In this document: positions 1 to 64,000 of the stretch, piece by piece | How positions within the stretch are numbered: the first letter of the stretch is position 1 | How the letters are laid out: the number at the start of each line of letters is the position of its first letter | Assembly (NCBI GenBank): GCA_017626095.1 | Contig: JAGAJL010000024.1 | Coordinates: forward strand, 1 to 64,000 | DNA length: 64,000 bases | Source: Lachnospiraceae bacterium | GTDB taxonomy: Bacteria; Bacillota; Clostridia; Lachnospirales; Lachnospiraceae | Reading direction: 5' to 3' | Notes under the pieces: model-generated | The model's input: the letters and a program-made list of their open reading frames with translations, nothing else | What the model was told of the DNA's origin: nothing | Database searches by the model: none | Program-made: the position numbers and the translations under genes

Positions 1-57
1 AATTGCGTAAGAAAACTTGTTTTGAGGGTTTTCATTTTGAATCATTTGGTTTATCAT
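1..57 (-). CDS. partial unrecognised gene, N-terminus only
   Basis: An ATG at 57 opens a frame of 19 codons without a stop that runs off the left edge. It begins MINQMIQNENPQNK. A ribosome binding site reading GAGAAAGGTG on the minus strand (66-75) sits 8 bases upstream, and a TATAAT hexamer lies further upstream. The peptide is too short to assign to a family. A transposase or any other gene is possible. Confidence 0.45.
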   Translation of the reverse strand, partial: MINQMIQNENPQNKFSYAI

Positions 58-105
58 AAAGTTAGCACCTTTCTCTGTGTTTGGTAGATATTGTGTGGTA
101 ACTTT

Positions 106-140
106 ATTATACCAAAGAATAGGTGCTTTTTTATTGTCAA
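106..140 (-). promoter_or_regulatory. putative promoter of the left-edge gene
   Basis: On the minus strand a perfect TATAAT (106-111) is preceded by TGG, giving an extended -10. A perfect TTGACA lies at 135-140, but the spacer is 23 bp, too long for an ordinary sigma-A promoter. The extended -10 is probably the working element and the -35 match may be chance. Confidence 0.35.
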
Positions 141-374
141 TACACCGTTTTATTCAATTATTTTACTTGAAAAATCAAGCATTTATACCTGATTTACAGG
201 TGGGAAAGTTGAGTTAATTATAAAATTTCAATTCAATCTTATATAAATTGTGAACAAATCATATATCGTTTTTTATGATTCATTCTTATAATCTTCTATG
301 CTTTACTTTTTTCCTAACATTTTACTTATCTTTTTCGAATTTCTTTTTGGATTTCGTGTCGATAGCTTTGTTTT
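141..374. other. AT-rich intergenic stretch
   Basis: This gap follows the 3' end of the acyltransferase gene. It is AT-rich and holds only two weak inverted repeats, CTTGA/TCAAG near 166-179 and ACCTG/CAGGT near 187-201. Neither has a T-run that would make a convincing terminator. I see no ORF or RNA gene here. Confidence 0.5.
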
Positions 375-1427
375 TTATCTCTTAATTACTTTTTTGAAAA
401 ATTTCAATACATATTTTTTACCGATTATATAAGCAAAAGTACATAACAATACAACTATAGCATAAATCACAAAAGAAAGCCACACATTTCCAATTCTCTC
501 CTGTAAATGCTCAATCCATTCGATATGAACGAATTCGATGGTATGAATCGCCAGTATAATCATGGAGTTACTACCAACCCAGGCAAAAAAGCAGCTGGGA
601 TACTTTGCAAATTTGGCATGTTCTAATTCTTTCATGGCAAGCATAACCACCAGACTGCCGCAGACAGAAATCAGGATGGAATACGGGAATCCAAGATATT
701 CCCTGGTTGCAAAAATGATACTTCCTGTCCTTTCATAAAAGGCCAACCAAATTAACAGCAATGCAGCCCAGATATAATATCTGCGGATACGTTCCAACAC
801 CTGATAACGTCTTACCATGACACCAATATGATAAAAGATCATACCAATCGGCACAACATCTAAATTCCATGGTAAAAATCCATTATATAAGGCATACATT
901 TTACCGCCCCATGCAAGGGATAATAAAACCACCAGATAAACAATATCCTGAACAACTTTATTTTTCATCCGAAGACGGTTTAACAATGCATAAAAGATGA
1001 CAATGCAAAACAGGAATGTCACAAACCAAATGGGGCCACAGGTTTCAATAGTAATAAAATGTTTTGCATAAAAGCTGCTGCCTCCGAGGGTCGTCATAAT
1101 CTGGGCTCGTAAAATACCAAGCGCACCGCTTACGGTAAACATTCCTGCCCGGTGTAGCATAAAAAGCCGCACAAAATACGAAATCACATTGGTCATCAGG
1201 TAAGGAATGAGTAAAGCTTTTATCTTGCGCGGAACATATTGTTTTAATTCTACGTTTTCCTTATACAAATAACCACTGATCATCACAAACATGATCATAT
1301 GGAACGAATAAATAAAATCCCGAATCGGCTGCCCGACATGCATATGACCGAGAATCATCAAAAGAATTCCCAGACCTTTTGCCATATCAATCCATTGCAG
1401 ACGTATGGGTCTGATATTGTCTCTCAT
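375..1427 (-). CDS. acyltransferase 3 family integral membrane protein
   Basis: A 350-residue polytopic protein of the acyltransferase 3 family (PF01757), which moves acyl groups onto cell-surface sugars or other envelope molecules. The N-terminus has the typical WIDMAKGLGIL start followed by GH within the first helix, then about ten hydrophobic segments and a basic tail (FFKKVIKR). The open frame extends to a TTG at 1442, but GAGGG lies 8 bases before the ATG at 1427, so that ATG is the better start. It follows a large membrane protein by 41 bp on the same strand, suggesting a joint role in modifying a surface glycan. The substrate cannot be read from sequence. Confidence 0.85.
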   Translation of the reverse strand: MRDNIRPIRLQWIDMAKGLGILLMILGHMHVGQPIRDFIYSFHMIMFVMISGYLYKENVELKQYVPRKIKALLIPYLMTNVISYFVRLFMLHRAGMFTVSGALGILRAQIMTTLGGSSFYAKHFITIETCGPIWFVTFLFCIVIFYALLNRLRMKNKVVQDIVYLVVLLSLAWGGKMYALYNGFLPWNLDVVPIGMIFYHIGVMVRRYQVLERIRRYYIWAALLLIWLAFYERTGSIIFATREYLGFPYSILISVCGSLVVMLAMKELEHAKFAKYPSCFFAWVGSNSMIILAIHTIEFVHIEWIEHLQERIGNVWLSFVIYAIVVLLCTFAYIIGKKYVLKFFKKVIKR

Positions 1428-1468
1428 AGTAATTTCCCTCAATATTACCTTACAGTTATCTCAATTCT

Positions 1469-4366
1469 TTATTCACAGTCTTTTAACAGTTCAAACGCAA
1501 GCGTTAACGTTTTCCCTACCATCGTATCATCCGTCAAATCAAATCGAATCGTGGTCATTTCAAACATATCCCACATCGGATATGCATAAAGCGGGATCAG
1601 CAAATCCCCGTTTTGTGCCACGCAGGAAATGGCATACTCTTCCATCGCTGCTCCGTCCGGATAAGAAAAATACAGCTTCATATTCACTTTCTCATGATCT
1701 TCCAGATCATCACACTGAAAATGAACCAGTAAATATTCTCCATCTGAAACAATCCGGTCTCCGCTAAATGAAACCCGGAAATTGGAATTATCACTAATCG
1801 GTGTATAACTTCCGCTTTGATTCGTCTCCATCCCGTTGGTTTCCAAATACTCATAAGTCATGGGAACCGTCTCATAATGCTCCCGATTGATTGACCTTCC
1901 CCAGACAACAGGAAGTGCCAGCAAATCAGAAGTTGTCATAGCACTGTAAAAAGTGCCCCCACCGTCTGTTGCCCATGCAGGCGCAGTCACATCATCCGAT
2001 AACAAAAAGCATACAGAACCATACTGATAAGGGCGATATCCCTTTTTTCTAACCAACTGGTAAATATCTTTATAACGCAGGGAAATACTTCCACCATCAT
2101 TATTCCAGTAAGGTGCAACCAAAATCAGTTTTGGAAGGTCTTCCTCCAATGATTCTAACATTCTTTTTCTTGTCGCATCCGAAGTTCCGTGATACAGTGC
2201 GCAATAAGAAAAAGGCGTTTCTTTATCAAACATCATATAAAAAGCCGACTGATTCGTAAAATCCAGATAGGTTTCTCCATCCGGGCAAAGTTCACGAACG
2301 ACAAAAGCTGTTTCTTCTATCTGCTTGGCGGTTTCTGCGGGCATGAAAACCGTTCCCATCTTTTCACATCCGATTTCATTTCCGTTAAGTTTTACAAACT
2401 GGTCTGAAATCTCTTCCAATGTCAGGGCGTTTTTTTGTGCATCTGAAAAATCATAGGTATTCAAAATCAATGCAGATGCCAAAATACAGGCCGGCAAAAT
2501 CTTTGCTTTGGACTCTGCCTGAAACAAAACATAGGCCAGCAACAACAATAAAACTACATTCAAAATGGATGCACGTTCACCGGCAAAGATACTGCCAAAG
2601 GTATAACTGCAGATCATATAGCAAAATACAACAACTGTAATCAGCAACTCAACATAGGAAACTTTTTTATAATAGCAGGCCATTCCGACAATTAAAACAA
2701 CCGCTGCCATAAATGAAAATTCAATGGTTGCCACATCGATAAACGGATTGGAAAGTCCGAATAGATGGTTATTGTCGGAAATCAAGATGTCATACAGTCT
2801 GTCTCCCGGAAAATAGCCGGAAATTCCGACATTCTCTTTCAGATAACGCACAATTCCCAAAAACATTGGAATAAAGGAGATACCCAAAAGCAACGTTGCA
2901 AGAAACGAAGGAAGATATTTTTTTCTGTTTTCCTTTTTCCATGCAGACAAAAGCTGTCCTCTTCCGTTTTTTGAAAAAACACGGAAGCAAAGCGGAAGTA
3001 AAAGCGCAGCAGCCAGCGAACCTCCAATCGCCGGATACCATGCAATGGAAATTATAGATGTCACAATATATGCAATCAGGGAGCGATAAGCATCCTCTCT
3101 GATTTTTTTGTGAAAAAAGATGAGCACCACCGGCAATGCCAGAACAAAACGGAAATAATAATACCACTCACCGATTGTCATGAAAAAGGCCGTGAATGCA
3201 ACTGCATAGAGAGAAGATTCAAAGCATTTATACACCACATATGCAACAAGTGCCACTAAAATCATGCTTCCGATATAATACGCATAGAAAAAAGAACCAT
3301 AAGTACCGTCCAATATAACTGCATTTATGGAAGCAAAAAAGTAATCACACATTCCATGTATCGGAAAAAAATCCAGATACGGTATTTTATGATAGGAAAT
3401 AAATTCCGTAAAAGGAACCGTCAGTTCTCCGTAATGAAACAAATTTACCGAAAACATGGCGTCAACGGGCACATGCATGGTTAGCTGCATGGAACCGATA
3501 AGCATCAGGGTAAACGGATGCACTTTTCCAAGGATTTCTTTTCTTTTTAATATTACATATCCTAAAATAGCAAGTATCATTACCACAGCCAAAATCCTGA
3601 CACCCGGATATGATGTACTTTCGATGACACCGTTATAATTGATTTTAAAGGTAAATAAACTGAGTAAAAAACAAAGCAGTAATGCCTGTGCTCCCTCTAA
3701 ATAAACCGTCATGAAATTAAGCTTCGAAACTTTATCCTCAAATATATAGGCCAAAATCAGAATCAAATATGCCAAAATCAAGCATAAAATGAAACCCTTT
3801 TTTGCTCCGTTTTCTCCGACCAAACCAAAACTTAATACCATCTGCACAAACGCTCTGATACCAAAATATGCAATCAAGCAGGATGTACAGGCGATATTCA
3901 ATTTTTCTGCAACATAATGTTCTTTTTGTCGAATTTGTTTGAACCAATCAATCACATGCAAAAACAAAAGCGCGGCAATCAAAGCCCAGTACAAACGCAT
4001 GTCATATCCGAATAACTGCTTGACTGCCACCAGTCCGCCGGCTATTAGAAGCACATAAAAACTGAAAGAAAGTTTTTCATGAAAATACATCAAAATATGG
4101 ATGAGTAAATAAAAAAGCGCAAAAAATAAGATAAAAGAAATCAGAAAATGGCGGGGAATCATAAAATCTGCCGGTTTATAATAATCTTTAAATACGGAAG
4201 GTCCCGTTATCAGCTCACTCAGTGTCGCAGCATTTTCCCCATAAACCTTTTTAAAAAAATCATTCATATATAAGTAGGAAGAAAAAAAAGCCAATACCAT
4301 ACTGCCGATAATAATCAACAATCTTTGTAAATCACTCTTTTTCTCCCGAAAAATTCTTTGTATCAT
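1469..4366 (-). CDS. large polytopic membrane protein, GT-C glycosyltransferase-like
   Basis: A 965-residue protein with roughly 14 hydrophobic segments in the first 620 residues and a soluble C-terminal part of about 340 residues that should face outward. The segment HYGELTVPF...YLDFFPIHG (about residues 325-352) resembles the luminal loop of GT-C type polyprenyl-sugar glycosyltransferases. That is the only basis for a functional hint, and I cannot name a family with confidence. The start ATG at 4366 has AGAGG 7 bases upstream. It precedes the acyltransferase gene, so the pair may build and decorate a surface polymer (inference). Confidence 0.6.
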   Translation of the reverse strand: MIQRIFREKKSDLQRLLIIIGSMVLAFFSSYLYMNDFFKKVYGENAATLSELITGPSVFKDYYKPADFMIPRHFLISFILFFALFYLLIHILMYFHEKLSFSFYVLLIAGGLVAVKQLFGYDMRLYWALIAALLFLHVIDWFKQIRQKEHYVAEKLNIACTSCLIAYFGIRAFVQMVLSFGLVGENGAKKGFILCLILAYLILILAYIFEDKVSKLNFMTVYLEGAQALLLCFLLSLFTFKINYNGVIESTSYPGVRILAVVMILAILGYVILKRKEILGKVHPFTLMLIGSMQLTMHVPVDAMFSVNLFHYGELTVPFTEFISYHKIPYLDFFPIHGMCDYFFASINAVILDGTYGSFFYAYYIGSMILVALVAYVVYKCFESSLYAVAFTAFFMTIGEWYYYFRFVLALPVVLIFFHKKIREDAYRSLIAYIVTSIISIAWYPAIGGSLAAALLLPLCFRVFSKNGRGQLLSAWKKENRKKYLPSFLATLLLGISFIPMFLGIVRYLKENVGISGYFPGDRLYDILISDNNHLFGLSNPFIDVATIEFSFMAAVVLIVGMACYYKKVSYVELLITVVVFCYMICSYTFGSIFAGERASILNVVLLLLLAYVLFQAESKAKILPACILASALILNTYDFSDAQKNALTLEEISDQFVKLNGNEIGCEKMGTVFMPAETAKQIEETAFVVRELCPDGETYLDFTNQSAFYMMFDKETPFSYCALYHGTSDATRKRMLESLEEDLPKLILVAPYWNNDGGSISLRYKDIYQLVRKKGYRPYQYGSVCFLLSDDVTAPAWATDGGGTFYSAMTTSDLLALPVVWGRSINREHYETVPMTYEYLETNGMETNQSGSYTPISDNSNFRVSFSGDRIVSDGEYLLVHFQCDDLEDHEKVNMKLYFSYPDGAAMEEYAISCVAQNGDLLIPLYAYPMWDMFEMTTIRFDLTDDTMVGKTLTLAFELLKDCE

Positions 4367-4563
4367 GGAATACCTCTGATCATTATATTTTCCGTGCGGA
4401 TAGCGGATACTGTCAGATTTTGCAGACCGCTAAATCCATTCTGAGTATATCATAAAGCATAGAAAGCCTCAAATCTTTTTCCTTTTTTCGCCAAAGAACA
4501 CTTGAAAACAACCTTTGTATCGTATACCATGTTAATGGAGAAATATTTAGGAGGAACCTATAC

Positions 4564-5277
4564 ATGGAAATGTTATCACTCAAAACAGAGTTAACCGAAA
4601 ATGCATATCCCGGACGTGGTATTATCATTGGTAAATCAGCAGACGGTACAAAAGCAGTGACTGCTTACTTTATCATGGGAAGAAGCAGCAACAGCCGCAA
4701 CCGTATCTTCGTTGAAGACGGCGAAGGCATTCGTACCCAGGCCTTTGATCCTTCCAAACTGGAAGATCCGAGTTTAATTATCTATGCTCCGGTCAGAGTA
4801 CTTGGCAATAAAACCATTGTCACAAACGGCGACCAGACCGATACCATCTACGATGGCATGGATATCCAGTTAACCTTTGAACAATCCTTAAGGAGTCGTG
4901 AATTTGAGCCCGACGGTCCCAATTACACACCCAGAATTTCCGGAATTATGCATATCGAAAACGGCAATTTCAATTATGCAATGTCCATTTTAAAAAGCAA
5001 CAACGGCAATCCCGATGCCTGCAATCGCTACACATTCGCATATGAAAACCCTGTTGCGGGTGAGGGCCATTTTATTCATACTTATATGCACGATGGCAAT
5101 CCCCTTCCCAGCTTTGAAGGAGAGCCTAAGCTGGTGTCTATTCCGGACGACATTGATGCATTCACAGATCTTCTCTGGAGCAGCTTAAATGAGGATAATA
5201 AAGTTTCTTTATTTGTCCGTTATATTGATATTGCTTCCGGAACATATGAAACAAAAATTGTAAATAAAAATGTGTGA
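4564..5277 (+). CDS. IMP cyclohydrolase-like protein (PF07826 type)
   Basis: A 237-residue protein of the archaeal PurO-like IMP cyclohydrolase family, recognised from the N-terminal YPGRGIIIGKS and the MGRSSNSRNR segment. In this family the enzyme closes FAICAR to IMP, the last step of purine synthesis. A strong ribosome binding site, AGGAGGA, lies at 4549-4555, 8 bases before the ATG. The AICAR transformylase gene follows 111 bp downstream on the same strand and lacks its own cyclohydrolase domain, which supports the assignment. Between the two genes is a small hairpin (GTGTCTG/CAGACAC, about 5299-5333) without a T-run. Confidence 0.82.
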   Translation: MEMLSLKTELTENAYPGRGIIIGKSADGTKAVTAYFIMGRSSNSRNRIFVEDGEGIRTQAFDPSKLEDPSLIIYAPVRVLGNKTIVTNGDQTDTIYDGMDIQLTFEQSLRSREFEPDGPNYTPRISGIMHIENGNFNYAMSILKSNNGNPDACNRYTFAYENPVAGEGHFIHTYMHDGNPLPSFEGEPKLVSIPDDIDAFTDLLWSSLNEDNKVSLFVRYIDIASGTYETKIVNKNV

Positions 5278-5388
5278 GTTTTCATACCATCCGAGAACGT
5301 GTCTGTGATAGAATGTGCAAATTCATCAGACACATTTACGTAAAAGAAAAAATAATACATTTATAGCATATCCAACAAAGGAGTTTTT

Positions 5389-6570
5389 ATGATGAATGAA
5401 ATTCAATTAAAGTACGGTTGTAACCCCAACCAGAAACCTTCCCGCATTTATATGGAAGACGGCAGTGATTTGCCTGTTACCGTATTAAACGGAAAGCCCG
5501 GCTACATCAATTTTTTAGATGCATTTAACGGCTGGCAGTTAGTAAAAGAACTAAAAGAGGCAACCAATCTTCCCGCTGCTACTTCTTTCAAACACGTTTC
5601 ACCCGCAGGTGCAGCAGTTGGTCTTCCCCTTTCCGATACTCTCGCAAAAATTTACTGGGTGGATGACCTTGGCAAATTATCACCGTTAGCATGTGCTTAC
5701 GCAAGAGCACGTGGTGCTGACAGAATGTCCTCTTTTGGTGATTTCATTGCATTATCCGATGTCTGTGATGCTGATACTGCAAGACTGATTAAGCGTGAAG
5801 TATCTGACGGTGTCATTGCTCCCGGATATACCGATGAAGCTTTGGAACTATTAAAGGCAAAGAAAAAAGGCAACTACAATATTATTCAGATTGATCCTTC
5901 TTATACTCCCGCTCCCATTGAGCGCAAACAGGTATATGGCATCACGTTTGAACAGGGACGCAATGAGTTGGATGTAAACGGCGATTTGTTATCCAATATC
6001 GTGACCGAAAACAAAGACCTTCCCGAATCAGCACTCATTGATATGAAGATTGCTTTAATCACATTAAAATATACGCAATCTAACAGTGTCTGCTATGTAA
6101 AAGACGGACAGGCAATCGGTATCGGTGCTGGCCAACAGTCACGTATTCACTGTACCAGACTGGCCGGTCAGAAAGCAGACAACTGGTTCTTACGCCAGTC
6201 CCCTCAGGTCATGGGCTTACAATTCCTTGATACCTTAGGTCGTGCAGACAGAGATAACACTATCGACGTTTATATGGGCGATGAATATATGGATGTCTTA
6301 GCTGATGGCGAATGGGAAAAGAGATTTAAAGTAAAACCTGCGGTATTCACAGCAGAAGAGAAAAAAGCTTGGCTTGCACAAAACCAGAATGTAACCTGCG
6401 GTTCCGATGCTTTCTTCCCCTTCTCAGATAATATTGAAAGAGCCCACAAGAGCGGCGTAAAATATATCGCACAGCCCGGCGGTTCTGTCAGAGATGATAT
6501 CGTAATAGAATGTGCAAACAAATATGATATGGTCATGGCATTTACAGGTATCAGATTGTTCCATCACTAA
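5389..6570 (+). CDS. purH: stand-alone AICAR formyltransferase (PurH C-domain homologue)
   Basis: A 393-residue protein matching only the AICAR transformylase half of bifunctional PurH. It transfers a formyl group from 10-formyl-tetrahydrofolate to AICAR. The catalytic Lys-His pair is seen in SFKHVSPAGAAVG (about residues 66-78), and the conserved YTQSNSVCY and GQQSRIHCTR segments follow. There is no N-terminal MGS-like cyclohydrolase domain, so the preceding gene probably supplies that step. AAAGGAG precedes two adjacent ATGs (5389 and 5392); either could start translation. The gene converges on the HD-domain gene with only 16 bp between stop codons. Confidence 0.9.
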   Translation: MMNEIQLKYGCNPNQKPSRIYMEDGSDLPVTVLNGKPGYINFLDAFNGWQLVKELKEATNLPAATSFKHVSPAGAAVGLPLSDTLAKIYWVDDLGKLSPLACAYARARGADRMSSFGDFIALSDVCDADTARLIKREVSDGVIAPGYTDEALELLKAKKKGNYNIIQIDPSYTPAPIERKQVYGITFEQGRNELDVNGDLLSNIVTENKDLPESALIDMKIALITLKYTQSNSVCYVKDGQAIGIGAGQQSRIHCTRLAGQKADNWFLRQSPQVMGLQFLDTLGRADRDNTIDVYMGDEYMDVLADGEWEKRFKVKPAVFTAEEKKAWLAQNQNVTCGSDAFFPFSDNIERAHKSGVKYIAQPGGSVRDDIVIECANKYDMVMAFTGIRLFHH

Positions 6571-6586
6571 TTTGAAAAAGGGTATT

Positions 6587-7384
6587 TTATTCATCCCAGA
6601 TATGTTTTTTCATATAGGCAAACCATTCATTGGTTTGCCTATTGTCTGATTTAAAATTCAATAATTTATCCAAATACCCCTGTTCTTTTACAATTTGTTT
6701 ACTGATTGGATAAACCAGTTCGAAAGTCAGACTGATATGTCCAACCAGATGGTCAACTACCGTTTCCTTATAAGCTCTTAAAACAGCATGTCGTTTGCAA
6801 AAATCCTCTTTTACTTTTTCACTGACCAATGCCTGCTTCAGATTTTCTGTAGACACATTATAGATATCTTCCATTGGCGTTTCATAATTCACTCTTAAGA
6901 TATCAATCTTGTCTGCATCGCGTAGAATATGGCAAAACATCTGCTCTTTCTCAGATAATCCCGCTTCAATCCGATAAGCACTGTGATTTCGAATTGCAGT
7001 TTCCGTATATTCTTTTATAGTTATGTAAACTTTATATGCCTTTTCATCTTCAATTGCCGGTTTCTTCACATACTCTTCAAATAATCCATCCACAAACAAT
7101 AAATCCGCACCAAACTGTGCATGATCAATAGATTTATTATCCGCAAAAGTCCCATATCTTCGTACTTGTTCAAATCTTCCTATATCATGCAGCATTCCGG
7201 TTAACCATGCCAACGCACAGTCATCTTCTGATAACTGATTACCTTTTGCAATTCTCTCACAAAGATTGGCAACCCGAAAAGTATGATCATATTTCAGTTT
7301 GATCTTCGGATCTGATAAATCATAATCTGAGGTATATTCCATAAAACAATTGATTATTTTCTCACGATTGATGAATTCTGTCAT
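6587..7384 (-). CDS. HD-domain metal-dependent phosphohydrolase-like protein
   Basis: A 265-residue protein with an HD domain: an early His in YDHTFRV (about residue 34), the HD doublet in GMLHDIGRFEQ (about 66-76), a further His in SIDHAQFG (about 90) and an Asp in LRDADKIDI (about 155-163). These are the metal-binding positions of HD phosphohydrolases, which cleave phosphate esters or nucleotides. The substrate is unknown. It lies 30 bp downstream of the frameshifted membrane glycosyltransferase gene and may be co-transcribed with it. A short ribosome binding site, AAAGG, precedes the ATG at 7384. Confidence 0.8.
   Translation of the reverse strand: MTEFINREKIINCFMEYTSDYDLSDPKIKLKYDHTFRVANLCERIAKGNQLSEDDCALAWLTGMLHDIGRFEQVRRYGTFADNKSIDHAQFGADLLFVDGLFEEYVKKPAIEDEKAYKVYITIKEYTETAIRNHSAYRIEAGLSEKEQMFCHILRDADKIDILRVNYETPMEDIYNVSTENLKQALVSEKVKEDFCKRHAVLRAYKETVVDHLVGHISLTFELVYPISKQIVKEQGYLDKLLNFKSDNRQTNEWFAYMKKHIWDE
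6614..6642 (+). terminator. perfect 12-bp hairpin, candidate purH terminator inside the HD gene
   Basis: ATAGGCAAACCA (6614-6625) and TGGTTTGCCTAT (6631-6642) form a perfect 12-bp stem with a 5-nt loop. It lies 44 bp after the purH stop, inside the 3' coding end of the convergent HD gene. The T-run is weak, so termination is inferred from the position and the perfect stem. Confidence 0.45.
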
Positions 7385-7414
7385 AATAGAGCCTTTCTAT
7401 CCGGTATTCTTGTT

Positions 7415-8630
7415 CTATCTTTCGTCAATCTCTTTCTTTTCCTGATAAACAAAAGTTTGATATATCATATACAACACAATTCCCAGCATAACAATCGCCA
7501 AAACCGAATAAGGAATGATAATTCTATCCGGTTGATCATAATTGTAATAATAGCTATACGTCAGGAATGTAATCAATACATGCACTACCGGTACCCAGAA
7601 AAGGCGAATACATAAGATACCAATCAGAATACCGATAATTTCAATAAAATATCCATATCTTTCATGCATCTGCGGCAAGAAGTAAAGCGCTAGAGCTCCT
7701 TGTGTATAGACAATGAAAAGCAACAACTCCGGTGTCAGTTTTGTATACATCAGTTTATATACAACAGCAACCATAAACAACAAAATCACACCAAGCGCAA
7801 AAATCTTACCACCGGTGCTATACCAGTCAGGCAGATACAATTCTCCGATAATATAATAGATATTGGGGTATTTCATGGAAAGGCGATTGGTATCCACTCC
7901 GGTTTGTGCAAAATAAATACCCAGCAATTCTCCCAGTGGCCTGCCCAAAATCCAAGCCGGAATAATACTTAAAAAATAGATACCCGGAACCCACAACAGG
8001 TCAATGTTTTTAATCTTTTTATAAAGCCATAATAAAATAATAATCGGTGCCCAAAATAAGGCCTGTAATTTAAACGCAAAAGCAATGCCATAGAAAATCA
8101 TAGCGATTCTTGATTTATCTTTTAATAAAAAAAAGGACAGTCAATAACAAAAACGATGTGTAAATAGCATCACATTGTCCCCACATGGCACTGTTACTGA
8201 TAACGGTTGGTGTTAAAAAGACGATACTGCAACCAATGGCCGCCAAAGTTTCACTTTTTCTTGCTTCATACAAAATCAATCCTGCAGCAATCGCTACAAC
8301 AACATCAAAAAAAACGGAAATCAGCTTCATGGCAATCATGCTGTGACTGCCGAATTTTGCTGCAATTAACAAAAGATACATATAAGAAGGCGCATAGTCA
8401 TAAAAATCCTCCGCTAAAGAAGCTGCACCCTTTGCGGCAATTTCATTCATCCATGGTTCAAACCAGATGGTCCAATCTCTGCTGACAAACCATATAAAAT
8501 GTTTCCTGATCAACATTCCAAATAAAAATGCCAGCACCAACATTATAATATTGATAATCCTTTTTTTATCTCCCACAAAACGCAAGGGTCCGTTCGGAAA
8601 AGCCGGAGCCGCTTTGGTCATTTTTTCCAT
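7415..8630 (-). pseudogene. frameshifted GT-C-like membrane glycosyltransferase
   Basis: Two reading frames make up one membrane protein. The first (8115-8630) starts at an ATG preceded by GGAGG and ends ...LFFIKR; an open frame reaches 8699 but has no ribosome binding site there. The second (7415-8101) begins MIFYGIAFAFKLQ. Between them is a run of eight T on the coding strand (complement of A at 8127-8134). Removing one T joins the frames through LLKDKSRIAMIFYG, a natural continuation. The joined protein would have about 405 residues and some ten membrane segments, with RDWTIWFEPW after the first helix and WGQCDAIY, features of polyprenol-sugar-dependent GT-C enzymes. It may be a true mutation, a phase-variable tract, or a sequencing error. 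Confidence 0.7.
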
Positions 8631-8696
8631 GGAATTTTCCTCCAAAATGTACAGAATTTCATACTTTTTTATCTTATCATGTTTGTTTTTTTTATG

Positions 8697-8765
8697 CAAT
8701 CATTCCACTTCAACAATTCATTCCACCATACACAATTCATTCCAATATGCACAATACATTAGTGC
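8697..8765. repeat. degenerate tandem repeat, about 19-bp unit
   Basis: Three to four imperfect copies of a 19-20 bp unit built on CAATTCATTCCA stand in a row between sigG and the membrane glycosyltransferase gene. No function is evident. Confidence 0.55.
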
Positions 8766-8804
8766 ATACATAAATTGACTTTGCATTTTTCATTTTCCTT
8801 CCGA

Positions 8805-9581
8805 TCAATCCAGATAACTGCGCATGGTTTTTAACGCATTCTTTTCCAGTCTGGAAACCTGCGCCTGGGAAATGCCAATCATATCCGATACTTCCATCTG
8901 TGTTTTCCCGTCGAAAAACCGTAGCTCTATGATTTCTCTTTCCCTATCGTTCAGCTTTTTCATTGCCTCTCCGATTGCAATGTTTTCTACCCAGATTTCC
9001 TCTTTATTCTTTTTATCCGATACCTGATCCATGACATACAACGTATCCCCGCCATCCGTATAAATCGGTTCATACAGACTCATGGGACTTTGAATGGCAT
9101 CTAATGCATATACAATATCTTCCTTGGCAATTCCAATCTCCGATGCAATTTCTTCTATGGTAGGTTCTTTTAAATTCTTTTTTATCATATTCTCTTTTGC
9201 ATATATCGCTTTGTAAGCAGTATCCTTTAAGCTTCTGGATACCCGGATGGAACTGTTGTCACGTAAAAATCGCCGCACTTCACCAATGATCATCGGAACA
9301 GCATAGGTACTGAATTTCACCCCTAGCTCAGCATTAAAATTATCGATGGCCTTAATCAGTCCCACACAGCCAATCTGAAACAAATCATCCGCATTCTCAT
9401 TCGCAGATGAAAAACGCTTGATGACACTTAATACCAGTCGTAGATTTCCTTCTATATACGCTTCTCTGGCTTCCAAATCTCCCTGGTTTATCTTTGCAAA
9501 AAGCACATCTTTTTCTTCGCTTGACAAAAGTGGCAATTTTGCTGTATTAACTCCGCAAATTTCGACTTTCCCCTGTGACAT
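8805..9581 (-). CDS. sigG: forespore sigma factor SigG
   Basis: A 258-residue sigma-70 family factor that directs late forespore transcription. The N-terminus KVEICGVNTAKLPLL is the SigG-specific anti-sigma-contact region. Region 2 follows (NLRLVLSVIKRF, KFSTYAVPMIIGEVRRFLRDN) and region 4 ends in a helix-turn-helix (GKTQMEVSDMIGISQAQVSRLE). An in-frame ATG exists at 9668, but GGGAGG sits before the ATG at 9581, and the shorter protein matches the roughly 260-residue length of the family. It lies downstream of, but not adjacent to, sigE, with two unrelated genes between them. Confidence 0.96.
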   Translation of the reverse strand: MSQGKVEICGVNTAKLPLLSSEEKDVLFAKINQGDLEAREAYIEGNLRLVLSVIKRFSSANENADDLFQIGCVGLIKAIDNFNAELGVKFSTYAVPMIIGEVRRFLRDNSSIRVSRSLKDTAYKAIYAKENMIKKNLKEPTIEEIASEIGIAKEDIVYALDAIQSPMSLYEPIYTDGGDTLYVMDQVSDKKNKEEIWVENIAIGEAMKKLNDREREIIELRFFDGKTQMEVSDMIGISQAQVSRLEKNALKTMRSYLD

Positions 9582-9650
9582 AAAAAAATCCTCCCAATAG
9601 ATATCTCTATTGAAAGGATTGACTTTTTTTATAAAATTATTCCCTGATTG

Positions 9651-9701
9651 AACATCTTTATCTATCAATCATTTTACCTATCAATTATCTTTACCCTATC
9701 G
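9651..9701. repeat. three imperfect direct repeats in the sigG leader
   Basis: On the minus strand three related units read GATAGGGTAAAGAT, GATAGGTAAAATGAT and GATAGATAAAGAT, spaced about 17 bp apart, 70-120 bp upstream of the sigG start. They could be binding sites or remnants of duplication. Confidence 0.45.
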
Positions 9702-9737
9702 GCTGTTTTCAAAGGGTTATTCTTTTGATATCAGGCT

Positions 9738-10547
9738 TTAGCCTTGCACTTTTTTCAAAATATTGTCCAAAGTCTTAGGCATCAGACGGAATCCCATTGA
9801 TGCAGGATTTAATACAGCTCCCTGACATTTGCCGACAAGCATTTTCTGAATTTGTTCAACCGGAACAATCGTTGCCTGCATATTATTCTGAATATTGAAT
9901 TTATTGAATTCCACAACATCACCGAAAATCGGAAGGAAAAATTCGCCCTCTTTATTGGCCAGATACGGAATATCAAAGGTGCCATCCTGTAGCTTTCCAT
10001 CCCAGTCTTTGGGCATTTCCACAGTCATTCTGACAGGCAGAAGATATTTGGCCCTTGCGATATTTACAGCCATTTCTTCCTCTAACTCAATCAGAACCTT
10101 CTTTTCTTCCATGGGAATATCTCGCGTAAATTCCTGAAGGAAATATAAAATCGAAATTTCCAGAGACGGATTTAAAAGCGGCTGCTGATTTTCCGGCAAT
10201 TTGGAAAAATCCGGTTTCGGAATCACATTTTCCATTTTCACCGCATGCTCTCCTTCATCATTTACGACAACAATCTGGGAAACACCATAGGAATACAAAT
10301 CGATAAAAAACTGTTTCATACTCTTTTGCTCAACCTTAATTCCAAGCATGGCATATTTGTCTGTGCGGTATTCTTTTTCTTTTTCTTTGAATTTTTCTTC
10401 ACTGGTAAAAGCATAAATCTGATCTTCTCCGCCCTCTTTATCCCATACGATAAAAGGATGTTTGGTAATACGGGAACCGAGTACCAAAAATGAATCTCTC
10501 TTTACCAGATCCATCATAACTGCTTTATCTTTTTCTGTAATTGCCAT
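9738..10547 (-). CDS. SseB family protein
   Basis: A 269-residue soluble protein resembling the SseB N-terminal domain family (PF07179). The first 120 residues hold the domain (PFIVWDKEGGEDQIYAFTSEEKF), and the second half, with IPYLANKEGEFFLPIFGD (about 194-211), looks like a second copy of the same fold. SseB proteins have no settled biochemical role. The ATG at 10547 has AGGAGA 7 bases upstream. Its own promoter is plausible at 10662-10670, so it need not be part of the sporulation genes around it. Confidence 0.75.
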   Translation of the reverse strand: MAITEKDKAVMMDLVKRDSFLVLGSRITKHPFIVWDKEGGEDQIYAFTSEEKFKEKEKEYRTDKYAMLGIKVEQKSMKQFFIDLYSYGVSQIVVVNDEGEHAVKMENVIPKPDFSKLPENQQPLLNPSLEISILYFLQEFTRDIPMEEKKVLIELEEEMAVNIARAKYLLPVRMTVEMPKDWDGKLQDGTFDIPYLANKEGEFFLPIFGDVVEFNKFNIQNNMQATIVPVEQIQKMLVGKCQGAVLNPASMGFRLMPKTLDNILKKVQG

Positions 10548-10661
10548 TTTTCATTCTCCTGTATTCTAATTTCATGCAAAACAAATATCATGCAGTATCG
10601 TTTTCCTAAGAACTATATGCAAGTTGTATTCAATATCTGTCTTTATCATTGCACTAGGAAC

Positions 10662-10670
10662 AGTATACCA
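10662..10670 (-). promoter_or_regulatory. putative extended -10 promoter
   Basis: TGGTATACT on the minus strand is an extended -10 about 115 bp before the SseB-like gene. The -35 region is weak (AGACAA at 17 bp). Confidence 0.35.
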
Positions 10671-10703
10671 TAGTTTCTTATCGGTTGTCTTTAAAAATTT
10701 CTT

Positions 10704-11579
10704 TCATACATCTTCCCCCGAATGATAAGAACGGCTTCCGATGCAAGCAAATAACTTTTGTTTATCAGCCTTTCCCTGCAGCACATCTTCCAAAATCAAC
10801 ATGCACGTTTCAAAATCCTGCAAGCCCTGTTTGAATCGTTCCCGGAACATCAGATAATCCGTTTTTGTCACATCATACGTATTGCTATTCACAAACAATG
10901 CTGAGGCAAAAGCAAACCCCAACAACCTTTTTTCAACCGGACCATACAGCTTCTCCCGGATTCCTGAATCATCTTTAATCAAAAATGTAATTGCATGGTA
11001 ACAAAAAAAGTTAACGGAAATCTGCAGATAACTAACCGGATGCCGTCCTTGATAAGTTCGGTTCAAAGCGCTTTTTAGCAGCCTTTTAATGGTAGCTTCT
11101 TCTCTTCTTTTCAAATGTGTAAGCCTCGGCACACTGATTTTAGCAACATCCCGTCTCAGAAATTCCCTTGCTATATAAACATCCATTGCGCCCTCATATC
11201 GAAAATGTGCCGCCAAATTTTGTTTGGTATCATTACCGGTCACTTCATAAACCAAAGGATGCGCATTACAGTCTAACATGTAATGTCCGACAAAGCCGAT
11301 AAAATAGCTCAGAGCAATCTCCTTTTGCTTCCCGGTATAGGAATTCGCACATAGAAAGAGATTTTTCAAAAACAGTCCGGTATTTTCTTCATGCAACATG
11401 GTACCGATGCTCATTTCCGGTCTGATCAAATCAAAAAAATCATAGAAAAACACATCCGGTCCGGCCAACCCCACGCAATACGCATGAGGTTGCCTTTTGA
11501 TGATATCTTTCACGTTTCCTTCTTTTAATTCTCTATAATTTAAAATTCCGCATGTATAGTGTGTGATATATGCCGGCAT
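10704..11579 (-). CDS. zinc-dependent phospholipase C-like protein
   Basis: A 291-residue protein of the zinc-dependent phospholipase C fold (PF00882), which is common in Clostridia as a cytoplasmic protein of unknown substrate. Conserved features are the N-terminal MPAYITHY, the GPDVFFYDFF segment (about residues 39-48), GHYMLDCNAHPLVY (about 97-110) and later histidines, all likely zinc ligands. No signal peptide is visible, so it differs from secreted toxins of the fold. A strong AAGGAGG precedes the ATG at 11579. Confidence 0.8.
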   Translation of the reverse strand: MPAYITHYTCGILNYRELKEGNVKDIIKRQPHAYCVGLAGPDVFFYDFFDLIRPEMSIGTMLHEENTGLFLKNLFLCANSYTGKQKEIALSYFIGFVGHYMLDCNAHPLVYEVTGNDTKQNLAAHFRYEGAMDVYIAREFLRRDVAKISVPRLTHLKRREEATIKRLLKSALNRTYQGRHPVSYLQISVNFFCYHAITFLIKDDSGIREKLYGPVEKRLLGFAFASALFVNSNTYDVTKTDYLMFRERFKQGLQDFETCMLILEDVLQGKADKQKLFACIGSRSYHSGEDV

Positions 11580-11606
11580 AGTTCCTCCTTACTTGCATGC
11601 CAATTC

Positions 11607-11635
11607 ATTATACTGCCTTCTATCTGACAATACAA
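11607..11635 (-). promoter_or_regulatory. putative sigma-A promoter
   Basis: A perfect TATAAT (11607-11612) and a weak TTGTAT (11630-11635) are separated by 17 bp, 28 bp upstream of the phospholipase-like gene and downstream of sigE. Confidence 0.45.
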
Positions 11636-11665
11636 ACAATTGTGAAAATTCTACTTTCTTTCACA

Positions 11666-12415
11666 CTAAACATCCTTACACATTTCCCGTTTCAGGCGTT
11701 TCATAATCTTTTTCTCCAAACGCGAAATGTAAGACTGTGATATTCCAAGCATACATGCAACTTCCTTCTGTGTCAATTCTTCTCCATCCTCACTATCCAG
11801 TCCAAACCGCATATTGATAATGGTTCGTTCCCTGTCAGACAGTTTACTAATAGCATTATGCAAAACCTTTTTTTCAACCTCTTCTTCAATGTCCCGATAA
11901 GTAATATCTTCTTCAGTCCCGAGAATATCCGATAACAAAAGCTCGTTTCCATCCCAGTCAACATTGAGCGGTTCATCAATGGAAACCTCCAGCTTAGTCT
12001 TATTATTCCGCCGTAAATACATCAAGATCTCATTTTCAATACACCTTGAAGCATAGGTTGCCAGCTTGATATTTTTATTTGGATTGTATGTATTAATGGC
12101 TTTAATCAGTCCAATGGTGCCGATGGAAATCAGATCTTCTACGCCCACTCCGGTATTATCAAACTTCTTTGCAATATAGACGACCAGTCGTAAATTATGT
12201 TCAATCAAAACAGACTTTGCCGTTTCCGCCTCTTCCCGCTCTCCACTGATTAAATCATTTATCATCTCCGTCTCTTCTTCATCCAACAACGGTGGAGGAA
12301 GCACTTCCGTACCTCCAATATAATGAATATCTCCAAAATCCTCGAAATTATTTCTCTTGTTCTTTTTTAATATACTGAATTTCAAATATCCCGGTAAAAC
12401 AAATTTCAAAATCAC
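11666..12415 (-). CDS. sigE: mother-cell sigma factor SigE (pro-SigE)
   Basis: A 249-residue precursor of SigE. The first 35 or so residues form a hydrophobic and basic pro-sequence. The mature protein should begin near [12 protein letters not shown], the same junction as in Bacillus subtilis. Region 2 ([40 protein letters not shown]) and a region 4 helix-turn-helix ([21 protein letters not shown]) are clear. An ATG lies at 12433, but its first codons are the AGGAGG ribosome binding site itself; the real start is the GTG at 12415, 8 bases after it. The processing protease gene spoIIGA lies 147 bp upstream. Confidence 0.96.
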
Positions 12416-12562
12416 AAAAAAACCTCCTATCATTTCTAAATCATCTATCCATTTCGAATTATCTTTTTTTCAGATTATCTTTTCATTTCAGCCCATTTAT
12501 TCTTTCCAAAACATCGTTTTATTGTGAATCAACTTTTCATTTAGTTCATCTGTCTTTATACC

Positions 12563-13366
12563 TTAAACCACAGCTTTCGGATGTAAAATCATCTCATATT
12601 TTGCTCTGCTTGAAAAAGGATCTAAACAAATTGCACATAAAACATGATGATAATAAGTCACTTCTTCCTTCTTTACTTCCATGGTTTCCAGAAAAAAAGC
12701 ATCCATAAGTCCTTTATTCTTTCCTACAGAGCTATAAGGTATCATCCGATATCCATTCAGATTATGTACATCCGTATCCGGAAAAAGCTTTTGATACAAA
12801 TCCATCGTCATAATACAAACCGGTTTCCCGGAAATCGGATCGGTCAAAGTATTTCCCGAATCCAACAGTCCGTAAGATGTACAAGTCCTGTTCCCCTGTT
12901 TTAAAACAACAGAAACAACACACTCTTTGTTAAGAACGTGCTGCACAAACATATTTCTGATTGTGGATATGATCAGAACCAGAAATACCACTGCCATCAT
13001 CCCAGTTAGCAAAAGGTAACTGTTTTGCAAAATATTGTTGAGCATTCCAAGGATACCGGCAAGACAAATGCAAATTCCCAATTCTGTCAAAAGGGTTTTC
13101 AGAAGTTGATTTATGCTAACTATCCGAAAAGCTAAAACAGAAATTATCGCATCAAAAATCAGAGAGACCAATAAAACCGGAATATAGTGATCTTTCACAT
13201 CATTGATGATTACGATTGTCAGGACATACGCAACACATCCGGCTATTGCCGCAAAAATGATTCGCAACGTGGATGCCCCCATATGCAATATCCTGTTTGT
13301 TATCCCAAAAACACCAACCTGATAAATAAAATTCATCAAAAAAATCAGATCATAATAGACGACCAA
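12563..13366 (-). CDS. spoIIGA: sigma-E processing peptidase SpoIIGA
   Basis: A 267-residue membrane aspartic protease that cleaves pro-SigE at the septum after a signal from the forespore. Five hydrophobic helices fill residues 1-150. The protease domain carries the catalytic LLDSGNTLTDPISGKPV (about residues 168-184), with DSGN as the active-site motif, and the conserved end YEMILHPKAVV. The start is a TTG at 13366 with AAGGTGA a few bases upstream; no ATG fits. The order spoIIGA-sigE is the standard one. A spoIIG-type promoter lies upstream. Confidence 0.94.
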   Translation of the reverse strand: MVVYYDLIFLMNFIYQVGVFGITNRILHMGASTLRIIFAAIAGCVAYVLTIVIINDVKDHYIPVLLVSLIFDAIISVLAFRIVSINQLLKTLLTELGICICLAGILGMLNNILQNSYLLLTGMMAVVFLVLIISTIRNMFVQHVLNKECVVSVVLKQGNRTCTSYGLLDSGNTLTDPISGKPVCIMTMDLYQKLFPDTDVHNLNGYRMIPYSSVGKNKGLMDAFFLETMEVKKEEVTYYHHVLCAICLDPFSSRAKYEMILHPKAVV

Positions 13367-13403
13367 AACGCATCACCTTCAAACTGTATTTTCATCTTTA
13401 CCC

Positions 13404-13436
13404 ATTATACAGACTCCCTTATGCGTTTTTTGTCAA
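13404..13436 (-). promoter_or_regulatory. spoIIGA-sigE promoter with long spacer
   Basis: The minus strand has perfect TATAAT (13404-13409) and TTGACA (13431-13436) hexamers separated by 21 bp. B. subtilis spoIIG is known for consensus hexamers 22 bp apart, used by sigma-A only with Spo0A~P bound. The TATAAT is 38 bp before the spoIIGA start. Confidence 0.75.
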
Positions 13437-13462
13437 AGAAACACAGAATAAATATGAAATAT

Positions 13463-13469
13463 TTCGACA
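13463..13469 (-). promoter_or_regulatory. 0A box (Spo0A binding site)
   Basis: TGTCGAA, the consensus 0A box, is present on the minus strand about 27 bp upstream of the -35 hexamer of the spoIIGA promoter. A one-mismatch copy (TGTCAAA, plus strand, 13431-13437) overlaps the -35. Confidence 0.65.
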
Positions 13470-13561
13470 TGAAGTGCTTATTTTGCCGATGACTAGTGGG
13501 CGGCAAAGTGCATTCGTGCAAGTGCATTGCACTTATCTCGTCACCATTTCTTATCCCATGC
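13470..13561. other. intergenic region between ftsZ and spoIIGA
   Basis: Apart from the promoter and terminator listed separately, this stretch holds an inverted repeat AAGTGCA-T-TGCACTT at 13520-13534, next to a second GTGCATTCGTGCA pattern at 13507-13519. No gene is seen. Confidence 0.4.
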
Positions 13562-13598
13562 AAAAAACACCATGAATATCGATAGATATCCATGGTGT
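13562..13598 (-). terminator. rho-independent terminator of the ftsZ end of the dcw cluster
   Basis: On the minus strand ACACCATG...CATGGTGT with an inner GATAT/ATATC helix is followed by TTTTTTG. It lies 101 bp after the ftsZ stop and separates the dcw transcript from spoIIGA. Confidence 0.8.
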
Positions 13599-13698
13599 AT
13601 CTGACATAACTTATGTATCTTTCATATTATAGTATAAGCAATATTAAAATACTCGCTACAATACTTAAATCATTCTATTTATTCTTCTATAAACCATT

Positions 13699-14913
13699 CT
13701 ATTTTTTCTGTAAGAAATCCGGAATCTTTAAGGACTGGGATTCTACATTGGCTTTAATCGGTTTTGGATCTGCGAAATGACCTGCGGACTGAATGGGTGT
13801 AACCGAAGGAATCGGAGCCGTACCTGACATTGCTGCTGTATTGGGATTTGCTGCAGCAGGTCTTGCAACCGGTCTGGGTGCTGCACTAGGAGTAACCGGA
13901 GCTACCGGCTTTCTGACATAACTTCCACCCATCTGTGAAACCAAACGTGCAGAAGGATTGCCTGCCTCTTCAATACCTGTCGCAATAACAGTAACACTAC
14001 AGAAATCCGGCTGTGCATCATCATATAATGCACCGAAGATAATATTGACATCATCTCCAACCATATCTCTAACATATTGTGCTGCATCATTTGCATCCAT
14101 CAAGGTAATATCACCGGATACATTGATCAGTACATCTGTTGCACCGGTAATGGTGGTCTCTAATAAAGGAGAGCCGACAGCCATCTTAACGGCTTCATTG
14201 GCTTTATCATCTCCCTGTCCATAACCAATACCTACATGAGCTACGCCCTTATCTTTCATAACGGTTGAAATATCTGCAAAGTCCAAATTGATAACACCGG
14301 GGATATTAATTAAATCGGTAATACCCTGTACCGCCTGCTGTAAAACCTCGTCTGCTTTCTTTAATGCTTCGGGGAATGTTGTACGTCTGTCAACAATCTC
14401 TAACAGCTTATCATTGGGAATTACAATCAAGGTATCTACATGTTCTTTTAACTTTTCGATACCGCCCAACGCATTTGTCATACGTGTACGTGCTTCAAAA
14501 CCAAATGGTTTGGTAATAACACCAACCGTCAAGATTCCCATGTCTTTTGCAACCTGGGCAACAACAGGAGCTGCACCGGTACCGGTACCACCACCCATAC
14601 CACAGGTAACAAATACCATATCTGCACCTTTCAGTGCTGCAGTAATTTCTTCTATACTTTCAAGGGCAGCCTGCTCACCAACTTCGGGTTTTGCACCTGC
14701 ACCAAGTCCTTTTGTCAATTTTTCACCAATCTGCAATAACTTCGGAGCCTTGCACAACTGCAGTGCCTGTTTATCTGTATTTAAACCAATAAAACTTACT
14801 CCTCCGATATTTTCCTGTATCATTCTATCTACGGCATTGTTTCCGGCACCCCCGACACCTGCGACGATAATCTTAGCTGCGCCTTCTGTATCATTTGACT
14901 TAATTTCTAACAA
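13699..14913 (-). CDS. ftsZ: cell division GTPase FtsZ
   Basis: A 404-residue tubulin homologue that forms the division ring. The GTP-binding region has [10 protein letters not shown] near the N-terminus and the tubulin signature [12 protein letters not shown] (about residues 105-116). A variable Pro/Ala-rich linker leads to the C-terminal tail KIPDFLQKK that binds FtsA or other partners. The open frame reaches an ATG at 14940, but that stretch encodes the AAGGAGG ribosome binding site. The start is most likely the TTG at 14913, giving an N-terminus [15 protein letters not shown] typical of clostridial FtsZ. It ends the dcw cluster and is followed by a strong terminator. Confidence 0.96.
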
Positions 14914-15061
14914 GGGTATTTCCTCCTTCACAAACTTCATCTAGTTTTCTACATAATATCATATAATCATTTTACAAATTTATCAATGCTTTTTTTCGTT
15001 TCTACGCAGATTCCTTGCATGTTTCACTACAAAAACAGAATAGCAACCTGTTCTCTTTCAT

Positions 15062-15799
15062 TTAATCGGGCTCAAATGTCAATGTTGTGGTTCCCGTCTC
15101 ATATTCCCGCATGTCCAAAACGCCGGTTTTTCCATGTATGGAAGGTACAATCACCGAAAGTTGCATGATTTTTTCATCAATATGGCTTTTAGAACCAATC
15201 AGCACTCTGGCATCTCCAAAATACAGTGTAACATTGTTATCTGTATCAAAGTATATCTTGTCCGCAATGATTTCATATTTATCCAACAATTGTGTCAGTT
15301 CCAGTATTTCCTGAAAAATTTCACTGCGTTCTACGGGAAGCTGCTCATATAAGAGAACGTGATTAAAACGAAGGCCGGTAATTTCAGGTACCCCCTCCGT
15401 TATCTGCGGCGAACTTTCAACAACAATTCCCTCTCTGTCAAAATACATATAATTTCCAAGATAGGAAATACATCCCGCAAGTTTTTTTTCATAAACCATG
15501 ATACGGATTGTATCATTGCTTTTCACTTCTACATCCATTTTTTCCACAAAAGGGATGTCCTCAATGGACTTATTGCGATATTTTATATTTAAAAGCAGAG
15601 AGTTATCAAACACATTTCCCTTTAATACCATATCCGTTATTTCCTGCTCCGTATAGTGACTGTTTCCAACCACTTCCACATTGGTGACCCGATACCCGGC
15701 CAGGATCAAGGTCATGCCAGCACAGGCTAAGAGTACTGCTGCTGCCACGACCATCCATATTTTTTGTTTTAGCGTAAATCTACTGTACTCTCTCTTCAT
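15062..15799 (-). CDS. ftsQ: divisome protein FtsQ/DivIB
   Basis: A 245-residue bitopic protein with a short basic cytoplasmic tail, one transmembrane helix (about residues 13-34) and an extracellular POTRA domain starting at VTNVEVVGNSHYTEQEI. It bridges FtsL/FtsB and the septal peptidoglycan synthase. The ATG at 15799 overlaps the murA stop by 4 bp (ATGA), so the two are translationally coupled. Family membership rests on the POTRA sequence and on position between murA and ftsZ. Confidence 0.87.
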   Translation of the reverse strand: MKREYSRFTLKQKIWMVVAAAVLLACAGMTLILAGYRVTNVEVVGNSHYTEQEITDMVLKGNVFDNSLLLNIKYRNKSIEDIPFVEKMDVEVKSNDTIRIMVYEKKLAGCISYLGNYMYFDREGIVVESSPQITEGVPEITGLRFNHVLLYEQLPVERSEIFQEILELTQLLDKYEIIADKIYFDTDNNVTLYFGDARVLIGSKSHIDEKIMQLSVIVPSIHGKTGVLDMREYETGTTTLTFEPD

Positions 15800-17046
15800 T
15801 CTTCGTTAATCTTTGCTCCCAAGAGTTTTAAATCACGACAGATATTTTCATATCCTCGTTTGATAAAATAATCATTTATCACATAAGTATCACCGTCTGC
15901 AACCAGACCCGCGAGCACTAATGCGGCACCACCGCGAAGTTCCTTTGCCTCAACCGTCGCACCTTTCAGCTGTTTTACACCGCAGATCATAGCCCGATTT
16001 CCCATCACGTGGATATCTGCTCCCATTTTTAAAAGCTCCGAAACCGTCTGAAAGCGATTTTCAAAAATATTCTCTTCCAAAATACTGCATCCGTCCGCTA
16101 TACAAAACGCAGACATAAATACAGACTGCAGATCTGTTGGAAATCCGGGATACACCTCTGTCCTTACCAGGCGAGCCGGCTTTGTGGCATTTTCACCATT
16201 GATACAAACCCAGTCTTTGGCAACGGCAAGATCCGCCCCCATTGCATTTAACAACTCAAATACTTTGGATAAATGATCGGTTGGTGCCTGATTTAAAACA
16301 ATCAGCCCTCGCGTCATGGCTCCTGCCAACAGATAGGTTCCGGCAACAATCCGATCCGGCATGATTCGGTAGCATGTCTCGTAAAGACTCTTTACACCGC
16401 ATACTGTTATCTCAGATGTCCCTGCACCTGTAATCTTGGCACCTGCCTGATTCAAAAAACTACATAGTTCTACAATCTCAGGCTCCTTTGCACATCCTTT
16501 GATACGAAATACACAATCGGATAAAACAGCATACATCACTGCATTTTCCGTTGCTCCCACACTGGGAAAGGCCAATTTTACCTCTCTGCCATCCGTCTTT
16601 GTCGCTTGCGCATAAATACACTCTGTATCATCTGAAAACGCAACCCCCATCTGCCTCAAAATGTCCAGATGCATGTCAATCGGTCTTTTCCCAATGACAC
16701 ATCCCCCGGGATAACAAATGGAAATTTCTCCTATTCGTCCGAGCAGGGCTCCGATTAACACTACAGATGAGCGCATCACATTCGCATGTTCTGTTGGAAA
16801 AGCTGTATTGGAGATATCCGTTGCATCGATTTCAATCGTGTTTCGGTTTCTTTCAATCTTACATCCCACCGATTCCAACAATTTGAGCATATGATTCACA
16901 TCCGATATCTGCGGACAATTTTTTAACACGGTTCTTCCCTTGACCAAGAGCGAAGCTGCCAAAACAGGCAATGCAGAATTCTTTGACCCTTGTATATCAA
17001 CTTCCCCACATAATGTATTCCCTCCGCATACATGTATCGTATTCAT
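15796..17046 (-). CDS. murA: UDP-N-acetylglucosamine 1-carboxyvinyltransferase MurA
   Basis: A 416-residue enzyme that adds enolpyruvate from PEP to UDP-GlcNAc, the first committed step of peptidoglycan synthesis. The N-terminal GSKNSALPVLAASLL holds the catalytic Lys-Asn. The loop PGGCVIGKRPIDMH carries the active-site Cys, the residue alkylated by fosfomycin. A GTG at 17052 is in frame, but the ATG at 17046 is better placed after GGAAGG. In many relatives murG lies between ftsW and murA; here that 120-bp gap has no gene. Confidence 0.95.
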   Translation of the reverse strand: MNTIHVCGGNTLCGEVDIQGSKNSALPVLAASLLVKGRTVLKNCPQISDVNHMLKLLESVGCKIERNRNTIEIDATDISNTAFPTEHANVMRSSVVLIGALLGRIGEISICYPGGCVIGKRPIDMHLDILRQMGVAFSDDTECIYAQATKTDGREVKLAFPSVGATENAVMYAVLSDCVFRIKGCAKEPEIVELCSFLNQAGAKITGAGTSEITVCGVKSLYETCYRIMPDRIVAGTYLLAGAMTRGLIVLNQAPTDHLSKVFELLNAMGADLAVAKDWVCINGENATKPARLVRTEVYPGFPTDLQSVFMSAFCIADGCSILEENIFENRFQTVSELLKMGADIHVMGNRAMICGVKQLKGATVEAKELRGGAALVLAGLVADGDTYVINDYFIKRGYENICRDLKLLGAKINEE

Positions 17047-17166
17047 ATCCACCTTCCGTTCGTGAATATTTTTCTACTATATTGTATGCAGTTTGAATGG
17101 ATACGCGCCTGTATCATGCAGAATTCTTAACCTGCAGACAGAAATAACATCTGACCGCGGCTCTTT

Positions 17167-18324
17167 CTACATCACATTATCTTTTAGGCGAATTTGTCTT
17201 GATACATTTAACACCAGTCCGATTTCAGCCATCAAAAACATTTCCGACGTACCACCGTAACTGATGAAAGGAAGGGAAATTCCCGTATTGGGCATAGTAT
17301 TGGTAACAACTGCGATATTCAAAACAACCTGTATCGCAAAATGAGCCATTACACCGACAACCAGCAAGGCTCCGAATAAATCCGGAGAATTGTTGGCAAT
17401 CACCATACATCTCCAGATTAAAAGGACAAATAAAAGAATAACTGCCAAAGCGCCGAACAATCCCAATTCTTCACAGATGATGGAAAAAATCATATCATTC
17501 TGTGCTTCCGGAAGGAAACCAAGCTTTTGCATACTGCCGCCCAGACCTTTTCCGAAAATACCACCGGAACCAATGGCATAAAGTGCCTGAAGTGTCTGGA
17601 AACCAATTCCGTCCGGATCTTTTTCCGGATCCAGCCAGATGGCAATACGTCCCATTCGGAAACTGTCACTTTGCATATGCGTGGCAGCATATACAACACC
17701 GGCTCCAATAGCAACAACAAGTAAAAATGCAATGATATATTTTTTATAATCCGAATCGGCAACAAACAACATGACAACCGCAATTCCACCAACAATAATG
17801 CCGGAACTTAAATTATCCGTAATCTGCCATAGTAACAAAGCCATAATAGCAGGTACCGCAATGATAATCGCTGCGCCTTTCAAAGTCGCCAGTTTCTTTT
17901 TGCTAAAATGTGTGATCATGGATGCGCAAAACAAAATCACGGCTATTTTTACAATTTCTGCCGGTTGGAACTGCAAAGAACCAACCACCCTGATCCATCT
18001 TCTTGCACCGTTGACTTCCACACCCATCGGCGTAAGAACCAGAAAAATCAAGATAATTGATACACCCATACCAATAAACGCATATTTTTCCCAACGATGA
18101 TAATCAATCATAGTAGTTATAAACATAACAAATGTACCGGCAATGGTTGCAACAAACTGATGCCTCAGATAATATGTAGAATCACCAAGTTGTCCGGTTG
18201 CTTCATAGGAACTGGTGGAATAAATCATAATCAGGCCAAAAGCAATCAGAAAAATGACAACAAAAAGCAATGTATAATCAAAAAAAGATTGATTTTTTGT
18301 TTTGTTCTTTTTCCTTATGGGCAT
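17167..18324 (-). CDS. ftsW: SEDS peptidoglycan glycosyltransferase FtsW/SpoVE
   Basis: A 385-residue, ten-helix SEDS protein that polymerises lipid II. Hallmarks are WIRVVGSLQFQPAEIVK (about residues 112-128), the extracellular loop ending LPEAQNDMIFSIICEE (about 276-291) and TGISLPFISYGGTS near the C-terminus. It sits between mraY and murA, the usual place of ftsW or its sporulation paralogue spoVE; sequence alone does not separate the two. It would work with the class B PBPs upstream. A T-rich stretch (17047-17166) without genes follows. Confidence 0.92.
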   Translation of the reverse strand: MPIRKKNKTKNQSFFDYTLLFVVIFLIAFGLIMIYSTSSYEATGQLGDSTYYLRHQFVATIAGTFVMFITTMIDYHRWEKYAFIGMGVSIILIFLVLTPMGVEVNGARRWIRVVGSLQFQPAEIVKIAVILFCASMITHFSKKKLATLKGAAIIIAVPAIMALLLWQITDNLSSGIIVGGIAVVMLFVADSDYKKYIIAFLLVVAIGAGVVYAATHMQSDSFRMGRIAIWLDPEKDPDGIGFQTLQALYAIGSGGIFGKGLGGSMQKLGFLPEAQNDMIFSIICEELGLFGALAVILLFVLLIWRCMVIANNSPDLFGALLVVGVMAHFAIQVVLNIAVVTNTMPNTGISLPFISYGGTSEMFLMAEIGLVLNVSRQIRLKDNVM

Positions 18325-18340
18325 TGAGAATTCTCCTTTT

Positions 18341-19297
18341 TTATAATGCTAAAAATCCCACTAAACACAATACTGCGGTAACAATAGAAAAAACATAAAC
18401 AACTTTGGTTTCTCTCCAGCCGCATAATTCAAAATGATGATGAATCGGTGCCATTTTAAAAATACGCTTTCCGCCGGTAAGTTTAAAATACGTAACCTGA
18501 ATAATCACGCTCAACACCTCAGCAACATAGATAAAACCGACAATCACCAAAAACAACTGCAGCTGCATCATATACGCACACGCTGCAACAAAGCCACCCA
18601 AGGCCAGGGAACCGGTATCTCCCATAAAGACACTGGCAGGATATCCGTTAAATAATAAAAAGCCAAGCAAAGCGCCAACAGCCGCACAGGTTACCGGGGT
18701 AATCGGTGCACCAAGTCCAATTGCACATGCCGTAAAGAAGGTTGCCACCAAAATCGTAACACTGGTTGCCAGTCCATCCAGTCCATCCGTAAAATTAGTT
18801 CCATTGACCGTGCCCAGCACAACAAAGAAAAGCAACGGAATGTTTAAAAAGCCAAAATCAATGTATTGACCCGACACAAACGGAATTCTCCAAGCCAGAC
18901 TAACATCTGTATAGGCACACAGATAATATGCAAAAACAGCCGTTACAATAATCTGTAATAAAAACTTCTGCCATGCACGCAATCCCATGGATCTTTTTAA
19001 AACAACTTTTATATAATCATCCAGAAAACCAATCAGACCAAATCCCAGAGTTAAAAACAAAATGGGAATTATCTGCGGATAACTTTTTATGAAAAATAAA
19101 GAAGTAATGGTCATGGCTGTTAATATCAAAAGACCGCCCATAGTAGGTGTTCCATTCTTTTTCAAATGACTTTCCGGTCCTTCATCGCGCACGGTCTGAC
19201 CGACTTTCAACTTTCGCAAAAAAGGAATTAAAACCGGTCCCAGAGCAACGCTGATCACAAATGAAATTAATGTAGGTATTACAATTTCCTGATACAT
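18341..19297 (-). CDS. mraY: phospho-MurNAc-pentapeptide transferase MraY
   Basis: A 318-residue membrane enzyme that makes lipid I from UDP-MurNAc-pentapeptide and undecaprenyl phosphate. The aspartates are visible in GFLDDYIKV (about residues 92-100) and NFTDGLDGLAT, and the substrate-binding HHH in MAPIHHHFE. Two starts are possible, 19309 and 19297; alignment with the family N-terminus (MxQxxI...LISFVISV) favours 19297. It lies directly upstream of ftsW with a 16-bp gap. Confidence 0.95.
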   Translation of the reverse strand: MYQEIVIPTLISFVISVALGPVLIPFLRKLKVGQTVRDEGPESHLKKNGTPTMGGLLILTAMTITSLFFIKSYPQIIPILFLTLGFGLIGFLDDYIKVVLKRSMGLRAWQKFLLQIIVTAVFAYYLCAYTDVSLAWRIPFVSGQYIDFGFLNIPLLFFVVLGTVNGTNFTDGLDGLATSVTILVATFFTACAIGLGAPITPVTCAAVGALLGFLLFNGYPASVFMGDTGSLALGGFVAACAYMMQLQLFLVIVGFIYVAEVLSVIIQVTYFKLTGGKRIFKMAPIHHHFELCGWRETKVVYVFSIVTAVLCLVGFLAL

Positions 19298-19328
19298 AAA
19301 TGACTTCATCCTTTCCGTTTATCCATTG

Positions 19329-21074
19329 TCAATTATACTGGATTCCCTCTAAATAGGGAAGAATATTTTCATACAGTTTTTTAATTACCGGAGCAGCAAT
19401 CTGTCCGCCATAATACACACCCTGAGGTTTCCTGATAATGACAAGTGCAATGATCTGCGGATCATTTGCCGGTTCAAATCCGATAAACGATGCAATATAC
19501 TGACCACTGCTACGTGGCAGTGTCTGACTGGTAGCTGTCTTTCCACCGATGGAATACCCTTCAATATATGCTTTTTTTCCGCCGCCTTCGCTTACGACCT
19601 TTTCCAGCATAAAGCGAAGTGTTTCGCTGGTTTCATCTGATACAATATCATCCTGAACCGAATAATTAAATTTTGTTACATTTCCGGTCACGGAATCGGT
19701 CACATAATCAGCCAGATGCGGTGTCACCCGGTGTCCACCGTTAATTAAGGAACTAATGGTTGTAATTAACTGAATGGGCGTAATCTGAAACGATTGTCCA
19801 AAAGAAACCGTCGCTAACTCTACTAACCCCATATCTTCTTTCTTGTGCATAATGGTTCCGGCTTCTCCCGGAAGATCTATTCCTGTTTTATTTAATAACC
19901 CAAATTGCTTAAAATATTCATAATATCGGTCGATACCAACCCGAAGTCCCACATTGATAAAGACCGGATTGCAGGAATTCATGGTTGCCGTCAAAAAGTT
20001 CTCCGATCCATGCCCCTGTGTCTTATGACAACGTATCTTCCGATCCTCAACAATGCAAAATCCCGGACAATGAAACTGTTCATCCAGACGGACCGCTTTA
20101 CATTCCAGTCCCGCAGCGGCTGTAATTACCTTAAACGTCGAACCCGGTTCATAAGTATCATTGATACAGGCATTTCGCCACATCTTATTGGCAGCTTCCG
20201 TCGTATTCCCCGACACACTCTGAAGTACTTCAGGGGTTTTTTCTTTGTAAGCATATTCTAACTCAAAAGGATGATTGAGATCATATTCCGGAACATCCAC
20301 CATGGCTAAAATAGCACCATTATTCGGATTCATAACAATCAGCGAAACACTTTCCGCCTCCTTGGCCTCCATCACCTGCATTGCCAACTGTGTGGCATAG
20401 CTTTGAATATTCATATCCAGTGTCAATGTCAGATCATTTCCTGCAATCGGCTCAATTCTGCTTTCCCCTGTATAGTCCAGTTCCAGGCCTTTGGCATCTG
20501 TTAACGTCAGAATTGTCCCGTTCGTTCCCTGAAGTTGTTCATCATATTTAACTTCCAGTCCGAGAATTCCCTGATTATCACCGCCGGTAAATCCCAAAAC
20601 TTTACTCGCTAACGAAGAATAAGGGTAAAAGCGTTTATAATCTTCATCTACTTTTACCCCGGATAAGTTGCACTGCCTGATTTTATCACCGACAGACTTA
20701 TCAACATTACTTTTTATTCGTTCCATGGAGGAATATTTCTGTACTTTTTTTAATACGGTTTCATAGTCCATTTCCAACTCTTTGGAAAGAACACCTGCTA
20801 CCTCTTCCGGGTTCTCAATCTGTGAGTGAATGACTGAAATCGTACAAACAACTTTATTATCCGCAATCACAGTCCCGTTTTTATCTAATATCCGTCCCCG
20901 TGCCGCCTTGATGGAGCGCTCTCGTTCGTGAAGTTCCAATGCCTTCTGGGAATAATATTCGGATTGAAATACCATGACATAAACCAATCGTCCCGTAAGC
21001 CCCAGTAGCATAAGCAGTAAAACAAAAAATGCAAAGACGATTTTCTTTTTGTGATAAATCTGAAAACCTTTCAC
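19329..21074 (-). CDS. class B penicillin-binding protein, SpoVD/FtsI type, with KTA motif
   Basis: A 581-residue transpeptidase with one N-terminal membrane helix (about residues 11-33), a dimerisation domain (ARGRILDKNGTVIAD) and a catalytic domain. SxxK is in PGSTFKVIT, SxN in NSCNP, but the third motif reads GGKTATSQ rather than KTG. This substitution appears in a position that otherwise aligns perfectly (QYIASFIGFEP follows). The start is a GTG at 21074 with only a weak GGGG upstream. It is the second of two class B PBPs in tandem; one may serve division and the other sporulation, but there is no C-terminal PASTA pair to mark it as SpoVD. Confidence 0.88.
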   Translation of the reverse strand: MKGFQIYHKKKIVFAFFVLLLMLLGLTGRLVYVMVFQSEYYSQKALELHERERSIKAARGRILDKNGTVIADNKVVCTISVIHSQIENPEEVAGVLSKELEMDYETVLKKVQKYSSMERIKSNVDKSVGDKIRQCNLSGVKVDEDYKRFYPYSSLASKVLGFTGGDNQGILGLEVKYDEQLQGTNGTILTLTDAKGLELDYTGESRIEPIAGNDLTLTLDMNIQSYATQLAMQVMEAKEAESVSLIVMNPNNGAILAMVDVPEYDLNHPFELEYAYKEKTPEVLQSVSGNTTEAANKMWRNACINDTYEPGSTFKVITAAAGLECKAVRLDEQFHCPGFCIVEDRKIRCHKTQGHGSENFLTATMNSCNPVFINVGLRVGIDRYYEYFKQFGLLNKTGIDLPGEAGTIMHKKEDMGLVELATVSFGQSFQITPIQLITTISSLINGGHRVTPHLADYVTDSVTGNVTKFNYSVQDDIVSDETSETLRFMLEKVVSEGGGKKAYIEGYSIGGKTATSQTLPRSSGQYIASFIGFEPANDPQIIALVIIRKPQGVYYGGQIAAPVIKKLYENILPYLEGIQYN

Positions 21075-21133
21075 AAAACTACCCCAAAAACCAGCTTTTT
21101 ACTAATCTATTAGGTAGTCTATTTCTTTATGAC

Positions 21134-23350
21134 TTAATCCACATTCATATTTGCTTCATCTTCCTCGGAATATCCGTTTTCCGATTCGTTTGTACCATCC
21201 GCATGAATGGAAAGACTGTCGTCAACCAATGCTCCTACACCACCTAAATCCGATGTTGTAGGGTCAATCGGCTCATAGGTTTCCGGATCCAGATATTCTC
21301 CGGTATTGGGATCTATCGCATAACCGGTTGCCGCATCAATCTGCGCCTGAATGGAATCTGCCGGTTTAATGGGTTCTTCCTCGGTTTGTTCTTCCTCATC
21401 AGGTTCAATCATGGTCGGATAGCCGGATAATACGCCAAGCTGACGTAACTGCTCTTTTTCTTCTTCCGTAATTTCCTCGGTTCTGAAAATCTGCATATAG
21501 GGAAGAATTTCCGTCATAATATTCTTACAGATTTCCTGTGCAAAGGTAGAGTGCGGCTGATGGTCCACATTGGGTCTGTCAATGACAACATATACAACTA
21601 CCTGCGGATCATCGACCGGTGCTAATCCGATAAAGGAAACAACGTAGTTTCCGGTTCCACGAGGATACATCTCAGCGGTTCCCGTTTTTCCACCGATTAA
21701 ATATCCGGCCGGAACAGCCGTTTTACCGGTACCGATATCACAGACATTAAACAAATATCCTTTCATCCTATCCGATGTTGATTCGGATATGGTCTGTTTT
21801 AAAACACGCGGCGTAATTTTTTCTGCAACACTTCCGTCTGCGTTGCGGATTTCTTTTACAACATGAGGCTGATAATAGTAACCTCCATTCACTATCGAGC
21901 AGAATGCACTTGCCATCTGTATCATGGTAACATTATATCCCTGTCCGAATGTGGAAATGGCTAAATCCGCACTTCCCATATTATCCGGATCAAAAACGAG
22001 CGTATCCGTTCTGGCCTCTCCTGCTAAATCAATATTGGTCTTTAAGCCGATGTTAAAGTTGGATAAATACTCTGCCAAAGTACCACTGCCCATGGCGGAA
22101 CCAATATTCATCAAAGCCACGTTGCAGGATTGTTCGAGCGCACCGGATAAAGTCAATGTACCATGACCAATTCGTTTATGACAGTGAATTTTATGTCCGC
22201 CGACTTCTAACACACCGCCGCAATTATAGGATTCATTCCCTGTTAACACACCGGCATCCAGACCGGCAGATATGGTCAGGGATTTTGCCGTAGATCCCGG
22301 TTCATAAGTATCGGAAATACAGAAATTTCTCCAGATCTGATTTAATGCATCATAACGTTCTTCCTCCGTCATTGCTGCGATTTCTTCCTCTGAATACAGT
22401 CCATTTTCACTTAAGGATCTCGGATTGTTTAAATCAAATACCGGATAACCGGCCATAGCAAGCACTTCTCCGTTATTGGGGTCCATAACAATGACGCCGG
22501 TACTCTTACTTCCAAGTTCTCCTGCCCGGTATGCGTTTTCTCCTTCGTGTTCATGATTCCACTGTGCCACATACTTATCTACGATACTTTGTATATTGGC
22601 ATCAATTGTCGAAACAATGGTCTGTCCGTCCCTGGCTGGAATGGTGGTTCTTTCCACATCCGAGTCATCCGTCAGATAACCATATTCCCGGCCGTCCGTT
22701 CCGTTCAAAATACTGTTATAGTACTCTTCTAATCCAAAACTTCCAATATCCTTACCGACCGTAAAACCTATGGTATCACACGCTAAGCTTCCATAAGGAT
22801 AAACTCTCTTATATTCACTTTCAAACCAGATACCCTTGATATTCGGATACTCGGACGGATTGCTCTGCATTTCCACAAAATCAGCAATTTCTTCATATTC
22901 CAGCTTTTTAAACAAAACATGATAGCGGTCATCTTTATTCGTCACGATATAATTGCGCAATTCGTTGATGTCGACATCAAAACAGGCATCCAGCGCCGCA
23001 AGTGTCGGCTCCAAAGCCCCCTCCACACTGTTGATAATGCTTGAATCTACAACTAAGTTATATACTTTTTCACTGTACGCCAGCTTTGTACCGTTGGTAT
23101 CCAGAATATCCCCTCGTTTGTAGGGAAGTGTTGTACTGACATAATTCTGCTGAGACAAGATTTTTCTCTTATAGTTTTCGCCGTTTTCTTTATTAATCAT
23201 AAACAAACGGACACTCAAACCGACGAAAGCCAGTAAGACTATAAAAAATAGAAATACCAGCTTTTTTCTCATATCATATGTGAAATGTCTTACATTCTCC
23301 GACTCTCTCTGGGGAGAGGAAGAAAAAATTTCTTTTATACGTTCTATCAC
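21134..23350 (-). CDS. class B penicillin-binding protein, FtsI/PBP2B type, acidic C-tail
   Basis: A 738-residue transpeptidase with one membrane helix (about residues 30-50), the dimerisation domain starting near KRGDILDTNGTKLA, and catalytic motifs SxxK (PGSTAKSLT), SxN (SCN in LEQSCNVAL) and a canonical KTGT (IGGKTGTAEMYPR). The last 110 residues are an acidic, Pro/Thr-rich tail (EPDEEEQTEEEPIKP and beyond) with no known domain, probably disordered and extracellular. The start is a GTG at 23350 after AGGTGG. It follows ftsL by 11 bp, the normal place of ftsI. Confidence 0.9.
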   Translation of the reverse strand: MIERIKEIFSSSPQRESENVRHFTYDMRKKLVFLFFIVLLAFVGLSVRLFMINKENGENYKRKILSQQNYVSTTLPYKRGDILDTNGTKLAYSEKVYNLVVDSSIINSVEGALEPTLAALDACFDVDINELRNYIVTNKDDRYHVLFKKLEYEEIADFVEMQSNPSEYPNIKGIWFESEYKRVYPYGSLACDTIGFTVGKDIGSFGLEEYYNSILNGTDGREYGYLTDDSDVERTTIPARDGQTIVSTIDANIQSIVDKYVAQWNHEHEGENAYRAGELGSKSTGVIVMDPNNGEVLAMAGYPVFDLNNPRSLSENGLYSEEEIAAMTEEERYDALNQIWRNFCISDTYEPGSTAKSLTISAGLDAGVLTGNESYNCGGVLEVGGHKIHCHKRIGHGTLTLSGALEQSCNVALMNIGSAMGSGTLAEYLSNFNIGLKTNIDLAGEARTDTLVFDPDNMGSADLAISTFGQGYNVTMIQMASAFCSIVNGGYYYQPHVVKEIRNADGSVAEKITPRVLKQTISESTSDRMKGYLFNVCDIGTGKTAVPAGYLIGGKTGTAEMYPRGTGNYVVSFIGLAPVDDPQVVVYVVIDRPNVDHQPHSTFAQEICKNIMTEILPYMQIFRTEEITEEEKEQLRQLGVLSGYPTMIEPDEEEQTEEEPIKPADSIQAQIDAATGYAIDPNTGEYLDPETYEPIDPTTSDLGGVGALVDDSLSIHADGTNESENGYSEEDEANMNVD

Positions 23351-23361
23351 TTTTACACCAC

Positions 23362-23856
23362 CTATGGCATCTGCGCATACTGTCTTACGTAATCATCACC
23401 CTGTGTTTCAATCGTAACAACCTGACCTTCTTGCGCATACTGCATGCCAAGTTCATTGATTGCAACATCTTTTACATATGCAAGATCAACCGATGAAATA
23501 ATCCGGCTGTATTCTTCATCATTTGCCATTTTCATGGAATTCAACTGACTTTCTTTTCTTGCAATAGTTTCCTTTAATGCTTTGTTTTGTGACTGGATAT
23601 TAATATAATTTACCAGAATTACGGATGACAATACAAGTGCTGCCATTAAAAAAACAACATATCCGAAATTCATATGTACATGTCTTTCTCTGACTCTCCG
23701 CTGAACATCCGGATTCTCAATCGGTGTGGGAGCTTTATGAATTTCTTTTCTTACGTCAATTTTTCGGGCTGTATTACCGTCAATATAATATTCACCGTAT
23801 CCGCCGCTTCTTGTATATTTACTTCTGCTCGTATAATTTCTTGTGTTCTTGCTCAT
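23362..23856 (-). CDS. ftsL: FtsL-like septum protein
   Basis: A 164-residue bitopic protein with a long basic N-terminal tail (about 62 residues), one membrane helix (GYVVFLMAALVLSSVILVNY) and a short extracellular coiled coil (QSQNKALKETIARKESQLNSM). This architecture and its place between rsmH and the first PBP gene identify it as FtsL, which links FtsQ/FtsB to the septal synthase. The sequence is otherwise poorly conserved, as is normal for FtsL. The N-terminal tail is longer than in B. subtilis. Confidence 0.8.
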   Translation of the reverse strand: MSKNTRNYTSRSKYTRSGGYGEYYIDGNTARKIDVRKEIHKAPTPIENPDVQRRVRERHVHMNFGYVVFLMAALVLSSVILVNYINIQSQNKALKETIARKESQLNSMKMANDEEYSRIISSVDLAYVKDVAINELGMQYAQEGQVVTIETQGDDYVRQYAQMP

Positions 23857-23879
23857 CCTTGATCATTCCTTTTATTTCT

Positions 23880-24010
23880 TTTTGTCTTATTCTCTTTTTT
23901 CTTAATTATTGTCTTTCGTATCTTTTCTTTTTGTATGTTTTCCTTGTTTTGTATATTTGCTTCCTGTTTTTTCTTTTAGTTATTTGCTTTTCTTTGTTCT
24001 TTTAAATTAA
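23880..24010. repeat. low-complexity purine-rich tract before ftsL
   Basis: The minus strand between rsmH and ftsL is almost only A and G with scattered C and T, built of short AAAGAAAAG- and ACAAGGAAAAC-like words. No ORF of note or hairpin is present in the 211-bp gap. Confidence 0.5.
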
Positions 24011-24067
24011 TGATTGTTGTACTTTTCAAATCGTTTTTCTTTGTTCTTTTCAAAGTATGTTTATTCA

Positions 24068-25003
24068 TTAAACTCTTTCAAAAATGCGGAGCTTTGCACT
24101 TTTGGACCTGCTGTTATCTTCCAGTTCTTCCTCTGATGGTAAAATAGGTTTTTTCGTTATCACTTTTCCCAAAGAAACCTGATTACATGTACAGATTGGA
24201 AATCCCGGTGGGCATGTACAGGGATTTTCCTGTTTCTTAAAAATGGATTTTACAATTCGATCTTCTAAAGAGTGAAATGTTATGATACAAATCCGTCCAC
24301 CTGGGTTCAAAAACCGGATCATTTCTTCCAGTGAATTTTTCAAAACATCCAGTTCTCTATTGCATTCAATGCGGATAGCCTGAAACGTTCTCTTGCTCGG
24401 ATGTCCGCCTTCTGCTCTCATCTTTGCAGGAATTGCAGCTTTTATGATGTCATTTAACTCATAGGTTGTTTCAATTTCTTTTTCCCGCCTTGCCTGCACA
24501 ATATGCTTTGCAATGTTATTGGCAAATTTATCTTCTCCGTAATCCCGAATGATCCGCGCTAAATCCGCCTGTGAATATTCGTTTATTATTTCTTTTGCAG
24601 ACATCGGTTGCCTTAAGTCCATTCGCATATCCAGGGCTGTGTCATATTTATACGAAAAACCTCTTTCAACGGTATCGAGCTGATAAGAAGAAACTCCTAA
24701 ATCAAGAACAATTCCGTCTACTCCTTTGATGCCTTTTTCCTTTAAATCACTGATGGCATTTTCGTAGTTGTCGCGAATGATGGTGACACGACTGTTAAAT
24801 TCACGCAATCTCTCGCCTGCGGCACGAATTGCTGCTTCATCCTGATCGATTCCAAACAAATGACCGTTATCGGAAAGCCTTTTGGCGATTTCATAGGAAT
24901 GTCCGCCACCACCAAGGGTTCCGTCCACATAAACCCCATCCGGTTTTACATGCAATCCTTCAATTGTCTCATCCAGTAAAACGGATTTATGTGAAAAGTT
25001 CAT
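24068..25003 (-). CDS. rsmH: 16S rRNA m4C1402 methyltransferase RsmH
   Basis: A 311-residue SAM-dependent methyltransferase that modifies N4 of C1402 in 16S rRNA. The N-terminus [13 protein letters not shown] leads to the SAM-binding [14 protein letters not shown]. Further family motifs are [22 protein letters not shown] and [12 protein letters not shown], and a CxC cluster ([12 protein letters not shown]) lies near the C-terminus. The ATG at 25003 follows AAAGGCAGG. It is the second gene of the dcw cluster after mraZ. Confidence 0.96.
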
Positions 25004-25093
25004 AACAACCTGCCTTTATACTTCCCTGACCCAGTCTATTTATTTGACTTCATTTTCGCTTTTCATAATTACTCTTTTTATAATTTCTCTTTT

Positions 25094-25525
25094 TTAGAAA
25101 GAAATTCCGATACTTGAAAGTTCTTCCGCAATATCATTGATATCATCAAATGAAGTAACATCATCCCATTTGGATTTATCCCAGATTTCAATATGTCCGC
25201 CGACACCGGCAAAAACAACTTCCTTTTCCAATCCGGCATATTCTCTCAATGTGGGGGGCACCAGCATTCTGCCCTGCTTGTCCGGCTCCATTTCCTGTGC
25301 TCCGGAAATAAAAAATCTCTTTATCTTACGCACCTTGGCTTCTAAATCAGACTTTTCATTCAGCTTGTCCATAAAAGATTCGAATTCGTATTTTTCAAAC
25401 ACAAAAAGGCACCCTTCCAAACCCTTGGTAACCACAAACTCGTCGCCGAGCATATCACGGAATTTAGAAGGGATGATCAATCTGCCCTTGGCATCTATGG
25501 AATGGTTATATTCGCCCATGAACAT
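25094..25525 (-). CDS. mraZ: transcriptional regulator MraZ
   Basis: A 143-residue protein of two SpoVT/AbrB-like repeats that assembles into rings and represses its own operon. MFMGEYNHSIDAKGRLIIPSKFR begins the first repeat and PDKQGRMLVPPTLREYAGL the second; both carry the DxxGR motif. It heads the dcw cluster. GTG-type boxes with 10-bp period and a consensus-like promoter lie immediately upstream, consistent with autoregulation. Confidence 0.95.
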   Translation of the reverse strand: MFMGEYNHSIDAKGRLIIPSKFRDMLGDEFVVTKGLEGCLFVFEKYEFESFMDKLNEKSDLEAKVRKIKRFFISGAQEMEPDKQGRMLVPPTLREYAGLEKEVVFAGVGGHIEIWDKSKWDDVTSFDDINDIAEELSSIGISF

Positions 25526-25545
25526 AGTCGATCACCGCCAGTCTG

Positions 25546-25602
25546 TATCACTTTCTATCACTTTTTTGGGTTTTCGTGGCATTTCCCTCCACTTTCTCCC
25601 AC
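25546..25602 (-). promoter_or_regulatory. MraZ boxes upstream of mraZ
   Basis: On the minus strand GTGGGA (25597-25602) and GTGGAG (25587-25592) are exactly 10 bp apart, and AAAGTGATAG/AAAGTGATAC (GTGATA at 25556-25561 and 25546-25551) form a second pair with the same 10-bp period. Spaced GTGG- or AAAGTG-type boxes are the known MraZ operator. They lie between the promoter and the start codon. Confidence 0.7.
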
Positions 25603-25613
25603 TTACAATACTA

Positions 25614-25642
25614 ATAATAGACCAGATTAACCATTTTGACAA
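25614..25642 (-). promoter_or_regulatory. dcw cluster promoter
   Basis: TTGTCA (25637-25642) and TATTAT (25614-25619) with a 17-bp spacer on the minus strand, about 90 bp before mraZ and just upstream of the GTG boxes. Confidence 0.65.
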
Positions 25643-25715
25643 GCGAATTCCTTTAGTTTTCTTTTGGGAAATTTTGGTGAAGTTCTTCTTTTTTTAGAAT
25701 ATCTTTCTGTGATAT

Positions 25716-25785
25716 CACAATATATTGTGCTTTATTTTTTGCATAAATCATATATATTGTGCGTTATGTTTTTTTGCACAAATTT
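25716..25785. repeat. 32-bp tandem duplication with palindromes
   Basis: Two adjacent units begin TATATTGTGC and contain TTTTTTGCAYAAAT; they start at 25721 and 25753. The first overlaps perfect palindromes GTGATATCAC (25709-25718) and CACAATATATTGTG (25716-25729). They lie between the lgt terminator and the mraZ promoter, upstream of any coding sequence, and could be operator sites. Confidence 0.5.
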
Positions 25786-25833
25786 TTTTCTTTTTTTCTG
25801 TAAAATTGCACAAAGCAGTAAAACCGCTACATA

Positions 25834-25867
25834 AAAAAAGAGCGATGTTTTCACATCACTCTTTTTA
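25834..25867 (-). terminator. terminator after lgt
   Basis: AAAAAGAG-GATGT...ACATC-CTCTTTTT forms a stem with one mismatch and U-rich flanks on both strands. On the minus strand it follows the lgt stop by 30 bp. Confidence 0.75.
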
Positions 25868-25896
25868 TCACTTAAAAAAATCTCAATTTGCTATTT

Positions 25897-26790
25897 TTAT
25901 GATTTTTCCTCCACTTTGCTCCCCAAAGCAGCCTTTTTCTTCTTAGAAACTAAAAGATGCATGATGATTGCAGCTATCACTGAGGAAACAAAGAGGAAAA
26001 GTCCCAGCATCTGCGATACTGCAATACCGGTATTTCCAATCTGTAACTGGTCTGTCCGAAGTCCTTCCACAAAAAAACGGATAAGTCCGTAGCCGCCCAG
26101 ATACCACAATGTCATTTCTCCATTGAAACGTTTATGTTTGCGATACAAAAACATCGCAATCAGTAGCCCGAGATTGAGCACACTTTCATAAAGAAATGTG
26201 GGATGAACCTGAATATAATTGGTGCCTTCTACAATGTGCGCCGCAATGTCTGCCGAAATATCACTCTGACGAACTGCTTCAATCGGAAGCCGCATAGCAA
26301 AGAGACCATCCGAATAGCCTCCGAATGCTTCCCGGTTCATAAAGTTTCCCCACCGGCCGATAATCTGACCGGTCAAAAGCCCGAAGACTGCTGCATCCGT
26401 AGCATCAAGGAAAGCTACTTTTTTAATTTTACTAAACACAAACATCGTCAGAAAACCGGCGATTACCGCTCCGTATATAGCCATGCCGCCATGTCTGGTA
26501 TTAAAAATTTCTTTGATGTTTCCACGATACATATCCCATGAAAAAATCACATAATATGCTCTGGCTCCGATAACCGAAAAGATAATGGCCGGTACACTGA
26601 AGTCCCACCAGAAATCTTTAGGGTGCCCTAATCTGTCACCTTCTTTGGAGGCAAAAGTAAAACCAAGTATCACGCCAACCGCTATAATCATTCCATAAAA
26701 TGCAATCGGAAACCCAAAGATGCTGATGGTCTTTGGAACATTTGTCAAATAGATTCCCAGATTTGGGAAAGCGATATCTGTTGACTGCAT
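25897..26790 (-). CDS. lgt: prolipoprotein diacylglyceryl transferase Lgt
   Basis: A 297-residue, seven-helix membrane enzyme that moves diacylglycerol from phosphatidylglycerol to the lipobox cysteine of preprolipoproteins. The Lgt signature is seen as GQIIGRWGNFMNREAFGG (about residues 141-158), with GARAYYVIF and HPTFLYESV on either side and the family's C-terminal GLIRFFVEGLRTD. The ATG at 26790 follows AAGAGG. It lies between ychF and the dcw cluster and has its own terminator. A TATTACGTAATA palindrome (26867-26878) stands upstream. Confidence 0.95.
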   Translation of the reverse strand: MQSTDIAFPNLGIYLTNVPKTISIFGFPIAFYGMIIAVGVILGFTFASKEGDRLGHPKDFWWDFSVPAIIFSVIGARAYYVIFSWDMYRGNIKEIFNTRHGGMAIYGAVIAGFLTMFVFSKIKKVAFLDATDAAVFGLLTGQIIGRWGNFMNREAFGGYSDGLFAMRLPIEAVRQSDISADIAAHIVEGTNYIQVHPTFLYESVLNLGLLIAMFLYRKHKRFNGEMTLWYLGGYGLIRFFVEGLRTDQLQIGNTGIAVSQMLGLFLFVSSVIAAIIMHLLVSKKKKAALGSKVEEKS

Positions 26791-26880
26791 AAAAAACCTC
26801 TTTTCCTAGTTTCATAATCAAACACATTTTCTATTATGCTTTTGTATCATACATTATCACTTTTCATATTACGTAATACA

Positions 26881-27981
26881 TTATACATTAAAGCGGAATA
26901 AAATCACATCTCCGTCTTTTACAACATACTCTTTTCCTTCCATGCCAACCAGACCTTTTTCTCTTGCAGCGGCAAGCGAACCAAGATCCAATAAATCCTG
27001 ATAATTCACAACTTCTGCCTTGATAAAGCCGCGTTCAAAATCTGTATGAATTTTTCCTGCTGCCTGCGGTGCTTTCGTACCCTCCTTAATCGTCCATGCT
27101 CTGCACTCATCTTCTCCTGCGGTTAAGAAACTGATTAAGCCAAGCAGTTTATAACTTGCTGCAACAAGCTTATCCAATCCCGAAGAAGTCACTCCCAGAT
27201 CATCCAGATACTCCTTTTTCTCTTCCTCTGTAAGCTCTGATAATTCCTGTTCAATCTGTGCACAGATGACAAATACTTCCGCACCTTCCTCTGCTGCCAT
27301 GGCACGAACCTTTGCAACATGAGGATTGTTAGCCGCATCATCGGCAAGCTCATCTTCTGCCACATTTGCCGCAAAAATAGTAGGTTTTGCTGTCAAAAGA
27401 TTATAAGAAGCAAACCATGCCTGAGAATCTTCATCTTCCGGCACTTCAAAAGTACGTGCCATCTGGTTATTTTCCAGATGCGCTTTGATTGCTTCAATCA
27501 GCTCTACTTCTTTTGCTAATTTCTTATCCATACGTGCCTGTTTTGCAACCTTTGCATAACGTCTCTCCAAAATTTCCAAATCAGAGAAAATCAATTCCAG
27601 ATTAATGGTTTCAATATCACGTGCCGGGTCAATATTTCCGTCGACATGAATAATATTGGTATCCTCAAAACAACGGACAACATGTACAATTGCATCAACC
27701 TCACGAATATTTGCAAGGAACTGATTGCCCAAACCTTCTCCTTTCGAAGCGCCCTTAACAAGTCCTGCAATATCCACAAATTCAATCACAGCCGGGGTAA
27801 CCTTCTTGGTTTTATACAATTCTCCAAGTTTTTCTATTCTCTTATCCGGCACCGATACGATACCCACATTGGGATCAATGGTAGCAAATGGATAGTTGGC
27901 TGACAACGCACCAGCCTTTGTCAACGAATTGAATAATGTACTTTTTCCGACATTGGGAAGACCCACGATACCTAGTTTCAT
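26881..27981 (-). CDS. ychF: redox-regulated ATPase/GTPase YchF
   Basis: A 366-residue Obg-family P-loop protein that binds ATP rather than GTP and associates with ribosomes. G1 is GLPNVGKSTLF (residues 7-17), the G3 region is VDIAGLVKGASKGEGLGNQFL, and the C-terminal TGS domain ends GKIHTDFERGFIKAEV...VLFRFNV. Length and motifs match the family closely. The ATG at 27981 follows AGAGAGG. It stands alone between a dispersed repeat and lgt. Confidence 0.96.
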   Translation of the reverse strand: MKLGIVGLPNVGKSTLFNSLTKAGALSANYPFATIDPNVGIVSVPDKRIEKLGELYKTKKVTPAVIEFVDIAGLVKGASKGEGLGNQFLANIREVDAIVHVVRCFEDTNIIHVDGNIDPARDIETINLELIFSDLEILERRYAKVAKQARMDKKLAKEVELIEAIKAHLENNQMARTFEVPEDEDSQAWFASYNLLTAKPTIFAANVAEDELADDAANNPHVAKVRAMAAEEGAEVFVICAQIEQELSELTEEEKKEYLDDLGVTSSGLDKLVAASYKLLGLISFLTAGEDECRAWTIKEGTKAPQAAGKIHTDFERGFIKAEVVNYQDLLDLGSLAAAREKGLVGMEGKEYVVKDGDVILFRFNV

Positions 27982-27996
27982 GTTTTACCTCTCTTT

Positions 27997-28050
27997 GGGG
28001 ACGATTCTTCTGTCACTACCAGTATCCCTCTGTCACAGGGAACGTCCCTC
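27997..28050. repeat. dispersed GGGACG repeat, copy near ychF
   Basis: GGGGACGATTCTTCTGTCAC opens and CACAGGGAACGTCCC closes this segment, so its ends are inverted (GGGACG/CGTCCC). It is related to the segments at 59463-59495 and 44984-45002. It lies just upstream of the ychF ribosome binding site. Confidence 0.6.
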
Positions 28051-28186
28051 TATATCTTTGTCTTTTTTATCTTTGCATTGTTACATTTTTTGCACACATA
28101 CAACGTTTAAATGCTACCACAGAAATGCTTAAAACTCAATATTGCTATTTACTTTTTCGTAAAATATTAATAATAGTATATAAAGA
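28051..28186. other. AT-rich intergenic region between ychF and the DUF4143 gene
   Basis: Upstream sequence of ychF. I see no clear promoter hexamer pair, gene or RNA element. Confidence 0.35.
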
Positions 28187-28216
28187 AAGAGCGCCCATTC
28201 CAAAGTGGATGCTCTT
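28187..28216 (-). terminator. terminator after the DUF4143 gene
   Basis: AAGAGC...GCTCTT with an inner CCA/TGG helix, followed on the minus strand by TTTCTTT. It lies 79 bp beyond the stop and resembles the hairpin at 29601-29626. Confidence 0.65.
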
Positions 28217-28294
28217 CCTACGCAGTTTCCCACGCAAAACATCATATCTTTTTTTAAAACACATTTCAACAAAATAACGAACATGCAAAAAAAT

Positions 28295-29494
28295 TTATTC
28301 TACATTCAATAGCCACTCCACAATGTCATTTACTTCAATTCCCTCATATGTGTACTTCGTATGCTTTGTTCTTGCAATAATCATTTTGGGATAGGCATCC
28401 CTGATCTGTAATAGTGGTGAATACTCTCTCTCAAAAGTTTCTTGATTAGAAATATTATCGCTAACTTGAATATAGATTTTCTCACTGCCACGCTGAGCGA
28501 CAAAATCTATTTCCTTTTGATAAAGTTTTCCTACATAAACCTCATAGCCTCTACGCAAAAGTTCCACACATACGATATTTTCATACACCCGTCCATAGTC
28601 CATATTTCGACTGCCTAATACAGCATAGCGCATTCCTGTATCACACATATAGAACTTATCCGAGGTTTCCAAATACTTCTTACCCCTTATATCATATCTC
28701 TTGATATCGTAGAATACAAATGCTGTGCACAAATACTTAATATATTTTCCTATTGTTACATGATTTGTAGCCACCTCATTTGCCTTCAAAATATCACTCA
28801 CTCTGTTCGGTGATGTCAAATTACTAATATTATCCATCAAAAATCCGCTCAATTGCCGAAGCACTTGTGTGTCCGACAAATTGTACTTTTGCACCAAATC
28901 TCTATTCACAATTGTCTCGTATACTTCTTTGATGTATGTGGTTTTGTCCAAATCCGTATTATATGCATAGGAGCCGGCTAACCCACCTTTTATAATATAT
29001 TCGTCAAACAATTTATCTTTATCATTTTCTTCACTATAATACTCACAGTATTCTTTAAAACTAAATGGAAACATATGAATTTCAATATATCTTCCGGTAA
29101 AGAGAGTTGCTAAATCAGCACTGAGTAAGAATGCATTCGATCCGGTTACATATATATCATATTTATTTTTTGAATATAAACTATTGATTGCCAATTCAAA
29201 CTTTGGGCATAATTGCACTTCATCAACAAACAAATAATTTTTCTTATCTTTGTCATATCTTTCTTCCACATACTTATGCAAAGCATGGTATTCCTTTATT
29301 TCTTCAAAATCCAAATCCATAAAATCTATAAAAATAATATTTGCATCTTCGAAGTTTTCTTTTAAATAATCAATATATACCTGCATCAGATTTGACTTTC
29401 CACAACGTCTAATCCCGGTAATAATTTTTATATCAGGAGTATCTTTTAATGCTTTGATTCTTTCTAAATATCTTTCTCTAATAATTGTTTTCAT
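28295..29494 (-). CDS. AAA family ATPase with DUF4143 domain
   Basis: A 399-residue protein of the AAA_14/DUF4143 family. The P-loop is GIRRCGKSNL (about residues 27-36) and Walker B is YLFVDEVQ (about 87-94), followed by the sensor-like YVTGSNAFLLS. The C-terminal half (from about 210) is DUF4143, with a nuclease-like EIDFVAQRG strand. These proteins are common, often mobile, and of unknown cellular role. The ribosome binding site is weak. A TTGAAT-18-TATAAT promoter lies upstream and a terminator downstream, so it is a single-gene unit. Confidence 0.88.
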   Translation of the reverse strand: MKTIIRERYLERIKALKDTPDIKIITGIRRCGKSNLMQVYIDYLKENFEDANIIFIDFMDLDFEEIKEYHALHKYVEERYDKDKKNYLFVDEVQLCPKFELAINSLYSKNKYDIYVTGSNAFLLSADLATLFTGRYIEIHMFPFSFKEYCEYYSEENDKDKLFDEYIIKGGLAGSYAYNTDLDKTTYIKEVYETIVNRDLVQKYNLSDTQVLRQLSGFLMDNISNLTSPNRVSDILKANEVATNHVTIGKYIKYLCTAFVFYDIKRYDIRGKKYLETSDKFYMCDTGMRYAVLGSRNMDYGRVYENIVCVELLRRGYEVYVGKLYQKEIDFVAQRGSEKIYIQVSDNISNQETFEREYSPLLQIRDAYPKMIIARTKHTKYTYEGIEVNDIVEWLLNVE

Positions 29495-29546
29495 TTACCC
29501 GTCACTTTCGAAACTTTAATTTTTTTACAATTTTGAAACCAATTAT

Positions 29547-29576
29547 ATTATATCACTATATATAAATACTATTCAA
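29547..29576 (-). promoter_or_regulatory. promoter of the DUF4143 gene
   Basis: TTGAAT (29571-29576) and TATAAT (29547-29552) with an 18-bp spacer, 52 bp upstream of the start codon. Confidence 0.55.
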
Positions 29577-29595
29577 TAGGTCACTTGCGAAACTC

Positions 29596-29626
29596 AAAAA
29601 GAGCATCCACACTAAAGCAGATGCTC
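29596..29626 (-). terminator. terminator after the SEDS-like gene
   Basis: GAGCATC (29601-29607) pairs with GATGCTC (29620-29626); on the minus strand the hairpin is followed by TTTTTG. It lies 40 bp beyond the stop. Confidence 0.8.
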
Positions 29627-29666
29627 CCAAAACAAAAAAATCAAAACATTTCCATTACTTTGAAAA

Positions 29667-31028
29667 TCAGATACGCAATTCTTTTTTTACAATAATCTTG
29701 TCTGCAACATTCGCAGGATAAACATCTTTGTACCTGTATATACTCATAACAATTCCAACCAACGCATAACATAGAATAATATTGCTTCTTCCTAAAGAAA
29801 AGAATGGCAGGAAAGATGCTGCAGGCGGTAACACACCAACAGCTCCAAGTATATTAATCAAAGTATTTAGCAAAAATATCATTCCACATCCAAATCCCAT
29901 CATCATTCCAAGCTCATTTTTCTGCTTTACGGATGCGCCAAATATCAGCATAACAAACACTGCCAATATCGAAATAATAACAATAGCAAGAATACTTCCA
30001 TAACTATTTAGTATATACGAAAAAATATAATCACTATTAAAATTCGGAAGACTGCCTACAACATCATTTCCGCTATTACCAATCAATGGGATATCATCAC
30101 AAAAAGCTCTAAGAATTGATGTCATATAATAACCATCTCCATCTGCCAACAAAAAAGCCCGTATCCTTGCTTCCTGATATTCAGCCATCATATGAAACGA
30201 ATACATAACATATAATATGCCGATTGGAAGCAGCAAAAACAATGACCACAAACATACAAGCGTTCTTTTTACCGGAAGTTTGAACCATCCCTTTAAAAGT
30301 GATGCCGAAAGCAACACGTTCATACTGATTAGCATAATCCCGGTTACAACAATATTCGGCATTCTAAATGTAATGAAGGCAGGAATTATCATCCAGATGA
30401 CAGCTTTTAAAAAATCGATTCTTCCACCATCTCTATATTTATATAAAATGGCTCCATAAACAGGAACATAAAACATCATTAACGCTGTTGCAGAAAAATG
30501 AAACATTCCCAAATCAATTGTATAATATGCACCATTTACTGTTCTTCCAAAGAAACCTGCCAAGTACATAATTCCGGAAAGAATAATGAAAAATCCAATC
30601 AACTTTGAATACTTTGCAATTGTTGTGAAATCAATAAAATATATTGCCATCATTATCATAAAACCGAAAATAACAGATGAAACAAATCCCGCCAAGGATA
30701 TTCGATATGTATCATTTATTTGTGTTTCAGTATCTACTCTCCCAAGAATGGAATATTGAATAACAATTCCCAATATACTAAGGATTCCTACAACAAAAAG
30801 TATTCTCCATGATATCTTTGGTCTGTGTATCTTATCCATGGAAATTCCAACTTCAACAGGATCTCCCATATCCATGACTGCACTTTTTTCAGCCTCTTCT
30901 TCTGTCATTCCATTCGATTTATTAAAGTCTATCTGTTCCTCAATATGGTCTTTGATTTCATTTGCAATATAAGGTCTGGCTTTTTTACATCTGATTTGAG
31001 ATATCAGTTTTTCAATATACTCTTCCAT
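29667..31028 (-). CDS. permease-prefix domain fused to FtsW/RodA-like membrane protein
   Basis: A 453-residue protein. The first 75 residues form a small helical domain (IEKLISQIRCKKARPYI...KSAVMDMGDP) of the permease prefix/DUF1700 type that usually accompanies PadR regulators. The rest has about ten helices and resembles the SEDS family: SILRAFCDDIPLIG, then VGVLPPAASFLPFFSLGRSN near the end, which lines up with LPFISYGGTS of FtsW. The FtsW QPAEIVK motif is not evident, so polymerase activity is doubtful. The ATG at 31028 follows GGAGG, and padR ends 15 bp upstream. Confidence 0.78.
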   Translation of the reverse strand: MEEYIEKLISQIRCKKARPYIANEIKDHIEEQIDFNKSNGMTEEEAEKSAVMDMGDPVEVGISMDKIHRPKISWRILFVVGILSILGIVIQYSILGRVDTETQINDTYRISLAGFVSSVIFGFMIMMAIYFIDFTTIAKYSKLIGFFIILSGIMYLAGFFGRTVNGAYYTIDLGMFHFSATALMMFYVPVYGAILYKYRDGGRIDFLKAVIWMIIPAFITFRMPNIVVTGIMLISMNVLLSASLLKGWFKLPVKRTLVCLWSLFLLLPIGILYVMYSFHMMAEYQEARIRAFLLADGDGYYMTSILRAFCDDIPLIGNSGNDVVGSLPNFNSDYIFSYILNSYGSILAIVIISILAVFVMLIFGASVKQKNELGMMMGFGCGMIFLLNTLINILGAVGVLPPAASFLPFFSLGRSNIILCYALVGIVMSIYRYKDVYPANVADKIIVKKELRI

Positions 31029-31043
31029 TCTCACACCTCCATC

Positions 31044-31373
31044 CTAATAACTAAAAGCCAGAACACTGGAAACAGCTATCCGGTACTCGTTCCATTCCGC
31101 TTTTTTCTTTTCTAACAAGCCTCTTCCCTCTTTTGTTATACTATAATACTTCCTTGTTTTGCCGGCATATTCCCGCTCATACGATTTCAAAAGTCCTTTT
31201 TCTTCTAAACCGTGTAATAATGGATAAAGTGTACCTGCCTTTAATTCAAATACATTATTCGATTTCTTCCTAAGGGTATCTATCATTTCATAACCATACA
31301 TATCCTTTTCCTCAAGTAACTTAAGTAATAACATCGTCATGCTTCCTGATACCAAGGTTTTATCTACTGGCAT
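31044..31373 (-). CDS. PadR family transcriptional regulator
   Basis: A 109-residue winged-helix protein. The PadR domain is marked by MLLLKLLEEKDMYGYEMIDTL and the wing LKAGTLYPLLHGLEEKGLL...GKTRKYYSIT. PadR proteins are dimeric repressors that respond to small molecules or envelope stress. It is transcribed with the permease-prefix/SEDS-like gene downstream, the usual pairing. A 19-bp palindrome sits just after its promoter and probably is its operator. Confidence 0.92.
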   Translation of the reverse strand: MPVDKTLVSGSMTMLLLKLLEEKDMYGYEMIDTLRKKSNNVFELKAGTLYPLLHGLEEKGLLKSYEREYAGKTRKYYSITKEGRGLLEKKKAEWNEYRIAVSSVLAFSY

Positions 31374-31401
31374 TTCTCATTTCTCCTTTTTTTCATTACT
31401 A

Positions 31402-31420
31402 TATATAGATAGTCTATATA
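31402..31420 (-). promoter_or_regulatory. probable PadR operator
   Basis: TATATAGA-TAG-TCTATATA, a perfect inverted repeat with a 3-bp centre, lies between the -10 hexamer and the padR ribosome binding site. A related CGAACATCTATATA sequence overlaps the promoter. Confidence 0.6.
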
Positions 31421-31432
31421 TCGATTACCTAT

Positions 31433-31461
31433 ATAATATATCGAACATCTATATATGTCAA
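31433..31461 (-). promoter_or_regulatory. padR promoter
   Basis: TTGACA (31456-31461) and TATTAT (31433-31438) with a 17-bp spacer on the minus strand. Confidence 0.7.
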
Positions 31462-31555
31462 TACCAATGCAAGGATATTTATATTAAGAATTTGATAATC
31501 ATTCTCTGGTAACATCATTCAATTTTTCTCCTTTGGGGAATAACTACTCGACTGA

Positions 31556-31589
31556 GTAAAAAGAAACGAGAGACTTTTCAGCCTCTCGT
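31556..31589 (-). terminator. terminator of the ABC transporter operon
   Basis: ACGAGAG (31566-31572) and CTCTCGT (31583-31589) form a stem followed on the minus strand by TTTCTTTTT, 26 bp after the permease stop. Confidence 0.8.
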
Positions 31590-31615
31590 AAGAAACTTCA
31601 TCATTCGGTCAAATA

Positions 31616-32407
31616 TCAGCTTACCAAATCCCGTTTTGCATAAATCATTCCGGCAACTGCAGTCATGACAACTGCAACTGCTACTCCAAAAATCAAAGCA
31701 GCCTTCTCGATTTCAGCTCCCGAAAAAATGGTGGTTGCATTCGCATAAGAAAGTGGCGACAAAAATATAGCATCTTTTAAATCCGGTATCAGTCTTACCA
31801 TCAAATCAAATACATAAAGTACCAATGCTACAGCAATTCCAATTCCCAGACGGTTCTTTTTATTCACTGCCGAAATCACAAAACAAATTGCAGCTACTTC
31901 AACATTCATCAAAAGCTGTAATCCCATAAAAGTCAAAAAATCTGTTCCAAATCCGCTTTCCCCCAAAACCAGAAATGCCAATTCATAACACAGTCCGCAA
32001 ATCACATTAAAACAAATCAAGCTAAAAAAGACTGCAGCATATTTCATTGCTATAATTTTTACTCTGGCAAGAGGAAATGTAAACGTAAGCTCTGCGGTAT
32101 GTCCATCTTCTTCCTTTGATAGAACAACTGTTGCAATGGAAGCGGCAAACATACAACTTCCAAGTGTATGTATTGTTCCGATTTCTGTAGCAAAATATCC
32201 TTTCATCGTAGCAATACTCAAAGTACTCATTCCAAATGCATCCGCAAATGCTCCCATGGAAGCAAAACTTTCTGCCATATCAGCCATACTTGATTCCATA
32301 CTTTTGTATAATAACAAACACATAAGCCCCATTCCACCGACAGATAAAGCCCATATCAACAAAGTCTTAAAACTCAATTTCCATTCATGTTTAAAAAAAG
32401 CCAGCAT
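31616..32407 (-). CDS. ABC-2 type transporter permease
   Basis: A 263-residue membrane protein with six hydrophobic segments, a large extracellular loop after the first helix and EEDGHTAELTFTFPLARVKI in the cytoplasmic coupling region, typical of ABC-2 exporters of the antibiotic or lipid type. The open frame extends to 32467, but the ATG at 32407 has AAGGAGG upstream and follows the ATPase stop by one base, so the two are translationally coupled. Substrate unknown; the LytTR-DUF3021 pair upstream is probably the regulator. Confidence 0.85.
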   Translation of the reverse strand: MLAFFKHEWKLSFKTLLIWALSVGGMGLMCLLLYKSMESSMADMAESFASMGAFADAFGMSTLSIATMKGYFATEIGTIHTLGSCMFAASIATVVLSKEEDGHTAELTFTFPLARVKIIAMKYAAVFFSLICFNVICGLCYELAFLVLGESGFGTDFLTFMGLQLLMNVEVAAICFVISAVNKKNRLGIGIAVALVLYVFDLMVRLIPDLKDAIFLSPLSYANATTIFSGAEIEKAALIFGVAVAVVMTAVAGMIYAKRDLVS

Positions 32408-32408
32408 T

Positions 32409-33242
32409 TTACTTTTCCTCCTTTTCATAATAATGCATAAACACCTCTTCAATAGAAGGCTCCTCAATCAAGATATCCTGAATGTCATGACCTTCCAATT
32501 CCTTATAAAGGTTATTTAAGTCATCCTTATAAATGAAGTCCAATTTTTCTCCGTCCCGGATCATTTTAATTCGCTTTGACTGACCGGCCAACAGATTTTC
32601 CACCGTATCCGTTACAATCAGTTTTCCCTCTTTCATAATGGCAACCCTGTCACAATGATTTCGGATTTCAGAAAGCACATGTGTAGACAGCATGCAGGTT
32701 GCTCCATCTTTTACATACTCTTTAATCAAATCAAAAAACACATTCTGCATCAACGGATCCAGACCACTGGTGGGCTCATCAAAAACAAACAATTTCGGTT
32801 TATGCTGCATGGCACAGACGATGCTGACTTTTTTTCGGTTACCCAAAGACAACTCACTGATTTTCCTTTTTACATCAACCTGAAGCCTTTCACATAACAT
32901 TTCTGCTTCGGTGCTACAATCTGTTTTTCTGACATCAGCACAGAATTTTAACGTATCTTTTATGGTCATTCCGGGATAGAACCATGCCTCACTTGGCATA
33001 TATCCTACCTGTTGTAAGATTTGTTCTTTTTCTTTTTTTGCATCCATCCCCATAATCTCTATTTGACCTTTTTCAAAGGAAATCAATCCCAACATAGATC
33101 GAATAGTTGTCGATTTTCCGGCTCCGTTCGGTCCTAAGAAACCAAAGATCTCGCCCTTGTTCACAGAAAAAGAAACATCCTCTACACCTCTGTGTTTTCC
33201 ATAATTCTTTGTTAAATTACTGATTTCAATTATTTTTTCCAT
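32409..33242 (-). CDS. ABC transporter ATP-binding protein
   Basis: A 277-residue ATPase of the ABC-2/CcmA type. Walker A is GPNGAGKSTT (about residues 37-46), the signature region reads ELSLGNRKKV and Walker B is LFVFDEPTSGLDP; the H-loop is STHVLSE. The frame is open to 33371, but that region shows no domain, and the ATG at 33242 (MEKIIEISNLTKNYG) is the natural start. It powers the permease encoded one base downstream. Confidence 0.92.
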   Translation of the reverse strand: MEKIIEISNLTKNYGKHRGVEDVSFSVNKGEIFGFLGPNGAGKSTTIRSMLGLISFEKGQIEIMGMDAKKEKEQILQQVGYMPSEAWFYPGMTIKDTLKFCADVRKTDCSTEAEMLCERLQVDVKRKISELSLGNRKKVSIVCAMQHKPKLFVFDEPTSGLDPLMQNVFFDLIKEYVKDGATCMLSTHVLSEIRNHCDRVAIMKEGKLIVTDTVENLLAGQSKRIKMIRDGEKLDFIYKDDLNNLYKELEGHDIQDILIEEPSIEEVFMHYYEKEEK

Positions 33243-33426
33243 TCGTTTTCTCCATTTCTCTACTGATAAGCAGATGTACGAATTACCTCTGTCTGCTAAT
33301 AGCATAACAAAAAATACGGTCCAGACAATACCTTGGGCTTTTAGTGGCACTTTTTCATATGTAAGTTGCACAAAATCTTTTTATCAATCTGATTGATTTA
33401 TATTTTTTTCGGATTTTATTTTTCAA

Positions 33427-33454
33427 ATTAGTCCGAATTATTATTCCGATTAAT
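33427..33454. promoter_or_regulatory. 28-bp imperfect palindrome between DUF3021 and the ABC operon
   Basis: ATTAGTCCGAATTA and TATTCCGATTAAT halves mirror each other around 33440/33441 with few mismatches. It starts 3 bp after the DUF3021 stop and lies upstream of the ABC genes. It could be a LytTR binding region or a weak terminator; the T-run is poor. Confidence 0.4.
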
Positions 33455-33457
33455 CAC

Positions 33458-33964
33458 TTATTTATTTCCCGGGATGTCGCTTTGAATAATATCTTGACCG
33501 GAATCTCCATTTTCCTTCTCCGACCGTGTCTTAAACAATTCCAAATCGGAATTCAAAATCTTATCATCAATCTTCCTTCTGCACTTGTAGACAAGGAAAA
33601 CACAGAAATACAAAAAGACAACATAACCGGCAAATCCGATTGTCACATAGATGTTTTTATCAAACCAGCCACAAACAAAAGAGACGGCAACATAGATTGA
33701 GGTACATACGATAATTCCCAGCCATTCCTTTTTTCCAAGATGATCTGCCTCGTCAAAATTCCAAAGCAAGAATACCTGAATATATCCCACGATATAAGCC
33801 AGAAAAATCATTTCCGCCATATGCAGAATATCTGCCACGGTCAGTCCGACACAAATTCGATAAGTGCAATAAAAAAACAATAGTGCAAAAAAGTATAAAC
33901 AGGCCTTAAATTCAATTCCAATTTCTTTTGTTAGATATTTTTCCCATAAGGTTGGCTTTTTCAT
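33458..33964 (-). CDS. DUF3021 family membrane protein
   Basis: A 168-residue protein with four hydrophobic segments (about residues 20-130) and a charged C-terminal tail. Its place directly after a LytTR regulator, with a 4-bp start/stop overlap (33961-33964), and its size and topology identify DUF3021. These proteins are thought to sense a signal in the membrane and control the LytTR partner. The downstream ABC transporter on the same strand is the likely target. Confidence 0.75.
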   Translation of the reverse strand: MKKPTLWEKYLTKEIGIEFKACLYFFALLFFYCTYRICVGLTVADILHMAEMIFLAYIVGYIQVFLLWNFDEADHLGKKEWLGIIVCTSIYVAVSFVCGWFDKNIYVTIGFAGYVVFLYFCVFLVYKCRRKIDDKILNSDLELFKTRSEKENGDSGQDIIQSDIPGNK

Positions 33965-34404
33965 GAGCGGTCTCCTTTCAACAATTTTCTAAAATCCGAT
34001 GCATATGTACGGGAAATTATGATATGTTCTCCGTTTGTCAGAGTCGCATCGATTCGGTTTGACGACAGGCTTTTTAACCTTTCAACCTTGTTGACGTTTA
34101 AAATCATCGATTTGCTGCAACGAAAATAGCTTTCCTCCCCCAGCATCATCTCTACTGCATGTAGTGATAAATCTAATTGAATTTCATTGTCCACGGTATA
34201 TGCAAAGGTTCTGTTATCTACCTTTTCCACGTACAAAATTTCCTGTGGCGAAAAAACAATCACCTCTCCGTCTCTTTTCCCCACAAGCTTTTTCCTATGC
34301 TTTTCCATAAAAAAAAGCACTTCTTCCACTTCAGGATTCATCTGCTGATAATTTAAAATCAGTTCATCTTCACCTTCCGCAATTTGATTAACGGTATAAC
34401 GCAA
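33961..34404 (-). CDS. LytTR DNA-binding transcriptional regulator
   Basis: A 147-residue protein. The LytTR domain covers about residues 45-143 (EILYVEKVDNRTFAYT, YFRCSKSMILNVNKVERL and TNGEHIIISRTYASDFRKLL). There is no receiver domain, so it is not a two-component response regulator. The start is a TTG at 34404 with a strong GGGAGG 8 bases upstream. It overlaps DUF3021 by 4 bp. Confidence 0.9.
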   Translation of the reverse strand: MRYTVNQIAEGEDELILNYQQMNPEVEEVLFFMEKHRKKLVGKRDGEVIVFSPQEILYVEKVDNRTFAYTVDNEIQLDLSLHAVEMMLGEESYFRCSKSMILNVNKVERLKSLSSNRIDATLTNGEHIIISRTYASDFRKLLKGDRS

Positions 34405-34494
34405 TCTTTTATCCTCCCTTTTTCACACGCTTATTTCATTATAATAATTCACCTTTTTTTTCGTCAAGAGAGGCTCAAAGTAATATAGTTATAA

Positions 34495-34732
34495 TTTTTT
34501 TGGATTTGGAGTCCCGATATCTATCTTTGTCCACCTCGTACTTCGGTTTCTAGACTTTCTAAGTGGCATGCTCACAAAATATTTATTAGATGCCCGGTTT
34601 CAAAACTCAGACTTCGTCTTCAAACAGTTGAAACCGGGCATCCTTTTTGTTCGCTATGCCACTAAGAAAGTCACAAAACCTCGTAAAAGCCGGTGGACAA
34701 AGATAGATATCGGGACCCCAAATCCAAAAAAA
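34495..34732 (+). repeat. long palindromic element, copy 1 (238 bp)
   Basis: A near-complete inverted repeat. The outer arms run from TTTTTTTGGATTTGG at the left to CCAAATCCAAAAAAA at the right, with CGATATCTATCTTTGTCCACC mirrored by GGTGGACAAAGATAGATATCG. The inner arms are AAGTGGCAT/ATGCCACT and GATGCCCGGTTTCAA/TTGAAACCGGGCATC. The apex is CTCAGACTTCGTCTTC. The ORF it contains is a by-product. It lies between the LytTR gene and DUF454. Confidence 0.85.
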
Positions 34733-34754
34733 GAGGATGTCGAAAAACATCCTC
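34726..34754 (-). terminator. terminator after DUF454
   Basis: GAGGATGT (34733-34740) and ACATCCTC (34747-34754) form a stem followed on the minus strand by TTTTTTT. It abuts the palindromic element. Confidence 0.85.
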
Positions 34755-34788
34755 AATGCATTTACTTATTCAATTTATATATCAAGTT

Positions 34789-35058
34789 TTAAGAATCGCT
34801 TTTAGCATCAGAAGAATCATCTCCACTAAAACGTTCCCAAATCCTTGACATGGTTTTGCTTTTTTTAATATGCGGCTCTACATGCGTATGATACATACGA
34901 TGATTTAAAACAAAATCCTTTATTTTTTTAGAACTCATAATCAGCAGACAGGCTCCCAGTACCAAAAACGGAATCTGCGGAATAATGGGGAGTGCCAGTC
35001 CGATGATTCCTAAAATAAGAAACGCTATTCCAAGTATTAAGAAACATATTTTTTTCAT
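34789..35058 (-). CDS. DUF454 (YbaN-like) small membrane protein
   Basis: An 89-residue protein with two hydrophobic segments (about residues 4-22 and 28-41) and the family pattern LGIIGLALPIIPQIPFLVLGACL, followed by a basic stretch (SSKKIKDFVLNHRMY). It is of unknown function and sits in the inner membrane. GGAGGG precedes the ATG at 35058. It is a single-gene unit with a strong terminator. Confidence 0.82.
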   Translation of the reverse strand: MKKICFLILGIAFLILGIIGLALPIIPQIPFLVLGACLLIMSSKKIKDFVLNHRMYHTHVEPHIKKSKTMSRIWERFSGDDSSDAKSDS

Positions 35059-35205
35059 ATAAACCCTCCGATAACGATTTCCATTTTATATCACTATTGT
35101 ATCACACCAATAATTTAAAACGGCTTAAGGATTTATTAATTCTGTTTTAAAAATAGTATCAAAATTCCAAAAGCATACTTTTATGCGCGTAAGAATCTAA
35201 ATCAC

Positions 35206-36744
35206 CTATTCAGTTACATTCGGCGTACTTACATATTTCACAACCGTAAGTGCGCCTATCACAAGGAGTACACCAATAACAAGCGGTACAACAGCATTTT
35301 TTACAAAGCCTGCGATTAAATAGGTTATAAATGAAATAGCTGCCACCAAAATCACATACGGTATCTGCGTTGACACATGATTCATATGATTACACTGCGC
35401 ACCCGCAGATGCCATAATGGTCGTATCCGAAATCGGCGAACAATGATCTCCGCAAACAGCTCCTGCCATGCAGGCAGATATGGACATAATCATCATTGTC
35501 GGATCGTTTGCAAAACAGTCTACAACGATTGGAATCAGAATTCCAAAGGTGCCCCATGATGTTCCGGTTGAAAAAGCCAGAAATACGGCAACCAGAAAAA
35601 TTATGGCAGGCAGGCAATACAATAATGCGCCTGACATGCCGGCAATAACACCTGCTACATATTCTTTTGCTCCCAAACTATCTGTCATTGCTTTTAATGT
35701 CCATGCAAACGTTAATATTAAAATAGCCGGAACCATTGCCTTAAAGCCTTCCGGAATACATTCACAGGCCTTTTTAAAAGTCACAACACGACGGACCATA
35801 TAAAACAGAATGGTAATAACCAGTGCCACAAAGCTTCCCAGCATCAGTCCGACAGATGCATCACTGTTGGAAAACGCTTCGACAAAATCGGCTCCGCTAA
35901 AGAAACCGCCGGTATAAATCATGCCAATCACACAACTGATAATCAACACTGCAACCGGTAAAACCAAATCCGTAACGGTTCCTTTTGTACTGACTTCATC
36001 ATTCGTCACATTCGCATAAGGTCTGTCTTTGGTCGTATACAAATCGCCTTTTGCCGCATTTTCTTCATGCAACTTCATCGGTCCGAAATCCACTTTCATG
36101 ACAACCAATGCAACCATCGCAACAATGGTAAGCAAAGCATAGTAATTGTACGGAATGGCTTTCATAAAAACTGCAAATCCGTCTTCATTTTCCACAAATC
36201 CGGTCACAGCTGCAGCCCATGACGAAATGGGGGCAATAATACAAATCGGTGCTGCTGTTGCATCGATTAAATAAGCCAGTTTTGCCCGAGATACATTATG
36301 CCTGTCCGTAACAGGTCTCATAACACTACCAACTGTCAGACAGTTAAAATAGTCATCTACGAAAATAAGAACTCCCAAAACAATAGCCGCCAACTGGGCT
36401 CCAACCCGCGTTTTAATATGTGTTCCGGCCCATTTACCAAATGCAGCAGATCCTCCTGCAGCATTTAACAGACATACCATAATTCCCAAAACAACGAGAA
36501 ATACCAAAATACCCACATTATAACTATCAGACAAGACGCCTACCAGACCGTCTTCAAATATATGCAGCATTACCTTCTCACCATCAAAGGTTGGTGAGAA
36601 CATATCACCGTAAAACAAACCGCCAATTACAATGCCGACAAACAACGAACTGTATACCTCTTTGGTGATTAAGGCCAGTATAATTGCCACCAACGGCGGA
36701 ATCAATGCCCAAAAAGTTGCATACATTACAGGTACGTATTCCAT
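35206..36744 (-). CDS. Na+/H+ antiporter NhaC family protein
   Basis: A 512-residue membrane protein of about 11-12 helices. Family features include GGSAAFGKWAGTHIKTR, VLIFVDDYFNCLTVGSVMRPVTD (about residues 130-152) and the late STGTSWGTFGILIPIV and GDHCSPISDTT. The DDYFN and GDHCSPISD segments hold the charged and polar residues expected for ion exchange. The frame reaches 36801, but the ATG at 36744 follows AAGGAG. Whether it carries Na+ for H+ or an amine/organic acid cannot be told from sequence. Confidence 0.88.
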   Translation of the reverse strand: MEYVPVMYATFWALIPPLVAIILALITKEVYSSLFVGIVIGGLFYGDMFSPTFDGEKVMLHIFEDGLVGVLSDSYNVGILVFLVVLGIMVCLLNAAGGSAAFGKWAGTHIKTRVGAQLAAIVLGVLIFVDDYFNCLTVGSVMRPVTDRHNVSRAKLAYLIDATAAPICIIAPISSWAAAVTGFVENEDGFAVFMKAIPYNYYALLTIVAMVALVVMKVDFGPMKLHEENAAKGDLYTTKDRPYANVTNDEVSTKGTVTDLVLPVAVLIISCVIGMIYTGGFFSGADFVEAFSNSDASVGLMLGSFVALVITILFYMVRRVVTFKKACECIPEGFKAMVPAILILTFAWTLKAMTDSLGAKEYVAGVIAGMSGALLYCLPAIIFLVAVFLAFSTGTSWGTFGILIPIVVDCFANDPTMMIMSISACMAGAVCGDHCSPISDTTIMASAGAQCNHMNHVSTQIPYVILVAAISFITYLIAGFVKNAVVPLVIGVLLVIGALTVVKYVSTPNVTE

Positions 36745-36782
36745 ACTTTTCTCCTTCGTTAATAAGATTATTTTATATATGC

Positions 36783-36817
36783 AAAAAGGACCGTTTTTCA
36801 TGTATTAAAAACGGTCC
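36783..36817 (-). terminator. second of two tandem terminators after rpe
   Basis: GGACCGTTTTT and AAAAACGGTCC (36788-36817) form a perfect 11-bp stem followed on the minus strand by TTTTTGC. Confidence 0.8.
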
Positions 36818-36835
36818 TGTAAATACATATACCAA

Positions 36836-36872
36836 CAAAAACGGTTCTGTAAAAATGTGTTAAAAGAACCGT
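36836..36872 (-). terminator. first of two tandem terminators after rpe
   Basis: ACGGTTCT (36841-36848) pairs with AGAACCGT (36865-36872), then TTTTTG on the minus strand. The stem shares ACGGTTCTTTT with the dispersed GGGACG repeat. Confidence 0.75.
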
Positions 36873-36892
36873 CTACCTTAGACCGTTCCATC

Positions 36893-37546
36893 TCATTGTC
36901 CCAGAATGTCCATAAATTTTGCAACATTCTCTTTTATATCACCTTTGAAAACAGAAGAACCGGAAATAATCACATTTGCTCCGGCATCTAAAAGCATTTC
37001 CACATTCTGAAGTGTTACTCCTCCGTCTACAGCAACATCAACCGATAAACCTCTTCGTTCAATTTCTTTCCGGACTGCGGTTATTTTCTGTGTACAGCTG
37101 TCCAGATATTTCTGACCTCCAAATCCGGTATTAACCGTCATAACCAGCACCTGATCCACATAATCCAAATAGGGATACACCGATTCGATTGGTGTCTGCG
37201 GATGCAAAGAAATCCCCGTCCGCATACCTTTTCCTTTTATTTTTAAAAGTGTATCAATCATACAACGACAGGCTTCCACATGAATGGTCAGACTATTTGA
37301 TCCAACTTCGGCAAATTGATCAATATACCTCTCCGGCTCCTCAATCATCAGATGTACGTCAAAAAATTTATCCGTAATCGGTCTGATGGATTGAATAATC
37401 GGAAAACCAAAAGAAATGGACGGAACAAAAAGACCATCCATTACATCAATATGTATATACTCCGCGCCGGCCTCATCTGCAATCCGGATTTGCTCGCCAA
37501 GTTTTGAAAAATCAGCCGCTAAAATTGATGGGGACAAAATATTCAT
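36893..37546 (-). CDS. rpe: ribulose-phosphate 3-epimerase
   Basis: A 217-residue TIM-barrel enzyme that interconverts ribulose-5-phosphate and xylulose-5-phosphate. Metal and catalytic residues are visible in LSPSILAADFSKLG, YIHIDVMDGLFVPSISFG and FDVHLMIEEPERYI, with MTVNTGFGGQKY and VDGGVTLQNV further on. The frame is open to 37573, but the ATG at 37546 after AAAGGAG is right. It follows rsgA by 2 bp at the 3' end of the murE operon and is closed by two terminators. Confidence 0.95.
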   Translation of the reverse strand: MNILSPSILAADFSKLGEQIRIADEAGAEYIHIDVMDGLFVPSISFGFPIIQSIRPITDKFFDVHLMIEEPERYIDQFAEVGSNSLTIHVEACRCMIDTLLKIKGKGMRTGISLHPQTPIESVYPYLDYVDQVLVMTVNTGFGGQKYLDSCTQKITAVRKEIERRGLSVDVAVDGGVTLQNVEMLLDAGANVIISGSSVFKGDIKENVAKFMDILGQ

Positions 37547-37548
37547 TG

Positions 37549-38427
37549 CTAGTATCTCCTTTTGTTTTTGCATTCCGCATATAGATTTACATAGTCGTCA
37601 TAACGCTCTTTACTCATTTCCCCTAAAGTAAGAGCCTGCTTTACCCCACAATCAGGTTCATGAATATGTGCACATCCCAAAAACCTGCATTTATCCCGAT
37701 ATCTTCTCATCTCGGGAAAACAATTCTCCAATTCTTCCGGTAACAAATATGATACATCCAAGGAGCTAAATCCCGGTGTGTCAAAAATAAACGTATCCCG
37801 GTCAATTTCCAACAGTTCACTATGTCTGGTCGTATGCTTTCCTCTTGCAATCTTTTCACTCACAGAGCCGGTTTCCATAATCACCCGGTCCTGCAAAAGA
37901 TTGATTAATGTGGATTTACCAACTCCACTCGGACCGGCTACGGTTGTTACCTTACCTCTTAACAATTCCCGAACCAAATCAATTCCCTGCCCTTTTTTTG
38001 CACTGATCAAAACAGTCCGGTATCCTGCTTTTTCATAAATCTGCTGTAAATACTCCAAATCCGCATTGGAAACCAGATCGGCTTTGTTAAAACAGATAAT
38101 CGTTGGAATATTATAATGTTCCATCTGAATCAAAAACCGATCAAGTAATCCTAAATTGGGCATTGGATGCGCCGCCGCAAAGATAACCATTGCCTGATCA
38201 ATATTTGCCACAGCCGGGCGTATCAATTCATTCTTGCGATCCTTTATTTCTGAAATATGCCCCAGTGACTTGTCCTGATCCAAAACATCCATGGATACCA
38301 GATCACCTACCAAGGGCTTCTTATGATCTTTTCTGAAAACACCTTTGGCTTTGCACTCATATACGATGCCATCCGTACAACGGACATAATAAAATCCTGC
38401 AATTCCTTTTACAATAATTCCCTGCAT
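37549..38427 (-). CDS. rsgA: ribosome small subunit-dependent GTPase RsgA
   Basis: A 292-residue circularly permuted GTPase that assists 30S maturation. An OB-fold covers the first 70 residues. The G motifs come in permuted order: NKAD (about 115-118), then GPSGVGKSTLI (about 165-175), then DTPGF. A C-terminal zinc knuckle is formed by CRFLGCAHIHEPDC. A TTG at 38436 is in frame, but the ATG at 38427 follows AGGAA. It follows prkC by 12 bp, as in many Firmicutes. Confidence 0.95.
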   Translation of the reverse strand: MQGIIVKGIAGFYYVRCTDGIVYECKAKGVFRKDHKKPLVGDLVSMDVLDQDKSLGHISEIKDRKNELIRPAVANIDQAMVIFAAAHPMPNLGLLDRFLIQMEHYNIPTIICFNKADLVSNADLEYLQQIYEKAGYRTVLISAKKGQGIDLVRELLRGKVTTVAGPSGVGKSTLINLLQDRVIMETGSVSEKIARGKHTTRHSELLEIDRDTFIFDTPGFSSLDVSYLLPEELENCFPEMRRYRDKCRFLGCAHIHEPDCGVKQALTLGEMSKERYDDYVNLYAECKNKRRY

Positions 38428-38439
38428 GCAACCCAATTC

Positions 38440-40605
38440 CTATTCTGCCTTTGTAAAGGTTACATTCTGGACACCAAATTCAACCGGGACTTCAGTTTCC
38501 ACAGTGTCATAAATTGGATTTCCGGCTTCATCTACCTCACCGGTATCTACCGTCTGTGATTCTTTTTTTGTCCCATTCATAACAATGGTACCTGTTTCCG
38601 CTTTCAGTCCCGTCTCATTGATTTCATAAGGGAAAGAAGCTGTTTCGTACACCTTCTTTGTCCCTGCAGCATCCGTCAAAGTAATGGTAACCGTACCTCC
38701 TGTGTATCCTTCGGGTGCATTAAGAGTTACGGAATATTTATAAGATACATCTTTTTTACCTAAACTGATAACAAAATTAACCGTACTGTTTTCTCCGATT
38801 TCTGTTCCGGGAGAATAACTCTGGGAAAGGACATCCCCTTTGGTAACCGAGTCACTGTATTCCTCCGTAACCGTTCCAGCCTTTAAATTAGCTGAAGCTA
38901 ACTTATCCTTTGCCTCACTTTCGGACATACCTCTTAAATCCGGAACTGTTACCAGCTTTTCTGCCGGTCCGGAACTGATTTTCAAAACGATGGTAGATCC
39001 TGCTGCGACTTTTTCCAATGCGTCCGGTGACTGTGAAATAACCAGTCCCTCATCAATGGTATCGGAATATTCGGTTTCTTTGGAAACCCTGAATCCAAGT
39101 GACGTTAATGCTGTAGTAGCATCTGTCTCTGAACTTCCGACAACATTAGGAATTTCAATACCGGAAACACCACTGCTGACGGTTAAAATAACCAGACTGT
39201 GTTCTTCCACCATCTCGCCTTCGGCAATACTCTGTCTGATGACAATATTTTCCGGAACTTCTGACGATTCTTCATACTGAACATCCACAGATAAATACAG
39301 TTCTTCCAATGTCGATTTAGCGGCATCCACATTGAAACCAACCACATTGATCACTTCCACCATCTGGGTTTCTTCTTCCTGTGAATCGGAACCGCCCTTA
39401 AAAATACCAATGGCGTTTGCCACAAGTACCAACGCAATCACACCGATGATAACGGCTGCCACGATGGCTAAAATCGTTGTAATACGCTCCATCTTGGGAT
39501 CTAAATCATCATCATCGTACTCGTCATCGTCTTCGTATTCTTCTTCGTCGTATTCTTCATCCTCTTCTTCGACGTCTTCATCCTCATATTCATCTTCGTC
39601 GCTCTCATCATCCATAATCATAAATTTGGATTTCTTGGGCTTCGGCTTTTCTTCGTTTAAGCGCATATGAATATCTTCTACTGCCAAAGTACCGGTACGC
39701 TCTTTGATGGATGCAAGTTCTTCATCCGTAACCGGTCTGGTGGCGGCTGCTGTATCCACATCAATCATGGTTACAAAATCTTCATCCGGAGTAACCAGTG
39801 ATTTCTTTAAATCCAGTGTCAGCTCGCTCATCTTCTGATAACGACGGTCAGGGCTTTTCTGCGTACATTTATAAATGATTTTTTCTACACATACCGGAAT
39901 TTCAGGAACATATTCTCTGGGAGAAGGCATTTCATCCTGAATATGTTTAATGGCAATGGCAACCGTTGTTTCGCCATCAAAAGGCACATGTCCCGTTACC
40001 ATTTCAAATAAGGTACATCCCAAAGAGTAGATATCACTCTTTTCATCCGAGAAACCACCTCTTGCCTGCTCCGGAGAAGTATAATGAACACTACCCATGA
40101 CATTTGATGTAATCGTATTGCTGGTTGCTGCCTTGGCAATACCAAAATCCATGACTTTTACCTTGCCGTCACGGGAAATCATAATATTCTGAGGTTTGAT
40201 ATCCCTGTGAATAATATGATTGTTGTGTGCAGCTTCAATACCCATGGATACCTGAATTGCAATGCTGATTGCTTCTTTGATGGAAAGACGGGATTTTTTC
40301 TCGATATATTTTTTGAGCGTAATGCCCTCAATCAACTCCATAACGATATAATTGATACCATCTTCTTCACCAACGTCATAAACGCCGACAATATTGGGAT
40401 GCATCAATCCTGCCGCAGCCTGAGCTTCCACACGGAATTTGGAAACAAAATTTGTATTTTCCGAAAACTCCTGTTTCAAAACTTTCACTGCAACAAATCT
40501 GTTCAGTTTATGGTCCTTTGCTTTATATACATCGCTCATACCGCCGGTACCGATTTTATCCAAAATCTCATAGCGGTCTCCGATTAACATTCCAAGTATT
40601 ATCAT
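38440..40605 (-). CDS. prkC: PASTA-domain serine/threonine kinase PrkC
   Basis: A 721-residue membrane kinase that senses muropeptides or lipid II. The kinase domain (about residues 12-270) has GTGGMSDVYKA, the catalytic HRDIKPQN, DFGIAK and the activation segment SNVMGSVHYTSPEQARGG. A cytoplasmic linker of about 40 almost wholly acidic residues (around 328-368) precedes the membrane helix (about 375-398). Three PASTA repeats (VINVVGFNVDAAKSTL, IEIPNVVGSSETDATT, VTVPDLRGMSESEAKD) are followed by a C-terminal domain of about 120 residues. The start overlaps the stp stop by 4 bp. Confidence 0.95.
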   Translation of the reverse strand: MIILGMLIGDRYEILDKIGTGGMSDVYKAKDHKLNRFVAVKVLKQEFSENTNFVSKFRVEAQAAAGLMHPNIVGVYDVGEEDGINYIVMELIEGITLKKYIEKKSRLSIKEAISIAIQVSMGIEAAHNNHIIHRDIKPQNIMISRDGKVKVMDFGIAKAATSNTITSNVMGSVHYTSPEQARGGFSDEKSDIYSLGCTLFEMVTGHVPFDGETTVAIAIKHIQDEMPSPREYVPEIPVCVEKIIYKCTQKSPDRRYQKMSELTLDLKKSLVTPDEDFVTMIDVDTAAATRPVTDEELASIKERTGTLAVEDIHMRLNEEKPKPKKSKFMIMDDESDEDEYEDEDVEEEDEEYDEEEYEDDDEYDDDDLDPKMERITTILAIVAAVIIGVIALVLVANAIGIFKGGSDSQEEETQMVEVINVVGFNVDAAKSTLEELYLSVDVQYEESSEVPENIVIRQSIAEGEMVEEHSLVILTVSSGVSGIEIPNVVGSSETDATTALTSLGFRVSKETEYSDTIDEGLVISQSPDALEKVAAGSTIVLKISSGPAEKLVTVPDLRGMSESEAKDKLASANLKAGTVTEEYSDSVTKGDVLSQSYSPGTEIGENSTVNFVISLGKKDVSYKYSVTLNAPEGYTGGTVTITLTDAAGTKKVYETASFPYEINETGLKAETGTIVMNGTKKESQTVDTGEVDEAGNPIYDTVETEVPVEFGVQNVTFTKAE

Positions 40606-41360
40606 TCTTTCACCTCATCATCTTCAACCAGTCTGACCAAAACAACGGCAATATTGTCTTTTCCACCGTTTTCATTGGCTGCCTTAATCAAAGCATCACC
40701 CTTTTGAATCAATTCCTCTTTTTCAGGGTTTAATAAAATTGATTCAATTTCTTTATCTTCAAGCATATTGGTAAGACCATCGGAACACATCAAAACAATA
40801 TCCCCGGTCTCGAGCTCCTCTGTAAAGAAATCCGCTTCAACCTCATCTTTTGCTCCTATGGCTCTGGTTATAATATTTTTATCCGGATGCAATCTGGCAT
40901 CTTCCCTGCTCAGTCCGCCCAGACGAATCATCTCCTCAACCAGAGAATGATCCTCCGTAATCTGTCGCAAACCGTCTTTGTTAAGTAAATACAATCTGGA
41001 ATCCCCAATATTGGAAACCTGCAGATATTTTCCGATAATCGTGGCAGTAACCAGTGTCGTTCCCATGCCAAACAGACTTTCATTTTCAGATGCTTCTTTT
41101 CTGATTTTGGCATTTGCTGTTTTAATTGCCTTTTTAATGATAATCGTCGGATTCTTTTCAAAAGAATTCTGAATCTCATTCACAACGGTTTCCGTTGTAC
41201 ATTTCGACGCATAATCCCCGGCATTATGGCCGCCCATACCATCTGCAACAATAAACAGATTGGGCATGTTACCAAGCGGTTTTGCTGAAGAAAAAACATA
41301 ATCCTGATTCAGTTGTCTTTTTCTGCCAATATCCGTCGCGGAGTATGTCTCTAACAACAT
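40602..41360 (-). CDS. stp: PP2C-type Stp protein phosphatase
   Basis: A 252-residue metal-dependent phosphatase that reverses PrkC phosphorylation. Metal ligands are in VADGMGGHNAGDYAS (about residues 38-52) and in CSDGLTNMLED and KDNIAVVLV toward the C-terminus. The N-terminal ATDIGRKRQLNQDYVF is typical of Stp. Its stop overlaps the prkC start (ATGA), and rlmN ends 19 bp upstream. AAGGAGG precedes the ATG. Confidence 0.95.
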   Translation of the reverse strand: MLLETYSATDIGRKRQLNQDYVFSSAKPLGNMPNLFIVADGMGGHNAGDYASKCTTETVVNEIQNSFEKNPTIIIKKAIKTANAKIRKEASENESLFGMGTTLVTATIIGKYLQVSNIGDSRLYLLNKDGLRQITEDHSLVEEMIRLGGLSREDARLHPDKNIITRAIGAKDEVEADFFTEELETGDIVLMCSDGLTNMLEDKEIESILLNPEKEELIQKGDALIKAANENGGKDNIAVVLVRLVEDDEVKE

Positions 41361-41379
41361 GTTTCCTCCTTGTTATATG

Positions 41380-42510
41380 CTAACTTTCTTCTAAATGTCT
41401 CTTTCTTAACTGTCCGCAGGCCCCATCGATATCCCTGCCCATTTCTCTTCTAATAGTAACATTTATTCGATTTTTTTCAAGTTTATTTTTAAATGCAGTC
41501 ACATACTCCTGCTTCGGTTGTCTGTAATCACGCTCTTTGATGGGATTAACCGGGATCAGATTAATATGACAGTTTCTGCCCGACGCAAGAGTTGTCAGAT
41601 TCATAACATCTTCATTGGTATCATTCACACCTGAGACCAGACTGTATTCAAACGTAATGCGCCTTCCCGTTTTTTCAAAATAAGTATCGATTGCTTCCAT
41701 TAGTTCATCGATCTTATATGCCTTCGCAATCGGCATAAGCTCCTGTCTTTTTTCATCTGTTGCACCATGTAAAGACAAGGCAAGCGTAATCTGAAGTTTT
41801 TCATCTGCCAGCCTGTATATATTGGGGACAATTCCGCATGTCGAAACCGTAATATTCCGTTGGCTGATATTCAGTCCGTTTTCATCCGAGAGCAGTTTTA
41901 TAAAGGTAATCAGATTTTCATAATTATCCAGGGGTTCACCGGTTCCCATAACAACGACATTGGAAATCCTTTCCCCAATCAGACGACTGATGGCATAAAT
42001 CTGATCCAGCATTTCCGACGGTTTCAGATTACGTGTCAGACCGTCGAGTGTAGAAGCACAAAACCGGCAGCCCATCCGGCACCCCACCTGCGAGGAAATA
42101 CAAACACTGTTTCCATGCTTATAACGCATCAGCACACTTTCTACAACATTTCCGTCTTCTAAGGCAAACAGGTATTTTTTGGTGCCGTCCAGTTTGGATT
42201 CCTGCACACAAACAACAGACAGCGATGTGTACACAAAGTTTTCTTTACATTGTTCCCGAAATGCTTTGGAAATATTAGTCATTTCATCGAAACTGCGGGC
42301 TAACTTCACATGCATCCAGTCATACAACTGATCTGCGCGGAATTTCTTTTCGCCCATTTCCTCTATTACCTGTCGCAATTTGGTTTTGTTTAGTGATTTA
42401 ATATCTGCTTTGTTTTCTGTTTCTGTTGTTATTTCTGATTCTTTTTTCGCTTTTATTTTTGTTTCTATTGTTGTTTCTTTTTTTGTTTCTGTATTTCTCT
42501 TCATTTCCAT
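41380..42510 (-). CDS. rlmN: 23S rRNA/tRNA A2503 methyltransferase RlmN
   Basis: A 376-residue radical SAM enzyme that makes 2-methyladenosine in 23S rRNA and tRNA. The iron-sulfur motif is CRMGCRFC, with the conserved CGIVPNIYRLADE and SLHGATDEKRQELMPI, and the methyl-carrying Cys near the end in GRDIDGACGQL. The first 37 residues (MEMKRNTETKKETTI and onward) are a low-complexity Lys/Glu/Thr extension absent from most homologues. The ribosome binding site is weak and no internal ATG offers a better start. A dispersed structured repeat lies directly upstream. Confidence 0.94.
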   Translation of the reverse strand: MEMKRNTETKKETTIETKIKAKKESEITTETENKADIKSLNKTKLRQVIEEMGEKKFRADQLYDWMHVKLARSFDEMTNISKAFREQCKENFVYTSLSVVCVQESKLDGTKKYLFALEDGNVVESVLMRYKHGNSVCISSQVGCRMGCRFCASTLDGLTRNLKPSEMLDQIYAISRLIGERISNVVVMGTGEPLDNYENLITFIKLLSDENGLNISQRNITVSTCGIVPNIYRLADEKLQITLALSLHGATDEKRQELMPIAKAYKIDELMEAIDTYFEKTGRRITFEYSLVSGVNDTNEDVMNLTTLASGRNCHINLIPVNPIKERDYRQPKQEYVTAFKNKLEKNRINVTIRREMGRDIDGACGQLRKRHLEES

Positions 42511-42529
42511 ATTCTTTTCTATATAATGA

Positions 42530-42604
42530 GTTGGGTCAAAAAGTATTTTACCCCCATTGATACCAACGGATTGCTACGCATTTTGCGTTCTCACAATCCT
42601 AAAC
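42530..42604 (-). repeat. 75-bp structured dispersed repeat, rlmN copy
   Basis: On the minus strand it begins TTTAGGATTG and contains GCGTAGCAATCC, CGTTGGTATCAATGG and TTTTTGACCC. The second copy lies at 60484-60559 in the same orientation relative to the next gene. Two hairpins can form: GGATTG/CAATCC and GGGT/ACCC. The rsmB stop codon (TAG) is part of the repeat. Confidence 0.8.
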
Positions 42605-43903
42605 CATTTTTTGAAACAACGCCATATAAAATCCGTCCGTCAGACCATTCGGTGCCGGATATAACGTTTTTTCCTTTATCAATTGAAATGCAGACTGATT
42701 CTCAAACCAGTGCACATTATCTTCATTTTCTTCTTTTGTCAGAGTGCAGGTTGAAAACAAAAGAAATCTGCCCTTTTTCACATATTGCCCAACTGTTTCC
42801 AAAATCTGACGCTGCAGCGCAGCAATCTCTGTGATATCACTTTTTGTCAGACGATATTTGATATCGGCCTTTCGTCCAGCCACGCCAAGCCCTGAACAGG
42901 GCAAATCAGCAATCACAAGGTCGGCCTTTCCAATCTCGTCTTCATCTAAAACCGTAGCATCCCACACCTTTGCAGCAATATTTTGGTAGCCGCTTCGTCT
43001 GATATTTTCAAGAATGAATTCCATTTTTCTTTCCGATAAATCACGGACACTGACATATCCGCTTCCCTGAAGTTTAGAAGCAGCGTGCAAAGCTTTTCCT
43101 CCGGGTGCTCCGCACACATCCACAACGTACCAGCCTTTTTGAATTCCGGCAAACTCTATAATCTCCATGGAACCGGCATCCTGTATCATAATTTTTCCTT
43201 CTGCAAATCCCGGAAGATTATCCACTCTGTCCGGATTTTTTACAAGGTAAGCATAGGGAAGCGTCGGAAGCTGTTCCAAATCAATATGTTCTTTCCTAAA
43301 GGCTTCCAGCAAGGACGTTTTTTCTGCATCCTTCATACCTTCATCCATACGAATCATCAAAGGACGTTTTTCGATTAATCCCTGTAAAACGCGCTCCGTC
43401 TCCTCGAATCCCAACTGTTCCATCCACAAGGAAACAATCCATTCCGGCATGGAATAGCGAACAGATAAGTAGAAAAGCGGATTCGTTACAACATCCGGAT
43501 AAACAATATTTTCTTTATTGCGCGCAATGGTTCGAAGTACCCCGTTTACAAAACCTTTTAAAGATTGAAATCCTCTCTTGGATGCAAGCTTAACCGCTTC
43601 GTTGCATACGGCCGCATCCATAGTTTTATCCATATACAAAAGCTGGTACACACTCATACGCATCAGAGAGCGGATCAATGGTTTCATTTTCTTTACTTTT
43701 ACTTTCGAAAATTGATCAATCACGTAATCTAACTCTATGGCTCGCTCTATCGTACCTTCCGTAACACATTTTATGAAGGAACGGTCTCTTTTTTCCAAGA
43801 AACCATATTTATCCAACACCTGTTTTAAAACATAATGGCTGTACTGCTTCTTTTCCATAATTTCCATGACACAGTCCAGCGCGATTTCTCTCGTATTCGT
43901 CAT
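42599..43903 (-). CDS. rsmB: 16S rRNA m5C967 methyltransferase RsmB
   Basis: A 434-residue enzyme with an N-terminal NusB-like RNA-binding domain (about residues 1-130) and a SAM methyltransferase domain. SAM binding is at DVCGAPGGKALHAASKL, and the two conserved cysteines are in ADLPCSGLGV and FSTCTLTKEENE. GAGG precedes the ATG at 43903. The stop codon falls at the edge of the dispersed repeat, so the very C-terminus may have been reset by its insertion. It lies 14 bp after fmt. Confidence 0.95.
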   Translation of the reverse strand: MTNTREIALDCVMEIMEKKQYSHYVLKQVLDKYGFLEKRDRSFIKCVTEGTIERAIELDYVIDQFSKVKVKKMKPLIRSLMRMSVYQLLYMDKTMDAAVCNEAVKLASKRGFQSLKGFVNGVLRTIARNKENIVYPDVVTNPLFYLSVRYSMPEWIVSLWMEQLGFEETERVLQGLIEKRPLMIRMDEGMKDAEKTSLLEAFRKEHIDLEQLPTLPYAYLVKNPDRVDNLPGFAEGKIMIQDAGSMEIIEFAGIQKGWYVVDVCGAPGGKALHAASKLQGSGYVSVRDLSERKMEFILENIRRSGYQNIAAKVWDATVLDEDEIGKADLVIADLPCSGLGVAGRKADIKYRLTKSDITEIAALQRQILETVGQYVKKGRFLLFSTCTLTKEENEDNVHWFENQSAFQLIKEKTLYPAPNGLTDGFYMALFQKMV

Positions 43904-43917
43904 ATTTCCTCTTTACG

Positions 43918-44844
43918 TCATCCCAGCACAGTTCCAATCTCAACTGTCCTGCCGACCAAAAAATCTCTTGCAGACATTCTCTTTTTGCCTTCCAACTGCA
44001 ATTCCGTAATCGCCAGTGCATTTTTTCCGGTTGTAACAACAATGGAATCCTTTGTCACTTCACATACACATCCGGGCTCTCCGCCTGTTTTCTCTACCAC
44101 ATGGGATTTCCAGATTTTCAGCTGTTTTCCCTGCAACTGTGTATAAGCACTCGGCCAGGAATTTAAGCCCCTCACAAGATGTTCGATGGTATCGGCATCT
44201 TGTGTCCAGTCAATCCTTCCATGGGCTTTCGTGAGCATGCCTGCATAGGTGCTTTTTGTTTCATCCTGCTTAATCGGATGCACATCCCCTGCTTCAATTT
44301 TAGGCAAGACCTCAATCAAAAAATCGGAACCGGCTTTTGCAAGTTTTTCAAACAGGCTTTCTCCGGTGTCTTCATCATCAATCGGCACAACCTTTTGAAA
44401 AAGGATGTCTCCGGTATCCAGACCTTTATCCATCTGCATAATGGTAATTCCTGTTTCTTTTTCTTTGTCGATGATACTCCACTGAATCGGTGCCGCTCCG
44501 CGATATTTGGGCAACAGAGAGGCGTGAATATTGATACAGCCATACTTTGGCATATGCAAAATCTCTTCCGATAAAATCTGTCCAAATGCAGCGACCACAA
44601 AAATATCGGCTTCATATTGCGCCAACTCTGCAACGGCCTCCGGATTCTTAATTTTAGCGGGCGTCAAAACCGGAATATTGTGCTTAAGCGCACATGCTTT
44701 TACCGGCGAAGGAATCAATTTATCACTTCTGCCTTTTGCTTTATCAGGCTGTGTTACAACAGCCGTCACTTCATATCCCGCTGCAATCAGTGCCTCTAAG
44801 GGACCGACTGCAAAATCAGGGGTTCCCATATATACAACTTTCAT
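43918..44844 (-). CDS. fmt: methionyl-tRNA formyltransferase
   Basis: A 308-residue enzyme that formylates initiator Met-tRNA with 10-formyl-THF. The N-terminal Rossmann domain starts VVYMGTPDFAVGPLEAL. The catalytic region has INIHASLLPKYRGAAPIQW and the Asp-containing MDKGLDTGDIL, and a C-terminal OB-like domain follows. AAGGAG precedes the ATG. It is paired with def upstream, as is usual, although 185 bp and a copy of a dispersed repeat separate them. Confidence 0.96.
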   Translation of the reverse strand: MKVVYMGTPDFAVGPLEALIAAGYEVTAVVTQPDKAKGRSDKLIPSPVKACALKHNIPVLTPAKIKNPEAVAELAQYEADIFVVAAFGQILSEEILHMPKYGCINIHASLLPKYRGAAPIQWSIIDKEKETGITIMQMDKGLDTGDILFQKVVPIDDEDTGESLFEKLAKAGSDFLIEVLPKIEAGDVHPIKQDETKSTYAGMLTKAHGRIDWTQDADTIEHLVRGLNSWPSAYTQLQGKQLKIWKSHVVEKTGGEPGCVCEVTKDSIVVTTGKNALAITELQLEGKKRMSARDFLVGRTVEIGTVLG

Positions 44845-44983
44845 CGTTTTCTCCTTGTTTTCTCAGTCTCTTGGAAACGTTTTTCTTTTGAGATGCTTCT
44901 TTTGGCACTTTTTCTTTGTTTCCTTAAAGATGTTTTTATAGAACAAAATCAAATTAATAATGATCTATATTTTCCAATTTATC

Positions 44984-45002
44984 GTGACAAAAGAACCGTT
45001 CC
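44984..45002 (-). repeat. dispersed GGGACG-type repeat between def and fmt
   Basis: The minus strand reads GGAACGGTTCTTTTGTCAC, one base different from the GGGACGGTTCTTTTGTCAC at 59464-59482. It lies 27 bp after the def stop. Confidence 0.7.
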
Positions 45003-45029
45003 AACTGATTAGTCGCGTTTTTCCTGCTC

Positions 45030-45506
45030 TCATTCTTCCTCCGGTGCCTCAGCGACATCATACAAAGGACCTTCTACCAATTCCGTATAAACATGTCCGT
45101 CTAAATGGTCAATTTCGTGCATCATTGCACGTGCCAGCAGTTCGGTTCCCTCGATTTCGAAAGGCTCCATGTTTTCATTATATGCAAGTACCTTGACATA
45201 ATTGGGTCTTGTTACAACGCCGCATTTCCCGGGAACGGAAAGGCAGCCTTCCTGTCCGGTCTGTTCGCCGCTGGTCTCTAATACCTTTGGATTGATCAAC
45301 AAAATCGGGTCATCTCCACAGTCGATGACACAGATTCTTTTTAAAATACCAACCTGTGGAGCAGCAAGACCTACACCTTCTGCCTCATACATGGTCTCAA
45401 ACATATCATCGATCAAATCTTTCGTACGTTCCGTTACTTCTTTTACTTCCTTACATTTCTTGTTTAGAACAGGATCTCCCAATTCCCTAATGTTTCTTAA
45501 AGCCAT
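45030..45506 (-). CDS. def: peptide deformylase
   Basis: A 158-residue metallo-hydrolase that removes the formyl group from nascent proteins. The three family motifs are present: GVGLAAPQVG (about residues 45-54), EGCLSVPG with the metal Cys, and MMHEIDHLDG with two metal His and the catalytic Glu. AGGAGG precedes the ATG. It lies 10 bp after priA, in the same order as in many Firmicutes. Confidence 0.97.
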   Translation of the reverse strand: MALRNIRELGDPVLNKKCKEVKEVTERTKDLIDDMFETMYEAEGVGLAAPQVGILKRICVIDCGDDPILLINPKVLETSGEQTGQEGCLSVPGKCGVVTRPNYVKVLAYNENMEPFEIEGTELLARAMMHEIDHLDGHVYTELVEGPLYDVAEAPEEE

Positions 45507-45516
45507 TTTCTTCCTC

Positions 45517-47754
45517 CTAATATCCGTTCATGGGATCAAAGTCAAAATAAACGCAGCAACGGCTCCATTCTTTTTTCTTTTGTTCCATCAACGCTTCTGT
45601 TAGATCTTTAACCTCTGTCAATTTGTTATATTCATCATGTCTGATATAAATTATCTTTCGATAAATATCATTAATTTTTCCAATCGTTGCATCGGCCGGT
45701 CCGATGATTTGATAAAAAATATCCAGTTCTTGTTTCAACTTTTCGCTTAGTGATACTGCGACCTCATCAAGTAGTGTCTTAACATCCGATGCAAGTAAAA
45801 TTGCCAGCATATGTTTCACCGGCGGATATCCGCATACTTCCCGATATGCAATTTCGCTTTTATAAAAACTGTCATAGTCCTGATTTGCGGCAGTCACAAC
45901 TGCATAATGCTCCGGTTGATAGGTCTGTATCACCGCTTCTCCGGCAATTTCTCCCCTGCCGGCCCTTCCCACGGCCTGTGTCAGAAGCTGGAATGTACGC
46001 TCTGCTGCCTGATAATCCCCCACAGAAAGAGATAAATCAGCCGCCAGTACCCCAACCAACGTTACCATGGGAAAATCATGACCTTTTACAATCATCTGTG
46101 TCCCGATTAAAATATCTGCTTCCTGCTCTGCAAACGCAGAAAGAATTTTTTCATATCCGTCTTTTGTCTGTGTTGTATCCTTATCCATACGCAGAATTCT
46201 CGCCTGCGGAAACATCTTTTGAACACTTTGTTCCACCTGCTCGGTTCCTGCCTTAAATCCGGCGATATGCTTCGAACCGCATTCCGGACAAAGCTTTACA
46301 ACCGGCATCTCATAACCGCAATAATGACACATCATCCTCTGATTGCCATGCATGGTCAGGGAAACATCACAATGCGGACATTTTACCACATATCCGCAAT
46401 TTCTACAGGATAAAAAGCCAACGTATCCACGTCGGTTTAAAAACAACATAATCTGCTGCTTTTTTTCCAGACGGTCTTTTATTTTCTCATATAAAAGCCT
46501 TGATAAAATACTTCGGTTTCCTTTTCTTAATTCTTCCCGAAGATCAACGGTATATACCGTTGGAAGTAAACGATTTTGATACCGGTTCTTTAAACAAAAA
46601 TATCCATATTCGCCGGCTTGTGCACGATAAAAACCGGTCACAGACGGTGTAGCCGAACCCAATATCACACTTGCATGCATGGTGGATGCAATATATTCTG
46701 CCGTCTCTCTTGCGTGAAACTTTGGCATGTTGTCACTTTTATAACTTCCTTCATGCTCCTCGTCTATAATAATCAGTCCCAAATTGGGAAACGGTGTAAA
46801 CAATGCGCTTCTTGGTCCGATCATAATCCCAATCTGCCCCTTTTTGGCTCTTTCAAACTGATCAAAACGTTCTCCTTTTGAAAGCTTGGAATGCATGACC
46901 GAAACGCAGTCTCCAAATCTTTTATAAAATCGCAAAACTGTCTGATAGGTCAACGCGATTTCCGGTATCAGAACAATAACCTGCTTTTCTTTTTCCAGTA
47001 CAGAAGCAATGATTTCCATATATACTTCGGTTTTACCGCTTCCGGTTACTCCTCTGAGCAAATAGGTTTTTCTGATATCTGCTTCATAATCACGAATAAA
47101 CGAATCCACAACAGACTGTTGCTCAGAATTTAAAGTGTTTTTCTGCATCATAGTCTGGCGGACCCTGACCGGATTGCGATATTCGGTCCGTTTCTCAATG
47201 CGGATGATATTCTGTTTTTCCAACGCCTTTATGGTTGGTGCGGATATGTTGAGCTTTCCTGTCACAAATTCATAAGACAAGCTGTCAACATCCCTGAATG
47301 CCTCCAAAAGCCGCACTTTTGCAACATGATGCTTTTTATTTGCTGTAACAAGTGCCTCTTCCAGTTCTTCTTTTGTTGCACAAAGTATCAGGTCTTTTTG
47401 CTCAATCTGCCTGACCTTTTCCTTTACCGGAAGAACGGTTTTCAATGCAGCGATCAAAGTTGAACCATAGTTTTTTCTCATCCAGGATGCTAAGGCAATA
47501 CTTCTTCCTTCTGCTGTGATCCCGGTTGAAACCACCTCTGCAACCTCTTTGCACAATTCTTCCGGATATTCCGACTGATCGGTTAATTCTAAAACAAACC
47601 CTTTAATCAGCTTATTGCCTTTTCCGAACGGAATGAGCACCTGCATCCCCGGCTCCAGCTTATCCTGCAAATCCTTTGGAATTTTATATTGAAACGGTTT
47701 ATCTACTTTTTCGTGTGAAATGTCCACACAGATATTTGCATATTTATAATTCAT
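45517..47754 (-). CDS. priA: primosomal replication helicase PriA
   Basis: A 745-residue superfamily 2 helicase that restarts stalled forks. An N-terminal 3'-DNA-binding domain is followed by Walker A GVTGSGKTEVYM (about residues 240-251), the IDEEHEGSYK box and a zinc region of eight cysteines between helicase lobes (CRNCGYVVKCPHC to CPECGSKH). The helicase C-terminal lobe includes GTQMIVKGHDFP and QAVGRAGRG. The start follows the murE stop by 8 bp with a weak ribosome binding site, which suggests coupling. Confidence 0.96.
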   Translation of the reverse strand: MNYKYANICVDISHEKVDKPFQYKIPKDLQDKLEPGMQVLIPFGKGNKLIKGFVLELTDQSEYPEELCKEVAEVVSTGITAEGRSIALASWMRKNYGSTLIAALKTVLPVKEKVRQIEQKDLILCATKEELEEALVTANKKHHVAKVRLLEAFRDVDSLSYEFVTGKLNISAPTIKALEKQNIIRIEKRTEYRNPVRVRQTMMQKNTLNSEQQSVVDSFIRDYEADIRKTYLLRGVTGSGKTEVYMEIIASVLEKEKQVIVLIPEIALTYQTVLRFYKRFGDCVSVMHSKLSKGERFDQFERAKKGQIGIMIGPRSALFTPFPNLGLIIIDEEHEGSYKSDNMPKFHARETAEYIASTMHASVILGSATPSVTGFYRAQAGEYGYFCLKNRYQNRLLPTVYTVDLREELRKGNRSILSRLLYEKIKDRLEKKQQIMLFLNRRGYVGFLSCRNCGYVVKCPHCDVSLTMHGNQRMMCHYCGYEMPVVKLCPECGSKHIAGFKAGTEQVEQSVQKMFPQARILRMDKDTTQTKDGYEKILSAFAEQEADILIGTQMIVKGHDFPMVTLVGVLAADLSLSVGDYQAAERTFQLLTQAVGRAGRGEIAGEAVIQTYQPEHYAVVTAANQDYDSFYKSEIAYREVCGYPPVKHMLAILLASDVKTLLDEVAVSLSEKLKQELDIFYQIIGPADATIGKINDIYRKIIYIRHDEYNKLTEVKDLTEALMEQKKKEWSRCCVYFDFDPMNGY

Positions 47755-47762
47755 AGAATCCC

Positions 47763-49274
47763 TTAGTTTATCTTAACAGCTTCCGGAGCCTGCTGACGTC
47801 CGGCCAAAACATCCGCAATGATATCTCTCTCATCCATCGGATATTTTTTCCCTTCAATTTCCTGATAATCTTCATGTCCTTTTCCGGCAAGCACCACAAC
47901 ATCTCCCGGCTGACCGTATTTGATCACATAGGCAATTGCTTCCCTGCGGTCCGGAATTTCAACGTATTCGCCATTTGTTTTTGCAATTCCGGTTTTGATA
48001 TCTGCAATAATATCCTCCGGCTTTTCAAATCTGGGATTATCCGAGGTAATGACGGTTAAATCAGCCAACTTACCACTTACTTCTCCCATTTCGTAGCGTC
48101 TTATCTTGGACCGGTTACCACCGCATCCAAACAGGCAGACTAAGCGTTTAGGATGATACTCCTTTAATGTCGTCAATAAACTTTCTAATGACATGGCATT
48201 ATGCGCATAATCAATCATTAACGTAAATTGATTGGAAACTTTAACAAGCTCAATACGACCTTTAACTTTTGCCTCTTTTAAGGCATCCTGCATTTTTTTG
48301 TCGTCTATTCCAAAATGATGACAGATTGCAATGGCTGTCAACGCATTGTATACACTGAAACGCCCCGGTGCATGGAATTCCACTTCAAAATCTAAATAGC
48401 CCTTGACCTTAAAATCAACACCCAGATAACCTTCGCCTTTTAAGAGATGCACATCCTCTGCATATAAATCTGCTTCCGAAGAAAAGCCATAGGTTTCCAG
48501 TTCACATGTATGCCCTTCAACTACCTGTTTCCAGTGTGCATCATCAAAGTTTACAATGCCTTTTTTACATTGTTTAAACAACAAGCCCTTGCAGTGCATA
48601 TAGTCTTCAAAATCTTTATGCTCATTAGAACCGATATGATCCGGCTCCAAATTTGTAAAAATACCAAGTTCAAAGGTAAATCCCTGTGTACGATGCTGCA
48701 TCAGTCCCTGGGAGGAAACTTCCATAACAACCATATCACATCCGGCATCTGCCATTTGACGGAAATATTGTTGCAGCACATAGGATTCCGGTGTTGTATT
48801 ATTGGCGGGAATATGAACATCTCCAATAATTGCTTCAATCGTTCCGACAAGCCCCACACGGTATCCGGCATGCTCAAGTATGGATTTTACCAGATAAGTC
48901 GTCGTCGTTTTTCCTTTCGTACCGGTCACTCCGATTACCTTTAACTGATTGGCAGGATGATCAAAGAAAGCGGCTGAAATAAATGCCAGTGCATATCGGG
49001 TATCGTCCACCTTAATAACCGTCACATCCGCGTCTTTAGGCAGTTCAATCTCATGGCTGACCACAATTGCCTTTGCTCCGTTTTGTGCCACTTCTGTCGC
49101 TTTATCATGTGCATCAAAATTTGCACCTTTGATACAGACAAACATGCAGTCCTTTGTCACTGCATTGGAATTATATACTAAATCCGTTATCTCTTGGGAA
49201 ATCTTACCGCAAAGCACTTCATATGTAAGCCCTTCTAATAACTCTTCACAAGTTTTCTTTTTGAATTCTGCCAT
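47763..49274 (-). CDS. murE: UDP-MurNAc-tripeptide synthetase MurE
   Basis: A 503-residue Mur ligase that adds the third amino acid to the peptidoglycan precursor. The ATP site is GVTGTKGKTTTTYLV (about residues 114-128); the carbamylated Lys is expected in MHCKGLLFKQ; and SDNPRFEKPEDI carries DNPR, the motif of meso-diaminopimelate-adding enzymes. It leads a long operon away from the dcw cluster, where murE normally sits. A TTGAAA-17-TATTCT promoter and an A-rich repeat lie upstream. Confidence 0.94.
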   Translation of the reverse strand: MAEFKKKTCEELLEGLTYEVLCGKISQEITDLVYNSNAVTKDCMFVCIKGANFDAHDKATEVAQNGAKAIVVSHEIELPKDADVTVIKVDDTRYALAFISAAFFDHPANQLKVIGVTGTKGKTTTTYLVKSILEHAGYRVGLVGTIEAIIGDVHIPANNTTPESYVLQQYFRQMADAGCDMVVMEVSSQGLMQHRTQGFTFELGIFTNLEPDHIGSNEHKDFEDYMHCKGLLFKQCKKGIVNFDDAHWKQVVEGHTCELETYGFSSEADLYAEDVHLLKGEGYLGVDFKVKGYLDFEVEFHAPGRFSVYNALTAIAICHHFGIDDKKMQDALKEAKVKGRIELVKVSNQFTLMIDYAHNAMSLESLLTTLKEYHPKRLVCLFGCGGNRSKIRRYEMGEVSGKLADLTVITSDNPRFEKPEDIIADIKTGIAKTNGEYVEIPDRREAIAYVIKYGQPGDVVVLAGKGHEDYQEIEGKKYPMDERDIIADVLAGRQQAPEAVKIN

Positions 49275-49344
49275 ATTTCATCATCCTTTCATACTGCTTC
49301 CTACGCTCTGTCTTTCGAAATATTAAACATAATGAACCTATATT

Positions 49345-49373
49345 AGAATAGCACATATAGTATGTTTTTTCAA
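49345..49373 (-). promoter_or_regulatory. promoter of the murE-rpe operon
   Basis: TTGAAA (49368-49373) and TATTCT (49345-49350) with a 17-bp spacer, 71 bp before murE. Confidence 0.6.
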
Positions 49374-49384
49374 CGAATCTACTA

Positions 49385-49497
49385 TATATGTTTCCGGTTC
49401 TTGCTTTTGGTTTTATTCTTGCGTTTGTTTCTTGTTTTATTCTCGCTTTTGTTTCTGGTTTGTTCTTATTGTTTTGTTTCTTGTTTCTATTCTGTAG
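49385..49497 (-). repeat. A-rich tandem repeat upstream of the murE promoter
   Basis: On the minus strand three loose units of about 23-25 bp, each starting AGAAACAAA and two containing GCRAGAATAAAAC, stand directly upstream of the -35. The position and base content resemble an extended UP element (inference). Confidence 0.5.
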
Positions 49498-49596
49498 CTC
49501 ATGCTCCGAGGCATACTTTCCCCTTTTCTTTCATTCTCTGGTATGTCTGTCTTGCAGTTTTTGAAACATATGCTAAAATGATTGATGCCAGACATC

Positions 49597-49659
49597 TGAC
49601 CGGATTATCGCTTGACCGGATTGTCTATTGACAGGATTATCTCTGACCCAACTGTCTTT
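49597..49659 (+). repeat. four tandem 15-16 bp repeats upstream of EamA
   Basis: TGACCGGATTATCGCT, TGACCGGATTGTCTAT, TGACAGGATTATCTC and TGACCCAACTGTCTTT follow one another without gaps, ending 55 bp before the start codon. They could be regulator sites. Confidence 0.65.
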
Positions 49660-49713
49660 TATCAGGAAATTTTTAATTTCTTAGAATGACACTTTATCTA
49701 TATGGAGGTACTT

Positions 49714-50664
49714 ATGAAAAATAAAACAACCAGAAATTCCTTCTTATTAGTTCTGACAGCATTGATCTGGGGAATTGCATTTGTAGCACAGAGTGAAGGT
49801 GGGGATGCCATCGGACCTTATTCTTTCAACTGTATTCGATTTTTGATTGGAGGTTTCGTGCTAATTCCGGTTATTAAACTCTTAGACCGATTGGGTTATA
49901 CCGGCAAAAAAACTACCACACCCGAATCCCAAAAAACTCTGCTAAAAGGCGGCGTCATATGTGGAATTATTCTATGCATTGCATCCAACCTCCAACAGGC
50001 AGGTATCTATATGGGCTGTCCGGCCGGAAAAGCGGGTTTTTTAACCGCCTGTTATATTATACTGGTTCCAATACTTGGACTATTCTTAAAAAAGAAATGT
50101 TCTATAAGAGTCTGGATTGGTATCATCCTGACCGTGATCGGTTTATACTTACTATGCTTAAATGAAACCCTAACCTTACAACCGCAGGACATCCTGGTTT
50201 TGATCTGCGCATTGTGCTTTGCTTTTCATATTCTTGCGGTGGACCATTTCACACCGCTTGTAGAAGGCATCCGCATGTCCTGCATCCAATTTTTTGTTGC
50301 CGGATGTATTACTGCTGTTCCTATGCTACTCTTTGAGATGAAACCCTTTAGCGGAAACCTTTTTATATGGGGAAGGGCTTTTCAGACATCTGATGCCTGG
50401 ATTCCTCTTTTGTATGCCGGAATTCTTTCCTGCGGCGTTGCATATACCTTGCAAATCATCGGACAGGAAGATGTAAATCCTGCAGTAGCATCTTTGCTCA
50501 TGAGTTTGGAATCGGTTTTCTCTGTCTTAGCAGGCTTTCTCTTATTACACCAAAAACTAAGCGTACGCGAATTATCCGGTTGTGCATTTATTTTTGCAGC
50601 TGTCATTCTGGCACAACTTCCTGTTAAAGTAAAAAGCCCATCCATCAAAAAAGAAAATAACTGA
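49714..50664 (+). CDS. EamA/DMT family transporter
   Basis: A 316-residue membrane protein with ten hydrophobic helices in two EamA repeats (first about residues 5-145, second about 155-305). Typical segments are LIWGIAFVAQSEG in helix 1, NLQQAGIYMGCPAGKAGFLTACYIILVP and ASLLMSLESVFSVLAGFLLL in the second repeat. The substrate, probably a metabolite or amino acid, is not known. The frame opens at an ATG at 49702, but GGAGG within it serves the ATG at 49714. Confidence 0.88.
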   Translation: MKNKTTRNSFLLVLTALIWGIAFVAQSEGGDAIGPYSFNCIRFLIGGFVLIPVIKLLDRLGYTGKKTTTPESQKTLLKGGVICGIILCIASNLQQAGIYMGCPAGKAGFLTACYIILVPILGLFLKKKCSIRVWIGIILTVIGLYLLCLNETLTLQPQDILVLICALCFAFHILAVDHFTPLVEGIRMSCIQFFVAGCITAVPMLLFEMKPFSGNLFIWGRAFQTSDAWIPLLYAGILSCGVAYTLQIIGQEDVNPAVASLLMSLESVFSVLAGFLLLHQKLSVRELSGCAFIFAAVILAQLPVKVKSPSIKKENN

Positions 50665-50837
50665 GGTCATTTATAAAGCATGTAACTCATTGATGTTAAA
50701 CAAAAACTGTTAAACTAACTCACTTAGAACATCAATTAAGATAATCCCAAAATATGGTTTTAGAATATGATTTATGAATGTAAAATCAGCATGTGAAATT
50801 AGAATATAAATTGAAATAAAGAAGAATAATAGACAAA

Positions 50838-50870
50838 GCAAAAACCCCAACCAACGTTGGGGTTTTCGCT
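50838..50870. terminator. bidirectional terminator between EamA and pfkB
   Basis: AAAACCCCAAC (50841-50851) and GTTGGGGTTTT (50856-50866) form a perfect 11-bp stem with a CAAC loop and U-rich 3' arms on both strands. Confidence 0.75.
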
Positions 50871-50883
50871 TGAATTCTTATGA

Positions 50884-50893
50884 GGGGGGGGGG
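50884..50893. repeat. run of ten G
   Basis: A G10 homopolymer stands in an AT-rich intergenic region between the terminator and palindromic element copy 2. No gene reads through it. Confidence 0.8.
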
Positions 50894-51012
50894 AGATAGT
50901 GAGTTTTGCTTCAACTATCTTGATACCAACTATACTGACAAAATGTGTTCATTTTGTGATTAAAATATGAAAAAAAATGAAACTTTCTTAACTGTTTCTT
51001 TATTTTTTATTA

Positions 51013-51248
51013 CCTTTTCGGATTTGTGTTCCTATTTTATATCTTTATCACCGGCTTTCACAAGGTTTCGTGTCTTTCTTAGCACCATAAGCGAACAAAA
51101 ATAATGACCGGTTTCAACTGTTTGAAGACAAAGTCTGAGTTTTGAAACCGGTCATTTAATAATACTTTGTGAGCATGGCGCTTAGAAAGCCTAGAAACCG
51201 AAGTACAAGGAGATGAAGATATAAAATAGGAACACAAATCCCAAAAGG
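51013..51248 (-). repeat. long palindromic element, copy 2 (236 bp)
   Basis: Same design as copy 1, in opposite orientation. Outer arms are CCTTTTCGGATTTGTGTTCC at the left and GGAACACAAATCCCAAAAGG at the right. The inner stem is ATGACCGGTTTCAA/TTGAAACCGGTCAT, where copies 1 and 3 have GCCCGG/CCGGGC. The apex on the minus strand is CTCAGACTTTGTCTTC. It ends 9 bp before the pfkB stop codon. Confidence 0.85.
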
Positions 51249-51257
51249 GAATCATTT

Positions 51258-52184
51258 TTACACCGTCACAATTACAACATCCTGAATCAATGTTTCCATG
51301 GTATCCTGCGGAATCATTCCACTCTCCAATGTCGTTGCATTGGCGGCTGATACACCTGCGGCAAACTTCATGGTATCTTCATCATTCAATCCCTGAATCA
51401 TTCCTAAAATCATAGCTGCAACGACACAGTCTCCGCATCCGACAGTGTTGACTTTTTTAATCCGGGGCGGAACTGCTTTTATCACTTTTGTTTTCGTAAT
51501 CTGTAAAAGTCCCTTATCTCCCATGGACACAACAACCTTAACAACACCGGCCTTAATATATTCATATGCGGCCTGAATGATTTCAGCCTCCGTGGAAAGC
51601 TTTTTGCCAACCGCATATTCTAATTCCCGACGATTTGGCTTAATGCAGTATGGCACAGCTTCAATCCCTCTTTTTAAAGGTTCGCCGCTTGCATCCAAAA
51701 ACGCTTTTGCACCATGATCATTGCAAATCTTAATCAGTTTCGCATAGAAATCTTCGGGAAGTCCTTCTGTCAAGCTTCCGGATAAAACAACATATTCGCT
51801 GATTTTTACCAATTCACGGAAACGGTCCATAAAATCTTCACGCTCAAAAGAAAGGATCTTGGGACCCGGCTCTAAAATCTCTGTGACATACCCGTCATCA
51901 CCGATGATATTCATATTAGAGCGCGTTAATCCGCGAATATTCGTGAAAGATGTGTTAACCCCCATATTGCGTAGCTCTTCTTCAATAAATTCACCGGTAT
52001 AGCCTCCGACAAATCCGGTCGCAGTTACATGTGCATCAAACTGTCTCAATACCTTTGTAACATTAACCGCCTTCCCGCCCGGAATGCTGACCAGATCCCG
52101 CATACGGTTGATCTGACCAATCATTACATTGGATGTATTATAAGTTTTATCAATTGCCGGATTACAGCTTACTGTTAATATCAT
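51258..52184 (-). CDS. PfkB family hexose-phosphate kinase (1-phosphofructokinase type)
   Basis: A 308-residue ribokinase-fold enzyme of the 1-phosphofructokinase/tagatose-6-phosphate kinase group. N-terminal VSCNPAIDKTY and PGGKAVNVTKVLRQF bind the sugar phosphate. The ATP and catalytic segment reads NTVGCGDCVVA where most relatives have GAGD; the catalytic Asp is kept. No fru or lac transport genes are adjacent, so the substrate is open. A TGGACA-17-TAAACT pair lies 104 bp upstream. Confidence 0.88.
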   Translation of the reverse strand: MILTVSCNPAIDKTYNTSNVMIGQINRMRDLVSIPGGKAVNVTKVLRQFDAHVTATGFVGGYTGEFIEEELRNMGVNTSFTNIRGLTRSNMNIIGDDGYVTEILEPGPKILSFEREDFMDRFRELVKISEYVVLSGSLTEGLPEDFYAKLIKICNDHGAKAFLDASGEPLKRGIEAVPYCIKPNRRELEYAVGKKLSTEAEIIQAAYEYIKAGVVKVVVSMGDKGLLQITKTKVIKAVPPRIKKVNTVGCGDCVVAAMILGMIQGLNDEDTMKFAAGVSAANATTLESGMIPQDTMETLIQDVVIVTV

Positions 52185-52287
52185 ATGTACCCCTCGCTAT
52201 GTTTTACATTTTTTATATCGTACTTCATGTTTTCTAACTATGTTATGATTTTACTTCACTTTTCTTAAAATAACATGTCTCGATTTA

Positions 52288-52316
52288 AGTTTACATAATT
52301 TATCAAATTTTGTCCA
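52288..52316 (-). promoter_or_regulatory. putative pfkB promoter
   Basis: TGGACA (52311-52316) and TAAACT (52288-52293) with a 17-bp spacer. The rest of the 308-bp gap between pfkB and recJ is AT-rich and holds nothing I recognise. Confidence 0.4.
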
Positions 52317-52492
52317 GTATCTTTTCGATGCAGAATTCCAGAATCTATAAAATTTGCTCTTTTTCATTATTACAACAAAAATCTATAAAACCATTCTTCA
52401 TATAAGCACTATCTTTATTTGTACACGATCTGTATTCATACACAATCTGCATTTGAATTACAAACCACTAATCCAATAACACTCTTCTTCCA

Positions 52493-54211
52493 TCAATACC
52501 ACTCAATATGGCGTATTTTCATCTGCAAAGAACGATAGCCTCCATACTCATTCCACTCAGGTGAATAGGCAATTCTCGCTTTCTTTTCTAAACTATTCAA
52601 ATAGTCCTGCATAAAAGTATCACCGTCACAAAAACAAATCCCGACTGCTGTACTGTTTTCTTCATTTCTAAGCTGCATACGAACAACATTGTGCTTATCG
52701 CCCATCACTCGAACCTGACTGACATAAACTCTTTCTGCAAACAACGGTTTTTCATTCCCATTTCCATAGGGCTCCAGTTTTTCGAGTTCATTCATCAGAC
52801 GGTCGGACACCCAGCCAAGCTTCATTTGCAAATCAAGCATCAGGGTCTCTTCCAGATCACAATCACGAAGAGTACAGACCTCGTTGATGCGCTCACGGAA
52901 TATTTCAACCTGATCCGACGGCAAAGACAGTCCGGCTGCAAGCTTATGCCCTCCGTATTTTAAAAATAAATCTTTTACCTTTGTCATCTCATCATACATA
53001 TGATAAGCTTCTATGCTTCGACCGGAGCCTTTTACACAATCATCTCCATTGGTCAAAACAAAGGTCGGACGATAATACTTTTTGCAAAGTCTTCCCGCAA
53101 TAATACCTGCCAATGATTCATGCACATCAGGAAGATAGACAACCAACACCCGATCTTTTAATAGTCCCTGTGCCTCTATCATTTCATAAGCTTTCTTTTC
53201 TCCCTGCGTTGTTAAATCCTGTCTTTCCTGATTTAACTGTTTCAAACTTATCGCAAGAACATCCGCTTCTTCTTTTGTCGTGGCGCACAACAGTTCAATC
53301 ACACGATATGCATCATCCAGGCGTCCGGAAGCATTAAAACAGGGTCCCAAAACAAAACCGATATGATAAGGAGTAATCTCTTTATTCTCTAAATCGCATG
53401 CAGAGATTAATGCCTGCAATCCCATGTTTGGGAATGTTTTCATCTTTTTCAATCCGTACTTTACAATGATACGGTTCTCATCAATCAGATCCATAACATC
53501 TCCGACCGTTGCAAATGCCGCAAACACCAGACATTCCTCAAGCACGGCATTCACCCGCTGTATCAGTGCACAAATTACTTTATACGCCACAACTGCACCA
53601 CAGATATTCTGAAACGGATAGGTACAATCCTCCTGTTTGGGATCAATCACGGCATCTGCCGGAGGCAGAATATAATTGCGACCTCCATCCGTATCTTCAT
53701 AAGGCACTTCATGATGATCGGTTACAATGACACAAATCCCATGTTCCTTTGCCCGCTTAATCTGATCATATGCCGCAATCCCATTATCGCAGGTAATAAT
53801 CAAATCCACACCATCCTCCACGGCTTCATCAATCAAACGGTCATTTAGCCCATATCCATCTGTTACACGATGCGGAATCCGAATATCAATACCATAACAA
53901 TTCTTTTTCACAAAAGAAAGACCTTTATACAATATGTATGCGGAACAAATTCCGTCAATATCATAGTCTCCGATAATCCGGATACGTTTGTTTTTCTGTA
54001 TGTATTCATCCAGTAAAGAAACCGCTTTTTTCATATCTTTTAGCAACATCGGATCATACATATCTGCCTGTGTTCCGTTTAAAAAGCGCTCCACCTGCAC
54101 ATCCTCCGTAATCCCTCTGTTTACCATGATCTTTGCAGTCAACGGACTAATCCCATGCCCCTTTGCCAAAAGATCAAAATCAGCCCTTTTGGGATTCAAT
54201 TGCCACTTCAT
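52493..54211 (-). CDS. recJ: single-stranded-DNA exonuclease RecJ
   Basis: A 572-residue DHH-family 5'-3' exonuclease. Motifs in order are GDYDIDGICSAYIL (about residues 81-94), IITCDNGIAAYDQI, VTDHHEVP and the DHHA1 part KGSGRSIEAYHMYDEM with GGHKLAAGLSL; an OB-fold ends the protein. The open frame reaches 54253, but the ATG at 54211 follows AGAGG. At 572 residues it is at the short end for RecJ and lacks the extra C-terminal domain of longer Firmicutes forms. Confidence 0.93.
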   Translation of the reverse strand: MKWQLNPKRADFDLLAKGHGISPLTAKIMVNRGITEDVQVERFLNGTQADMYDPMLLKDMKKAVSLLDEYIQKNKRIRIIGDYDIDGICSAYILYKGLSFVKKNCYGIDIRIPHRVTDGYGLNDRLIDEAVEDGVDLIITCDNGIAAYDQIKRAKEHGICVIVTDHHEVPYEDTDGGRNYILPPADAVIDPKQEDCTYPFQNICGAVVAYKVICALIQRVNAVLEECLVFAAFATVGDVMDLIDENRIIVKYGLKKMKTFPNMGLQALISACDLENKEITPYHIGFVLGPCFNASGRLDDAYRVIELLCATTKEEADVLAISLKQLNQERQDLTTQGEKKAYEMIEAQGLLKDRVLVVYLPDVHESLAGIIAGRLCKKYYRPTFVLTNGDDCVKGSGRSIEAYHMYDEMTKVKDLFLKYGGHKLAAGLSLPSDQVEIFRERINEVCTLRDCDLEETLMLDLQMKLGWVSDRLMNELEKLEPYGNGNEKPLFAERVYVSQVRVMGDKHNVVRMQLRNEENSTAVGICFCDGDTFMQDYLNSLEKKARIAYSPEWNEYGGYRSLQMKIRHIEWY

Positions 54212-54497
54212 ATCATTCCTCTTTCTGAAAGAAAAGGACATTATTCCACGCAAACGAATAATGTCCCTCTATTCATGTTTTATTAATCCTGTATCTTACA
54301 TATAATACTTCTTTTACCTGTTTCATACAGATTATCCTGTTGTCCATTCGTGTTATTTTATTTAGTATAACACCATGAGGTAAGTAAAAAAAATGTTTTT
54401 CATTCATTGACATATCCGAATTGCTATATTCGATATCTGTCTTTCATAATTCACATACATATTAGTCCATATAGCATCTTTGTATTTTCTTACGGCA
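54212..54497. other. intergenic region between recJ and the Ca2+ antiporter gene
   Basis: AT-rich. A short CCTGT...ACAGATT pattern is the only structure noted. No gene, terminator or promoter that I can support. Confidence 0.3.
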
Positions 54498-55427
54498 CTA
54501 TACCAACAGATACACAAAATATCCCGCATAGCACAAAAGCATCGTAATTCCGACCGGACGTGAAAGTTTATGGTTTTTCAAAACGCCAAGCCAGAGTATG
54601 ATACCGGCTCCGACAGCAACCAGACTGTCTATAATGAAATTGTTCTGGAACATAACCGGTGTAACTATCGCAGTTGTTCCACATACAAACAAGACATTAA
54701 AAATATTACTTCCGACAATATTACCGATTGCAATGTCTGCTTTTTTCTTATGTGCAGCCATAATACTGGTAACAAGCTCCGGCAGTGAAGTTCCGAATGC
54801 CACAATGGTAAGTCCCACAAACCGCTCTGACATTCCAAAAAATCTGGCAATCGCACTTGCGGAATCAACAGCAACATCGGCACCCCAAACAACCAGTACG
54901 GCACCGACAATTCCCAAAATAATTAAAAGCCATACCGGCTCACTCTTCTCCGGCTTGGTATCTTCTTTGTTTTTCTTTGCCATCATGAGCAGATAAATCA
55001 TATACAGAATGAAAAGTCCCCACATCATAAGACCTTCTGCAAAAGTTATGACATTACCTGACATTCCAAACAACAGCATGACAATCATGGTCAAAAGCAT
55101 AAACGGCATTTCATAACGGACGGTGGATTTTTGTACCGCTATGGTTGTAATCACAGCGGTGATGCCAAGAATAACTAAAATATTCATGATATTGCTACCC
55201 ACAACATTTCCTACAGTAATGCCCGCATTACCTTTTACAGCCGAAGCAATACTGACCGCAGCTTCCGGGGCACTTGTTCCCATTGCCACAATCGTCAAAC
55301 CGATTACCAATTGCGGAATTCCGAATTTTTCCGCTATTCCGGCGACACCTTCCACGAACCAGTCTGCTCCTTTTACAAGCATCACAAATCCGAGTACCAA
55401 TAATAAAAACTGAACAACTAAATCCAT
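54498..55427 (-). CDS. calcium/sodium antiporter (CaCA family, YrbG type)
   Basis: A 309-residue membrane protein made of two repeats of five helices. Each repeat carries the alpha motif: TIVAMGTSAPEAAVSI with GNVVGSNIMNILVILG (first) and TIVAFGTSLPELVTSI with GNIVGSNIFNVLFVCG (second). These hold the acidic and polar residues that bind cations. The family exchanges Ca2+ for Na+ or K+; the direction here is unknown. The ribosome binding site is weak (AGAGAA). Confidence 0.92.
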   Translation of the reverse strand: MDLVVQFLLLVLGFVMLVKGADWFVEGVAGIAEKFGIPQLVIGLTIVAMGTSAPEAAVSIASAVKGNAGITVGNVVGSNIMNILVILGITAVITTIAVQKSTVRYEMPFMLLTMIVMLLFGMSGNVITFAEGLMMWGLFILYMIYLLMMAKKNKEDTKPEKSEPVWLLIILGIVGAVLVVWGADVAVDSASAIARFFGMSERFVGLTIVAFGTSLPELVTSIMAAHKKKADIAIGNIVGSNIFNVLFVCGTTAIVTPVMFQNNFIIDSLVAVGAGIILWLGVLKNHKLSRPVGITMLLCYAGYFVYLLV

Positions 55428-55684
55428 TTTAATTCTCTGCCTTTTTGTTTTCTATTTTATTTTTATGATATATGACATAAAATACCGCAATTACGTCGTT
55501 TTATTCCGTATCCGATTCTATTTTATCTGCATATAAACAAACTCATCCTTTTAAAATGCACATTTTTCTCTTTTCACGATACCAGATTCAAAAGTTTATA
55601 CTTTTTATACCTGTATGAAAAAGTATGGATTTTTCACGTCTTGTCTTACTTCCTGCTTACGATTGCATGGAAATAGAAAAACTG

Positions 55685-55739
55685 AAAAAGCCAAAAGATA
55701 AAGTCCCACATAATAAGTACTTTACATCTTTTGGCTTTT
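55685..55739 (-). terminator. terminator after secDF
   Basis: AAAAAGCCAAAAGAT (55685-55699) pairs with ATCTTTTGGCTTTT (55726-55739); an inner AAAGT/ACTTT helix narrows the loop. U-rich arms on both strands allow bidirectional use. The rest of 55428-55773 is AT-rich without a gene. Confidence 0.75.
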
Positions 55740-55773
55740 CTTTTCAATAAAGAAACTCAGTTTTATATTTTAT

Positions 55774-58041
55774 TTATTTTTTTGTTGCTTTTTTAACAAT
55801 ATACTTCTTCATCACAAACCACAGTGCACCGGTGATGCAGACAGAAGAATAGGCTCCACAGATAATACCTACCATCAAAGGCAGAGCAAATTCACGGATA
55901 CTTGTCACACCAAGGATATACAATACCGCTACCATGACAAAGGTCGTGAAGGAAGTATTGATACTTCTTGACAAGGTCTGTGTAATACTGGTGTTAACAA
56001 TGTTATCCAGCTCAGTCTTCTTGGGCATTTCTTTTAAGTTTTCACGGATACGGTCAAAAATAACGATGGTCGCATTAATGGAATAGCCGACAATAGTCAA
56101 CATACATGCAATAAAGGTATTTCCGACGCTGGTTTTACTGATTGCATAAAATGCCAGAACAACCAAAACATCATGAACCAAAGCAACAACCGCACTGGTT
56201 GCAAAACGGATATCGCTGAAACGAATCCAGATATACAACAGCATACAAAGTGTTGCAATGACAACGGCAACAACGGCGTCCGATTTCATTTCCGAACTGA
56301 TTGTCGCACTGATTGTCTCAGACTGGACATCATCGGAAGAAACCTGGAAATTGGTATCTAACATATCTTCCACCGCTTCTCTCTCTTCTACCGAAAGGCT
56401 TCTTGTCTTAATGACAACCTCTGTTGTTCCGCTAACCTTCTGTGTCTGAACCGCACCGTCTCCGGTAATCTCTTCAAACAACGGAACTACTTTGGAATCC
56501 AGTTCTTCAATGCTCATATCTTCATTGAAGGTAACGGTTGTGGAAGTACCACCAACAAATTCCATGGAGTAATTCAATATATTGCCGGTTGATGATTTGT
56601 TCACACCAAGCATCACAAATCCGCCGATAATCACAACTAAGGAAATGGCAAAGAAAACAGCTTTTTTACTTAAGAAATTAATCGCCTTATGTTCTTTTCC
56701 GATACCATACCACTTTTCATCCTGGAAACCGACTGCATAAAAGAGATGCAGTAATACTCTTGTTACCACCATGGCAGTAAACATGGAAAGAATAATACCA
56801 ATCATCAAGGTCTGAGCAAATCCCTTTACCGTACCGGAGCCCTTTAGCACCAGCACAACTGCCGCAATAAAGGTTGTGATATTTCCATCCACAATGGCTG
56901 AAGTGGCTTTATCAAAACCAATCTTAATGGAAGATTTTACCGTCTTTCCGGTTGCAAGCTCTTCCCTGATACGGGCAAAGATGATGACATTGGCATCAAC
57001 CGCCATACCGATGGCAAGAATAACACCGGCTACACCCGGAAGTGTCAGCGTAAGATTAAAGCCGTTTAATACTAACAATGTCATAATGACATAAATCAAC
57101 AGAGCAACAGCTGATGTCAATCCGGGAATAAAATATACAACAATCATAAAAATACAGACAATTGCAAGACCGATTGCACCGGCTTTTAAACTGGTCTTAA
57201 TGGCATCGGAACCAAGTTGTGCTCCAACAACATTGGATCTCATTTCCTCAAGCTCTAAGCTAAGTCCACCGATACGAATGGTGGATGCCAGTGTTTTGGC
57301 CTCTTCAATACTTTCCATACCGGTAATCTGTGCCTGTCCGCCTGTAATAACGGAAATAACATTCGGTACGGAAACCAGTTCTCCATCATAATAAATACCG
57401 ATAGATTCTCCTCTGTTGTAAGCACGCTCTGTAGCCTTTGCAAACGCCTCGGAGCCTTCCTGGGTAAATGTCAGTTCAACCACATACTCCATCTCCTGCA
57501 ATGCTCCGCTACTCTGTGTAGCACCGGCATCAGCAGCGGCAACTTTTGTACCATCCAAAGGAATGGAACCCTCTGCCATCAATTCATCAATGGATTTGGT
57601 CAGGGAATAAATATATTTTCCTTTTTCCTCATCAAAACCGGTTAACGTATAATTTGCTTCACCGGCTTCGTTTGTCTGATAAATAAAATACAGACTTCCG
57701 GGCTGACCTAATTCCTGCAATATCGCATTGGCATCCGATACACCGGGAATTTCGATATTGATACGATTATCACCTTCCTGATAAACCTGTGCCTCGGTAG
57801 AATAGTTTTCTACACGTTTCTGCAGTTTGTAAATGGTATCTGACATATCTTCGGAAGAAGGTGCTTCCTCTCCCACAACCTGATATGTGATACTGACACC
57901 ACCTGCTAAATCCAGGCCCTGTTTAATATTTGCCATTGATCCGGTTTTTCCCGATCCAATACCGAAAAAGGCAACATAACCCATTCCGACTGATGCGATC
58001 AGAAAAAGAATCAGCAATGCGGCAGCTGTTCTTTTTTTCAT
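55774..58041 (-). CDS. secDF: fused protein-export membrane protein SecDF
   Basis: A 755-residue fusion of SecD (about residues 1-430) and SecF (about 440-755), which uses the proton gradient to help SecYEG export. SecD has the first helix, QGLDLAGGVSITYQV, the periplasmic P1 domain and GLAIVCIFMIVVYFIPGL...VDANVIIFARIREEL; SecF begins near AINFLSKKAVFFAI with MEFVGGTSTTV and ends with YSINATIVIFDRIREN. The fused form is usual in Firmicutes. The start follows the scfB stop by 1 bp. Confidence 0.96.
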   Translation of the reverse strand: MKKRTAAALLILFLIASVGMGYVAFFGIGSGKTGSMANIKQGLDLAGGVSITYQVVGEEAPSSEDMSDTIYKLQKRVENYSTEAQVYQEGDNRINIEIPGVSDANAILQELGQPGSLYFIYQTNEAGEANYTLTGFDEEKGKYIYSLTKSIDELMAEGSIPLDGTKVAAADAGATQSSGALQEMEYVVELTFTQEGSEAFAKATERAYNRGESIGIYYDGELVSVPNVISVITGGQAQITGMESIEEAKTLASTIRIGGLSLELEEMRSNVVGAQLGSDAIKTSLKAGAIGLAIVCIFMIVVYFIPGLTSAVALLIYVIMTLLVLNGFNLTLTLPGVAGVILAIGMAVDANVIIFARIREELATGKTVKSSIKIGFDKATSAIVDGNITTFIAAVVLVLKGSGTVKGFAQTLMIGIILSMFTAMVVTRVLLHLFYAVGFQDEKWYGIGKEHKAINFLSKKAVFFAISLVVIIGGFVMLGVNKSSTGNILNYSMEFVGGTSTTVTFNEDMSIEELDSKVVPLFEEITGDGAVQTQKVSGTTEVVIKTRSLSVEEREAVEDMLDTNFQVSSDDVQSETISATISSEMKSDAVVAVVIATLCMLLYIWIRFSDIRFATSAVVALVHDVLVVLAFYAISKTSVGNTFIACMLTIVGYSINATIVIFDRIRENLKEMPKKTELDNIVNTSITQTLSRSINTSFTTFVMVAVLYILGVTSIREFALPLMVGIICGAYSSVCITGALWFVMKKYIVKKATKK

Positions 58042-58042
58042 G

Positions 58043-59443
58043 TTAGTTCTCCTCTCCTGCAGCCAAAGCCGCTTTGATCATAATAGCACATTCAATCCGT
58101 TTTCTCTGCAATTCACATCCGATATCATATGCATCATATATACTGTTTCCATAATTATAAGCATTGGCAGCACAACCGCCGCTGCAATAAAATTTGGCAA
58201 AACAATTCTTACATTTATCCTTGGCATAGACATTACAGCCTTTAAATTGTTGCATGATGTCAGGACGTACAATCCCATCATCCACATTTCCCATTAAAAA
58301 CTCTTCCATACCGACAAACTGGTGACAAGGATAAAAATCTCCCCATGGAGTAACCGCCAGATATTCCGTTCCGGAACCACATCCGGACAATCTCTTATAA
58401 ACACAGGGCCCGCCTTCCATATCAATCATAAAATGAAAGAAATTAAAATCCCTGCCGTTTTGCTTGCGCTCAATGATCATTTTGGCAAGCTTGTCATATT
58501 CTTCCTTAATCATCGGAACGTCTTGTTCTGTAATGGCATAATCTTCTTTTTCGTCGGCAACAACCGGCTCAACCGAAATCTGTTTAAAACCGAGATCTGC
58601 CAGATGCATTACGTCATTAGCAAAATCCAGATTGTTATGCGTAAAGGTTCCCCTTACATAATAATTCATCTGGTTGCGGCTTTCCGCCACTTTGATATAC
58701 TTGGGAACAACTTCGTCATAACTGCCCTGTCCGCCCCGGTGCGGTCGCATCAGATCATGAATTTCCTTGCGTCCATCAATACTTAAGACAATGTTACTCA
58801 TCTCGCGGTTGACAAATTCGAGAATTTCATCATTTAAAAGTACACCGTTGGTTGTCAGGGTAAAACGGAACTTTTTATGGAAGGGCTCTTCCAAAGATCG
58901 TCCGTAATGGACAAGATCTTTAACCACCTGCCAGTTTAACAAGGGTTCTCCGCCAAAAAAATCAACTTCTAAATTAACTCTGTTGCCGGAATTCTTTACC
59001 AAAAAATCCAAAGCCTTTTTTCCGACTTCATAACTCATAATGGCGCGTCTGCCGTGATATTCTCCCTCTTCCGCAAAACAGTATTTACAAGCCAGATTAC
59101 AATCATGAGCAATATGTAAACACAGAGCTTTTACCACTGTTTCACGTTCTCCGAATTGTTCAATATACGGCTCATAAATATCTTCCGTATATAAAAGTCC
59201 TGCCTCATACAATTCCATTATTTCATCAACTGCCTCGGCAATATCACTTTCCGAATATTGTTTGTCTTTATCTGACAACACTTTAAAGGCAACCTCTGAT
59301 ACTTTTTCTTTATCAGACTTTGCCTTAATGCATTCTTCTAATTCGGGAATCAAATCATACACGACATCATCAACGACATGAACGGCACCGCTATTGACAT
59401 CCAATGCGATTTTAAAACCGTTGTTTTGATATACATGTACCAC
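58043..59443 (-). CDS. scfB: SCIFF radical SAM maturase
   Basis: A 466-residue radical SAM/SPASM enzyme that forms thioether links in the SCIFF peptide. The N-terminal region starts MVHVYQNNGFKIALDVNSGAVHV, a peptide-binding segment characteristic of this family. The radical SAM cluster is CNLACKYC (about residues 105-112). The SPASM domain binds two more clusters (CVYKRLSGCGSG, CHQF, CKNCFAKFYCSGGC). The frame is open upstream to 59482, but that part lies in a dispersed repeat; the GTG at 59443 with AAGGAG 9 bases upstream fits the family. secDF follows directly. Confidence 0.95.
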   Translation of the reverse strand: MVHVYQNNGFKIALDVNSGAVHVVDDVVYDLIPELEECIKAKSDKEKVSEVAFKVLSDKDKQYSESDIAEAVDEIMELYEAGLLYTEDIYEPYIEQFGERETVVKALCLHIAHDCNLACKYCFAEEGEYHGRRAIMSYEVGKKALDFLVKNSGNRVNLEVDFFGGEPLLNWQVVKDLVHYGRSLEEPFHKKFRFTLTTNGVLLNDEILEFVNREMSNIVLSIDGRKEIHDLMRPHRGGQGSYDEVVPKYIKVAESRNQMNYYVRGTFTHNNLDFANDVMHLADLGFKQISVEPVVADEKEDYAITEQDVPMIKEEYDKLAKMIIERKQNGRDFNFFHFMIDMEGGPCVYKRLSGCGSGTEYLAVTPWGDFYPCHQFVGMEEFLMGNVDDGIVRPDIMQQFKGCNVYAKDKCKNCFAKFYCSGGCAANAYNYGNSIYDAYDIGCELQRKRIECAIMIKAALAAGEEN

Positions 59444-59462
59444 GTTTGTTTTCTCCTTATTT

Positions 59463-59495
59463 GGGGACGGTTCTTTTGTCACAAGGAGCGTCCCT
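59463..59495. repeat. dispersed GGGACG repeat upstream of scfB
   Basis: GGGGACGGTTCTTTTGTCAC with a closing AGCGTCCC forms inverted ends GGGACG/CGTCCC. It is in the scfA-scfB spacer, just before the scfB ribosome binding site. Confidence 0.75.
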
Positions 59496-59522
59496 ATGTT
59501 ATATTATATTATTTGTTTCATG

Positions 59523-59550
59523 AAAAGGGGCGTAAACCAAAAACCGCCCC
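59523..59550 (-). terminator. second attenuator hairpin between scfA and scfB
   Basis: GGGGCG (59527-59532) and CGCCCC (59545-59550) form a stem followed on the minus strand by TTTTC. Confidence 0.65.
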
Positions 59551-59553
59551 ATG

Positions 59554-59580
59554 AAAAAGCAGCGACCGCAATCGCTGCTT
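59554..59580 (-). terminator. first attenuator hairpin after scfA
   Basis: AGCAGCGA and TCGCTGCT (59558-59580) form an 8-9 bp stem followed on the minus strand by TTTTTC, 14 bp after the scfA stop. Partial read-through would give more precursor peptide than enzyme. Confidence 0.75.
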
Positions 59581-59593
59581 ATGAAACATCGTA

Positions 59594-59737
59594 TTATTTA
59601 ACCTGTTCGCAACTCTGATTACCAACTGTGCAGGATGTTTTGCAAGCTGACTGGCAAGATGTCTGGCATTCACCGCAACCGCCTTTTTTCACAGTTTTCT
59701 TAAGGTCTCTTGTGCTTAATGTTTTGATATGCTTCAT
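59594..59737 (-). CDS. scfA: SCIFF precursor peptide (six cysteines in forty-five residues)
   Basis: A 47-residue ribosomal peptide starting MKHIKTLSTRDLKK, with a GGCGECQTSCQSACKTSC core and a sixth Cys near the C-terminus (NQSCEQVK). It is almost identical to the known SCIFF consensus of Clostridia. ScfB links cysteine sulfur to backbone carbons; the biological role of the product is not established. GGAGG lies 2 bases before one ATG and 8 bases before the next; the second (59737) is used by the family. It has its own extended -10 promoter and a leader hairpin. Confidence 0.97.
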   Translation of the reverse strand: MKHIKTLSTRDLKKTVKKGGCGECQTSCQSACKTSCTVGNQSCEQVK

Positions 59738-59762
59738 GAACATAGCCTCCTTATTCACTTAA

Positions 59763-59784
59763 ACAGTTTCTATCCTGAAACTGT
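59763..59784 (-). promoter_or_regulatory. inverted repeat in the scfA leader
   Basis: ACAGTTTC and GAAACTGT are separated by 6 bp, just downstream of the presumed transcription start. It may be an operator or an RNA hairpin near the 5' end. Confidence 0.5.
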
Positions 59785-59795
59785 ACTCTTTGGCA

Positions 59796-59824
59796 ATTAT
59801 AGCATAGATTTTTCTGTATTGAAA
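59796..59824 (-). promoter_or_regulatory. scfA promoter
   Basis: TGCTATAAT (extended -10, TATAAT at 59796-59801) with a weak TTTCAA at 17 bp. It lies in the gap between the TIGR04086 gene and scfA. Confidence 0.6.
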
Positions 59825-59834
59825 GACTTTTTTT

Positions 59835-60221
59835 CTAGCTTAACATCCCGCCTAACATTCCGCCGCCTGCACAAAGAAGATAGGTTGTAATCATTCCTCT
59901 TCCTACCACCATATCCGATACACCACCAATCATGGAAACTACAGTTAAAATCAGAAAATAGACACTTCCGAGAATCAGTCCCCACAGGAATTTTTTAACT
60001 TTAAACCGCTTTCCGGCTACAAATCCCGCAAAAAATGTCATGCAGACATAAATAACGATAACGGCCATATTTACCACATTCTCCGAAATACGGAATTTAT
60101 ACAAGATAAATGCCAAAAGTAAAAGACATCCTGCCGTCAGGACATAAGATGCCACCAATATCACAAGTGCTGATAATATTTTCTGATCCTGCTGTTCCCG
60201 TTTCAACATCCATTTTCTCAT
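59835..60221 (-). CDS. TIGR04086 family membrane protein
   Basis: A 128-residue protein with four hydrophobic helices, a basic N-terminus (RKWMLKREQQDQK) and a Gly-rich end (CAGGGMLGGML). This family occurs next to scfA in Clostridia. Its role is unknown; a part in export or tolerance of the SCIFF product is only a guess from position. The TTG at 60227 is in frame, but the ATG at 60221 after AGAGG is better spaced. Confidence 0.82.
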   Translation of the reverse strand: MRKWMLKREQQDQKILSALVILVASYVLTAGCLLLLAFILYKFRISENVVNMAVIVIYVCMTFFAGFVAGKRFKVKKFLWGLILGSVYFLILTVVSMIGGVSDMVVGRGMITTYLLCAGGGMLGGMLS

Positions 60222-60392
60222 ATCCAACCTCTTCTTTCTTTCAAATTAATTTTTCTGAATAAACTTCTTTCTTTCAAATTTATTTTGTCTGAATAAATAA
60301 GTATATTTTCTAAAAAAACAATTTCTTAAAAGCACAATGTCAAAATAAGTGTACTTTACACTTCGTTTATCTTTCGATTATACAAACTTTAC
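60222..60392. other. intergenic region between the TIGR04086 and corC-like genes
   Basis: Divergent promoter region, very AT-rich, with a direct repeat of TTCTTTCTTTCAAATT- and TTTTTCTGAATAAA-like words at about 60234-60300. No gene is seen. Confidence 0.4.
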
Positions 60393-60422
60393 TTGACAAA
60401 TTCAAAGTATATATAGTATCTT
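60393..60422 (+). promoter_or_regulatory. putative promoter of the corC-like gene
   Basis: TTGACA (60393-60398) and TATCTT (60417-60422) with an 18-bp spacer. The resulting leader would be about 200 nt and contain the structured repeat at 60484-60559. Confidence 0.5.
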
Positions 60423-60483
60423 TCCTTATACATAAATACTATGAAAAAAGATTTCATTTATGTATCTTTTATGTATAAAATAT

Positions 60484-60559
60484 GTTTTAGGATTGCGAGA
60501 ACATAAAGTGCGTAGCAATCCGTTGGTATCATGGGGTCAAAATACCTTGTGACCTCAAC
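60484..60559 (+). repeat. 75-bp structured dispersed repeat, corC copy
   Basis: It begins TTTTAGGATTGCGAGAAC and contains GTGCGTAGCAATCC, CGTTGGTATCATGGGG and TGTGACC. Hairpins GGATTGC/GCAATCC and GGTCA/TGACC can form. The orientation matches the following gene, as for the rlmN copy. Confidence 0.8.
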
Positions 60560-60631
60560 ATCATATGTTTCATAGTATTTAGAAACAGTATTTTGAAACA
60601 CTACAAATTCAGAAAAGAGGTTAATTTTCAC

Positions 60632-61957
60632 TTGGACACATCAGATGCCATACAACTTATCATTCTTATCATTTTACTTTTTCTTTCCGCTTTTTTTTCT
60701 TCTGCGGAGACAGCCCTTACCAGCGTCAACCGAATAAAAATGAAAACGCTTGCGGATGAAGGCGATAAAAAAGCACGGACCGTTCTGGATGTTTTAGAAA
60801 ACACCGGAAAGATGTTGAGCACAATTTTAATAGGTAATAACATCGTGAACATCACAACCACTACTCTTGCAACCGCACTGACAATACGCTTGTTCGGCAG
60901 TGTGTTTATCGGTCTTGTCACAGCAATACTGACAGTTTTAGTTCTATTATTTGGTGAAATCGTCCCCAAAACCGCTGCGAGCATCAATTCCGAAAAAATG
61001 GCACGGGTATATGCACCCATTATCCGCGTTTTAATGTTTATTCTGACACCGGTTATTTTTATCATTGACAAACTTTCTGTTTTCTTTTTGAAACTGGCAG
61101 GAATTGACAGCGAAACAGCACACAGTGCCATGACAGAAAGTGAATTAAAGACATATGTCGAAGTCAGCCACGAAGACGGTGCTATTGAAACAGAAGAAAG
61201 GGAAATGATTTTAAACGTATTTGATTTCGGCGATTCTCTTGCAAAAGACATCATGATTCCACGAATTGAAATGACAATGATTGATGTGGATGCATCTTAT
61301 ACCAAGCTGCGCACGCTGTTTAAAAACACGTTGTTTTCGCGTATTCCCGTATATGAGGGAGATAAAGACAATATCATCGGAAGTGTCAACTTAAAAGACT
61401 TTTTCCTTGTCAATAAAAAAACCGATTTCAACATCCGAAATATCATGCGTGACATCTATTATACCTATGAAACCAAAAAGACAGATGATTTGATGGTAGA
61501 GATGCGTGAAAGTGCCAATAATATTGCGATCGTACTAGATGAATACGGTTCTGCCGTAGGACTAATTACATTGGAAGATTTATTGGAAGAAATTGTAGGT
61601 GAAATCCGCGATGAATATGATACGGAAGAAGAAGAACTCATTAAAGAAATAGGTCCCAATACCTATGATATTGCCGGTTCCATGAAGCTTGACGATATCA
61701 ATGATGCATTGGATACCAGTTTCACATCCGAAGATTATGACTCCATCGGTGGTATTATGATTGAATGTCTGGATCACATTCCCAAGAAAAATGAAATTGC
61801 TGTTTTGGAAGACGGCACACAGATACAGGCTTCCAACATTAACAAAAACCGTATTCTGCGCGTCATTGTTACCCTGCCTTTACATACGCCGGCGGACGAA
61901 GATGAATCAAGCACAAGCCAATCCGATCAATCATCTGACGAAGTAACGCAGGACTGA
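60632..61957 (+). CDS. hemolysin C/CorC family membrane protein
   Basis: A 441-residue protein with an N-terminal DUF21 membrane domain (four helices, about residues 5-150; LFLSAFFSSAETALTSVNR is its start), a pair of CBS domains (about 200-320, with DIMIPRIEMTMID and IAIVLDEYGSAVGLITLEDLLEEIVGEI) and a CorC/HlyC C-terminal domain. The family is linked to Mg2+ efflux or homeostasis. The frame opens at a TTG at 60593, but the TTG at 60632 lies after AGAGG and directly before the first helix. The end is a Ser/Asp-rich tail. Confidence 0.85.
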   Translation: MDTSDAIQLIILIILLFLSAFFSSAETALTSVNRIKMKTLADEGDKKARTVLDVLENTGKMLSTILIGNNIVNITTTTLATALTIRLFGSVFIGLVTAILTVLVLLFGEIVPKTAASINSEKMARVYAPIIRVLMFILTPVIFIIDKLSVFFLKLAGIDSETAHSAMTESELKTYVEVSHEDGAIETEEREMILNVFDFGDSLAKDIMIPRIEMTMIDVDASYTKLRTLFKNTLFSRIPVYEGDKDNIIGSVNLKDFFLVNKKTDFNIRNIMRDIYYTYETKKTDDLMVEMRESANNIAIVLDEYGSAVGLITLEDLLEEIVGEIRDEYDTEEEELIKEIGPNTYDIAGSMKLDDINDALDTSFTSEDYDSIGGIMIECLDHIPKKNEIAVLEDGTQIQASNINKNRILRVIVTLPLHTPADEDESSTSQSDQSSDEVTQD

Positions 61958-61964
61958 TGTGAAT

Positions 61965-62388
61965 ATGCAAAAAAAGCGAATATATGGAGCTTGCAGACCG
62001 ATTATGCAGACGCTCTGCCGCGTTTCTCACAAGGTTCGCAATCTTTGCGGGATGGCAGTCACCCCTACAGAAATATATATCTTTGCCGCTTCATACTTCG
62101 GTTTCCGGCATTTCTAAGCGGCATGCTCACAAAGTATATATTAAATGCCCGGTTTCAAAACTCAGACTTCGTCTTCAGACAGTTGAAACCGGGCATTATT
62201 TTTTGTTCGCTTATGCCGCTAAGAAATGCCAGGAAACCTCGCCAAATTTCACGGGCAAAGATATATAATTTCTGTTAGGGCGACTGGCTATGTCCCCAAA
62301 GTTGCGAATAATAAATAGTGAGAAACGACGGCAGAGAAAAAAGTCTGCATCTAAGGTCAAAAGCTCCATATATACGCGCTTTTTGCAT
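61965..62388 (+). repeat. long palindromic element, copy 3 (424 bp, nested)
   Basis: It fills almost the whole gap between convergent genes. The outermost arms (ATGCAAAAAAAGCG... and ...CGCGCTTTTTGCAT; ATATATGGAGCTT and AAGCTCCATATAT) enclose further paired blocks such as CGTTTCTCAC/GTGAGAAACG and TTCGCAA/TTGCGAA. Inside (about 62077-62276) is the unit shared with copies 1 and 2, with AAGCGGCAT/ATGCCGCT, ATGCCCGGTTTCAA/TTGAAACCGGGCAT and the same apex. Confidence 0.88.
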
Positions 62389-62394
62389 TTATTA

Positions 62395-63027
62395 TTAGAA
62401 ACAAGCATCCGAACAGGTAGAAATCATAGTAATCTCCTCGCAGAAAGCATTGTGATAGGAAGAAACGGACAAAAAACAGTTCTCGCACGGCTGAAATTCT
62501 TTTGTGAAGATTTCAGCCGTCTTTTTATCTTTATCTAAGAGACCTGCAATTCCAATTCCGGTTAATTTTACCGCACTTTCCTTTTTTGTCCACCAACATG
62601 TAAAAAAGATATCCTTCTCTTCCTGATTCACTATCTCATTCATCTGAGCTTTTTCTTTTTCAGAAGCGATTTTAAAAAACAGTTTTTCCTTGTAGGGACG
62701 AATGCCTTCTACATCCACACCAATTTCTGCTTCATCACAAGCACAGACTGCAAAATCGTCTGCATGCGAAAGGTTTACATAAAATCCATCTAGGTAGGGA
62801 AAAAACAGCTTGCCGGCATTTGTCACATCGGCTTTTTCCGAAAGGGCAACGCCATGTTCTTTCATACAAATACCCAAAAGATACGAAGCTGCCAGACTTC
62901 GTTTCTGATCTGCTTCATTTTTATAGGAATCTGCCAGTTTCATCCGGCATTTAGGAATTTCTCCCAGTAACTGTTCTTTTGTCATCGACCGGAATAATTC
63001 CGATATTCTGCAAAAATATAGTTTCAT
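62395..63027 (-). CDS. 4'-phosphopantetheinyl transferase (Sfp type)
   Basis: A 210-residue enzyme that transfers phosphopantetheine from CoA to carrier proteins. Signature motifs are FYVNLSHADDFAVCACDEAEIGVDVEGIRPY (written in two parts, about residues 80-111: NLSHADDFAV and IGVDVEGIR) and WWTKKESAVKLTGIG (about 144-158), with the Mg-binding Asp and Glu. The frame is open to 63180 in the preceding gene; MKLYFCRISELF at 63027 is the natural N-terminus, although the ribosome binding site is weak. No polyketide or peptide synthase is near, so the target may be the fatty-acid carrier protein. Confidence 0.87.
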   Translation of the reverse strand: MKLYFCRISELFRSMTKEQLLGEIPKCRMKLADSYKNEADQKRSLAASYLLGICMKEHGVALSEKADVTNAGKLFFPYLDGFYVNLSHADDFAVCACDEAEIGVDVEGIRPYKEKLFFKIASEKEKAQMNEIVNQEEKDIFFTCWWTKKESAVKLTGIGIAGLLDKDKKTAEIFTKEFQPCENCFLSVSSYHNAFCEEITMISTCSDACF

Positions 63028-63028
63028 T

Positions 63029-63134
63029 TTTAACCCAGTCCAATGTTTTTCTATATCAAGTTCGCTATTCGTTAATCGTCTATCAAGTTTGTTGTTTTCC
63101 CTGATTTTATTAACCCAGCCCACCATTTTTCTGT
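63029..63134. repeat. direct repeat flanking the dehydrogenase stop codon
   Basis: TTAACCCAGTCCA...TTTTTCT (63030-63053) recurs as TTAACCCAGCCCA...TTTTTCT (63109-63133), 79 bp apart. One copy covers the end of the dehydrogenase gene, the other the leader of the transferase gene. Confidence 0.55.
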
Positions 63135-64000
63135 AATCCAAGACGATAAACGGCATCTGACTTATCCGCCATTCTGTCATAAATCATATCCAGCCACTGA
63201 CGGTTCAAATTTGTGGAATTTAAAATGGTAATACGGTCCGGTCTTGTACCTCCGGCTCTTAACCAGGCATCTGCAAAGATATCCTTTGTAATGCCGTAAA
63301 CAGCCGGGTCTAAATCAATACCGTAAGCGCGACAGACTTCTACAAGCTGTGTTTCATCTCTTCCCTGGAAAATACAAGCTCCGACGCTTCCTAGTGCAAC
63401 AGCAAGTCCATGTGAAATCTTGATTTCCGGGTAAAACTCTTCTATAGCATGACAGAACAGGTGCTCGCTTCCGCTGCTTGGTCTGGACGAACCGGCAATC
63501 TCCATGGCAAGACCACCCATAACCAATGATCTTGACAAAATACGGATAAATGTTTTATTGGTAAGATCCTTATTATCTGAATGATAAACCGTATCGTAAC
63601 TCATGCGGGCAATGGCATAGGCAAAATCATCCAACGGCTTTCCTTCTTTTTCTGCGGACAGTTTCCAGTCAAATAGCGCCGTATGTTTGCTGATCGTATC
63701 ACCGATACCGGATAAGGTCTGCCCCTTGGGTGCTTTCATAATCATATCGGTATCTACCAAAATCGCCGTAGGAATTTTGCTTCCCAACGTTTTCCGGCTC
63801 TTTCCTTCCATTCCCAGTACGGAAAAGGGAGATGCCAACGAATCATTACTCAATGTCGTGGGCAGGCAGATGTAGGCGGTTTTACTGACAAATGCCGCAT
63901 ATTTGGCTACGTCCAAAACACGTCCTCCGCCAAAACCAATCACGACTTTGACATTTGCCATGCTGATATATTTTGCCAGTGCTACAGCCTGTTCATAGTC
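63110..64000 (-). CDS. iron-containing alcohol dehydrogenase family, glycerol-1-phosphate dehydrogenase-like (5' end missing)
   Basis: The frame has no start inside the window: 13 codons (DYEQAVALAKYIS) precede the first Met at 63961, so the gene enters from the right edge with 296 residues visible. NAD binding is at VVIGFGGGRVLDVAKYAA, followed by ICLPTTLSNDSLASPFSVL, the metal-site Asp in LSGIGDTISKHTALFDWKL and His in GSEHLFCHAIE and KISHGLAVALG. The pattern fits the Fe-ADH_2 group that includes G1P dehydrogenases (EgsA/AraM). Substrate specificity is uncertain. Confidence 0.8.
   Translation of the reverse strand, partial: DYEQAVALAKYISMANVKVVIGFGGGRVLDVAKYAAFVSKTAYICLPTTLSNDSLASPFSVLGMEGKSRKTLGSKIPTAILVDTDMIMKAPKGQTLSGIGDTISKHTALFDWKLSAEKEGKPLDDFAYAIARMSYDTVYHSDNKDLTNKTFIRILSRSLVMGGLAMEIAGSSRPSSGSEHLFCHAIEEFYPEIKISHGLAVALGSVGACIFQGRDETQLVEVCRAYGIDLDPAVYGITKDIFADAWLRAGGTRPDRITILNSTNLNRQWLDMIYDRMADKSDAVYRLGLQKNGGLG

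Follow-up and report, generated by a model that had tools for sequence, protein, structure and literature searches.

Three long palindromes lie in the 64,000-nucleotide stretch of Lachnospiraceae DNA analysed here (referred to below as the window), and the question they raise is what kind of element they are. An earlier note made from the sequence alone had described them as near-complete inverted repeats with shared motifs and apex, and had offered three possibilities, i.e., a fold-back transposable element, a structured RNA, or a chromosome-organising site. We compared the window copies with each other, with further copies in the same genome and in related genomes, and with known repeats and RNA families.

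Results

Palindromes in the window

All three inverted repeats were found where they had been reported (Table 1). Their outer arms, 41 nt in copy 1 (98% complementary), 44 nt in copy 2 (91%) and 28 nt in copy 3 (89%), differ between the copies yet pair inside each copy, and in every copy a 24-nt gap is enclosed by an inner stem of 15 bp without mismatch. The fold z-scores are -17.4, -13.9 and -18.0 for copies 1, 2 and 3, respectively, with no shuffle equal to any of them, and a 26-nt apex pattern with up to three mismatches has three matches in the window versus none in 100 shuffles. The motifs said to be common to all three are directly legible in the sequence, on the minus strand in copy 2. 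The description as near-complete holds in that the palindromes are present, but copy 3 is not wholly complete: its decayed right end, spotted by comparison with a relative, lies beyond the palindrome, within the 3' part of the adjacent reading frame on the minus strand. The copies are intergenic as claimed, each sitting between longer open reading frames (convergent ones for copies 2 and 3), and the short frames of 82-95 aa that overlap copy 3 are taken as palindromic sequence. Nothing unusual marks the flanking genes (LytTR, DUF454, EamA, PfkB, CNNM/CorC and phosphopantetheinyl transferase), with no transposase domain among the genes beside the window copies.

Table 1. Positions of the palindromic elements and associated features in the window
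Feature	Position	Strand	Details
Copy 1, short form	34495..34732	+	arms 34495-34535 / 34692-34732
Copy 1, apical hairpin then T-tract	34589..34655	+	stem 34589-34603 / 34628-34642; apex motif in loop
Host intrinsic terminator	34733..34754	-	behind gene 34789-35058; T-tract adjoins copy 1 end
Copy 2, short form	51009..51252	-	arms 51009-51052 / 51209-51252; apex on minus strand
Copy 2, apical hairpin	51103..51156	-	
Copy 3, long form	61965..62388	+	outer arms 61965-61992 / 62361-62388
Copy 3, inner arms	62071-62087 / 62254-62270 and 62102-62124 / 62213-62235	+	
Copy 3, apical hairpin	62144..62197	+	
Copy 3, decayed right end	62397..62417	.	cf. GGAACACAAATCCG in relative G002

Family size and anatomy

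Further copies in the same genome, whose absence the earlier note had counted against its proposal, are plentiful: the apex pattern has 80 matches in G000, the window's own assembly (2.74 Mb, 55 contigs, 86.6% complete), and the same pattern read backwards, as a control, has none there. Two congeners carry the family as well (68 matches in G002 and 73 in G008) and six have no match, i.e., it is present in three of nine genomes of the genus. In a sample of 397 Lachnospiraceae genomes it was found in two, G000 itself and G008. A scan of public genomes with the apex pattern gave 39 relatives, judged by reading, among at least 105 matching stretches; among the matches listed, those 39 are in three Lachnospiraceae MAGs (JAFOEY01, CAMEJJ01 and JAQXTA01), and the ones from Halobacillus and Thalassobacillus were rejected as a different palindromic repeat. 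No match was obtained from viral contigs searched with exact patterns, from plasmids with copy 1, or from phages with copy 3. The analysis used 216 different copies, of which G000 (set A) contributed 78, G002 (B) 67 and G008 (C) 71; these three close species, related gut bacteria, have about 75 copies per genome.

The inverted ends of the element are CCCTTTTCGGATTTGTGTTCCC. Ends of the GGATTTGTGTTCCC type flank many copies on both sides, and other copies have lost one or both. Complete copies measure about 222 or about 467 nt between the GGATTTG end motifs, thus about 240 or about 490 nt in total, the long form having an additional outer module of roughly 120 nt per arm, and one orthologous site can hold either form (L031 vs L157). 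Inwards of the ends, or of the outer module in the long form, comes the core, which surrounds the apical hairpin. The left arm of the core carries the conserved motifs ACTTCGGTTT and GCATGCTCACAAA, and the right arm TTTTGTTCGC, GCTAAGAAA and AAAACCTCG, which are unlike those of the left arm. The apical hairpin has the form AAATGCCCGGTTTC-loop-GAAACCGGGCATT, followed by ATTATTTTT in many copies. Core motifs have a fixed orientation relative to the apex (both standard in 125 of the 216 copies, both reversed in none), and the reverse complement of the left motif occurs in the right arm of eight copies.

Empty sites and target duplications

For ten two-armed A copies that had no recognised orthologue, the corresponding sites were sought in B and C, and nine of them had flanks that were located in both relatives. 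Clean empty sites were found for two of these nine A-only loci (A049 and A029), the other seven showing shortened copies, remnants, or sequence not alignable across the site. The empty site of A049 in C reads ...GACGACCTTTTTTT ATAAAATGT TTTGAAAAAAATC with a single ATAAAATGT, and in A and B the element lies between two copies of ATAAAATAT, the B element being partly deleted. The empty site of A029 in B and C is GGGTTTTTCTTTTTTTTACGTG (a T-tract), and the filled site in A has CTTTTTT on both sides, a duplication of ~7 bp. Both insertions are located directly behind an intrinsic terminator. Over 43 two-ended copies, a target duplication of ~9 bp is indicated by a mean best mismatch of 2.98 of 9 versus 3.57 (sd 0.16; 0 of 300 shuffles), in a test designed after A049 had been seen, with A049 included and some orthologues counted twice. 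An exact-match search for target duplications gave nothing clear, and a further search was marginal, its result being reached by 5 of 200 shuffles. The duplications are AT-rich. The A042 flank, once considered a template-switch copy, fits a target duplication with one mismatch and was dropped as such. Terminators facing the element were found at 19 of 131 element ends versus 8 of 655 in shuffles, with some orthologous loci counted twice, and the T-tract of the host terminator next to copy 1 was probably the target of its insertion.

Copies 1 and 2 have orthologues in both relatives, and the copy 3 site holds collapsed remnants in both. For 12 copies of the relatives without a counterpart among the G000 loci compared, the site was located in G000 in nine cases; by reading, eight of these hold an element, scar or remnant, and one could not be read. 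Loss appears to be commoner than insertion, since most of the non-empty A-only sites carry scars, remnants or unalignable sequence.

The family is a small non-autonomous (MITE-like) transposable element: it is short and dispersed, lacks a transposase gene, and shows terminal inverted repeats, a target-site duplication and empty sites in relatives. Of the three possibilities offered, the fold-back transposable element is therefore the one borne out. No autonomous element was seen as an inward-facing end pair 0.7-4 kb apart among the matches listed. The parent IS is often missing for bacterial MITEs, so that failure to find one here does not remove the family from this class. A Y1 transposase was considered as partner and rejected, PF01797 being not found in G000 (86.6% complete) or G008 (rated 100%), with one match in G002.

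Position at gene ends

Reading frames flank 200 copies on both sides, and these frames are convergent for 91 copies, tandem for 91 and divergent for 18; two more of the 216 are inside a reading frame and 14 are not classifiable. Within 8-kb loci of B and C, which were picked because each holds an element, the intergenic regions with an element are 17 convergent, 16 tandem and 4 divergent (n = 37), and those without are 12, 84 and 23, respectively (n = 119). The preference is for gene 3' ends and, in part, for sites directly behind intrinsic terminators. Between tandem genes, copies with fewer than 70 paired arm positions tend to point the same way as the upstream gene, so that this gene reads into hairpin and T-tract (28 cases versus 10; p 0.005, orthologues counted separately), and two-armed copies show no preference (28 vs 25). 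The hairpin has the 15-bp stem and following T-rich tract of an intrinsic terminator, and its position and orientation fit; the loop is longer than the classic one, and a simple terminator scan, which accepts loops of 3-8, passes over this hairpin in copy 1. Because hairpin and T-tract are conserved after loss of an arm, we infer that they likely serve as a putative intrinsic terminator for the upstream gene.

Paired changes in the arms

Orthologous copies were paired by both flanks. In 40 same-orientation pairs, 42 stem changes affected both arms with pairing kept, versus 59 one-sided changes (out of the 59 and a further 1508 positions at which both copies are paired; at 97 more neither is), where independent change would predict about one double; the orthologous pairs share loci, and A053/B101 and B110/C155, which may be overwritten copies, contribute 14 of the 42. 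In copy 1, GATATCTATC / GATAGATATC compared with AATATATATC / GATATATATT in C shows two positions altered in both arms. Concerted evolution was rejected, orthologues differing by 5.3% (8.2% if inverted) versus 15% between paralogues.

Stem covariation is commonly read as a strong sign of a selected RNA. In a standard covariation test on the two-armed G000 copies (41 of 47 used), double changes were found in 12 of 46 pairs, a figure that none of 500 shuffles reached. A family of structured RNA genes or 3'-UTR RNAs with stems held by selection on base pairing would also fit the constraint on arm motifs in two-armed copies (see below), as well as a strand difference in folding: the strand opposite to the apex orientation folds better in 41 of 41 copies sampled when RNA parameters are used and in 40 of 41 with DNA parameters. 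However, the residual stem mismatches show no G-U bias (25 G-U vs 32 A-C in 121 copies; 13 vs 24 between orthologues) and the double changes are mostly transversions (26 vs 16 transitions), which favours arm-to-arm copying in DNA over RNA. Inverted ends and target duplications are moreover transposon traits, and Rfam gave no match in the window at the gathering score; the sub-threshold matches were mainly long-hairpin microRNA precursors (best MIR8007, E 9.4e-8, 46 bits vs a cut-off of 195). Selection on RNA structure is therefore an unlikely cause of the covariation, and what stands of the RNA proposal is a likely role at mRNA 3' ends, as a terminator.

Conservation with and without the second arm

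Third codon positions beside the elements diverge by 15.0%, and the flanks by 6.0% (two-armed) and 7.0% (one-armed). In two-armed orthologues the divergence is 1.6% for the apex, 3.3% for the inner stem, 3.1% for TTTTGTTCGC, 3.6% for GCTAAGAAA, 3.8% for AAAACCTCG and 7.4% for the rest of the arm. In 17 pairs whose two members each have fewer than 45 paired arm positions, divergence is still low in the apex (4.7%) and the inner stem (2.9%) and amounts to 5.8% in TTTTGTTCGC, but rises to 11.6% in GCTAAGAAA and 16.9% in AAAACCTCG. With one pair per locus, GCTAAGAAA and AAAACCTCG together have 18 changes in 452 positions (25 two-armed loci) versus 25 in 175 (15 one-armed loci; p 2.4e-5), and apex plus inner stem 29 in 1225 versus 27 in 725 (p 0.09). 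Conservation of the apex is biased upwards, as the apex belongs to the search pattern; the outer motifs do not. The asymmetric arm motifs change at about one quarter of the third-codon-position rate, and only in two-armed copies. The apical hairpin appears to be kept in both classes, as would be expected of a terminator. Terminator function does not account for the constraint on arm motifs in two-armed copies.

Conserved asymmetric motifs are what one would expect if a single-stranded DNA hairpin were mobilised and recognised by its structure, as by HUH/Y1 transposases or integron integrases, with loops as recognition marks. A.A mismatches in arms that are well paired elsewhere (60 scored in 121 copies), one site of which in alignment A1 is the CTAAG/CTAAG position, and the lack of strand bias in mismatches agree with this. 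Against it stand the missing Y1_Tnp domain in G000 and G008 and the ~9-bp target duplication, which points to double-strand DDE-type insertion; selection on mobility, furthermore, does not predict constraint in orthologous copies that are not moving. We regard structure-recognised mobility as quite improbable.

Inversion of the interior

The apex is reversed relative to the flanks in 18 of 58 two-armed orthologous pairs (7 of 21 A-B, 4 of 19 A-C and 7 of 18 B-C). Among 26 three-way loci, with arms intact or not, ten have one species inverted, and in three of those ten all three copies are two-armed. In 14 of the 18 inverted pairs (45 of 58 overall), no other copy is closer in sequence than the orthologue, which argues for inversion and not replacement. 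Copy 1 is an example: its interior is inverted in B, and since the left outer end in B still matches C (GGATTTGGGTTTCC), the reversal is confined to the part between the ends. The three assemblies seem to derive from metagenomes, as the labels of two of them state. An assembly artefact is an unlikely source of the inversions, because the longest exact inverted repeat is only 47 nt in 122 two-armed copies and 40 nt in inverted pairs, which makes k-mer misassembly unlikely.

Inversion at this frequency might suggest programmed switches (phase variation) at gene 3' ends, operated by a site-specific recombinase. The breakpoints differ, however: of the 43 copies where the outer module was recognised, 33 have it in the standard orientation relative to the apex, 5 have it inverted and 5 mixed, and in the inverted pair A044/C168 outer module and core turned together. 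Given also the ordinary genes beside the window copies, such a switch is very doubtful. Template switching between the arms of inverted repeats, on the other hand, causes both arm homogenisation and spacer inversion according to the available extract of PMC8604942, and is reported to maintain hairpins in that of PMC8794818. Arm co-evolution and core inversion together seem to fit replication template switching better than selection on RNA.

Discussion

We propose, with fair confidence, that the three palindromes belong to a MITE-like family whose arms are homogenised and whose interiors are inverted by template switching, the apical hairpin being kept as a terminator. Copies would be spread by a candidate transposase acting in trans, with the T-tracts of intrinsic terminators as probable favoured targets. 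After insertion, the apical hairpin and T-tract would terminate the upstream gene and be retained for this role. During replication, the polymerase could switch templates between the arms and thereby copy one arm onto the other and turn the interior, and slippage between short repeats at the hairpin base may delete interiors and leave scars.

A chromosome-organising or gyrase-type site, which many dispersed intergenic copies might suggest, drew no support from this analysis and is hardly credible for a family present in only three of nine genomes of its genus and losing single copies between close species.

A further possibility, which we put forward tentatively, is that the two-armed hairpin, when intact, is functional in its own right. 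A host factor would read its asymmetric motifs (ACTTCGGTTT, GCATGCTCACAAA, TTTTGTTCGC, AAAACCTCG and the CTAAG/CTAAG mismatch) at about 40 sites in each genome, with template switching free to act on the stems and the whole core flipping repeatedly. If true, this would be a genome-wide set of gene ends that can invert and are recognised by their structure, a kind without earlier description.

Under the proposed template-switching MITE-like family, the 216 copies in three close species have wider use, their stems covarying without G-U excess at loci with in-place inversion: template switching at long palindromes becomes measurable in nature, and caution is advised for covariation-based RNA discovery. 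A mobile repeat that settles behind terminators has apparently been taken over as a terminator itself, and the conservation of arm motifs only while both arms are present is a testable puzzle.

Comparison with known systems

Literature searches, which covered open-licence PubMed Central papers, gave no description of the element. Nearest in kind are YPAL and ERIC, the latter an imperfect palindrome. YPAL (RU-2) of Yersinia, as described in the available part of PMC2229807, is likewise a mobile palindrome of intergenic regions, one to a few hundred bp long, its targets span or adjoin dyad symmetries, and empty and filled sites are found between close species. It differs, by the same excerpt, in its ~168 bp, target duplications of 3-26 bp and internal inverted repeats, whereas the present family, compared by description, has ~240 or ~490 nt, end inverted repeats, a duplication of ~9 bp, co-evolving arms and inverting interiors. 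ERIC (IRU, RU-1) is also mainly intergenic, occurs in many copies and can act at mRNA 3' ends (excerpts of PMC2229807 and PMC10969869), but is 127 bp long with TA at its ends in the passages available. Copy 1 had no match in 20,395 E. coli records (blastn, E 1e-5), and similarity to ERIC, which is present in E. coli (PMC10969869, in part), is therefore not seen. By description in the same extract, SPRITE of Streptococcus pneumoniae resembles the family in its terminator-like repeats, and QMITE2 of Coxiella in being a mostly 3'-UTR MITE with copies missing one end (PMC10969869). REP, BIME and REPIN with RAYT (20-40 bp unit, Y1) were rejected, the unit here being far longer and PF01797 having the distribution given above.

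For the dynamics, template-switch mutation at inverted repeats shows the same two changes (extracts of PMC8604942 and PMC8794818); the yeast spacer inversions in the available part of PMC8604942 concern spacers of a few bases, whereas the interiors here are ~100 bases or more at ~75 loci per genome. As far as the searches show, the family is new in sequence and host, a MITE-like element with unusual dynamics and not a known RNA.

Copies at contig ends and variant copies

Several contigs of G000, the assembly to which the window belongs, start or stop within a copy of the palindromic element (for example C17, C18, C22, C23, C44, C48 and C51), and the copies at such ends include the long forms at loci L015 and L024. 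Near-identical copies therefore seem to have broken the assembly, and the copy count in G000 may be a lower bound. At L021 of G000 (1430-1660) the element has lost its left arm and a coding sequence directly enters its hairpin; the same site in the Lachnospiraceae genome JAFOEY01 (L051) is arranged differently. Lone hairpins of approximately 30 nt, of the form CCCTTTTC..GAAAAGGG, were found at L191, L193, L196 and L230, and look like scars left by deletion of the interior between short repeats.

Between G000 and JAFOEY01, stretches of L099 and L132 are 98-100% identical to stretches of L145, L146 and L181; because most other matched stretches share 86-96% identity, sequence comparison suggests a recent exchange.

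Other palindromic repeats

The species carrying the element also contains another dispersed palindromic repeat, GGTCAAAAGGTATTTTGACC, accompanied in places by GATACCAACGGATTGCTACGCAC (13 of the 393 loci examined) and at times located near copies of the element.

Locations of two further palindromic repeats (GGTCAAAAGGTATTTTGACC stands for that repeat with or without GATACCAACGGATTGCTACGCAC)
Repeat	Locus	Position	Strand
GGTCAAAAGGTATTTTGACC	L171	3174-3196	
GGTCAAAAGGTATTTTGACC	L184		
GGTCAAAAGGTATTTTGACC	window	60535-60554	-
GGTCAAAAGGTATTTTGACC	window	42534-42553	
Palindromic repeat with CTCAGACTTCGTCTTC	L034, L041, L042, L055, L067, L085, L092, L097, L108, L118, L121		

The last repeat, found in Halobacillus and Thalassobacillus genomes, shares CTCAGACTTCGTCTTC with the element but is a different palindromic repeat.
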